NCBI GenBank assembly: GCA_902608415.1
Contig: CACLNZ010000009.1
Span: 1-38,611 of the forward strand
From: an uncultured PS1 clade bacterium
Lineage (GTDB): Bacteria; Pseudomonadota; Alphaproteobacteria; MED-G09
DNA length: 38,611 bases
Reading direction: 5' to 3'
A program made the position numbers and the translations under genes. The number at the start of each line of letters is the position of its first letter. Position 1 is the first letter of the stretch. Positions 1 through 38,611 of this stretch are shown here, in pieces. The notes under the pieces are model-generated. The model was not told the DNA's origin and made no database searches. It was given only the letters and a program-made list of their open reading frames with translations.

Positions 1-1494
1 ATTTATTTTTCACCAAATAGCTCTAATGCTAGCTCATCAATTACTTTAGCTGGTATTCTTGACGGTGATTTATCATCCATTTCTGTTTCAGCGGAGGAAG
101 GTTCCGCTAATGACTCATCATCATCATCCGCTGGCGGCACTGACTTGTCTAGCGGGTCTGTAGCAGCTACTGATTCTGCTGATGCATTTGTCTATGAGAT
201 TAAATTTACAAATGATTCACCTGTAGCTATTGATGGAGAAGTTGTAATTACTGGCTTTGATGTCGATAATGATACATTAACTTTACAAGCTGCTTCTGTT
301 CCTTCAGGTTTTTCTAAGTCAAGTCTATTAACTGCTACTGGAGTTGATGTTACCACAAACACAATTGATAACTACACATTAATATCATTTGCGCCGGATT
401 CATCAGGTGCATCTGGTTCTATTAGAATTGACGGTGTTGTTGATTCAGATCTTTCATCATTGAACATTAATATTCTTTCGGGTTCTGTTTCTGGAGGTAC
501 TGATTTATCTTCAGGTTCAAATATAGATTTAGGAACTACTGATTTAACTGCTCAAGCCGATGCTGAGAATTTCGTTTTTGATGCTACCTATGCTTCGAGT
601 GCAGTTCAAGGTAATGATGGGCCTGTTACAATATCAGGGTTTAACCAAGATAGTGATAAGCTAGTTATTTTAGCATCTGATATGCCAGTAGGATATGATC
701 TTGATGATTTTAAAGCATCAACCGGTATTGATATTGTTGCATCCACTATCAATAATAACACAACAATATATTTTGCCCCGGATTCATCAGGTAATTCAAC
801 ATCACTTACTTTAGATGGTATTGTAGATGGTGATTTATCCAATACAGAAATTGTCTTTACATCTTCATTAGATGGTGAAGTTTCATCAGGTACAGCAACT
901 TCAACAGATACTGGAGCATCAAGCGAATCTACAGCAACTTCTGATACATCTTCAGACACATCGTCTGACACATCTTCAGACACATCATCTGACACATCTT
1001 CAGACACATCATCTGACACATCTTCAGACACATCATCTGATACATCTTCAGATACATCTTCAGATAGCTCAGAATCAGCAACAACTAATGTTGTTGAAAT
1101 TGATCTTTCTGAGGAAGGAACTGTTTCCGGAACTGATGCTGCTGATGAATTTAGATATGAATTTAATAATGACGGCACATCTGCTGAAGGTTCAATAAAA
1201 GTTACATTATCAAACTTTGATGCAGCAAGTGACAAAGTTGTTCTAGTTAATAAGGATGGATCATCATTAACAATTAAAGAGTTTGCTGCTCTTGAAGGTG
1301 TTGATGTTGTTAACAAATCTTTTGATGGCGCAATACAAATATTATTTAATAAAGACTCAAGCGGAGCAAACGGAGAACTTTATATTGATGGTGTAACTGG
1401 CTATGATGCGGATGCAGGTACTTTTGATACATTAGTGCTTGAAATTACAGCTGAAGCAGACTTACCGGCAACATCTGGAAGTGATTTTGGATAA
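1..1494 (+). CDS. Repetitive acidic surface/secreted protein, 5' end outside the window
   Basis: The frame is open from base 1 with no stop, so the gene begins upstream; a TTG at 145 is only an internal codon. I recognise no named family. Its visible structure is a ~127-residue repeat: an FxPDSSG...xDGxxDxDLS segment recurs at bases 7, 388 and 772 (381 and 384 bases apart), and a degenerate fourth copy starts at 1345. Each copy is preceded by an FVF/FVY...GF....D.L.L segment that resembles beta-rich modules of RTX-type exported proteins. Copies three and four are separated by a Ser-Ser-Asp-Thr linker (940-1071). The protein is very rich in Ser, Thr, Asp and Gly, with no Cys seen. It ends SGSDFG, without the aliphatic tail common in type I substrates, so export by the nearby type I system is plausible but unproven. 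The next gene starts 209 bases downstream with its own ribosome binding site. Confidence 0.8.
   Translation: MYFSPNSSNASSSITLAGILDGDLSSISVSAEEGSANDSSSSSAGGTDLSSGSVAATDSADAFVYEIKFTNDSPVAIDGEVVITGFDVDNDTLTLQAASVPSGFSKSSLLTATGVDVTTNTIDNYTLISFAPDSSGASGSIRIDGVVDSDLSSLNINILSGSVSGGTDLSSGSNIDLGTTDLTAQADAENFVFDATYASSAVQGNDGPVTISGFNQDSDKLVILASDMPVGYDLDDFKASTGIDIVASTINNNTTIYFAPDSSGNSTSLTLDGIVDGDLSNTEIVFTSSLDGEVSSGTATSTDTGASSESTATSDTSSDTSSDTSSDTSSDTSSDTSSDTSSDTSSDTSSDTSSDSSESATTNVVEIDLSEEGTVSGTDAADEFRYEFNNDGTSAEGSIKVTLSNFDAASDKVVLVNKDGSSLTIKEFAALEGVDVVNKSFDGAIQILFNKDSSGANGELYIDGVTGYDADAGTFDTLVLEITAEADLPATSGSDFG
940..1071 (+). repeat. In-frame 12-base tandem repeat encoding a Ser-Ser-Asp-Thr linker
   Basis: About eleven copies of a 12-base unit (tcttcagacaca and close variants such as tcatctgacaca). 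Adjacent units alternate between two spellings, so the DNA also reads as 24-base repeats. The unit is a multiple of three, so gain or loss of copies by slippage would change linker length without breaking the frame. The product is a flexible, acidic, hydroxyl-rich stalk between two folded repeat domains. Confidence 0.9.
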
Positions 1495-1563
1495 AAAAAA
1501 TTAGATTGCCTTATTTCTGCCAATTTTAGTAGATAATTAGGTAAAATAAAATTAAAAAGGGTA

Positions 1564-1598
1564 TTTACATTAATAAAATTATGTTACATTCTGTTACA
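1564..1598 (+). promoter_or_regulatory. Phased TTACA direct repeats upstream of the RTX gene
   Basis: TTACAT begins at 1565 and 1584 and TTACA at 1594. The last two sit in a longer direct repeat, TGTTACA at 1582-1588 and 1592-1598, exactly one helical turn (10 bases) apart; the first is 19 bases further upstream. They lie just before a possible -35 element, where an activator would bind. In DNA this AT-rich, such 5-7-mers can recur by chance. Confidence 0.3.
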
Positions 1599-1616
1599 AA
1601 TAAATTAAAAACGGAA

Positions 1617-1646
1617 TTGACCTTATTAGGTGAATTAGTTTATTTT
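1617..1646 (+). promoter_or_regulatory. Possible sigma-70 promoter for the RTX gene
   Basis: TTGACC at 1617-1622 resembles a -35 box, with TATTTT at 1641-1646 as a loose -10 after 18 bases. The gene start is about 60 bases further on. A separate promoter is expected here because the gene has a 209-base upstream spacer and its own strong ribosome binding site (AGGAGAGAG, 1692-1700). The -10 is weak, so this is a candidate only. Confidence 0.3.
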
Positions 1647-1703
1647 TTTGCTAAGTGATTCGAAATGGATTACTTTTTGTTAGTTACATAAGGAGAGAGA
1701 AAC

Positions 1704-4700
1704 ATGGCTACAATAAATGCATCATCCTCAGCGGATATTATCGTTCCATCAAATAATGGTACAACCTATCGTGGTTTAGGTGGAGACGATACTTACATTA
1801 TTTCAAATGCTGCAAGCGGCAACATTACAATTGTTGATACAAGCGGATCAAACACTGTTCAGTTAGTGGATGGTTTATCTATTGCTTCAACAAAATTTGC
1901 TGCTGATTCAGTTCAATTAACTTTATCTAACGGCGCAGTATTAACTGTTAACGGTGCTGACAAATTCAGCTTCGAAGTTGGAGGCAATGCTACTTCTGGA
2001 GTAAGTGGTGCATCAGTTGATTATGCAGGATTAGCTTCTGCAATGGGTGTATCAAGTCTTCCAACTGGCTCTACAATTTCAGACGGAACAGGTGGAACAA
2101 TTTCTGGAACCTCAGTAGGCTCTAGTGTTTCATATTCTCTCTCAGCCAGTGCTAACACTGTAGCTGAAGGTAGTTCTATTACATATACTGTGACTGCTTC
2201 GGCATCATCAACTTCTGCTACTACATTAACATATAGCGTTGTTGGCGACGACCTTGGTGGTTCAGCAACAAAAGCAGATTCAGCAGATATTGTTTCTCTA
2301 TCTGGTACTGTAACTCTCGCTGCTGGTGAAACCTCAGCGACATTTGATATTACTCCAAACGCAGATACTGCGAATGAAGGTTTGGAAGGTATCAAAGTTT
2401 CTCTTCTTGATGGCGCAAATGCAGTAGTAGGATCTCACACAGCTTCTATTTCAAATACTGCATCAACAGCTTCAACTACTACAAACTTAACAACTGGTGT
2501 GGACACAGTTGCAGCAGGTGACGGCGACAATATTGTTGGCGGTACTGTTCAAGGCGCTGGTCTAACAGGTTCAACAGCCAATCCAGGTGATGTTGTTGAT
2601 GGTGGTGCTGGTACTGATGTATTTAAGCTTTCTATTGCAGGTACATTAACAGCAAACGTAATTCACAACATTTCAGGTATTGAGCTTGTTGGTGTTGAGG
2701 AAATTTCAGTAAATAACTTCCAAGTTACTGATACTGCCGCAAACACTTATCATGTTGTTGATATGGCGTTATCCTCAAGTGTTACAACAATTGGTGTAAA
2801 TTCTTCATCAGCTGGTGGTACAACACACTTTAAAAACATGTCAGGTATTCCAACACTTAAAGCTGCATCAGGTCATGGTGATATCACTATTGATAATACA
2901 GCAGCAGCAGTAGCTGGAACTGCCGATGTTCAAAATATTGAACTTTTCAATTACAGTGATGGAGCTGGTGCTTCTGGTACAATAACACTTGATAATGTTG
3001 AAGTTATTAATGTTGATGTTTCAGGTGTTAACTTATTTGCAGCTCTAACAGCTGGAAAAGCTCTTACTTATACATTTACTGGTAATGGTTATTATTATGG
3101 CGTTGCCGATGTAGCAAATACTGTTTATTCTATCGATGCTTCTACAACTGCTGGTGCAGGTATTAATGTAGGTGTTTCTCCTATTACAGCTACTTATGCT
3201 GTTACAATGACAGGTGGTGCTGGTCCTGACCAATTAGTTATTGGTTCTGATTGGAGTAAATATATTACATTTGACGGTGGTGCTGGTGCAGATACACTTT
3301 CACTAAGTACACCTGCAGATATTTCATCAACAAGTACTGGTGGTCTTTCTAATGTTGAAATAGTTAAAGTAACAGGTACTGGAACAACCGCATTAGATCT
3401 TCAGTGGTTACCAGAAATCACAACAATTGTTTCATCTGCTGCAGATAGTGGTGACGGTGATACAGTTACATTCACAAATATGAATGATGATAACTCAACT
3501 GCAATTGTTACTGGTTCTACAACTACACCAGAAGGTATAATTGGTACAAGAACAATTGATGGAGATTCTGATACTGTTGATCTAACAATCGGTCAAGCAA
3601 CTGTTAATGGTCAAACATTTACAGCACTTACATTTAATGATGCGGAAACACTTAATGTTACTGTTAATCAATCTCTTAATGGTGCTACAGCAACTGCAAC
3701 AACCATTGGTGGTACAGATCTTACTACTCTAACTGTTTCAGGTGCTGGTAAACTTACTATTAGTGCAATCGGTGGCGCAACATTAATGACTAAAATTGAT
3801 GCTACTGCAAGTACAGGCGGATTAGTTATGCCTGCTACTAACCCATCTGCAACATTTGGCGTAGAAATTCTGGGTTCTGAAAAGGCTGATACACTTGAAG
3901 GTGGTACATCAGCTTCTTATGGTGACACTATTAAAGGTAATGGCGGTAACGACACTATTCAAGGTGGTGCTGGTAATGACACTATTCATGGTGGAGCTGG
4001 TGCTGATATCATTATGGGTGAAGCCGGTATTGATAATATTGATGGTGGCGAAGGTAATGATGTTATCCATGTTGATGTTGTTGCTAACTTCGAAGGTTTA
4101 GCAACTGCTGAAACAGTAGATGGTGGTGCTGGTACTGATACATTGAACTTTGGTTCAACTGTTCAGTTTACTGTTGAAACTACTGATTTACTTAATGTTA
4201 AGAATATTGAGAAAATCACATTTGATACATCAAATGCAACTAACTCAACTATTGCTTTTGATGATGCGTTCTTCACAAGCAATGGATCAACTTCAATTAT
4301 TGTGCTTGATACACAAGCTTCAGGTGCATTAACTGTAAGTGGTGCTGCAATGACAGATGCTGCAAATTCTCTGACAATTTATTCAGTGAATGCTGCATCT
4401 AAAAATGATAGCTTTACAGGTGGCCCAGGTGATGACTTATTCATCTTTGCATCGACTGCTGATGCTGATGTGATTGATGGAAGTGATATAATTACAGGTG
4501 GTAAAGGTAGTGATACATTACAAATTACAACACTTACAATCGCTGCGAATATCGCAATAACAACTACTGTTACATCTGTTGAGAACTTTACATTTAAAGG
4601 TGTCGGAACAACTGCATCTGCTTATACATTAGCTGACGCAAGTGTTGTAACTTCTGCATTACAAGGTAACACAGGTACTATTGATGCTACAGGCATGACA

Positions 4701-6899
4701 GGATCTGGTGGTTTAACTTTTGATGGTTCTGCTGAGAACGACTCTGATCTAGTTATTACAGGTGGTAGAGGTGGTGATACACTTACTGGTTCTAATACAA
4801 CTGTATCTGCTTTCAGTGGTGTTGGTCTCTTTGACACTATTAAAGGTGGCGATGGTGCTGATATTATTAATGGTAAAGCTGGTATTGATGTTCTTCATGG
4901 TGAAGGCGGTAATGATGACTTTAGAGTAACAACTCTAACTGACTTTATTAGCTTAACATCTTCTGAAACTGTTGATGGTGGTAGTGGAACTGATACTTTA
5001 ACATTTGATGTTGATTCAGCTACAACTGTTGCAGCTGCGGATCTTCAAGGAGTTTCTAATATTGAAATTATAGAATTTGAAGGAACTGGTGCTGATGCGT
5101 TAACTTTATCTGACTCAGTCTTTACTGCAAATGGTTCTACATCTATTCGAATTAACGAAATAGATGGTAGTGCTACATTCACTCTTAATGCGGGTGGTGT
5201 AAGTGCAGCGAATTCTATCACTTATAGACACAATAATACTGCTAATGATGCTGATGCAACAGAATCCCTAACATTTGGTGGTGGTAATGATACTGCTCAA
5301 TTTAGAAATGGTGCAAGATTTGATACTGCTGATGTTATTAGTTTTGGCGGTGGTACTGATACTCTTAATATATGGGCTGCAGGTACTGCAGTTAGTGCTA
5401 CGTTAACGAATGTTACTTCAGTTGAAAATATTCTTATTACACAAGTATCTAACGCTACAGTTGGTTTAACTCTTGCTGATGGTAACTTTGTTTCTACTCA
5501 AGCAGGTACAATTAATGCTGGCGGCCTTGTAAGCGCATTAACATTAGATGCATCTCCTGAAGATGATTCAGGAATAACTATTACAGGTGGTATTGGTGGT
5601 GACACAATTACTGGTACAGACGCTAAATTATCTGGAACTACAATACTAGGTGATACAATTAATGGTGGTAATGGTGCTGATATTATTGATGGATCATTAG
5701 GAGCTGATACAATTACTGGTGGAGCTGGTGCTGATGTATTTACATACAATGTAGTAGCTGACTCAGCTGGTGATTATGTTGACTCAGTGACTGACTTCTT
5801 AGATGGTACTGATACATTTGTACTTACTATTGATAGATCTGCAGTTACAACTGGTTCAACAATCACAGCTTCTGTAACAATAGGTAAAGCTAGTAAATCT
5901 GCTGCTGTGGAATCTCTAACAGGTATTCCAGGACAAGCAATTTATGTTACAGACACTGGCCATTTATATGTTAACGCAAATAATGACGCACTATTAACTT
6001 CACTTGATTATAAAATTAAAGTGAACGCAGGTGCAACTGCCTTAAAAACATTTGATTATACTAATGATGATAACATTAAATGGACACTAACAGGTGGTAC
6101 TGGCGGTGATACAATTACTGGTTCAGGTCTTGCTGATATCATTGATGGTGGTAACGGTGCTGATACACTCTCTGGTGGCGGCGGTGCTGATACAATCACA
6201 GGTGGTACTGGTGTAGATATTATTAACGGTGGTACAGGTGCTGATATTATTTCTGATACTGGCGGTGGTGCTGATGTTATTAGTTCAGATGCTGGTGCAG
6301 ATATTATTACTATTACTGATACAACTGCTGTTGATACAATTATCCTAGCGGATGCCGAAATTGGTACTGGCACAGCTGCTGATGGTGATGTAACTACTGG
6401 TTCTGACCAAATTACAGGTTTTGTTCTTGCTACAGGTAAAGATAAAATTAGTATTGATATCTCAGCTATTGAAGCAATAAGCGGCGTAATTGATCTTGTA
6501 ACAGTAGGTACTCCTACTATTTCAATTTCTGCGGGTGCTTCTGTAATCCTTGCTGATGGTGATAACGCTACTGATGTTGGTAATGGAGCAAACGCTACTG
6601 TACTTCTAGCACAGGGTGTAGCTGCTGGTTTAGCTGCTGCTGATGTTGGAGCTGCATTTGAGATTGGTGGAAGTAACGAGATTACTACTAACGGTGCATG
6701 GACAATTGGCGATGCATTCATAACGCTTGCTGATGACGGAATTAATTCTGCATTATTCTTAATTGTTTTCTCAACTGGTACAGCTGGTGATGGTGCAACA
6801 TTTGCTGGTGGTGAGTTGATTGCAATTGAGTTATTACAACTAACAGGTGTTGCTGCTGCAGAAACTGGTCACGCTGATAACTTTGTATTTATTGCTTAG
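1704..6899 (+). CDS. Giant RTX / S-layer-like calcium-binding protein, probable type I secretion substrate
   Basis: A 1731-residue protein. The ATG follows an AGGAGAG ribosome binding site. Residues ~10-100 hold a GLGGDDTYIIS...QLVDG...LTLSNGA module; ~140-250 look like a Calx-beta domain. Nonapeptide GGxGxDxI/L blocks, which bind calcium in RTX proteins, lie at about residues 733-790, 1042-1072, 1316-1348 and 1463-1530. Between them sit GTDTL...NIE beta-helix modules, two of which are a clear ~285-residue tandem duplication. The protein ends DNFVFIA, an aliphatic C-terminus typical of type I secretion signals, and there is no N-terminal signal peptide. I saw no Cys and only about ten Arg. 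Codons are visibly richer in G/C than in the neighbouring TPR genes, as expected for a strongly expressed surface protein. An S-layer or large adhesin role is likely; which one cannot be told from sequence. A terminator follows, and a complete exporter is encoded at 21997-26060. Confidence 0.9.
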   Translation: MATINASSSADIIVPSNNGTTYRGLGGDDTYIISNAASGNITIVDTSGSNTVQLVDGLSIASTKFAADSVQLTLSNGAVLTVNGADKFSFEVGGNATSGVSGASVDYAGLASAMGVSSLPTGSTISDGTGGTISGTSVGSSVSYSLSASANTVAEGSSITYTVTASASSTSATTLTYSVVGDDLGGSATKADSADIVSLSGTVTLAAGETSATFDITPNADTANEGLEGIKVSLLDGANAVVGSHTASISNTASTASTTTNLTTGVDTVAAGDGDNIVGGTVQGAGLTGSTANPGDVVDGGAGTDVFKLSIAGTLTANVIHNISGIELVGVEEISVNNFQVTDTAANTYHVVDMALSSSVTTIGVNSSSAGGTTHFKNMSGIPTLKAASGHGDITIDNTAAAVAGTADVQNIELFNYSDGAGASGTITLDNVEVINVDVSGVNLFAALTAGKALTYTFTGNGYYYGVADVANTVYSIDASTTAGAGINVGVSPITATYAVTMTGGAGPDQLVIGSDWSKYITFDGGAGADTLSLSTPADISSTSTGGLSNVEIVKVTGTGTTALDLQWLPEITTIVSSAADSGDGDTVTFTNMNDDNSTAIVTGSTTTPEGIIGTRTIDGDSDTVDLTIGQATVNGQTFTALTFNDAETLNVTVNQSLNGATATATTIGGTDLTTLTVSGAGKLTISAIGGATLMTKIDATASTGGLVMPATNPSATFGVEILGSEKADTLEGGTSASYGDTIKGNGGNDTIQGGAGNDTIHGGAGADIIMGEAGIDNIDGGEGNDVIHVDVVANFEGLATAETVDGGAGTDTLNFGSTVQFTVETTDLLNVKNIEKITFDTSNATNSTIAFDDAFFTSNGSTSIIVLDTQASGALTVSGAAMTDAANSLTIYSVNAASKNDSFTGGPGDDLFIFASTADADVIDGSDIITGGKGSDTLQITTLTIAANIAITTTVTSVENFTFKGVGTTASAYTLADASVVTSALQGNTGTIDATGMTGSGGLTFDGSAENDSDLVITGGRGGDTLTGSNTTVSAFSGVGLFDTIKGGDGADIINGKAGIDVLHGEGGNDDFRVTTLTDFISLTSSETVDGGSGTDTLTFDVDSATTVAAADLQGVSNIEIIEFEGTGADALTLSDSVFTANGSTSIRINEIDGSATFTLNAGGVSAANSITYRHNNTANDADATESLTFGGGNDTAQFRNGARFDTADVISFGGGTDTLNIWAAGTAVSATLTNVTSVENILITQVSNATVGLTLADGNFVSTQAGTINAGGLVSALTLDASPEDDSGITITGGIGGDTITGTDAKLSGTTILGDTINGGNGADIIDGSLGADTITGGAGADVFTYNVVADSAGDYVDSVTDFLDGTDTFVLTIDRSAVTTGSTITASVTIGKASKSAAVESLTGIPGQAIYVTDTGHLYVNANNDALLTSLDYKIKVNAGATALKTFDYTNDDNIKWTLTGGTGGDTITGSGLADIIDGGNGADTLSGGGGADTITGGTGVDIINGGTGADIISDTGGGADVISSDAGADIITITDTTAVDTIILADAEIGTGTAADGDVTTGSDQITGFVLATGKDKISIDISAIEAISGVIDLVTVGTPTISISAGASVILADGDNATDVGNGANATVLLAQGVAAGLAAADVGAAFEIGGSNEITTNGAWTIGDAFITLADDGINSALFLIVFSTGTAGDGATFAGGELIAIELLQLTGVAAAETGHADNFVFIA
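4110..5745 (+). repeat. Two-copy tandem ~285-residue module inside the RTX protein
   Basis: The segment beginning ETVDGGAGTDTL at 4110 recurs as ETVDGGSGTDTL at 4965, exactly 855 bases (285 codons) later. Both copies then run through TANGSTS/TSNGSTS, a TSVEN segment, LADxxxV, a DDSG/NDSD...ITGG-GGDT segment, and end in GADIIxG calcium-binding nonapeptides. The copies are diverged in sequence but in the same order, which indicates an old internal duplication of one beta-helix plus RTX unit. Confidence 0.75.
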
Positions 6900-6922
6900 T
6901 TAATAAATATTTTATTAAAATT

Positions 6923-6951
6923 AAGGGGATCCATTGGGTCCCCTTTTTTTT
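6923..6951 (+). terminator. Rho-independent terminator after the RTX gene
   Basis: A 10-base-pair stem (AAGGGGATCC / GGGTCCCCTT, with one T-G wobble in the DNA reading) and a 3-base ATT loop are followed by a run of T. It starts 24 bases after the stop codon. It is the strongest hairpin-T tract I found in the window and should separate the RTX transcript from the TPR genes downstream. Confidence 0.9.
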
Positions 6952-6995
6952 ATGTTTTTTCTTTTATAATCTATACGAAATAATTATGATTGATT

Positions 6996-8900
6996 ATGCT
7001 TGATAAATTAATTGAACTCTTTAATAAAAATGAATTTTATAAAGTTATAGATGAATGTGAAGAGATTCTGAGTAAACCGGAAAACTTAGATGATACTATT
7101 ACTGTTAATACCTATAACATATTAGGCCTGGCTCACTTCAATATTAATGATTTTGATAAATCTATTGAAGTTTTTAGTAAAGCTATATCTTTAAATGATA
7201 AATTATGGGTTATTCATAATAACCTTGCTAATACACATAGGGTTATGCGTAACAATGAATTAGCCTTTTCAAGCTATGATACAGCTATTAAATTAGATAA
7301 GGATGCAGGAATGCCATATTTTGGAAAAGGCCTTCTTTGTATAGCAAATGACGATTTAGAAAATGCTTGTAATTTATTTAAAACCTCAATTGATAAAGAC
7401 CCTACTTTTTATGAGAATTATACAAAGCTTTTTAAATGTCTTTATAAACTTAATAAAGTTGATGAAGCTAGAAATTTACTCGATACTGCATTATCTTCTT
7501 GTACACCATCCGATAACTTTTATAAGGATTTAGCTAAATGTTATCAAGATGATGGCAATTTTGATCTAGCATTTAAATACTATAAAGATGCACTTTCCAT
7601 TAATAAAAATAATAATGAAGTATATTATGCCATTGCAGAGTTATATATTAGATTTGATAAATTTAATGAAGGAATTGAATATTTCGAACTACTTATAAGT
7701 AAAAATTCTTCGAATCCTTACATGTATTTTTCTATATGCCTTATTTTTAATAGTCTTAATGATAGTGAATCTTTTTTTAAATACTCTGAATTAGGTATGA
7801 TTATTAATGATAATGATAGTAATCATTTGAACCAATTAGGTGTTGCATATTATAAATTGAGAGAAACTAAAAAAGCAGAAGAATTTTATAAGAGAGCGAT
7901 AGCTTCATACCCAATTTTTTGGAAATCTTATTATAATCTCGGAAACCTTTATTATAGTATTAATGAAACTGCTAAATCTATTGAAGCATTAAATAAAGCT
8001 TATGAATTGAACCCAGAAGAGAGTTTAGTGCAATTTTCATATGGAAGGACATTAAAATTAAGTACTAATTATGAGAAAGCAATCGAGTTTTTTACTAAGA
8101 GTCAAGTTAATGGCTGGGAAGAATTTGTTCTGGAATGCTTATACTTGCAAAAGAAATATGATGAGTTTGCTAATTTTTTAAATTCAAATAGTGATGCTTT
8201 ATCTTATTCAAGAACAGCATCTGCATTAGTTTCACATGCTAATTTACATTTTCAGAAAAAGGTAAAACACACATTATGTAATAACCCTTTAGAATATATT
8301 AAATATTTTGATCTTGGTGATTTTGATAATGATGATGATATTAATAAGCGATTACTTAAGGAAATAAAAGAATATGATATGGGCGAACGAAGTCAGCCTC
8401 TTTTAGAAAATGGCACGCAATCAATAAAAAATATTTTTAATCAGGGATCAGATCTTTTTAAGAAATTAGAAACAACTTTATATGAAAAAATGGATGAATA
8501 TAGACAATGTTTTTCGGAATCTAACGATAACTTTATTAATAATTGGCCTGAAGAAATAGAATTAACTGGGTGGTTTATTTCAATGTCTAAGAGTGGCTAT
8601 CTGAAACCTCATAATCATGTTAATGGTTGGCTAAGTGGTGTTTACTATGTACAAGTTCCACAAAAAAAGAATCCTTCTGATGGTAATATTCAATTTTGCT
8701 TAAATAATTTGTCATATCCACTAATAGATAAAGATTCACCCACATTAGAGATTGAAACATTAGAATCTCGTGTTGTCTTATTTCCATCCTCTCTGTTTCA
8801 CCGATCACTTCCTTTTACTGAGGACACTAATAGAGTATGTATTGCATTTGATTTCCAACCTAAAGCTCAAACTATTGAAAATACAATAGAAGTGCTATAA
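6996..8900 (+). CDS. TPR protein with C-terminal 2OG-Fe(II) oxygenase domain (HxH...H family)
   Basis: A 634-residue cytoplasmic-looking protein. About ten tetratricopeptide repeats fill residues ~1-375, a spacer carries the GxQS...N.F segment shared by its paralogues, and a double-stranded beta-helix oxygenase domain occupies ~520-625. The expected reaction is 2-oxoglutarate- and oxygen-dependent hydroxylation. Likely iron ligands are H539 and H541 in PHNHVNGW and H602 in SSLFHRS; the Arg in NRVCIAFDF probably holds 2-oxoglutarate. The PH.H..GW.SGVYY and FPSSLFH motifs match the putative 2OG-Fe(II) oxygenase family PF13759/TIGR02466, whose substrates are not established. I chose the ATG at 6996 over an in-frame TTG at 6990; neither has a good ribosome binding site. 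It leads a run of four + strand TPR genes. Confidence 0.88.
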   Translation: MLDKLIELFNKNEFYKVIDECEEILSKPENLDDTITVNTYNILGLAHFNINDFDKSIEVFSKAISLNDKLWVIHNNLANTHRVMRNNELAFSSYDTAIKLDKDAGMPYFGKGLLCIANDDLENACNLFKTSIDKDPTFYENYTKLFKCLYKLNKVDEARNLLDTALSSCTPSDNFYKDLAKCYQDDGNFDLAFKYYKDALSINKNNNEVYYAIAELYIRFDKFNEGIEYFELLISKNSSNPYMYFSICLIFNSLNDSESFFKYSELGMIINDNDSNHLNQLGVAYYKLRETKKAEEFYKRAIASYPIFWKSYYNLGNLYYSINETAKSIEALNKAYELNPEESLVQFSYGRTLKLSTNYEKAIEFFTKSQVNGWEEFVLECLYLQKKYDEFANFLNSNSDALSYSRTASALVSHANLHFQKKVKHTLCNNPLEYIKYFDLGDFDNDDDINKRLLKEIKEYDMGERSQPLLENGTQSIKNIFNQGSDLFKKLETTLYEKMDEYRQCFSESNDNFINNWPEEIELTGWFISMSKSGYLKPHNHVNGWLSGVYYVQVPQKKNPSDGNIQFCLNNLSYPLIDKDSPTLEIETLESRVVLFPSSLFHRSLPFTEDTNRVCIAFDFQPKAQTIENTIEVL

Positions 8901-8910
8901 TTCTAATGAT

Positions 8911-9873
8911 ATGCCTAAATTAGATAATAAGAAAATACCAAAAAAAAACCTTAATCTCTTACAAGACCTAATAAATAATTCTAAATGGCCCCAAGGTATT
9001 ATTATGGTTAATGATTTACTAAAAGAATACCCAAGATCACATGAATTATATACCTGCAAAGCAATTTGTTTATCGTATCTTAATAAATTTGATCAGGCTA
9101 AAGAATCTTTAGAATCTTCAAAGGAGTTTGGTTGTAAGTTAAGTGAGTATAAAGCTAATATATCTGAACTTTATTCTACAATAGGTAATTATCATTATAA
9201 TAAAAACGAATATGAGGATTCTTTAGATGCTTTTATAAAATCTTTAGAAGGGTCATCTAATCCTTCAGTACATTTATCAAATATAGGAAATGTTCTTATT
9301 AAGCTAGGAAGAAGAGAAGAAGCTAATCAATATTACATAAAGTCGATAGAATCTAATAATAAAAATCCTATAGTACATAGTAACCTAGCAAATTCGTTAA
9401 TTGAAATAAAAGAATATAAATTAGCCCTTAAACCAGCTGAAAAATGTCATGAATTAGATGATATACAGCCTTTTTATGTAATAACATTAGGAAGGGTTCT
9501 ATTGGGCCTTAATAGATATGATGATGCTTTAAAAGTCTTTAATAAACTTAAAATGATAGCACCAAATGTTCCGAGCAGTTATTACTTTATTGTTAATACC
9601 TTGCTCAAACTTAAAAAATATGAGGAAATTATAAATGTACTTAAATCAGTCGATGGTCTTTTGAAGGACCAAGCTGATTTAGTTAATATTTTGGGGGTTG
9701 CATATCTAGAAAGCAATGAAATTGAAAAATCTATTGATCTTTTTAATGAGGCAAAGGTAATTGATGCTAAAAATTCTGCAAGTTATCTAAATTTAAGTAA
9801 TGCTTATAAAAAGAAGGGTATGGATAAAGAATCTCAAATAGCATTTGATGAATATAAAAAAATTATAAAGTAA
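8911..9873 (+). CDS. TPR-only protein
   Basis: A 320-residue protein made of helical tetratricopeptide repeats throughout (about eight), ending in DEYKKIIK with no catalytic domain, signal peptide or membrane segment. Its N-terminus has the LLQDLINN...EYPRSHELY helix pair that opens most of the TPR enzymes in this cluster, so it looks like a paralogue without its enzyme domain. It begins 10 bases after the preceding stop and ends one base before the next start, so it is almost certainly co-translated with both flanking TPR oxygenases. It could be an adaptor or scaffold for them, or a decaying copy. There is no sign of a frameshift joining it to the next gene, which has its own complete N-terminal repeat. 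Confidence 0.85.
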   Translation: MPKLDNKKIPKKNLNLLQDLINNSKWPQGIIMVNDLLKEYPRSHELYTCKAICLSYLNKFDQAKESLESSKEFGCKLSEYKANISELYSTIGNYHYNKNEYEDSLDAFIKSLEGSSNPSVHLSNIGNVLIKLGRREEANQYYIKSIESNNKNPIVHSNLANSLIEIKEYKLALKPAEKCHELDDIQPFYVITLGRVLLGLNRYDDALKVFNKLKMIAPNVPSSYYFIVNTLLKLKKYEEIINVLKSVDGLLKDQADLVNILGVAYLESNEIEKSIDLFNEAKVIDAKNSASYLNLSNAYKKKGMDKESQIAFDEYKKIIK

Positions 9874-9874
9874 T

Positions 9875-11866
9875 ATGAAAACATTATCTAAGAAAAAAAT
9901 AGAGGAATTAAAGATATTATTTACTAATTCTGAAAATAAAACGCTTGAAATTGAAGTAGATAAATTAATAGATAGGTTTCCTGAAAATATATTTTTGTGG
10001 AATATAAGAGGAATGAATCAAACATCATTAAGTGATTATAATGGCGCTATTGATTCTTTTTTGAAATGTGTAAAATTTAAAGTTAAAGCTAACGATTTTG
10101 ATTCTATTGATAAATTGTATTCTAATGTAGCTTTTGCATATTTAAATTTAAAAAATAATAAAAAAGCTATAGAAAATTTCAAATTATCTTTGAAATATGA
10201 AAAGAATTCACTTAAGAATTTAATGTGTCTTTCCGATATTTATTCTTCTGAAAAGAAATATGATGATTCAATATTATATTTACAAAAAGCTCTCAATATC
10301 GACGAAAATAACATAGAAATAATAATTCAGATTGGAAAAATATTATTACTAAAAGGGGAAAATGAGGAGGCAAAAAAATATATAAAAAGAGCAGAAATTA
10401 TTGATCCAAATAATATAGATATTAAGTATATCCTAGCTAATATTTATATTAATTCTGATGATCTCAATGAAGCTAAAAAAATATATCTGTCAATTATTAA
10501 CAGCGATGAAAGTAATTATATTGCCTATAATGATTTGGGTGCTTTATATTTAAAATTGGATGATTTTGATAATGCGCTATTAAATTTAAATACATCAGTT
10601 GAGATTAATCCTGATTATCATATAGCCTGGTCAAACCTAGGAAGCCTTTATATTAAGCAGAGGCAGTTTAATGATGCTGTTGAGATGCTTAACTGGTCTC
10701 TAGGCATTGAATCGGATCATATCCCAAGTATAAGAAATATTGCTAAGGCTTATTTAGAAAAAGGTGATTTTATTCAATCTAAAAAGTATTATCATCAATT
10801 AATTGCTTTAGAAGAAGGTAACTCTAAATATCTTACTGAATTTGGAGAAATGTTTGTTTCTTCTAATAAATTTAAAGAAGCAGAAGAATGTTTTTTGAAA
10901 GCTATTAAAATTGATAGTGAATATCCTTTAGCTTATCTAGCATTAGGACACTTATATTCGGTAACTAATAATGAAGAAAATGCTATTAAGTATTTAATTA
11001 AAGCTAGTAACTATGATTCTACTAGCTCCATGTCGAATTTCATATTAGGCGAGATTTATAAAAACAATAAATTTTATGCTAAAGCAATAGAATATTATAG
11101 TGCTAGCAACTATGAGAGTTCAAAAGAAAATATTGCACAGTGTATGTATTTTGAAAAAAAATATGATGAATTTCTTAATTTTTATAATATTAATAAAGAG
11201 GAATTTAATGCTTCTCGAATAATTTCATCTATAATTAATCATGCAAATAAAACAATAAATAATTCACTTCAGCATCCTTTTTGCCCAGATCCGTTTTCAT
11301 ATATAAAAAGTGAGAATTTAGCATATAAATTAAATGATATAGATAAAATGAATAAGAATCTTATTAAAGAAATTAAGAATTTAGATAATTCAAAGAGGCA
11401 ACTTTTTATTAAAAAAGGTGAGCAGTCAGAAGGAAACTTGTTTACATTTGGGATCGAAATATTTAATGATTTGCAAAATATACTTTTGGATGAGTATCAT
11501 AACTACTTAGATAGTTTTCCTAAATCAAATGATATTTTCATAACACAATGGCCTAAATCACCAAAAATAATGGGGTGGTTTGTAACAATGAAAAAAGGTG
11601 GCTATGTAGAGCCTCATAACCATGTTGGAGCTTGGTTAAGTGGTGTTTATTATTTAAAGTGCCCTGAAAAGATAAAAGATTCCGGGAATCTAGAGTTTAG
11701 TTTTAAGGATAAGCATTTTCCTAATTCTAAAGAAGAATTACCTAAAAAAATAATTGAAACAAATGAATCAAATATAGTCTTATTTCCATCATCTTTATTC
11801 CATAGAACACTACCCTATGAAACAGATGAAGAAAGAATATGTATTGCTTTTGATTTTATGCCTTAA
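9875..11866 (+). CDS. TPR protein with C-terminal 2OG-Fe(II) oxygenase domain (HxH...H family)
   Basis: A 663-residue protein, the longest TPR oxygenase of this family here. TPRs cover residues ~1-420. The paralogue-specific spacer contains GEQSEGNLF, and the oxygenase domain lies at ~560-663. Likely iron ligands are H581 and H583 in PHNHVGAW and H643 in SSLFHRT; the Arg in ERICIAFDF is the probable 2-oxoglutarate anchor. The catalytic half is closely alike to that of 6996-8900, while the TPR halves differ much more, as expected if related enzymes were given different targets. It starts one base after the preceding stop. Very AT-rich codon use. Substrate unknown; protein hydroxylation is inferred from the TPR fusion. 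Confidence 0.88.
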   Translation: MKTLSKKKIEELKILFTNSENKTLEIEVDKLIDRFPENIFLWNIRGMNQTSLSDYNGAIDSFLKCVKFKVKANDFDSIDKLYSNVAFAYLNLKNNKKAIENFKLSLKYEKNSLKNLMCLSDIYSSEKKYDDSILYLQKALNIDENNIEIIIQIGKILLLKGENEEAKKYIKRAEIIDPNNIDIKYILANIYINSDDLNEAKKIYLSIINSDESNYIAYNDLGALYLKLDDFDNALLNLNTSVEINPDYHIAWSNLGSLYIKQRQFNDAVEMLNWSLGIESDHIPSIRNIAKAYLEKGDFIQSKKYYHQLIALEEGNSKYLTEFGEMFVSSNKFKEAEECFLKAIKIDSEYPLAYLALGHLYSVTNNEENAIKYLIKASNYDSTSSMSNFILGEIYKNNKFYAKAIEYYSASNYESSKENIAQCMYFEKKYDEFLNFYNINKEEFNASRIISSIINHANKTINNSLQHPFCPDPFSYIKSENLAYKLNDIDKMNKNLIKEIKNLDNSKRQLFIKKGEQSEGNLFTFGIEIFNDLQNILLDEYHNYLDSFPKSNDIFITQWPKSPKIMGWFVTMKKGGYVEPHNHVGAWLSGVYYLKCPEKIKDSGNLEFSFKDKHFPNSKEELPKKIIETNESNIVLFPSSLFHRTLPYETDEERICIAFDFMP

Positions 11867-11889
11867 AAATATATGAAAATTATTAAAAA

Positions 11890-13197
11890 ATGAGTTCATT
11901 AGAGAATAAAATAGAAGAAATCCAACAATTATTAACACAAGGTAGTGTTGATATTGCAGAAAAAAAAATTGCGACTTTATTAATGAAGTTCCCAAATAAT
12001 TTAAATCTTCTTCAATTTCAATTTGCGATATACATTAAAAAAAATGATGAAAAGAAAGCTTTAAGTATATTGTATAAAATGGCTGACATAAAAGAACATG
12101 AAAGTATCTTTAATAATATTGCCAATTTAGAGAAAAAAATAAATAATTACGATATAGCAATTAAATATTACTCTAAAGCTATTAACCTTAACAATAAAGT
12201 ACCAGAAATATATTTTAATCTGGCTAATTGCTATTCTTCGCTAAATGAATTTGATAAATCAATATTAAATTATAAAAAAGCTATAGATTTAAGGGATGAG
12301 TATGCTCACGCTCATAACAATCTAGGAAGTCAGTATATGTTAAAAGGAGATTATAATTCAGCAAATATTGCTATAAATAAGGCTTTAGAAATTGATCAAA
12401 ACTTCCTTGAGGCTACACTTAATCAAACTTTATTATTTATTTTAGAAAATAAAATAGAGAAGGCTAATGAAGTTTTAAATAATAGAATTCAATCAGGAAG
12501 TAAGAACAATATGATTATTTTTTATTATTCCATCATCAATGCATTTAATGGTAACAATGAAATATTAGAAGAACTTCTTGTGAAATTAGAAGATAATAAT
12601 TTGCTTAGTATTTGGCTTTCTTCATGGAAGTTTTTATTTTCTAAAAGATCAAAATCTTTTTCTTTAATTGGTAATAGAAAAGATAATGTTGATTTAGCAT
12701 TACAAGAAACCATTGAGAATGGTCTGTATCTTGAATTTGGAGTAGGCCAAGGTTCTTCAATTAATTATATATCTAATTCTATCAAAAAAGATATTCATGG
12801 TTTTGATAGTTTCGAAGGTTTGCCAGAGGCTTGGAATCATCTTCCTGAGAAAGCATTCTCATCTGACGGAGTTCCTCCTACATTAAATTCAAATGTAATT
12901 ATTCATAAAGGCTATTTTGAAGAAACTCTTCCTCTTTTTTACAATGATTATAAAGATACAATATCTTTTCTTCATATTGATTGTGATCTTTATAAGTCAA
13001 CAAAAATAATATTTTCGTATCTTAAAGAAATGATTGTAAGTGGAACCATAATATTATTTGATGAAATGATTTCTTATGATGGTTTTGAAGATCATGAATT
13101 TAAGGCTTTTAAAGAATTTATTATTGAAACTGATAAAGATTTTGAATGCTTAAGGATGAGTTATTTTACTGGTCAGGTTATTATAAGAATTCTTTAA
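11890..13197 (+). CDS. TPR protein with C-terminal TylF/CmcI-like SAM methyltransferase
   Basis: A 435-residue protein. TPRs occupy residues ~1-190 and a class I S-adenosylmethionine methyltransferase domain ~265-435. Motif I is EFGVGQG (282-288), followed by GFDSFEGLPE, a signature of the TylF/macrocin O-methyltransferase family (PF05711-like). HIDCDLYKST (from H362) and LFDEM follow; Asp residues at these places bind the metal in TylF-type enzymes. The family methylates sugar or small-molecule hydroxyls, so O-methylation of a surface glycan, or of a side chain made by a neighbouring hydroxylase, is a reasonable guess. It is the last gene of the first + strand TPR run; its stop is one base from the stop of the convergent oxygenase gene. 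Confidence 0.85.
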   Translation: MSSLENKIEEIQQLLTQGSVDIAEKKIATLLMKFPNNLNLLQFQFAIYIKKNDEKKALSILYKMADIKEHESIFNNIANLEKKINNYDIAIKYYSKAINLNNKVPEIYFNLANCYSSLNEFDKSILNYKKAIDLRDEYAHAHNNLGSQYMLKGDYNSANIAINKALEIDQNFLEATLNQTLLFILENKIEKANEVLNNRIQSGSKNNMIIFYYSIINAFNGNNEILEELLVKLEDNNLLSIWLSSWKFLFSKRSKSFSLIGNRKDNVDLALQETIENGLYLEFGVGQGSSINYISNSIKKDIHGFDSFEGLPEAWNHLPEKAFSSDGVPPTLNSNVIIHKGYFEETLPLFYNDYKDTISFLHIDCDLYKSTKIIFSYLKEMIVSGTIILFDEMISYDGFEDHEFKAFKEFIIETDKDFECLRMSYFTGQVIIRIL

Positions 13198-13198
13198 T

Positions 13199-14728
13199 CT
13201 AATATCTATTTCCAAATAAAATTGTAGAATTTATTCTTCGCCCTTCATAACAATCTTCAAATAAAAGGCTTTGGGTCTCGTGAAATAATGAGGAATCAAA
13301 AATAACAGCTCTATTATATTTGTAAGGGACATTGATAAATTTATCTTTATAAGTTTTTATAATCTTATCCATTTCAATATTTCTTGTATTATAATCAATG
13401 AACTTCCATTCATCAGGGGCGGGTATAGTATAAATCTTTAATCCTCCTTGTCCTGGCTCCTTGTTAAATATATCAGGTGTTAACCAGAAATTAACATTTA
13501 CTTGGGCAAAATCTGCATGAATTTCTATTCCTGTTCTCTCTTTATTGTTATAATTAAAGCTCCATAATTGTTCGAATTTATGTCCTTTGAGCATATTTGG
13601 TAGAAGTTTCTTCATTTCTGATATTATCCCATGGTGGATTTTTGAAAAATTACCTTTTCCGCAGAAAGCCCCTAAGTAATTTGAATGATGATATTTTTCA
13701 TTCCAAATATTTGATTCTAATAGATAATTTCTAATTTCATCTATAGCGATAGAGTCAAGGAAATTATCAATTATAAGAATAGAAGGATTTGAATTTAAAT
13801 ATTCGTTTTCTAGTTTTTTCCAATCATGTTTTATATTGAGGTAATTATTTGTATTTTTTTTTGATTTATAAATATGTGCATTTCTCATGCATTCACTAAT
13901 AATAATTATTTCTTCTTCATTTAAGTTTATATAATTACTTTTAATATTTTCAGCTAAAATCTTATTTTCATATAAAGTTTTAAAGTCTTCTTCAGCTTTA
14001 TTAATTCCTTTTAAAGACTCAAGATAAATCACTTGTTCATAATGATGAGTAAGTTTATATGTTTGGATCATTTTATTTTCATTTATTTTTTTAATCTCCT
14101 CTTCTATTGAAAGTTCTTTATTTTTTTCAATAAGACTAAGAATTCTTTCTAAAGGCGTATTATAACTTATTTCTAGATTTATTAAATTTGCGTAACTTGT
14201 TGAATTACTATTATCAATTTCTATAGCTTTTTCAAAATTTCTTTTTGCCTTTTTATAATCACCAAGGGCTCTCTCTATTACTCCTAGTTGATTATATGAA
14301 GTATATGATGAAGGATTAATTTTTTTAGCCTTACTATAATTTTTTTTGGATTCAATAAAATCTTCATTTAAATAATGTATATAACCAATACCTTCATAGG
14401 CTTTATAATTTTCTTCTATAGATAAAGACTCTTTATACAAATCTTTCGCTTTATCTAATTTTTTTAGCTTAATATTAAGAAGGGCAAGATTATTAACTAT
14501 ATCTATGTTATTAATTAATTTCCTTATTAAAAGAGCAGAGGTTAGAGCAAATTCCCATCTTTCAATTGATATTTGAAAGGTTAATAACTTATTAAGGATG
14601 TTTATGTTATCTTCATAAACATTGTATATTTTTTCGTAGCATTTTTTTTCTTCTGTGAAATTACTTAAAAGATAAAAGTTTTTTGCTTTATTAATAATAT
14701 CATCAATAGGATTTCTTATAGTGCTCAT
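13199..14728 (-). CDS. TPR protein with C-terminal 2OG-Fe(II) oxygenase domain (HxD...H type)
   Basis: A 509-residue protein with the ATG at 14726-14728. TPRs lie at residues ~1-200, a helical spacer follows, and an oxygenase domain covers ~310-509. The likely iron triad is H404-x-D406 (HADFAQVNVNFW) and H483 (SSLFHET), with the Arg pair in GRRINSTI as probable 2-oxoglutarate anchor. This is the classical HxD...H arrangement and the domain is clearly different from the HxH...H family encoded on either side, so oxygenases of several types have gathered here. It is convergent with the methyltransferase gene and divergent from the prolyl-hydroxylase-like gene, sharing a 145-base spacer with the latter. 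Substrate unknown. Confidence 0.82.
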   Translation of the reverse strand: MSTIRNPIDDIINKAKNFYLLSNFTEEKKCYEKIYNVYEDNINILNKLLTFQISIERWEFALTSALLIRKLINNIDIVNNLALLNIKLKKLDKAKDLYKESLSIEENYKAYEGIGYIHYLNEDFIESKKNYSKAKKINPSSYTSYNQLGVIERALGDYKKAKRNFEKAIEIDNSNSTSYANLINLEISYNTPLERILSLIEKNKELSIEEEIKKINENKMIQTYKLTHHYEQVIYLESLKGINKAEEDFKTLYENKILAENIKSNYINLNEEEIIIISECMRNAHIYKSKKNTNNYLNIKHDWKKLENEYLNSNPSILIIDNFLDSIAIDEIRNYLLESNIWNEKYHHSNYLGAFCGKGNFSKIHHGIISEMKKLLPNMLKGHKFEQLWSFNYNNKERTGIEIHADFAQVNVNFWLTPDIFNKEPGQGGLKIYTIPAPDEWKFIDYNTRNIEMDKIIKTYKDKFINVPYKYNRAVIFDSSLFHETQSLLFEDCYEGRRINSTILFGNRY

Positions 14729-14873
14729 CTTTTATATTTCTCATCTTTTATTTTTAATTGTAATTATTTAAAATGCTAACTTACTATAATTATTATTTAA
14801 AAGTTTCTAATTTTAGTTAAAATTATTAAAAAATTATATAAAAATATAGTTTCTCTATAAATTAAGGATAAAA
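14729..14873. promoter_or_regulatory. Divergent intergenic spacer between two TPR oxygenase genes
   Basis: This 145-base AT-rich stretch should hold promoters for both flanking genes. A perfect TATAAT occurs on the + strand at 14785-14790, but no good -35 sits at the right distance, and in DNA this AT-rich a TATAAT is weak evidence. AAGGAT at 14865-14870 is a likely ribosome binding site for the + strand gene. Confidence 0.35.
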
Positions 14874-16211
14874 ATGAATGATTTAAAGAAATTAGTTGAA
14901 AGTTTTTATGAGCTTTTAGAAGAAGGAAGAGAGTTATTGGCTAATTCAAAATTTGATGAATCACTTAATAATTTTCAAGAAGCTGAAAAATTACTAAATT
15001 CTAATGATTTAAGCGTTAAGCTTAAGAAAGAGGACAAAATATTGCTATATAGGGGGCTAGCCTTTGCCCATCATAACAAAAATAATGTTGATAAGGCAAT
15101 TTTCTATTCTAAAGAAGTTCTGTCTTTAGAGCAGAATGATTTAATAACATTAAGTAATTTAGCTATATTTTATAGAGTAAAGAATAAATTTAATAAGAGT
15201 ATAGAGGTTTTAGAAAAGCTTCTTGAAGTAAAACCAGATGCTTGGGAAGCGTATTATAATATGTCTAGGTCTTATATAGGTCTAGGAGAGTTAGAAAAGG
15301 CTAAGGAATGCCTTAATAAAGCAAATCAAATGGCTCCAGGAAATACAGCAGTACAAAAAGATATAGCAGCTTTAACTGACGATTTTGATGAAAAATATGA
15401 AAAGTTAATAGAATTAAAAGATAAACTTTTAAAAGATGATAATAATATTTTTGAAGATGGAACCTTTTCCGATCACCTTATTGATGTATTTACTAATTTG
15501 GGCACTGTTAATTTGATCAAGGGAAACACAAGGCAAGGATTGCAAGACCTAGGTAAGGGCCCAGGTTTTTTTGAATTTGATGTTACAAAAGAAATCAAAA
15601 GCGGCGATATAAAGGAAAAATCACAAGTAATAATATCTAATGAAAATCCTAATTTTATATCTAGCTGGAAGATGGAAAATATTAAATTATGTGATGATAT
15701 TATTGATATGTTTGAAAAAAATTCTGATAAACATGTTCCTGGCATGATGAATAAAGTAGGAATTAATAAAGAAAGAAAAGTAACTGTTGAAATACCTGTT
15801 AAACCAATAGATATACAAAGAAATAAAAATAAGCTGCTTTTAGATTATTTTGAACATATAGGAAATTGCATTAATGATTATTGCAATAATTGGAATGTTC
15901 TTAAGAACTTTAAAAAATTTCATATTGGTGTATTTAATATTCAAAAATATGAATTAGGTGGACATTTTTCCTTTCCGCATATGGAGAGAGATTCAATGTC
16001 AACACAGCATAGATATTTTGCTTTTATGACATATTTAAATGATGTTGATGAGGGTGGGGAGACAATATTTCCTTATTACGATATTTCAATTAAACCAAAA
16101 AAAGGAACTACATTAATTTGGCCGTCAGATTGGACGCATACTCATTATGGTGACATTGTTAAATCTAATGAAAAATATATAGTTACTGGTTGGATTGAAT
16201 ATCATAAATAG
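14874..16211 (+). CDS. TPR protein with prolyl-4-hydroxylase-like (P4Hc) 2OG-Fe(II) oxygenase domain
   Basis: A 445-residue protein. TPRs fill residues ~1-165, a spacer follows, and a P4Hc-type domain covers ~265-445. The TYLNDVDEGGETIF segment is diagnostic for prolyl-4-hydroxylase alpha-subunit-like enzymes. Likely iron ligands are H369-x-E371 (PHMERD) and H424 (second His of THTHYG); K434, ten residues later, matches the Lys that binds 2-oxoglutarate in P4H. The first carboxylate is Glu rather than the usual Asp. Prolyl or related peptidyl hydroxylation is the natural guess, but the RTX protein downstream of base 1704 has few Pro, so the target may be elsewhere. The ATG has AAGGAT upstream. 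A TPR oxygenase gene follows after 14 bases. Confidence 0.85.
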   Translation: MNDLKKLVESFYELLEEGRELLANSKFDESLNNFQEAEKLLNSNDLSVKLKKEDKILLYRGLAFAHHNKNNVDKAIFYSKEVLSLEQNDLITLSNLAIFYRVKNKFNKSIEVLEKLLEVKPDAWEAYYNMSRSYIGLGELEKAKECLNKANQMAPGNTAVQKDIAALTDDFDEKYEKLIELKDKLLKDDNNIFEDGTFSDHLIDVFTNLGTVNLIKGNTRQGLQDLGKGPGFFEFDVTKEIKSGDIKEKSQVIISNENPNFISSWKMENIKLCDDIIDMFEKNSDKHVPGMMNKVGINKERKVTVEIPVKPIDIQRNKNKLLLDYFEHIGNCINDYCNNWNVLKNFKKFHIGVFNIQKYELGGHFSFPHMERDSMSTQHRYFAFMTYLNDVDEGGETIFPYYDISIKPKKGTTLIWPSDWTHTHYGDIVKSNEKYIVTGWIEYHK

Positions 16212-16225
16212 AAAAAGGATAGAAA

Positions 16226-18028
16226 TTGAAAAATAAAAATCCAGATCCACCTAATGAATTAGTTGAAGAATTAATAGGCTATTTACAAAATTCAAAACTA
16301 GATAAATTATTAAAACGATTGGACCAATTAATTATTGAATATCCTAAATCGGGCACATTATATAATATTTTAGGTGTATACCATAAGACCACTAATGATG
16401 ATGATAAGGCAGGTAAATTTTTTGAAAAATCTTACCAACTTAATAAAAATGATCCTAATATCATCAATAATTTTGCAAATCATCTTAGAGAAAATGGTGA
16501 GATAGAAAAAGCTAGAGAATTATATAATAAGTTATTGAAAATTAATGATAAATTCTTTCAAGCTTATAATAATTTAGGAATTATTTCTTATGAAATGGAA
16601 GACTACAATGCTGCGATTACTTTCTTTATGAAGGCTTTAAAAATTAATCCAGGCTTTATTGATTCTGTTATTAATTTAGGAAACACATTTAGAGAAACTG
16701 AAAGTTATGACAAAGCACTTGACCTATATAATCAAGTTTTAGATTACAATCCTAACCATTATGAATCTTTAAAGAATCGAGGAATTCTTTTCCTTAGGAA
16801 AAACCAACTGGATAAGGCGTTAATTGATATCAATAAAGCTTTAAAAATAAATCCAAATAATGCAGGTTTACAATTTAACTATTCAGAAATTTTAAAAAAG
16901 AAAAAAAAATATGAAGAAGCTATAACAGCTCTTGAATTATGTATAAAAATTGATCCTAAATTTATTGATGCTAATTACTCTTTAGGATTGCTTTATAAAA
17001 ATAAAGCTTTGATATCGAAAGCTATATCTTTTTACGAAAAGGAAATAGAAATTAATCCTGATAATCATGCAGTCTTATTTCAGATTGGCGAATCTTACAT
17101 CATGATAGGTGATTATGAAAAGTCTATAAGTTACTTAGAAAGAGCAGTTGCACTAGATACTGATAATTCTGACTATAAAACTACTCTTGCCGTTCAACAT
17201 AAAATATCTGGAAACTATAAATATGCTGCAAAATTATTTCGAGAAGGTGGCTCAAATAGATGGAAAGAAAATGAATTAAATTGTTTGTATTTGGCGAAAG
17301 ATAATTTAGATGATTTTTATTCAAAACTAGACTTTTATTCTTTAGAGGAAGATAGCTCACCCTTGATTTCATCTATTTATTCTCACGCAGAAGCAGTTTT
17401 TGACCGTCCTAATAATTATGAATTTTGTAAAAAACCTATGGATTTAATTTATAAAAAAAATATTTTAGAAATTATTGGAAAAGAAAATTCATTAATAGAC
17501 GATTTATTGTCTGATATTGAAGAAATGGAAACAGATCGTGTTTCCCAATTACTTCTTTTTAATGGCGAACAATCTGCAGGTAATATATTTTCATTACCTT
17601 TCGATTCTTTTAAAACTCTTCTTAAAATAATTGAAAATGAATTCATAAATTATCAAAAAATATTTTCAAATTCTTCATCTAAATTTATTACAAATTGGCC
17701 TAAAGAGGGAGAAGTAAAAGGTTGGTATATTAAAATGAAAAAAGGTGGCCATTTAAAAAGGCATATGCATGAAGATGGCTGGATAAGTGGTACAATTTAC
17801 CTAGAAATGCCAGAAAAAAATAAAAAGAATGAAGGAATGATAGAATTCTCCCTTTTTTGTGAACATTACTTAATGGATAAGAAAAAAGATCTAAAAGGTC
17901 ATGCCTTTCCTATTGAAAAAGGTGATATCGTGCTTTTTCCATCCTCTCTTTTTCACGGAACAATCCCTTTTAATTCTGATGAAAGAAGAATATGTATAGC
18001 TTTTGATTTTAAACCTTCATATATATAA
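16226..18028 (+). CDS. TPR protein with C-terminal 2OG-Fe(II) oxygenase domain (HxH...H family)
   Basis: A 600-residue protein, start TTG at 16226, supported by AAGGA at 16215-16219. About nine regular TPRs lie at residues 1-345, then the spacer with GEQSAGNIF, and the oxygenase domain ~480-600. Likely iron ligands are H513 and H515 (RHMHEDGW) and H577 (SSLFHGT), with the Arg in RRICIAFDF for 2-oxoglutarate. The residue before the first His is Arg where the paralogues have Pro. The start is 14 bases after the previous stop, so it is probably co-transcribed with the prolyl-hydroxylase-like gene. Its end faces the sulfotransferase gene across 11 bases with no clear terminator. Confidence 0.87.
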   Translation: MKNKNPDPPNELVEELIGYLQNSKLDKLLKRLDQLIIEYPKSGTLYNILGVYHKTTNDDDKAGKFFEKSYQLNKNDPNIINNFANHLRENGEIEKARELYNKLLKINDKFFQAYNNLGIISYEMEDYNAAITFFMKALKINPGFIDSVINLGNTFRETESYDKALDLYNQVLDYNPNHYESLKNRGILFLRKNQLDKALIDINKALKINPNNAGLQFNYSEILKKKKKYEEAITALELCIKIDPKFIDANYSLGLLYKNKALISKAISFYEKEIEINPDNHAVLFQIGESYIMIGDYEKSISYLERAVALDTDNSDYKTTLAVQHKISGNYKYAAKLFREGGSNRWKENELNCLYLAKDNLDDFYSKLDFYSLEEDSSPLISSIYSHAEAVFDRPNNYEFCKKPMDLIYKKNILEIIGKENSLIDDLLSDIEEMETDRVSQLLLFNGEQSAGNIFSLPFDSFKTLLKIIENEFINYQKIFSNSSSKFITNWPKEGEVKGWYIKMKKGGHLKRHMHEDGWISGTIYLEMPEKNKKNEGMIEFSLFCEHYLMDKKKDLKGHAFPIEKGDIVLFPSSLFHGTIPFNSDERRICIAFDFKPSYI

Positions 18029-18039
18029 TTATTTTAAAT

Positions 18040-20232
18040 TTATAAAAGATTGATAAGAGGTTTTAAATCATTTTTGTAGTTCTTCCATCTTTCTACACCT
18101 TTGGAATTGATCTTTTCTCTTACTTGAGTGCTGCTAGCAGTTAAAACAATTCTTTTATTATTATGATAATCCAAACAATCATCATGAAACTCTATATTGC
18201 AAAATTCTAAAACTTTCTTTATTTCATTCTCAATATCATTGATTAGATTTTCATATTTAATAGTATAAATTTTATTAGGAAATAATTTTTTCCAATGATC
18301 CATAATGTCTTCATAATTTCTATAATTTTTTATAATTGTTTCAAAGTTATGAGAAAATTCATGACCTCGATGAAATCTAACTGCATACAATGAAAAACAA
18401 TTATCCAACATGTCTCTTTTAATGTGTATAATTTTTGAATCAGGTAATGTCATCCTAATAAATCCCAAATGTAAATAATTAGGCGGCATTTTATTGATCA
18501 CATATTCATTGTCCTTTTCCATAAAATTCTTAATTACATTGATATATTTTTTTCCCATAGAAATTCTTTTTTTATGATTAAAATTACTGATAAATTCTTC
18601 AACACTAAGTGCTCCATCTTCTACACCCTCATTTTTAATTAATCTTCCGATAGCAGTTAATTCACCTGCTCCAAATATTTTTGGATGGTTTGATAATATT
18701 TGCTCTAATAAAGTGGTCCCAGATCTTTGCATGCCTACAATAAAAATTGGAGATTTATCTTCAAAGCCACCTGATCCTATTCTATTAATATTTTCATTGC
18801 TGTAGAATTTTTTCTTTATGTTTATTTGGTCACTTAAGAGTTTATTATAATTTTCAACATCAAGTCCGTATAATGATGTATAAAACTCATTAGCCTTTTT
18901 CAAATAATGAAAAGCCTTAGAGTATTCATTTTGTTCTTCATAAAATTTGTATAATCCAAAACAAAATGTTCCCAAATCCTGTTCTGATAATTCACTTTTT
19001 TTTATAATCTCCTCTGATTGTGGAACTATAATTTCATTTGGTTTTATTTTATTCATGTATGCCAGTGATAAAAATGCTTCTGAACATTCAGGAGCTAATT
19101 TTATAGCTTCTCTATAATACTTCTCTGCTAAATCTATTTCCCCTCGAGCTTTATAACAATTTGCAACATTGTTAGAGTACATTCCATCAGTTGGGTCTAA
19201 AGAGAATGCTTTAAGACCGCTTTTAAGTGATCCGTCTATATCTTCCATAAGGTATAAACATTTAGATAGATTGTTATGGGCTTTTGCATATAAAGGTTTG
19301 TATTCAAGTGATTTTTTTACATTTCTAATGGCATCTTCTAAAAATCCATCATGTGTATAACTTAGTTCCATTTGTGATGCTGATATATTATTCATTAGGA
19401 TATGATTCTTTGGATCTATTTTATAAGCTTCTTGATAAAACTTTAAAGAATCCTGAAAATTACTCTCTGCATAAAATAAAGTTCCTAAGTTTACTAGCGT
19501 AGAAAAATTACTCTTATCTATTTCAAATGCTTTTTTTAAATATTGTTTTGAAAGATCATATTTTTTCATATCACATAATAATGATCCTAAGTTAGAAAGA
19601 AGACTCACATCATTTTCATAATGTTTTAGACCTTCTTTATATACTTCACATGCCTCATTAGTTTTTTTTGAATCTTCGAGAGTTTTTCCAAAGTTAATAA
19701 AATATGAAGGTGAGTTATTTTCATTCTTCTTTAGCATTTCAAAATATGAAATTGCAGTTTTATATTTTTCTAAATGCATTAAAACAGTAGCGATACCTAA
19801 AATAACTGAATACTGATTTTTTGATATTTTAAAAGATTTTTGAAAATATTCTAATGCATTTTCGTATTCTTCCATTCGATAATAACAATGACTTATAGCA
19901 TTGATAGCTGATAAATTTTTAGAGTCTTTACTTTCATATTTTTTTAAACTTTTTAGAGCATCGATAAATTTATTATCTTGAATATAAGATAGTCCCAATC
20001 CCAAATATGATTGATATAAATTAGAGTTAATATTTATAGCCTGTAAAAAAAAATTAGATGCTTTAGATCCATCATTTTTTTTTAAATAGATTCTACCTAA
20101 CGCATAATAAGATATATCTAAGAATTTTTTATCCTGAATTTGTGAGTTGATAATATCTAATGCATTATCGAATTGATTATTAGCAATTAACTCTTCAATT
20201 TCTTTTCCATATTTTTCAAATTCTTTATTCAA
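18040..20232 (-). CDS. TPR sulfotransferase
   Basis: A 730-residue protein. About twelve TPRs span residues 1-400 and a Sulfotransfer_3-type domain ~490-730. The 5'-phosphosulfate loop is RSGTT (R503-T507) within FIVGMQRSGTTLLEQ, and the 3'-phosphate site is around R606 (KRDMLDNCFS). It should transfer sulfate from PAPS to a hydroxyl on a protein or glycan. The tail VLTASSTQVREKI...W..Y...LKPL is typical of bacterial TPR sulfotransferases. The start is TTG, overlapping the TGA stop of the upstream gene by four bases, so the two are translationally coupled. It is the last gene of the minus-strand run that includes the type I secretion genes. Confidence 0.9.
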   Translation of the reverse strand: MNKEFEKYGKEIEELIANNQFDNALDIINSQIQDKKFLDISYYALGRIYLKKNDGSKASNFFLQAININSNLYQSYLGLGLSYIQDNKFIDALKSLKKYESKDSKNLSAINAISHCYYRMEEYENALEYFQKSFKISKNQYSVILGIATVLMHLEKYKTAISYFEMLKKNENNSPSYFINFGKTLEDSKKTNEACEVYKEGLKHYENDVSLLSNLGSLLCDMKKYDLSKQYLKKAFEIDKSNFSTLVNLGTLFYAESNFQDSLKFYQEAYKIDPKNHILMNNISASQMELSYTHDGFLEDAIRNVKKSLEYKPLYAKAHNNLSKCLYLMEDIDGSLKSGLKAFSLDPTDGMYSNNVANCYKARGEIDLAEKYYREAIKLAPECSEAFLSLAYMNKIKPNEIIVPQSEEIIKKSELSEQDLGTFCFGLYKFYEEQNEYSKAFHYLKKANEFYTSLYGLDVENYNKLLSDQINIKKKFYSNENINRIGSGGFEDKSPIFIVGMQRSGTTLLEQILSNHPKIFGAGELTAIGRLIKNEGVEDGALSVEEFISNFNHKKRISMGKKYINVIKNFMEKDNEYVINKMPPNYLHLGFIRMTLPDSKIIHIKRDMLDNCFSLYAVRFHRGHEFSHNFETIIKNYRNYEDIMDHWKKLFPNKIYTIKYENLINDIENEIKKVLEFCNIEFHDDCLDYHNNKRIVLTASSTQVREKINSKGVERWKNYKNDLKPLINLL

Positions 20233-21989
20233 GTTTCTTCTCTAATAAGTTTAGTTAGAGGTTTTAAATTATTACTATATTTTTCCCATTTTCCTATTGA
20301 GTTTTTGAATATTTTTTTTCTAACTTGGATATTGCTAGCAGTTAAAACAGGCCTTTTATTTTTATAAAATTCTAAACAATCTTTATGAAAGTTAAAGTTA
20401 CAATAGTTTAGCATTTTTTTGGTTTCACCCTCTAAATCATTTACTAGATTTTCATATTGTATTTTATAAATTTCCTGTCCTAACAATTTATACCAATGGT
20501 TCATTGTTTTTTTGTACATTAAATAATAATTACCTATGTCTTCTAAATTATAAGCATAAGCATGACCAGCTGAAAAAAGTTTAGTGTATATAGAAAAGCA
20601 GTTATCCATTGAGTTTCTCTCAATATTAATGACTTTTGAGTCTGGAAATATCAATTTAATTAAACCAACAAAAAAGAAATTTGCTGGCATTTTATCTATT
20701 ATACTTTTTGTGTTTGAGGTTGAATATTTTTTGATTTTATTAATATATTGAGATCTAAACTTTAAAAAGTAATCATCTGAAAAAGTTTCTGTTTCCCATT
20801 CTTTTGATGATATAATTGAATGATAAATATCGTTTACATATCTTAGTTCACCTCCGCCATTTATATTAGGATGACTTGATAGTATTTGTTCAACAAGAGT
20901 CGTCCCTGACCTAGGTAAACCAACAATAAAAATTGGGTCGATTTTATCATTTTTATGGTTTTCATTTTTTAATTTTTCTTTAACAATGTTTCTTAATTTA
21001 GCTTGATTAATAAGATAATCATCTTTCTCTTTTATAGAATTTGTAGAAATCTGATCAGGTGTTAGTGAAAAAGATTTTGCTACAACTTTTCTATAATTAT
21101 CATTTCCTTGTTTAAGAAACTGGAAGGAATTATCACTTTTTTTATATGAACTGTATTCCCATAACCCGAATCCTATATGGGCTTTAAATTCTTCTGAAGT
21201 ATCTTTATTTGATAAGTTTTTTTTCATTCTTAACAGTATACTATCTGTTATCTTTTCAGGCGCTATTTCAGATAAATGCCGAAAAGCAGGTGAATAATCA
21301 TTGTTAATTTCCAAAACTTTCAAATATAAATCTGCTGACTTATCAAGTTTATTAACAACTTTTAAGAATGTAGCATAATTATTTAAATGATTATGATTGA
21401 TTAATTTTTCATTCAAACAAATTTCAAAAAACTTTTCAGCCTCATCTAATTCCATCAAATCAACTAATATACATGCCATTAGATTAGCTTTTTCTTTATT
21501 TAAGCCCGTCAATGAAATGCTTTTAGAGCAAGACTCTTTGGCTAAATCAAATTTTTGAAGTTTAAAAAGAGTTTTTGCATGAGGCAAGTACACCTCCTTA
21601 AAGTTTTTATCAATTTCTACACATTTCATAAAGAGTTCGTTTGCAGTATTAAGTTGACCAAGATCATAATAAATAATACCTAAGTTGAAATAAGATGTTA
21701 TGGAAGAAGAATCAATTGAAAGTACTTTTTCGTAACATTTAATAGCTTCATTATAAATTTTAAGCTTTTGATAAGAAAAGGCGGCGACATCCCAAAGAAC
21801 TGATGCATTTGGAGATTTATCAATCTCTTCGGTGCATTTTTTTATTGCTTCTTCATAATTCTGATCTTCGATAAGTCTTTTTAATTCTACTAAAATATTA
21901 TTAGAAATATCCGGGGAAGGGTTTTTAAATTTTCCAAAATTTATCTTTTTTAGTGGTTTATCTAAAAATGGTTTGATTTTATCTGCCAT
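20229..21989 (-). CDS. TPR sulfotransferase
   Basis: A 586-residue protein with the ATG at 21987-21989. After a ~28-residue basic N-terminal tail, TPRs cover ~28-260 and the PAPS-dependent sulfotransferase domain ~345-586. RSGTT (R360-T364) in FIVGLPRSGTTLVEQ is the 5'-phosphosulfate loop; ERNSMDNCFSIY holds the 3'-phosphate site, and VLTASNIQVRKKI the conserved tail. The catalytic half is clearly paralogous to that of the downstream gene, while the TPR halves differ in length and sequence. It starts 7 bases after the stop of the HlyD-like gene on the same strand, which places it in the secretion operon. Sulfation of something exported by that system is the obvious hypothesis. Confidence 0.9.
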   Translation of the reverse strand: MADKIKPFLDKPLKKINFGKFKNPSPDISNNILVELKRLIEDQNYEEAIKKCTEEIDKSPNASVLWDVAAFSYQKLKIYNEAIKCYEKVLSIDSSSITSYFNLGIIYYDLGQLNTANELFMKCVEIDKNFKEVYLPHAKTLFKLQKFDLAKESCSKSISLTGLNKEKANLMACILVDLMELDEAEKFFEICLNEKLINHNHLNNYATFLKVVNKLDKSADLYLKVLEINNDYSPAFRHLSEIAPEKITDSILLRMKKNLSNKDTSEEFKAHIGFGLWEYSSYKKSDNSFQFLKQGNDNYRKVVAKSFSLTPDQISTNSIKEKDDYLINQAKLRNIVKEKLKNENHKNDKIDPIFIVGLPRSGTTLVEQILSSHPNINGGGELRYVNDIYHSIISSKEWETETFSDDYFLKFRSQYINKIKKYSTSNTKSIIDKMPANFFFVGLIKLIFPDSKVINIERNSMDNCFSIYTKLFSAGHAYAYNLEDIGNYYLMYKKTMNHWYKLLGQEIYKIQYENLVNDLEGETKKMLNYCNFNFHKDCLEFYKNKRPVLTASNIQVRKKIFKNSIGKWEKYSNNLKPLTKLIREET

Positions 21990-21996
21990 TCTTTTT

Positions 21997-23010
21997 TTAT
22001 TTTTCTCTAAATGCTTGCCTTTTTAATTTTGTCACTGGACTAAAGATATAGCCAAAAACAGTTCTTTTTTGACCAATTATTGAAACATCTACAGTCATTC
22101 CAGACTGGATAATGATATCTCCTAAGTTTTTATCTGTAACCATAATTCTGGTATCATAATACACATTAGAATTGTCAGGGTCCCCACCTTTAGTAGTTGT
22201 AGCGCCAACCTCAAAAACTTCACCTTCAAAGGTTCCGTAAATACCGGCATCATAAGCACTAAAACTAATTTTAGCCGTCTGTCCTTGTTTAACAAATGAA
22301 ATATCTCTTGGTAGGACTTGTACCTGTACGATTAATTTTTCATCATCTGGAACTAAATTTGCTAAAAGTTGAGCGCTTTGGACTACTTCACCTATTGATG
22401 TTATGTAAACATCATTTATCGTTCCATCATAAGGGGCTGTAATAGATGTTTGATCTAATTGTTGTTTTAATGCTGCTCTTAAAGCTTCAGATTGGGCAAG
22501 CCTTCTTTGACTGTCAACTAAACGGAGTTTTTCATCTAAAAGTCTCATTTCTGATTCAGCGCCTTGATCCACTAAATCTGAAATTAGATTAACTCTCTTT
22601 TGTAGAGTTTCTTCTTCAAGGAGAGTTGCTTCATAAGCCCTTTCATTGCTTTGATAATCAGAGTTTACTTTCACACCATCAATAACAAAAAGGGTATCGC
22701 CTTTTTTAACTTTGTCACCAAGTTCAATATTTATTGATTCAATAACTCCTCCAAAAACACTTTGAACAACTTTAATTTTTGTAGCTGGAATTACTTCTCC
22801 TGCCGCCCTTACAACCATATCAATTCTTGCTAGAAAACCCCAGACTATCGCTATTGTACAAAAAGATATAATGAAATAGAACAAAATAGAAGTTTTTGTA
22901 ATATCCTTATCAGGAATAAGATTTGTAACAAAATTTGTAAATCTAATCCTTAAGTTATTTTGGATAAAATCATTAATTGAAGTTAGTATCTTGACAAAAA
23001 AATTCTTCAT
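21997..23010 (-). CDS. HlyD-like type I secretion membrane fusion protein
   Basis: A 337-residue periplasmic adaptor anchored by one inner-membrane helix at about residues 38-62. The lipoyl half-motif AGEVIPATKIKVVQS and its partner TSITAPYDGTINDVY flank a short coiled-coil hairpin (about 110-190). The rest is beta-barrel, ending in AFREK as in LapC/PrsE-type adaptors. It links the ABC exporter to the outer-membrane channel. At 337 residues it is shorter than HlyD (478), mainly through a shorter hairpin. Its ATG overlaps the TGA of the exporter gene by four bases. Confidence 0.93.
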   Translation of the reverse strand: MKNFFVKILTSINDFIQNNLRIRFTNFVTNLIPDKDITKTSILFYFIISFCTIAIVWGFLARIDMVVRAAGEVIPATKIKVVQSVFGGVIESINIELGDKVKKGDTLFVIDGVKVNSDYQSNERAYEATLLEEETLQKRVNLISDLVDQGAESEMRLLDEKLRLVDSQRRLAQSEALRAALKQQLDQTSITAPYDGTINDVYITSIGEVVQSAQLLANLVPDDEKLIVQVQVLPRDISFVKQGQTAKISFSAYDAGIYGTFEGEVFEVGATTTKGGDPDNSNVYYDTRIMVTDKNLGDIIIQSGMTVDVSIIGQKRTVFGYIFSPVTKLKRQAFREK

Positions 23011-24713
23011 TGGCTTTCACCATTAGCTTTTTGTGTAAAGTTTGCTAAAACTTGATCTCTTGGTCCATCCGCAACAATTTTTCCATCTACTACAATTAAA
23101 ACTCTATCTACTAGTTGTAAAATGCTTGGTTTATGGGTAGCCAATATAAGAGTCTTATCATTATAAAATTCTTTTATATTATTTTGCATAATTAATTCTG
23201 TTTCACCATCAAGAGAATTGGTAGGTTCATCTAAAATCAATATAGTTGAATTTCTAACAAAAGTTCTCGCTAAAGCAATTTTTTGTCTTTGACCTCCAGA
23301 TAAATTTTTTCCTCCTTCATGTAATACTGCTCCATAACCACCTGGTAAAGCACTTATAAAATCATGCGCATTTGCTCTTTTTGAAGCCTCAATGATTTCT
23401 TCATCTTTTATATTTTCTAATCCTGCTAATATATTATCTTGGATAGAGCCCGTAAAAAGTTGAACTGATTGGGGTAAATAGGATATAACATTTCTTAATT
23501 TTTCTGAATTAATATTATTTATATCAAATCCATCGATTTTAATAATGCCATGACCAAGGTCATAATAACCAACGATAGATTTTATTAAGGTTGATTTACC
23601 TCCTCCTACCGGACCTATGACTCCAACTTTATCACCTGGATTTATGTTTAAATTTATATTGGTGAGTAAGGTCTTATCATCTATGGAGTGATTTAATTCT
23701 TTTATTTCTATTTTACCATTTTGAATTAAAGTCGCTGCATCTTGTGATATAGATTCATCCTTTGAAACTTCTTCCATTAGAGATCCTATTTTTCTAAATG
23801 CCGCTGAAGCTGAGGCAAATTTACTTAAAATCCCGCTCAATTGAGCTAATGGAGCCAAAGTTCTACCTGATAGAATTACGCAAGCAACTAGAGCCCCCAT
23901 GGTAAGATCTGTTGAAGCAATTAAATATACACCAAAAAAGATTATAAATGTTTGTGATGAAGCAACAGCGGTTTGAGCAAATGTTGTGGTGAGATTAGAA
24001 AATATTTTAGAAACCACCCCTATTTTATTTTGTGAAGATACAGCATCTAACCATCTATCTTTTAAAAAATTAGCTCCAGTAACTGTTGTAACAGTCTCGT
24101 GATTTCCTAGCAATTCTGATAACACACCAACTTTGCTTTGTTTACTTTTTAATTCATTTTCCGCATAACTTTTTAAATTAGGTTGCACTAGCGAAGCTGC
24201 TAATATAACTAAAGGTGCAATTAAGGTAGGCACAAGGGCAACTATTCCTCCGATATACCACAAAACAAATATAAACATTATCATAAAAGGAACATCAATA
24301 AATATGACCAAAGATGACGAGGTAAAGAAATCCCTGAATCCTTCAAATTCTCTTATTGTAGTGATTATATTACTGTTAGAGTTTCCTAAAACACTGCTAC
24401 TGTGAGAAGATATTTTTGTGTAAACTTTTTCTGCAACCACATCGTCTAATTTTTGTCCGGCAATATCAGTAAAATATGCTCTTAACATTTTCATAATAAA
24501 GTCAAATATATGTACTGTAATCATTCCAATTGTAAGAGCAATCAATGAGCTATAAGCGCTGTTTGGTACAACTTTATCGTATACTGTCATAATATAGAAA
24601 GCGCTAGCTACAGCAAAAAGGTTTATAAATATAGAAGCTAAAATTATTTGGTAATAAATTCTTTTATTATCAAGTACAGATTGCCAAAACCAATTGTTTT
24701 TATCAAATTTCAT
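23007..24713 (-). CDS. Type I secretion ABC exporter (permease-ATPase)
   Basis: A 568-residue half-transporter. Residues ~20-310 form the six-helix permease and ~325-568 the ATPase. The Walker A motif GPVGGGKST has its Lys at 373; the signature LSGGQRQ starts at 471; the Walker B Asp is D495 in ILDEPT; the H-loop is ATHKP. No C39 peptidase or C39-like domain precedes the first membrane helix, so it does not cleave leader peptides; it belongs with RTX-type exporters recognising an uncleaved C-terminal signal. That fits the RTX protein encoded at 1704-6899. It lies 15 bases after the TolC-like gene on the same strand. Confidence 0.95.
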   Translation of the reverse strand: MKFDKNNWFWQSVLDNKRIYYQIILASIFINLFAVASAFYIMTVYDKVVPNSAYSSLIALTIGMITVHIFDFIMKMLRAYFTDIAGQKLDDVVAEKVYTKISSHSSSVLGNSNSNIITTIREFEGFRDFFTSSSLVIFIDVPFMIMFIFVLWYIGGIVALVPTLIAPLVILAASLVQPNLKSYAENELKSKQSKVGVLSELLGNHETVTTVTGANFLKDRWLDAVSSQNKIGVVSKIFSNLTTTFAQTAVASSQTFIIFFGVYLIASTDLTMGALVACVILSGRTLAPLAQLSGILSKFASASAAFRKIGSLMEEVSKDESISQDAATLIQNGKIEIKELNHSIDDKTLLTNINLNINPGDKVGVIGPVGGGKSTLIKSIVGYYDLGHGIIKIDGFDINNINSEKLRNVISYLPQSVQLFTGSIQDNILAGLENIKDEEIIEASKRANAHDFISALPGGYGAVLHEGGKNLSGGQRQKIALARTFVRNSTILILDEPTNSLDGETELIMQNNIKEFYNDKTLILATHKPSILQLVDRVLIVVDGKIVADGPRDQVLANFTQKANGESQ

Positions 24714-24728
24714 AACAGCAAACCTAAC

Positions 24729-26060
24729 TTATAGAACTAACTTAAAACGATTAAGAAGTTGCCTTCTTAAGTGTCTTGAATTTAAGTCTGCCATTAAAAG
24801 CTTTTTTTCATTTTCAATTAATTGTTCATAAAAATAAATTTCCTTTAAAGCCGCATCAAGTAAAGCAGCTGTAGAAAATGTGGCTCCGGACATTCTAATT
24901 TCAAAAGTTTCTCTTTGCAATTTAACATTATCATATGAAACTAACAATCTATCTCTTGCTCTCAAAGATCCAAGAAAAGACCCATATAAATTTGCTGAAA
25001 TATTTTTACTTTCTCTTGATTTAACATCTTTATTTATTTTGGCCTGTTGAACTTTTGCCTTACCTGCCCCAACTTGTGCACTTCCTCTTCCAAAACTAAA
25101 AACAGGAAAGTTAACATAAAATCCTCCCCTTATATCTTGATCTTCTGCTTCATCATCAAGATCATATTGAGTAAATCTTGCAGCAAATCCAAGTTTAGGA
25201 CGATATTGACTTTTTGTTATTTCTAAATTGTGTTCTGAGATTTTAACCTCGCGACTACTTCTGAGTTGATCATAGGTATCTACAAGATTTATAATTTCAA
25301 AATTATCCAATGAAGAAAGCTTTAAACTTGGTAAGCCGCGTTTGTTATAATCATCTTTATAGAAAGAAAAAAATAAAGATAAGTTTTGAACTTTATTTGC
25401 TTCTAAGATTGTTGCTTTTACCTCGATTTCACTTAATCTAATATTAATTAACGCAAATTCCGAGTTTTCTATTGCTCCAGCATTAAATCTTGCCTTAGCA
25501 GTATCTCTATATTTACTAACTTTTGATAATAATTCAGATGCGTAATCGCTAATTAAAACCGCACTGGAAGCATTTAAATAAATCTCTACTGCCTGCAAAA
25601 CAAGTTCAGAAGCAATTTGATCTCTATCAATATCAGAAATTTTCATTTCTTCCCTAGCTTTTCTAACCTTGGAGTTTATTTCATTCCCGGAATAAATTTT
25701 TTGATCAATAGATATTATTCCGTCAAAAGTATCATCCCTAGTTTTTCTAAGAGCTGATTGATAATCGTTTGCAGTTATATCTCTTGAAATAGTTCTATCA
25801 TTGTAAACTTGGGCTTCTAAAGTAGGAAATCTTAATCTCTGCGCATATTTTTTATTTGCCAAAAATTCACCTTTTCTGGCAATAGCCTTTCTATATTCAG
25901 GCTGAAGTATTATTGTATCCTTAATAAATTCCACAAAATCTAAGTCAGCTATTCTATTCTTTTCTTCAACATTAGAAAAGGTGTAGATATCTTCAGCAAT
26001 TATGTTACTAGAAAAGGTAAACAATAATGCAAAGAAAATTATAGAATTTTTAAGAAACAT
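24729..26060 (-). CDS. TolC-family outer-membrane channel of the type I secretion system
   Basis: A 443-residue protein with a clear signal peptide (MFLKNSIIFFALLFTFSSNIIA, cut near residue 22). The mature part has the alternating long coiled-coil helices and short beta segments of TolC-like channels in two halves; the second ends in LDAALKEIYFYEQLIENEKKLLMADLNSR-like helix text and a basic C-terminus. It provides the outer-membrane conduit for the exporter and adaptor that follow in the same operon. It starts 26 bases after the stop of the small protein gene. Together the three genes make a complete type I system. Confidence 0.92.
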   Translation of the reverse strand: MFLKNSIIFFALLFTFSSNIIAEDIYTFSNVEEKNRIADLDFVEFIKDTIILQPEYRKAIARKGEFLANKKYAQRLRFPTLEAQVYNDRTISRDITANDYQSALRKTRDDTFDGIISIDQKIYSGNEINSKVRKAREEMKISDIDRDQIASELVLQAVEIYLNASSAVLISDYASELLSKVSKYRDTAKARFNAGAIENSEFALINIRLSEIEVKATILEANKVQNLSLFFSFYKDDYNKRGLPSLKLSSLDNFEIINLVDTYDQLRSSREVKISEHNLEITKSQYRPKLGFAARFTQYDLDDEAEDQDIRGGFYVNFPVFSFGRGSAQVGAGKAKVQQAKINKDVKSRESKNISANLYGSFLGSLRARDRLLVSYDNVKLQRETFEIRMSGATFSTAALLDAALKEIYFYEQLIENEKKLLMADLNSRHLRRQLLNRFKLVL

Positions 26061-26086
26061 TTTTCTAAGCTTAAAAAGAAAAGAAT

Positions 26087-26341
26087 TTAGTTATTCTTTT
26101 TTTTATTTCCTTTTTTACCTTCAGATTCATCTTTTTTTTCAGATTCATCTATTTGGTCAGTTATTTGCTCATTAAGTTTATTGATTGATTCAATTACACC
26201 ATTTAGAACTGGCTGAACAGATCCTTGAGGTATTTCTAATTGACCTGAAGTCATTGTTTGTCCATCCGGACCAACTTTTACTAATTCTATTCTTAATACA
26301 CCATTTGTTATGGTTACTTGACCTATACCATCCGTTAACAT
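26087..26341 (-). CDS. Small uncharacterised protein, first gene of the type I secretion operon
   Basis: An 84-residue protein I do not recognise. It opens with the short beta-rich GIGQVTITNGVLRIELVKVG segment, continues with LEIPQGSVQPVLNGVIESI and one amphipathic helix, and ends in a highly charged Glu/Lys/Asn tail. It contains no Phe, Tyr, Trp, His, Cys or Ala. There is no signal peptide or membrane helix. It has the best ribosome binding site in the window, AGGAGG at 26350-26355, eight bases before the ATG. The frame carries in-frame sense codons only and protein-like composition, so it is a real gene. Position as operon leader suggests a secretion accessory protein such as a chaperone or exporter cofactor; that is inference. 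With no Tyr it cannot be a tyrosine-sulfation target. Confidence 0.85.
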   Translation of the reverse strand: MLTDGIGQVTITNGVLRIELVKVGPDGQTMTSGQLEIPQGSVQPVLNGVIESINKLNEQITDQIDESEKKDESEGKKGNKKKNN

Positions 26342-26349
26342 TTTATTAT

Positions 26350-26355
26350 CCTCCT
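26350..26355 (-). promoter_or_regulatory. Consensus ribosome binding site of the secretion operon leader
   Basis: The minus strand reads AGGAGG, a full match to the anti-Shine-Dalgarno sequence, eight bases before the ATG at 26341. Most genes in this window have weak or no such site, so this one stands out and fixes the start of the 84-residue protein. Confidence 0.85.
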
Positions 26356-26364
26356 GTTATAATT

Positions 26365-26382
26365 AATCTAAATGGTTAGATT
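26365..26382 (-). promoter_or_regulatory. Perfect 7-base inverted repeat upstream of the secretion operon
   Basis: AATCTAA-ATGG-TTAGATT on the + strand. It is a perfect palindrome with a 4-base centre, 9 bases before the ribosome binding site as transcribed. It could be an operator or a small hairpin in the mRNA leader. No T-run follows, so it is not a terminator. The rest of the 146-base spacer to tRNA-Val shows no convincing -35/-10 pair. Confidence 0.35.
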
Positions 26383-26487
26383 CTGTTCAAATTTCAAGTG
26401 TCCTAATATAATTTTTTTTTAAAATCTACAGATATAAGGGTTTTTAGGTATTTAAAATTACATGAGAAGTGTAATATTTAAAAATTA

Positions 26488-26562
26488 TGGTGGGCGTGGC
26501 TGGGTTTGAACCAGCGACCCCTACGATGTCACCGTAGTGCTCTCCCGCTGAGCTACACGCCC
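26488..26562 (-). tRNA. tRNA-Val (anticodon GAC)
   Basis: The minus strand folds as a full cloverleaf of 75 bases: acceptor stem GGGCGTG/CACGCCC, D arm GCTC-AGCGGGA-GAGC, anticodon stem CTACG/CGTAG with loop GTGACAT (anticodon GAC, T33 present), 5-base variable region, and T arm GCTGG-TTCAAAC-CCAGC. The 3' CCA is encoded. It lies upstream of, and on the same strand as, the type I secretion operon. Confidence 0.97.
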
Positions 26563-26623
26563 GAATAACTCTCAATCTACTAATTATAATTATGTTTAAC
26601 AAGAAAATCTGTTATTGTTTGTC

Positions 26624-27508
26624 ATGCGTAATATTAATGAGGTAAATTCTAGTAAATATTTTCTATTAGTTAAACCAGAAAATCTTTTTTCACCATTAAT
26701 TGTTTCATCCCCTCATTCAGGCAGATATTATGATAAGAAATTTCTAGAATTAACCGGAAATAGAAAAAAACTATATAATCAGATTGAAGACATGTATGTT
26801 GATCAATTAGTAGAAGATTTTCATAAATATGGCTCTACTTTGTTGTCTACAAAAGTTTCAAGAGCGGTCATTGATCTAAATAGGGATAAAAATGAAATAG
26901 ATACAGATTTGGTAAAAAATTTGCCTGAAAAAAATTTTTATAAATCTATTTATGTTAAATCTGGTATCGGTCTTTTTCCTAGGCTTTCAAGAGATTATAA
27001 TGAATTGTATGTAAAAGATTTTTTATGGAAAGAAGCAAAATTAAGGATCAATAAATATTATAAGCCATGGCACTTTCAGCTAAGATCATCAATAGAAAGC
27101 ATCAGATCAAAATTTAATTTTTGTTTATTAATGGATTATCATTCTATGCCATCTAATGTTCAAAATAAGATCACTAATAAAAATCAAATTGTAATAGGCA
27201 ATAATTACGGTAAAAGCTGTAATGAGTCCCTAACTAACTTTGTAAAAAATAGTTTTATGAATAAAGGGTATATTGTTGCAATTAATAAGCCCTATGCAGG
27301 TGGATATATAACGAGAAATTATTCTAATTTAGATCAAAATATTAATACATTACAGATAGAAATTTGTAGAAGTTTATATATGAATGAAAATACATTTAAA
27401 AAGAATTCTAATTTTCTTAATTTAAAAAATAATCTTAATTTGATAATGCAAGATATATTAGAATATATAAATGATTGTAGAAGTAATAAAAATATTGCTG
27501 CAGAGTAA
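26624..27508 (+). CDS. N-formylglutamate amidohydrolase family protein
   Basis: A 294-residue protein of the FGase family (PF05013), whose characterised member HutG hydrolyses N-formylglutamate to glutamate and formate. Visible family marks are SSPHSGRYY near residue 30 (metal-binding His), SRAVIDLNRD near 85, and MDYHSMP near 170. I start at the ATG at 26624 rather than an in-frame TTG at 26615; there is no clear ribosome binding site. No histidine-degradation genes are nearby, so the true substrate may be another N-formyl or N-acyl amino acid. It is followed after 70 bases by an isolated TPR oxygenase. A second, different FGase-family gene is at 33945. Confidence 0.88.
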   Translation: MRNINEVNSSKYFLLVKPENLFSPLIVSSPHSGRYYDKKFLELTGNRKKLYNQIEDMYVDQLVEDFHKYGSTLLSTKVSRAVIDLNRDKNEIDTDLVKNLPEKNFYKSIYVKSGIGLFPRLSRDYNELYVKDFLWKEAKLRINKYYKPWHFQLRSSIESIRSKFNFCLLMDYHSMPSNVQNKITNKNQIVIGNNYGKSCNESLTNFVKNSFMNKGYIVAINKPYAGGYITRNYSNLDQNINTLQIEICRSLYMNENTFKKNSNFLNLKNNLNLIMQDILEYINDCRSNKNIAAE

Positions 27509-27578
27509 TTTGGATAAATTATTTACGAGTTAAACTCTTAATAAGTAAAATTTTTATTTTGAAATGATTTAATTAAAA

Positions 27579-28844
27579 ATGACAAATTCAAAAAGTAGAT
27601 ATCAAGATTTAGTTTCATACTATCAATCAGGTAAGTATGAATTACTTAGAAAAAAAGCATTAGAGTTTATAAATAATTTCCCGGATCACTATAATGGTTT
27701 GATAATTTTAGGAATTAGCTATCGTCAATTGAAAGAAAACCATAAAGCAATTGAAATTTATCGAGACTTAATTAATAGATTTCCTAATAACAGTGCAGCA
27801 TATACTAACTTAGCAAATATTTTTTTGGATATGGGCGAATTAGATGAATCTATAGAATATTATAGAAAATCTATAAAAATTAAAGATAATGACTGTAATC
27901 CTTTTGATGGCTTAGGTTTAGCATATACTGGTAAAGGTAATTTAGAAAAAGCTTGTGAATATTATAAAAAAGCAGTCGAAATTAACCCTAGTTTTGAAAG
28001 AGCACATTTAAATCTTGGGGATAATTACCGTAAAAGAGGTATGTATAAAGATGCAATAAAGCATTATGAATTAACCAATTATAAACTTTCAAAGAGTCAA
28101 AAGCTAGAATGTCATTATCATTTGAATGAGATTGATGGTTTTTATGAAGAGTTAAATAAATTAGCTAAGCAAGATAAACTTAATTCTTTAGCTGCATGTT
28201 TAAGTACTCATGCGTCTCAAAGGTTTGGTGTAGATAATATATATCCATTTTGTAAAAATCCTATAGATTTTGTTTATCATGAGAGTCTACTTAATGAAGA
28301 TGATTTTGATGAAGATTTTATTACTAATTTTTTGGAATATATTTCAATAAATAAACCTGATTTCATGTCTCAAAATCTTCTTAATAAAGGATTACAATCT
28401 GCAGGAAATCTTTTTCTTAGAGATGATATCGTTATTAGGAAGTTAAAAAAGATAGTTAACAAGAAAGTAGATGATTATAAGGAAAAATATTCAGCAAGTA
28501 TCGAAGGTGTTATTAAACGATGGCCTATGAGTTATGATTTATATGGGTGGGTAATTGAAATTGAGAAAGAAGGTAATCTAGATCCACATATTCACAAAGA
28601 AGGTTGGATAAGTGGAAGTATTTATATGAACTTACCTGAGAATGAGGGAACAGATGAAGGTAAGCTTAAGGTCGGTTTGCACGGAGCTAATTATCCTGAT
28701 GATGGCAAAATCTATCAAAATAAAATTATACCAATAAGAACTGGGGATGTAGTTATATTTCCTTCTTCACTTTTTCATGAAACTATTCCTTTTAAAATTA
28801 ACGAAAAAAGAGTTTCATTTGCCTTTGATTTGATGCCAAAATAG
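27579..28844 (+). CDS. TPR protein with C-terminal 2OG-Fe(II) oxygenase domain (HxH...H family), outlying copy
   Basis: A 421-residue protein, the shortest of the four HxH...H paralogues in the window. TPRs occupy residues ~1-165, the shared spacer carries GLQSAGNLF, and the oxygenase domain is at ~315-421. Likely iron ligands are H337 and H339 (PHIHKEGW) and H400 (SSLFHET); the Arg in KRVSFAFDL probably binds 2-oxoglutarate. It lies outside the main cluster, on the far side of tRNA-Val and an FGase-family gene, on its own. It could be the ancestral or a dispersed copy of the family. Its 3' end faces the alpha/beta hydrolase gene across 25 bases. Confidence 0.87.
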   Translation: MTNSKSRYQDLVSYYQSGKYELLRKKALEFINNFPDHYNGLIILGISYRQLKENHKAIEIYRDLINRFPNNSAAYTNLANIFLDMGELDESIEYYRKSIKIKDNDCNPFDGLGLAYTGKGNLEKACEYYKKAVEINPSFERAHLNLGDNYRKRGMYKDAIKHYELTNYKLSKSQKLECHYHLNEIDGFYEELNKLAKQDKLNSLAACLSTHASQRFGVDNIYPFCKNPIDFVYHESLLNEDDFDEDFITNFLEYISINKPDFMSQNLLNKGLQSAGNLFLRDDIVIRKLKKIVNKKVDDYKEKYSASIEGVIKRWPMSYDLYGWVIEIEKEGNLDPHIHKEGWISGSIYMNLPENEGTDEGKLKVGLHGANYPDDGKIYQNKIIPIRTGDVVIFPSSLFHETIPFKINEKRVSFAFDLMPK

Positions 28845-28869
28845 TTAAAATAATTCCTATTTAGCAAAA

Positions 28870-29820
28870 TTAATAATCTTTTAAAAATTTATCTATTTCA
28901 TCCCACATTTTTTTTCTATGTATATCTCTTTCCATAAAAATTTCATGTTCACAATTTTTAAAATTTATTATTTTTTTATTTCTTAATTTTTTAGCTGTTT
29001 CAATAATGTGTTTTGATGAGACCACTCTATCACTAATACTGTTGAGTATTAAGATTTCACTTTTGATGTTTTTTAACCATTCCTCATTTCTTATAATTTT
29101 AAATTGATTTTTTACTGCTTTAGCCCATGCTACAGTTATTCCCCATAATCTGATGTCCTTTTTTAACCTTACTAATTTTTGCGTTCTTTTGTACCTTTTT
29201 TCATCAGTAGTAAGATCGTTTTCATTAAACGGTGTTTCTTTACCCATATTTGGCTTCGATCCAGGTAAAAAAAAACTTTTAGGTAAAAATAGATAAAAAA
29301 TATCAATTAATATCATAAGTAATTTTTCTGAACGAAAACCTAGCATTGGAGCAGAGAGAATAATCTTATCAAATTTATCAGCATGAAATTTTAAGGCTGA
29401 TAATATTATACAACCCCCCATAGAGTGCCCTATACCAATTAGAGGTTTATTTAAATTTTTGAAAATTACATTATCTAAAATGAACTCTAGGTCATCAATA
29501 TGGATATTGAAGTCCTCAATGTATTGTTTACGATTATCATCAATCATCCTTTCGGACATTCCTTGACCTCTCCAATCAAAAGCAACAACATTATATTTTC
29601 TGTCTATAAATTCTTGTATTGTTTCGTAATATTTTTCAATGAATTCATTATGACCTTGCTGAATTAATATTGTCCCAGATCCTTCATTATCATTAAATAG
29701 TTTCCATGAAATTAGACGTATTCTTTTACCGTCTTTCATCTTTATATAATTGGAGTTTATTCCAATAGGAGCTTTATAGTTGTCTAATTCTAAATATGGA
29801 GCTTTTTTATGGTCTTGCAT
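28870..29820 (-). CDS. Alpha/beta hydrolase, lysophospholipase/monoacylglycerol lipase-like
   Basis: A 316-residue serine hydrolase of the Hydrolase_4 type. The nucleophile elbow GHSMGG has its Ser at 133; an Asp in SISDRVVS and the His in CEHEIFMER are the probable rest of the triad. FDWRGQGMSER upstream is the usual oxyanion-hole strand. No signal peptide, so it should act on acylglycerols or lysophospholipids inside the cell; the exact substrate cannot be read. The ATG at 29818-29820 is divergent from the carboxyltransferase gene, with 61 bases between the two starts. Confidence 0.82.
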   Translation of the reverse strand: MQDHKKAPYLELDNYKAPIGINSNYIKMKDGKRIRLISWKLFNDNEGSGTILIQQGHNEFIEKYYETIQEFIDRKYNVVAFDWRGQGMSERMIDDNRKQYIEDFNIHIDDLEFILDNVIFKNLNKPLIGIGHSMGGCIILSALKFHADKFDKIILSAPMLGFRSEKLLMILIDIFYLFLPKSFFLPGSKPNMGKETPFNENDLTTDEKRYKRTQKLVRLKKDIRLWGITVAWAKAVKNQFKIIRNEEWLKNIKSEILILNSISDRVVSSKHIIETAKKLRNKKIINFKNCEHEIFMERDIHRKKMWDEIDKFLKDY

Positions 29821-29881
29821 TATAATTGCTTTAATTGGTCTAAATTCTTTATTATCATATCAATACGGGAGAAAAAAGAAA

Positions 29882-31444
29882 ATGTCTTGGGATAAAGATA
29901 TAAAGGAAATAAAACAGAGAGAAAAATTAGCCTTACAACAAGGAGGAAAAGAAGCTGTAGGAAAACAGCATAATAAAGGAAGAAAAACACTTAGAGAAAG
30001 AATAGAATTTATACTAGATAAAAACTCATTTGATGAAATTGGTAAGATAGCAGGATCAGGCGTGTATGATGCTAATGAAGAATTAAAAGACTTTATACCT
30101 GCCAATTTCTTATTAGGATTTGGAAAGATAAATGAAAGGCAGGTGATAATTGGCGGAGAAGATTTTACTTTAAAAGGTGGTTCACCAAATCCAGCAGGTT
30201 TAAGAAAAAGTATTTATACAGAAGATCTTGCTCTAAAATATAAGATTCCCTTAATAAGGTTACATGAAGGAGGAGGTGGGTCAGTTACTGGTTCTGGAGG
30301 ATCAGCTAATAAACCAACTATACCAAATAGTGAACCTGTTTTTTCAAAAAATAGATTTCAATCTCTTGCTAAATGTTTAGGTATTATTCCTGTTGCTACT
30401 GCAGCATTAGGTCCTGTTGCTGGATTACCTGCGGCTAGATTAGTGGCTTCACACTTTTCCGTTATGACAAAAGACTCTCAGGTGATTATTGCTGGTCCTG
30501 CAGTCGTAAAGAGAGCTTTAGGTATAGATATAACCAAGGAAGAACTAGGAGGGCCAGAAGTTCATCTTAAATCAGGAGTTGTTGATAATTTAGCTGAGAA
30601 TGAAGAAGATGCATTAAATCAAATACAGAGATTTCTCTCATATTTGCCTGATAATTACTTAAGTTTACCTCCCTCAAAAAATTCTAATGACAAAGTCACT
30701 AGAATGGATGAAGAGCTATCAACAATAGTTCCTAAAAATAGAAGAAAAGCATATAATATGCGAAAACTTTTAAAACTTGTGGTTGATAAAGATAGTTTTT
30801 TTGAAATGAGTAGAAAATATGGACCAAGTTTAATTACTGGGTTAGCTCGATTGAATGGATGTTCCGTAGCTGTTATTGCAAATGATTGTATGTTTTATGC
30901 TGGAGCAATGACATCTGATGCATCTTTAAAATTAAGGAAATTTATTGAGTTTGTTAATACATTTAATATTCCTGTTCTAAGTTTTGTTGATGAACCAGGT
31001 TTTATGATTGGACTAGAATCTGAAAAAGCTGGGACTATAAGGCATGGAACAGCCGCCATCTCAGCTTTGATGCAATCAATTGTGCCTTGGGCAAGTATTA
31101 TAGTTAGAAAAGTTTATGGAGTTGCAGGGGCTGCACATTTTTCACCTGATAGTTATACTTTATCTTGGCCGAGTGCAGAAAGCGGAGCTTTACCTGTAGA
31201 GGGAGGTGTAGCAATTGCTTTTAAAAAAGAAATCGAAGAGGCCGAAAACCCTGATGAGAAAAGGAGAGAATTAGAAGATTTATTATCTAAAAGATCTTCA
31301 CCTTTCCCTAGGGCCGAAAATTTTTCTGTTCATGAACTGATTGATCCAATAGAAACTCGCCCTAAATTGATCTCTTGGATTGAAATTGCTACAAAAACTC
31401 AAATTGCTTTGAAAGAGCCATACAGAACCTCTATGCTACCATAG
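29882..31444 (+). CDS. Acyl-CoA carboxylase carboxyltransferase (beta) subunit
   Basis: A 520-residue carboxyltransferase of the propionyl/methylcrotonyl-CoA carboxylase family, which transfers CO2 from biotin to an acyl-CoA. The N-terminal half has GSPNPAGLRKS, RLHEGGGGSVTGSGG and AGLPAARL...AGPAVVKRALG; the C-terminal half has VDEPGFMIGLESE, GTIRHGTAAISAL and KVYGVAGAAHF. Both crotonase-like halves are complete. I start at the ATG at 29882, after GGGAG at 29864-29868; the frame is open upstream but would run back into the divergent hydrolase gene. No biotin carboxylase or biotin carrier gene is beside it, so its partner subunit is encoded elsewhere and the acyl-CoA preferred is uncertain. 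Confidence 0.9.
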   Translation: MSWDKDIKEIKQREKLALQQGGKEAVGKQHNKGRKTLRERIEFILDKNSFDEIGKIAGSGVYDANEELKDFIPANFLLGFGKINERQVIIGGEDFTLKGGSPNPAGLRKSIYTEDLALKYKIPLIRLHEGGGGSVTGSGGSANKPTIPNSEPVFSKNRFQSLAKCLGIIPVATAALGPVAGLPAARLVASHFSVMTKDSQVIIAGPAVVKRALGIDITKEELGGPEVHLKSGVVDNLAENEEDALNQIQRFLSYLPDNYLSLPPSKNSNDKVTRMDEELSTIVPKNRRKAYNMRKLLKLVVDKDSFFEMSRKYGPSLITGLARLNGCSVAVIANDCMFYAGAMTSDASLKLRKFIEFVNTFNIPVLSFVDEPGFMIGLESEKAGTIRHGTAAISALMQSIVPWASIIVRKVYGVAGAAHFSPDSYTLSWPSAESGALPVEGGVAIAFKKEIEEAENPDEKRRELEDLLSKRSSPFPRAENFSVHELIDPIETRPKLISWIEIATKTQIALKEPYRTSMLP

Positions 31445-32227
31445 TTATATTCTTCCAAAGTCGTCTTCTAGACGCTCAATATCATCTTCTGAAATTTTTT
31501 CTCCAATTTGTATTTCAACTATAGTTAGATTTTGTTTACCAATATTCTCTAATCTATGCAGATCACCTTGTGGAATAAAGATATTATCATTTTTTTGTAA
31601 TTTAAATTTTGAATCCTCTAAATACACCATTCCAGAGCCATCGATAACTTGCCAATATTCAGATCTATTTTTATGTCTTTGCAAAGATTGCTTTTTTCCA
31701 GGTTTAATATTCATTTCTTTTATTTGGTAACCTTTACCTTTTGCAATAATATGAAAGTTTCCCCAAGGTCTATGTTCTGTTTCAGATAAATGATTTTTAG
31801 TTAAATTTGAGCTACTCTCTAATTTATGGATTCCTCCGATCCCAAATTTTAAATCAATTCCTAAAGTTTTACATGTTTGTGCTTCACGAATCTTATCTTC
31901 CTGGCTTCTATCTCCGCCATTACAATAACAAATAGTTTTTTCGTTATGTGATTTATGAAAATCTATAATTGCTTTATTACTGCCATCATCATCATCATTC
32001 TGTTGTATTATTACTTCAGATACGCTTTCGAATTCTTCTAATATTTGCGCTCTTTGAGCTTCAACCATAAAAGGTTTACCTTTTTTTCGAACCAACCAGT
32101 TATCACTGTTAAGAAGAATTATTACTTTATTTGCAATTCTTTTAGCATCTTTTATCATTGCTAAGTGACCAATATGCACTGGATCAAAACCTCCACTTAA
32201 TAATGCATAATCATAATCTTTTGACAT
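31445..32227 (-). CDS. Fusion of HxGH nucleotidyltransferase and type II phosphomannose isomerase-like cupin
   Basis: A 260-residue two-domain protein. Residues ~1-125 are a cytidylyltransferase-like domain with GGFDPVHIGH, the HxGH nucleotide site, and a late CNGGDRS. Residues ~155-250 are the cupin found at the C-terminus of ManC-type enzymes, with EHRPWGNF, KKQSLQRHKNRSEYWQV (metal-binding His/Glu) and EDDIERLEDDFGR. The domains suggest activation of a sugar phosphate or polyol phosphate plus a sugar isomerase or sugar-binding function, possibly for surface polysaccharide. The exact reaction is not readable. The stop abuts that of the carboxyltransferase gene with no base between. It is divergent from the L36 gene, separated by 113 bases. 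Confidence 0.82.
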   Translation of the reverse strand: MSKDYDYALLSGGFDPVHIGHLAMIKDAKRIANKVIILLNSDNWLVRKKGKPFMVEAQRAQILEEFESVSEVIIQQNDDDDGSNKAIIDFHKSHNEKTICYCNGGDRSQEDKIREAQTCKTLGIDLKFGIGGIHKLESSSNLTKNHLSETEHRPWGNFHIIAKGKGYQIKEMNIKPGKKQSLQRHKNRSEYWQVIDGSGMVYLEDSKFKLQKNDNIFIPQGDLHRLENIGKQNLTIVEIQIGEKISEDDIERLEDDFGRI

Positions 32228-32293
32228 AAAAAGTTTTCCTATTCTTCTCTAATAAAAAGTTATATTAAACTAAAATAATAATCCAATGTATTA

Positions 32294-32322
32294 TTGACAT
32301 AATTGCCACTAAGTTTTAGCTT
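32294..32322 (+). promoter_or_regulatory. Possible promoter of the L36 gene
   Basis: TTGACA at 32294-32299 is a perfect -35 hexamer. TAGCTT, 17 bases later at 32317-32322, is a poor -10. The start codon is 18 bases beyond, leaving a short leader with GAAAGG as ribosome binding site. Only the -35 is convincing. Confidence 0.35.
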
Positions 32323-32340
32323 CCGAGCGAAAGGTCAGTC

Positions 32341-32466
32341 ATGAAAGTTAAAAACTCATTAAAATCCCTAAGAGGAAGACATAGAGATAATCGACTTATA
32401 AGAAGAAAAGGTCGTCACTATGTGATTAACAAAACAAATAAAAGATTTAAGGCTAGGCAAGGATAA
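32341..32466 (+). CDS. rpmJ: Ribosomal protein L36 (bL36), zinc-free type
   Basis: A 41-residue basic protein, [20 protein letters not shown] and so on to [12 protein letters not shown], matching bacterial L36 of the large ribosomal subunit. It has no Cys, so it lacks the zinc ribbon of the classical form and is the Zn-independent type usual in alphaproteobacteria. The ribosome binding site is GAAAGG about eight bases upstream. The stop codon is immediately adjacent to the stop of the convergent pyruvate kinase gene. Confidence 0.95.
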
Positions 32467-33882
32467 CTAATCTATTTTTATTACTCTAATTAAGTTTGTT
32501 GTACCAAGCTTTTTTAAGGGTAGACCAGCAGTAATTACCATTTTTTCACCTTTTTTGATAATTTTCTCTTTTTTTGAATACGCTTTAGTCATTTTGATCA
32601 TTTCTTCTAAATTATTAGCATCTTTTTGAACGATACATTTTACTCCCCAAACCAAAGTTAACTTTCGAGCTGTTTCTACTATTGGCGTAACAGTTAATAT
32701 CATTTGCTTTGGTCTAACTCTAGAAACTTTAATTCCTGTCGAACCAGATTCTGTATAGCAAACAATCACAGGAGAATTTAATTCGGTTGCTAAAGTTCTT
32801 GAGGCCGTTGCAATTGCATCAGGTGTGCTATCTGGGGTTTCTTCAAGTTGTGCTAATAGAATTGAAGAGTAATTAGGATTTTTTTCAACACTATGTGCGA
32901 TTTTATCCATCATTTTTACAGCTAATTCAGGGTTATCCCCTATCGCAGATTCAGCAGATAACATAACTGCATCAGATCCCTCAAAAACTGCAGTAGCAAC
33001 ATCAGAAACTTCAGCGCGTGTCGGCGTTTTAGAGGTTATCATAGACTCAAGCATTTGTGTTGATACAACAACAGGTTTCCCTTGCATTCTTGCTTCTCTA
33101 ATAATTCTTTTTTGCCAACTAGGAACATCTTGGATTGGCAACTCAACTCCAAGATCTCCTCTAGCTATCATAAGGCCATCAGCTAATTCAGTAATTTTAT
33201 TGATATGATTTAACGCAGTGGGTTTTTCAATCTTTGCCATTATAGAAACATTTTTTTTACAAATTTTTCTTAAGTCCTTAATATCTTCTGGTGACTGTAT
33301 AAATGACAAAGCAATCCAATCAACGCCAAGCTCTATAGCTTTTTTGACATTTTTTTTGTCTGCTGATGTTAATGCAGAATTCTTTAAAACTGTTTCAGGT
33401 AAATTTATACCTTTTTTACTTTTTAATATTCCTTCTGAAATAACTTTTGTCTCAATAATATTTTTATAAACTTTTAATACTTTTAATTTTATTTTACCGT
33501 CATCTATAAATATTGGATGATTTACTTTAACACTCTTGAAAACTTTTTCTTCTGGTAATGGAACTTCATTTGGTTTTGAACTTTTTTTATTATTTATTAG
33601 TAAAAGTTTCTGACCTCTTTTAAGGGGCATATTATTTTCTATTTCACCTATCCTTAGTTTAGGGCCCTGTAAATCAATTAATATCCCGATTGGTTTCTTT
33701 AATTTTTTCTCTACTTTCCTAATATTTTCGATATAATTTTTAAATTGAAAATCTGCTATATGAGAACAATTAATTCTAAAAGCATCAACTCCGCTTAAAA
33801 TAAGTTTTTCAATTTTAGTAATTTTTTCGGAAGAGGGGCCTATAGTTGCAAGAATTTTAGTTTTTCTATAATTTTTAATCAT
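32467..33882 (-). CDS. pyk: Pyruvate kinase
   Basis: A 471-residue enzyme converting phosphoenolpyruvate and ADP to pyruvate and ATP, of normal length. Diagnostic parts are ATIGPSS near the N-terminus, RINCSH, the catalytic Lys in IMAKIEKP, MIARGDLGVELP (metal and substrate site), STQMLESMITSKTPTRAEVSDVA and EGSDAVMLSAESAIG, followed by the complete C-terminal domain. The ATG at 33880-33882 is divergent from the FGase-like gene at 33945, with 62 bases between. I see no allosteric-site detail that would tell its effector. Confidence 0.97.
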   Translation of the reverse strand: MIKNYRKTKILATIGPSSEKITKIEKLILSGVDAFRINCSHIADFQFKNYIENIRKVEKKLKKPIGILIDLQGPKLRIGEIENNMPLKRGQKLLLINNKKSSKPNEVPLPEEKVFKSVKVNHPIFIDDGKIKLKVLKVYKNIIETKVISEGILKSKKGINLPETVLKNSALTSADKKNVKKAIELGVDWIALSFIQSPEDIKDLRKICKKNVSIMAKIEKPTALNHINKITELADGLMIARGDLGVELPIQDVPSWQKRIIREARMQGKPVVVSTQMLESMITSKTPTRAEVSDVATAVFEGSDAVMLSAESAIGDNPELAVKMMDKIAHSVEKNPNYSSILLAQLEETPDSTPDAIATASRTLATELNSPVIVCYTESGSTGIKVSRVRPKQMILTVTPIVETARKLTLVWGVKCIVQKDANNLEEMIKMTKAYSKKEKIIKKGEKMVITAGLPLKKLGTTNLIRVIKID

Positions 33883-33944
33883 TGTTTATGCATATAGAGC
33901 GCTTCTATTAAAATTAAAACTTATTTAGTAAAGATTTATTAAAA

Positions 33945-34736
33945 ATGAATAAAGAAAAAGAAAATATTATTAAAAAAAATGGTGTTTGCGAAGACTATTT
34001 AGTAATTTGTGACCATGCGTCCAATAATATACCATTAGAGTATGAGAATTTAGGCATTTCAAAAAAAGATCTTGAAAGTCATAGAGCTTTTGATCTTGGA
34101 GCTTATGAGGTTGCATGTGAATTATCAAACTTATTAAGTTGTAGTCTTGTTATGGCTAATTTTTCAAGATTATTAATTGATCCGAATAGAGGAAAAGATG
34201 ACCCAACATTAATACCAAAACTTTCAGAGGGTAAAATTATTAAAGGAAATATAAATATTTCCATGTCTGAAGATGATATAGAAAGGAGTAAGCGTATAGA
34301 TCGGTTTTATCTACCTTATCATAAACAAATTAATAGATTTATAAACAAATCATTAGATAATGGAAGGATACCTAAAATATTATCTATTCATACCTTCACT
34401 CCGATATGGAAGGGAAAGAAAAGAGATATTGATGTCGGTATTTTATGGGATAAAGACGATCGTTTGTCTAAAATTTTTCTTAATTCTTTAAAAAATATAA
34501 AGTTGGGCGATAATAAACCATACAGTGGAAGATTAAAGAATGACACATTATACAAACATGCTTCAAGGCATGGTATTCCTCATGTTCTTATTGAGCTTCG
34601 TCAGGATTTATTAAAAAAAGAGAAAGATAAGTTGCAGTGGGCAAAAAAAATTCATAATGTTTTAAAAGAAAATGAAAAAACCATAAAATTATTTTTACTA
34701 AAGAAATATGGTTCTTATACTTTTAAGGAAGATTAA
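33945..34736 (+). CDS. N-formylglutamate amidohydrolase family protein
   Basis: A 263-residue protein of the shorter FGase branch found widely in alphaproteobacteria. Marks are ICDHASNNIP near residue 24, SHRAFDLGA, MANFSRLLIDPNRG near 85, SIHTFTP near 150, and IELRQDLL near the end. The conserved His and Asp residues probably bind a metal. Its physiological amide substrate is not established by sequence. It is followed one base later by the DUF1244 gene; I recall pyruvate kinase, this family and DUF1244 as common neighbours in alphaproteobacteria. It shares little beyond the family motifs with the FGase-like protein at 26624. Confidence 0.86.
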   Translation: MNKEKENIIKKNGVCEDYLVICDHASNNIPLEYENLGISKKDLESHRAFDLGAYEVACELSNLLSCSLVMANFSRLLIDPNRGKDDPTLIPKLSEGKIIKGNINISMSEDDIERSKRIDRFYLPYHKQINRFINKSLDNGRIPKILSIHTFTPIWKGKKRDIDVGILWDKDDRLSKIFLNSLKNIKLGDNKPYSGRLKNDTLYKHASRHGIPHVLIELRQDLLKKEKDKLQWAKKIHNVLKENEKTIKLFLLKKYGSYTFKED

Positions 34737-34737
34737 T

Positions 34738-34980
34738 ATGTCTAATGAATTAAATAAAATTGAAGCTGCGGTTTTTAGAAGAGTAATTAATCATTTTAAA
34801 GAAAACACTGAAGTTCAAAATATTGATATTATGGAAACTGCTGGATTCTGCAGAAATTGTTTATCCAGATGGTACCGGGAAGAAGCTAAAGATCTAGGTA
34901 TCGAAATGACTGAGGATGCATCAAAAGAAATTATTTATGGAATGCCCTATAAAGAATGGAAAGAAAAATTTCAAAAATAA
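34738..34980 (+). CDS. DUF1244 family protein
   Basis: An 80-residue protein of the DUF1244 family (PF06844), typical of alphaproteobacteria and of usual length. Conserved features are FRRVINHF, GFCRNCLSRWYREE with two Cys spaced CxxC, and IIYGMPYKEWK. Function unknown; the Cys pair might bind metal or be redox active. The ATG at 34738 has AAGGAA upstream and begins one base after the stop of the FGase-like gene, so they form a two-gene operon; the frame is open further upstream only by overlap with that gene. Confidence 0.92.
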   Translation: MSNELNKIEAAVFRRVINHFKENTEVQNIDIMETAGFCRNCLSRWYREEAKDLGIEMTEDASKEIIYGMPYKEWKEKFQK

Positions 34981-35067
34981 TTGATTATTAAGTTTCATCT
35001 TAATAAAAAAACTAGAAATCATAGAATTAATATCGTAACACTGTGTTTTAAAATTTAGAAATTAAAC

Positions 35068-36192
35068 ATGATTATATCCGCATTAAAAGAAAGAAATCAT
35101 AACGAAAAAAGAGTAGCTATAGTTCCAGATGTAGCTAAAAAACTTGTTAATGATGGTCATCAAGTCCTTATTGAGGCTGGAGCTGGAGAGCAAAGTTTTT
35201 TTTCAGATCAATCTTATAAAGATTCTGGGGCTGAGATATTAAATTTGGATGATATAGTTTCTAAAACAGATATATTATTGGTAGTTGATCTTCCGTCAGA
35301 TGAAATTTTATCCAAAGTAAAAGATAATTCAAATATAATTGGTCTTTTAAACCCGTATGATAATAAAGATAGTTTTGTAAACCTTAAGAGCAAATCTATT
35401 TCTGCTTTTTCAATGGAATTAATTCCTAGGATTACAAGAGCACAGTCAATGGATGTTTTATCCTCTCAAGCAAACTTATCTGGATATAGAGCTGTAATTA
35501 ATGCTACATCACTATATTCAAAATCGATGGCAATGATGATGACTGCGGCAGGAACTGTTGCTCCTGCAAAAGTATTTGTTATGGGAGTTGGTGTTGCTGG
35601 TTTACAAGCTATAGCCACTGCCAAAAGACTTGGTGCAGTAGTTTCTGCAACAGATGTAAGACGTGCAGCTGCTGAGCAATGTGAAAGTCTCGGAGCATCA
35701 TTTATTATGGTTGATGATGAGGATGATGCAGATGCAGAAGATGATTCTGGTTATGCAAAAGAAATGTCTGAGGAATATAAAGAAAAGCAGAGACAATTAA
35801 TTTCCGACCATGTTAAGCAACAAGATATTATTATTTGCTCGGCATTAATACCCGGTAAGCAAGCGCCAATTTTACTAGATGATGATGCAGTTAAAAGTAT
35901 GAAACCTGGCTCAATTGTAATCGATATGGCAATCGAACGAGGTGGAAATTGTACTTTAGCAAAATCTGGAGAAACCATTGATATTAATGGTGTTTCTATT
36001 GTTGGAGATATTTCGTTAATTAATGGGATATCACCTGATGCATCAAATTTATTTTCTAAAAATTTACATGCCTTTCTCGATATTTTAATTGATAAAGAAA
36101 GTAAAAATATTATTTTTGATGATGAAATAGCAAAAGATGCTGCGGTAACTATTAATGGTGAGTTATCGGAGAAATTTAAAAATTTAGGATAA
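35068..36192 (+). CDS. pntAA: NAD(P) transhydrogenase, alpha-1 (NAD-binding) subunit
   Basis: A 374-residue soluble domain I of proton-translocating transhydrogenase, which passes hydride from NADH to NADP+ driven by proton influx. Marks are ALKERNHNEKRVAIVP at the start, PRITRAQSMDVLSSQANLSGY, and the NAD fold GVGVAGLQAIATAKRLGAVV. An acidic stretch of mainly Asp/Glu follows near residues 215-235. Length fits the split alpha subunit seen in Rhodospirillum. The other two subunits follow directly. Confidence 0.96.
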   Translation: MIISALKERNHNEKRVAIVPDVAKKLVNDGHQVLIEAGAGEQSFFSDQSYKDSGAEILNLDDIVSKTDILLVVDLPSDEILSKVKDNSNIIGLLNPYDNKDSFVNLKSKSISAFSMELIPRITRAQSMDVLSSQANLSGYRAVINATSLYSKSMAMMMTAAGTVAPAKVFVMGVGVAGLQAIATAKRLGAVVSATDVRRAAAEQCESLGASFIMVDDEDDADAEDDSGYAKEMSEEYKEKQRQLISDHVKQQDIIICSALIPGKQAPILLDDDAVKSMKPGSIVIDMAIERGGNCTLAKSGETIDINGVSIVGDISLINGISPDASNLFSKNLHAFLDILIDKESKNIIFDDEIAKDAAVTINGELSEKFKNLG

Positions 36193-36195
36193 ATT

Positions 36196-36507
36196 ATGGA
36201 TATTAGCCCAATAGTTTTTTATGGAAGTATTTTTGTTTTAGCGATTTTTGTTGGTTACTATGTTGTGTGGTCGGTAACACCAGCTTTACATACACCTCTT
36301 ATGTCGGTAACGAATGCAATTTCAGCTGTAATCATTGTTGGAGCAATAATTGCAATAGGAACAGAATCTTCTGGATCTCTAAGTATGGTTTCGAAAATAG
36401 TTTCTTTCTTTGCATTAATTTTTGCTTCAATAAATATATTTGGCGGCTTTCTGGTAACACAGAGAATGTTAGCTATGTACAAGAAAAAAGGTAAAAAAGA
36501 TGACTAA
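36196..36507 (+). CDS. pntAB: NAD(P) transhydrogenase, alpha-2 (membrane) subunit
   Basis: A 103-residue protein with three membrane helices (about 8-28, 38-58, 67-90) and a Lys-rich C-terminus. It is the membrane part of the alpha chain as a separate polypeptide, with [18 protein letters not shown] as the conserved segment. It starts three bases after the pntAA stop and overlaps the pntB start by eight bases. Confidence 0.95.
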
Positions 36508-37900
36508 TGATCTTACAACAATTTTATATCTTTTATCAGGTGTTCTATTTATTTTAGCAATTAGAGGTCTTTCCTCACCAGATACCGCAAGGACAGGAAA
36601 TTATCTTGGTATATCAGGCATGGCAATTGCGTTTATTGTTACAATTGTAAACCTAGATCAAAATAATCTTATAAATTGGTTGCTAATTATATCCGGGATT
36701 TCTATTGGTGGTTTGACAGGAACATATTTGTCAAAAAGAGTTGCTATGACAGATATGCCTCAAATGGTTGCTGCTCTTAATTCAATGGGCGGTATGTCAG
36801 CAGTTCTTGTAGCTTGGGCTGCTTTTTTATCTCCTGGCTCATTTGGTTTGCTCATAAATGGTTTCATTAATACATCAAGTATTATTCAAATGCTTTTAGG
36901 TATTTTAGTGGGTGCTATAACTTTTTCTGGATCTGTAATTGCTTTCTTGAAACTTCAAGGTTTAATGACTGGTTCGCCTATAATTCTACCTTTTCGACAT
37001 ATTATAAATATTTTAATTTTTATAACTATTCTAGGGCTATCCGCCTCTATGGTTTTAGATACAACTGGTTCACATACATTTCTATTCTTACTAGTAACAA
37101 TTTTATCTTTATTGCTAGGATTATTACTGATAATTCCTATCGGTGGAGCAGATATGCCAGTAGTTATATCTATGCTCAATTCTTACTCCGGATTTGCAGC
37201 AGCAATTATTGGCTTTACTCTTGGTAATATGGCTTTGGTTATTACTGGAGCTTTAGTTGGATCATCTGGAGCGATTTTATCATACATCATGTGTGCAGCT
37301 ATGAATCGATCATTTTTCTCAGTAATAATGGGTGGTTTCGGAGATGAAGCAACTTCAACGCAATCAAATGAAAATAGACCTGTAAAAATTGGTTCCTCTG
37401 ATGATGCGGCTTTTATTCTTAAAAATGCTAGTTCAGTTATTATAATTCCTGGATATGGTATGGCTGTTGCGAGAGCTCAAAATGCACTTAAAGAAATGTC
37501 CGATAAACTTAAGGCTATGGGTATAAAAGTATCATATGCAATTCATCCTGTAGCTGGAAGAATGCCTGGTCATATGAATGTTTTGCTTGCAGAAGCAGAT
37601 GTACCATACGAAGAAATATTCGAACTAAGCGAAATAAATTCTAGTTTTCCACAAGCTGATGTAGCATTTGTTATTGGAGCTAATGATGTAACTAATCCTG
37701 CAGCAAAAAATGACACTCAAAGTCCAATTTATGGTATGCCAATTTTAGAAGTAGAAAACGCTAAAACAGTTCTTTTTGTAAAAAGAAGTCTGGGAATAGG
37801 TTATGCAGGAATCGATAATGAACTATTCTATCGCGACAACACAATGATGCTTTTAGCAGATGCTAAGAAAATGGTTGAAAATATATCTATCAGTTTATAG
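36500..37900 (+). CDS. pntB: NAD(P) transhydrogenase beta subunit
   Basis: A 466-residue protein of normal length. Residues ~1-270 are the membrane domain, with [15 protein letters not shown]; the C-terminal ~180 residues are the NADP-binding domain III, with [41 protein letters not shown] and [13 protein letters not shown]. It completes the enzyme with pntAA and pntAB and supplies NADPH. The stop is four bases from the stop of the convergent S21 gene. Confidence 0.97.
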
Positions 37901-37904
37901 TTGA

Positions 37905-38144
37905 TTAAAAATCTCTGGAAGAAGGCTGCTTTTTCATTGGAATAAGGCCTTCTCTCATAGCTCTCTTTCTTGATAGTTTACGAGCTCTTCTTATTGCCTC
38001 TGATTTCTCTCTAGCTTTTTTCTCTGAAGGTTTTTCATAGCTATTTCTAAGTTTCACTTCACGGAAAACACCTTCACGTTGCATTTTCTTTTTAAGAACG
38101 CGAATTGCTTGTTCTACATTATTATCTCTAACAGAAACTTCCAT
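37905..38144 (-). CDS. rpsU: Ribosomal protein S21 (bS21)
   Basis: A 79-residue very basic protein of the small subunit: [20 protein letters not shown], then [21 protein letters not shown] and an Arg/Lys-rich helix, ending SSRDF. The length and long C-terminal extension fit the alphaproteobacterial form. It helps mRNA pairing at initiation. It is upstream of no other minus-strand gene here, and the 88 bases before purK show no clear terminator. Confidence 0.96.
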
Positions 38145-38232
38145 ATTAATTTAACTTTTTTAAGATTGGCTATGTGATATCAAATGTTTTTGAAAATGTC
38201 CAGTTTTGTTAACCTTTTTATGAATCTGAGAA

Positions 38233-38611
38233 TTATAAGATTTTCTTATCTTTTATATAAGTTAAATGTCCCATTTTTCTGCCATTTTTAATTTCATTTT
38301 TATGATAAAGATGAATATTCACATCACTATCAGATTTTTTATTTATCCAGTCATTTATTTCATTGCCAATAAGATTAACCATATGGCATTCATTTAATAA
38401 TTCTGGTTGAGTGATTTTTATTCCAGATACTGCCTGCATATGAACTATAAATTGACTTGATGAGCATCCTTCAATAGTCCAATGACCGGAATTGTGAACT
38501 CTTGGGGCTATTTCATTAACAAGAATATTTTCTTTTGTTTTAAAAAACTCAACAGTCAGTACGCCTACATGATCTAAATTAGAAATAATTTTTCTAGTAA
38601 TTTCTCTTGCA
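38233..38611 (-). CDS. purK: 5-(carboxyamino)imidazole ribonucleotide synthase, 3' part only
   Basis: The reading frame is open to the right window edge, so the 5' part of the gene lies outside. The visible ~125 residues include LTVEFF, NEIAPRVHNSGHWT and CSSSQFIVHMQAVSG, which are diagnostic for the ATP-grasp C-terminal region of PurK. The enzyme makes N5-carboxyaminoimidazole ribonucleotide from AIR, ATP and bicarbonate in purine synthesis. An internal ATG at 38439 is not the start. Confidence 0.93.
   Translation of the reverse strand, partial: AREITRKIISNLDHVGVLTVEFFKTKENILVNEIAPRVHNSGHWTIEGCSSSQFIVHMQAVSGIKITQPELLNECHMVNLIGNEINDWINKKSDSDVNIHLYHKNEIKNGRKMGHLTYIKDKKIL

What the first reader, a model, noticed from the sequence alone, without database searches (positions are those of the whole stretch)
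6996..28844. A TPR-directed modification locus: ten TPR proteins with oxygenase, sulfotransferase and methyltransferase domains beside a type I secretion system and a giant RTX protein
Seen: nine consecutive TPR proteins (6996-21989) and one outlier (27579). Behind the TPR arrays are six 2OG-Fe(II) oxygenase domains of three types, two PAPS sulfotransferases and one TylF-like methyltransferase, plus one TPR-only protein. They sit between a 1731-residue RTX protein and the exporter genes, and the sulfotransferases share the exporter operon. Known: TPR-like domains recognise peptide substrates in prolyl-4-hydroxylase, aspartyl beta-hydroxylase and O-GlcNAc transferase. Inference: this is a modification pathway for exported surface proteins or their glycans, with catalytic domains kept and TPR arrays varied to choose targets.
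Basis: partly seen in the sequence, partly recalled or inferred. Interest (0 to 1): 0.9.

Follow-up and report, generated by a model that had tools for sequence, protein, structure and literature searches.

The report
Swappable modification cassette for surface protein
A small-genome bacterium carries, between the gene for a giant exported surface protein and the genes that export it, a set of enzymes that look able to add hydroxyl, sulfate and methyl groups; relatives swap this set for sugar-adding genes, which suggests a chemically variable cell surface.

Summary
There are ten TPR proteins. Six carry 2OG-oxygenase-fold domains of three types, including 13199, which Pfam misses but whose predicted fold matches PHD2. 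Two carry PAPS sulfotransferase domains, one a TylF/Methyltransf_24 domain, and one has TPR only. They lie beside a 1731-aa RTX protein and a LssB-like exporter; the sulfotransferases directly follow hlyD.

(1) RTX, cassette and exporter are allelic in their family and move together across genera: G000 and G005 (same genus) share pyruvate kinase at 98% but ABC/HlyD/OEP/RTX at 50/40/28/40%, and G005 carries a dTDP-rhamnose/glycosyltransferase cassette instead. (2) APS kinase occurs in 2 of 18 family genomes, both sulfotransferase-positive, each just upstream of the lipoprotein–RTX pair and fused to an NMNAT-like domain. (3) ATP sulfurylase (PF01747) is in 0 of 18, so sulfate activation looks dedicated to this locus.

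Best reading: cytosolic, TPR-guided modification of the RTX surface protein before type I export. Target and chemistry are inferred. Against: outside the family such enzymes rarely lie near RTX or type I genes, G009 has a TPR cluster without this exporter, G008 has sulfotransferases but no APS kinase, and RTX tyrosines lack acidic context.

The parts
1..1494 (+). 3' part of an upstream surface-lipoprotein gene (up1), cut by the contig start
   Evidence: Homologues in G003, G012 and G010 carry a lipobox-like LAAC|GGGG; no Pfam hit. The position just upstream, which holds the APS-kinase fusion in G003 and G012, is off this contig.
1704..6899 (+). giant RTX protein, 1731 aa, no Cys, T/G/D-rich; probable surface-layer or adhesin protein and proposed substrate
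   Evidence: PF00353, six stretches; N-terminal ~240 aa 54-58% identical to G005, G010, G011, G012 and G016, remainder more variable
6923..6945 (+). terminator-like hairpin after RTX
   Evidence: 10 pairs, 6 G-C, T-tract; one found in 6600-9000, mean 0.7 in shuffles
6996..8900 (+). TPR + 2OG-FeII_Oxy_5
   Evidence: PF13759 E 7e-20; catalytic-domain model pLDDT 89, best PDB match P. putida P4H
8911..9873 (+). TPR-only protein
   Evidence: Pfam TPR, no catalytic domain
9875..11866 (+). TPR + 2OG-FeII_Oxy_5
   Evidence: PF13759 E 6e-22
11890..13197 (+). TPR + TylF/Methyltransf_24 methyltransferase
   Evidence: PF05711 E 2e-8, PF13578 E 5e-8; phrog_6608 methyltransferase E 2e-39
13199..14728 (-). 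TPR + third-type 2OG oxygenase (PHD2-like fold)
   Evidence: HxD..H..R invariant in 16 aligned sequences; model matches PHD2 at E 5e-9; no Pfam catalytic hit
14874..16211 (+). TPR + 2OG-FeII_Oxy_3, prolyl-4-hydroxylase-like
   Evidence: PF13640 E 5e-11; PDB P4H 3itq/5hv0 E 1e-8
16226..18028 (+). TPR + 2OG-FeII_Oxy_5
   Evidence: PF13759 E 3e-23
18040..20232 (-). TPR + PAPS sulfotransferase
   Evidence: PF13469 E 1e-40; RSGTT-type, GEL and R..S motifs
20229..21989 (-). TPR + PAPS sulfotransferase, 7 nt after hlyD
   Evidence: PF13469 E 3e-39; PDB protein-tyrosine sulfotransferases E 9e-5 over about 40 residues
21997..23010 (-). HlyD-type periplasmic adaptor
   Evidence: TIGR01843 E 3e-66, over cut-off
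23007..24713 (-). type I ABC permease/ATPase, LssB-like without the N-terminal part
   Evidence: TIGR03375 E 7e-183, profile positions 135-694, below its curated cut-off
24729..26060 (-). TolC-like outer-membrane protein
   Evidence: PF02321 E 6e-16
26488..26562 (-). tRNA-Val(GAC) on the exporter side of the exchanged block
   Evidence: ARAGORN; found on the exporter side in 8 of 8 loci where that side is held, directly after OEP in 4 and with 2-4 genes between in G005, G010, G011, G012; DNA similarity to G005 falls off left of it
27579..28844 (+). TPR + 2OG-FeII_Oxy_5, the most widely conserved member
   Evidence: PF13759 E 1e-20; Oxy5d-type genes next to the same hydrolase in G003, G005, G007, G010 (two) and G011

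Best explanation
The block is a surface-protein expression unit with its own exchangeable modification cassette. Shown: gene content, operon-like spacing, domain families, change of RTX, exporter and cassette together, and a PAPS-supply gene in the same locus of two sulfotransferase-positive relatives. Inferred: the RTX protein is made and held in the cytosol. TPR arrays of enzymes without signal peptides bind stretches of it and present residues to their C-terminal domains, which hydroxylate (2OG oxygenases), sulfate (PAPS sulfotransferases) and methylate it. The HlyD-ABC-TolC exporter then passes the modified chain outside in one step, where calcium folds the RTX repeats into a surface layer or adhesin. 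In sulfotransferase-positive alleles PAPS is made by a locus-encoded NMNAT-like/APS-kinase fusion, because the genomes lack ordinary sulfate assimilation. Other alleles use dTDP-rhamnose and glycosyltransferases, in one case also a TPR-GT41 enzyme. Exchange of this block lets lineages switch surface chemistry as a set.
For: The orthologous exporter is in 9 of 18 family genomes, with RTX and cassette genes beside it as far as contigs reach. G000 versus G005 (same genus): PK 98%, but ABC 50, HlyD 40, OEP 28, RTX 40% and a different cassette. G000 versus G007 (other genus): PK 63, PntA 58%, but ABC 72, HlyD 65% and TPR cassettes in both. G005 versus G010 (other genus): PK 69%, but ABC 78, HlyD 69, OEP 65, RTX 62% and rhamnose cassettes in both (DNA; Pfam of the G010 cassette). 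Sulfotransferase genes directly follow hlyD in G000, G003 and G012. APS kinase in 2 of 18 genomes, both sulfotransferase-positive, both beside the lipoprotein-RTX pair. PF01747 in 0 of 18, PF01507 in none of the sulfotransferase-positive genomes. The homologous fusion lies beside a sulfotransferase gene in 3 of 3 haloarchaeal plasmid regions read, in one with a 162-nt ORF between. No hydrophobic N-terminus on the 10 TPR proteins in a simple hydropathy scan. By E-value both modelled oxygenase domains come nearest to protein hydroxylases (PHD2, P4H), and the sulfotransferase to tyrosylprotein sulfotransferases. Precedent: raxX-raxSTAB links a tyrosylprotein sulfotransferase with a type I exporter (PMC6637879, passages read).
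Against: No experiment names the substrate. Tyrosines of sulfotransferase-positive RTX proteins are denser (14-19 per 1000 versus 9-13) but show no acidic context as expected of TPST sites; sulfotransferase-negative ones show more (seven partly related proteins). Outside the family the same enzymes are rarely near RTX or type I genes, and TPR-enzyme clusters without them exist (L171, L173, L191; G009). G008 (95% complete, sulfotransferase-positive) shows no APS kinase, the two positives are 79% and 76% complete, and none of the six genomes at least 90% complete is positive. In the window's own genome none was found; that position lies off the contig. G007 carries further TPR enzymes about 8-15 kb away, between PK and PntA. 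G008 combines a rhamnose-type set with a sulfotransferase, so the cassettes are not exclusive. The hydrolase beyond the tRNA is also divergent between G000 and G005 (59%), and the left edge is not on those contigs, so the exchanged stretch is not fully mapped. Small-molecule oxygenases and halogenases follow closely in the fold searches. The Oxy_5 domains have HxH..H..R in place of HxD..H..R. Presence alone is only a trend (Fisher 0.057 for TPR-Oxy_5, 0.08 for sulfotransferase).
Confidence: 0.56

Rival explanations
1. The cassette modifies a surface glycan (O-antigen, capsule or anchor polysaccharide for the surface layer), not the RTX polypeptide. The TPR arrays serve assembly with glycosyltransferases.
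For: The alternative cassette (G010) makes dTDP-rhamnose and has two GT4 glycosyltransferases and a methyltransferase. G007 has a TPR protein with an RMNT_CmcI (rhamnosyl O-methyltransferase) domain and G012 a carbamoyltransferase. NCBIfam's nodulation sulfotransferase NoeE also matches 20229 at E 9e-5 over 25 residues, as well as TPSTs do. Recalled: the S-layer secretion genes of Caulobacter lie beside O-antigen genes that anchor it.
Against: No polymerase, flippase or initiating transferase among the seven G010 cassette genes. G011 carries a TPR-GT41 enzyme of the protein O-glycosyltransferase kind. Modelled oxygenase domains come nearest to peptide hydroxylases.
Confidence: 0.2
2. The block is a hypervariable surface island at a tRNA gene where unrelated fast-evolving genes accumulate; TPR enzymes and the RTX exporter are neighbours without a shared task.
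For: tRNA-Val on the exporter side in 8 of 8 loci. TPR enzymes also sit between PK and PntA in G007 and beside Carbtr in G003. Little association outside the family. G009 has a TPR cluster without this exporter.
Against: Sulfotransferases directly after hlyD in three genomes, a locus-encoded PAPS-supply gene in two, and change of RTX, exporter and cassette as a set.
Confidence: 0.17
3. The TPR enzymes act on cellular proteins (translation factors, ribosomal proteins) as regulators, and their place beside the exporter is incidental.
For: The second best structural match of the Oxy_5 domain is the P. putida P4H solved with EF-Tu (4iw3); OGFOD1, which acts on a ribosomal protein, also matches.
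Against: Replacement of the cassette between members of one genus is unlike housekeeping regulation; many copies sit at one surface locus.
Confidence: 0.05

Closest known systems
raxX-raxSTAB of Xanthomonas (tyrosine-sulfated RaxX exported by RaxAB)
   Same: Sulfotransferase gene beside type I exporter genes; sulfation before export; lateral transfer of the gene set by flanking recombination (PMC6637879, passages read).
   Different: RaxX is a 60-residue precursor whose leader is removed by RaxB. Here the candidate substrate is an RTX protein of about 1,600-2,100 aa, the ABC lacks the N-terminal part, the sulfotransferases are TPR-fused and accompanied by oxygenases and a methyltransferase, and a PAPS-supply gene lies in the locus of two relatives.
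Type I secreted S-layer systems such as Caulobacter RsaA/RsaDEF (recalled)
   Same: Large Cys-free RTX protein beside its exporter; surface-sugar genes nearby in the rhamnose alleles.
   Different: No TPR-oxygenase or sulfotransferase cassette is known to me there; the S-layer role here is untested.
TPR-guided protein-modifying enzymes (collagen prolyl 4-hydroxylase, AspH, O-GlcNAc transferase; recalled)
   Same: A TPR-type domain in front of a 2OG-oxygenase or transferase domain; similar catalytic folds.
   Different: Here several catalytic families are fused to similar N-terminal arrays in one bacterial locus; Oxy_5 has HxH in place of HxD.
Locus-dedicated PAPS supply, e.g. rhizobial NodPQ with NodH (recalled)
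   Same: A dedicated PAPS-making enzyme beside the sulfotransferase that uses it.
   Different: An NMNAT-like/APS-kinase fusion in genomes without detected ATP sulfurylase; the proposed user is a protein sulfotransferase.

Membership tests
raxSTAB-type sulfation and export unit | PAPS sulfotransferase gene in the exporter operon | tested here: met
   ST-ST 7 nt after hlyD in the window; directly after hlyD also in G003 and G012. Cotranscription itself not tested.
raxSTAB-type sulfation and export unit | Tyrosylprotein sulfotransferase activity | not testable with these tools
   Sequence nearest to TPSTs in PDB at E 9e-5 over about 40 residues; activity needs an assay
raxSTAB-type sulfation and export unit | Small leader-peptide substrate and peptidase-bearing ABC | tested here: not met
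   ABC of 568 aa lacks the N-terminal part (TIGR03375 match starts at position 135); candidate substrate is the 1731-aa RTX protein
Type I secretion system | HlyD adaptor, type I ABC and TolC-like OMP together with an RTX substrate | tested here: met
   TIGR01843 over cut-off; TIGR03375 E 7e-183 but below its curated cut-off; OEP E 6e-16; PF00353
S-layer protein | Forms an ordered layer on the cell surface | not testable with these tools
   Only composition and size fit
2OG-Fe(II) oxygenase superfamily | HxD/E..H metal triad and 2OG-binding R/K | tested here: inconclusive
   13199: HxD..H..R in 16 of 16 aligned. 14874: HxE..H..K read in the sequence by eye. Oxy_5: HxH..H..R in 20 of 20 aligned and HxH in 26 of the 27, so the acid is replaced, although the predicted fold fits
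PAPS sulfotransferase (Sulfotransfer_3) | 5'-PSB (RSGTT) and 3'-PSB (R..S) motifs and a catalytic Glu | tested here: met
   RSGTT-type loop, GEL, and R458/S466 (20229 numbering) conserved in the alignment of 9; Pfam E 3e-39; motif roles recalled
Locus-encoded PAPS synthesis | APS kinase in the same locus | tested here: inconclusive
   Met in G003 and G012 (TIGR00455 over cut-off); off the contig edge in the window; not found in G008

The most novel reading that the evidence does not exclude
A modular, horizontally swapped code for surface chemistry: one locus holds a giant type I-exported RTX surface protein, its exporter, and an interchangeable cassette that writes either sulfate/hydroxyl/methyl marks (TPR-guided, with an on-site NMNAT-like/APS-kinase PAPS synthase in bacteria lacking sulfate assimilation) or rhamnose-based glycans onto it before export, so that close relatives present chemically different surfaces to phages and grazers.
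Probability: 0.42. Interest if true: 0.87.

Novelty: new variant of a known kind. Interest (0 to 1): 0.72.

Why it matters
To my knowledge protein sulfation coupled to export is known from few bacterial systems, and bacterial TPR-oxygenases and TPR-sulfotransferases are common while I know of no assigned targets. This locus offers a concrete enzyme–substrate–exporter set, a sulfate-activation gene in genomes without detected sulfate assimilation, and natural allele swaps that make the targets testable. If right, it explains how streamlined bacteria could vary surface chemistry by exchanging one block.

Tried and rejected
Considered and dropped: (1) Tyrosine sulfation at acidic TPST-like sites: sulfotransferase-positive RTX proteins have denser tyrosines but no acidic enrichment; sulfotransferase-negative ones have more. 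Left open, not used as support. (2) A general link between TPR enzymes and RTX/type I genes: rejected outside the family. 40 Oxy_5 neighbourhoods picked by frame size from a truncated list: one RTX gene, two weak HlyD hits, one ABC (six of the 40 gave no Oxy_5 hit with my window queries). (3) A single viral origin: viral-contig scans found none for 13199; 20 Oxy_5 relatives, three of nine frames inspected with TPR-like sequence by eye; and 23 relatives of the APS-kinase fusion, 17 of them matching only the nucleotidyltransferase half. Not pursued. (4) Literature: ten searches used; others returned no paper, and no listing showed a TPR-sulfotransferase with type I secretion. Only passages of PMC6637879 were read; the rest were seen as listings with abstract starts.

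Dropped or partial rows: G016 ends at OEP and G007 holds only the last 115 aa of RTX, so they are missing from some comparisons; G008 lacks all but an RTX fragment; G003's OEP comes from contig C24, taken as the other half of its locus by inference. One search used a 40-kb target; one search repeats it for 60 kb, which fits the counting better.
Full report
What is there. All ten claimed TPR proteins are real. Four carry 2OG-FeII_Oxy_5, one 2OG-FeII_Oxy_3, two Sulfotransfer_3, one TylF/Methyltransf_24, one nothing, and 13199 carries a domain unknown to Pfam. That domain belongs to a wider family (36 matches in 29 of 337 genomes of the class, in frames of 326-727 aa; TPRs were checked only in L173). 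It was found in no other of the 18 family genomes. It keeps HxD..H..R in 16 of 16 aligned sequences and is predicted (pLDDT 83) to fold like PHD2 (E 5e-9). The Oxy_5 model (pLDDT 89) comes nearest to prolyl hydroxylases (4j25, 4iw3, PHD2, OGFOD1), with small-molecule oxygenases such as HygX close behind. Its metal motif is HxH..H..R in 20 of 20 aligned sequences and HxH in 26 of the 27, so its chemistry is less certain. The exception is a degenerate copy in G003 (13360-15108).

The exporter genes OEP, ABC, HlyD and the two sulfotransferases follow one another with gaps or overlaps of 15, -4, 7 and -4 nt (coordinates). RTX ends in a terminator-like hairpin, so the plus-strand TPR genes probably have their own transcript. 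None of the ten TPR proteins has a hydrophobic N-terminus in a simple hydropathy scan, while OEP, ABC and HlyD have membrane-like stretches. The TPR enzymes are therefore expected in the cytosol, where a type I substrate waits before export.

The locus in relatives. The orthologous ABC (E below 1e-160) is in 9 of 18 family genomes: G000, G003, G005, G007, G008, G010, G011, G012, G016; the other nine give only distant ABC hits. Fetched neighbourhoods share a frame: lipoprotein up1, giant RTX, variable cassette, HlyD–ABC–OEP, tRNA-Val(GAC), hydrolase, PK, PntA, with a TPR-Oxy_5 gene between tRNA and hydrolase in most. The tRNA lies on the exporter side in 8 of 8 loci where that side is held: directly after OEP in G000, G003, G007 and G008, and after 2-4 further cassette genes in G005, G010, G011 and G012. 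The cassette has two main forms. G000, G003, G007 and G012 carry TPR enzymes (G012: three sulfotransferases and, beyond the exporter, a carbamoyltransferase and a TPR-methyltransferase). G010 carries RmlA-, RmlB-, RmlC- and RmlD-type genes (NTP_transferase, GDP_Man_Dehyd, dTDP_sugar_isom, RmlD_sub_bind), two GT4 glycosyltransferases and a methyltransferase. G016 is 94-96% identical to G010 at RTX and exporter with genes of the same sizes; G005 aligns with G010 over 10 kb of DNA; G011 and G008 are assigned by gene order and size or by reading their N-termini. G011 also has a 1575-aa TPR-GT41 protein right after hlyD. G008 has both a rhamnose-type set and a sulfotransferase, the latter beyond OEP across the tRNA, so the forms are not exclusive.

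Exchange together. Identities: G000–G005, same genus, PK 98% (297 aa held), but ABC 50, HlyD 40, OEP 28, RTX 40%. G000–G007, other genus, PK 63, PntA 58%, but ABC 72, HlyD 65% (OEP 39%). G005–G010, other genus, PK 69%, but ABC 78, HlyD 69, OEP 65, RTX 62%. Window DNA aligns with G005 for 5.4 kb at 79% right of the block and at the tRNA, and only in short or weak pieces left of it. The hydrolase beyond the tRNA is also divergent (59%), and the left edge is off these contigs, so the exchanged stretch is not fully mapped. RTX and exporter alleles thus travel with the cassette type, against the genus assignment. This is the strongest evidence that the parts work together. G012 has its own exporter allele (ABC 45-50% to the others) with sulfotransferases. 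Catalytic domains are more alike than TPR arrays (27 proteins, 351 pairs: means 37% and 28%), but most arrays sit near the background of any two TPR arrays, so tuning of targets is not shown.

Sulfate supply. APS kinase (PF01583) is in 2 of 18 genomes, G003 and G012 (11 of 14 controls positive; both genomes below 80% complete, 0 of 6 genomes at least 90% complete). Both copies are 310-aa fusions of an NMNAT-like nucleotidyltransferase (PDB 2qjt, E 3e-8) and an APS kinase (TIGR00455 over cut-off; PAPSS1, E 6e-25), 71% identical, and both lie directly upstream of up1–RTX. Both genomes have locus sulfotransferases (4 of 18 genomes positive, 8 of 10 domains at the locus). ATP sulfurylase PF01747 is in 0 of 18 (5 of 14 controls positive). 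PF01507, which by recall includes CysD and PAPS reductase, is found only in G015 and weakly in G004, neither sulfotransferase-positive (14 of 14 controls positive). Ordinary sulfate assimilation is therefore apparently missing, within the limits of incomplete genomes, and PAPS would serve only sulfation. A homologous fusion lies beside a sulfotransferase gene in 3 of 3 haloarchaeal plasmid regions read, in one with a 162-nt ORF between; a fourth region, in Skermanella, has cysD, a long cysC and a sulfotransferase. The window's contig ends inside up1, just before the expected place. Against this, G008 (95% complete) has sulfotransferases and no APS kinase.

Results against a general link. Of 80 sulfotransferase loci one has an RTX gene and one a HlyD homologue within 10 kb. 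Of 40 Oxy_5 neighbourhoods one has an RTX gene. Clusters of TPR enzymes without RTX exist in L171, L173, L191 and in G009. The coupling is thus a feature of this family's locus, not of the enzymes. Tyrosine context in RTX does not favour TPST-like sites.

Judgement. The best reading is a raxSTAB-like principle (sulfotransferase with a type I exporter; PMC6637879, passages read) enlarged to a giant RTX protein, several TPR-guided chemistries, and a dedicated PAPS source, with exchange of the whole set. That the target is the RTX polypeptide and not a glycan or the lipoprotein is the main open point. I rate it a new variant of a known kind.

Noticed in passing
L033:2577-3506 (G003) and L036:5305-6234 (G012): Compact NMNAT-like/APS-kinase fusion in genomes with no detected ATP sulfurylase; the N-terminal half may replace sulfurylase. 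Homologues sit beside sulfotransferases in haloarchaeal plasmids.
   Followed up: partly
Oxy_5 domains, e.g. window 8250-8897: The aligned PF13759 domains have HxH..H..R in place of the usual HxD..H..R (20 of 20), a possible three-histidine metal site.
   Followed up: partly
window 1704-2423 and many genes in G005, G009, G010: The first ~125 aa of the RTX protein recur in other proteins of the family (up to 7 matches per genome scored), once at a C-terminus (G009), also in a genome without this exporter; perhaps a surface-anchoring or sorting module.
   Followed up: partly
L046:2495-7219 (G011): 1575-aa TPR protein with GT41 (O-GlcNAc transferase/SPINDLY-type) stretches directly after hlyD.
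   Followed up: no
L173:4401-11486 (G134), L171:6411-14093 (G199), L191:3-4245 (G118): Clusters of TPR enzymes (sulfotransferase, oxygenase) in other genomes of the class without RTX or type I genes in the stretch held.
   Followed up: partly
window 938-1064: Tandem 12/24-nt repeat coding an SSDT-type linker in the lipoprotein gene up1.
   Followed up: no
L226, L237, L239 (viral contigs): Oxy_5 relatives with TPR-like sequence on contigs catalogued as viral.
   Followed up: no
window 26615-27508 and 33945-34736: Two N-formylglutamate amidohydrolase genes lie on the tRNA side of the block.
   Followed up: no
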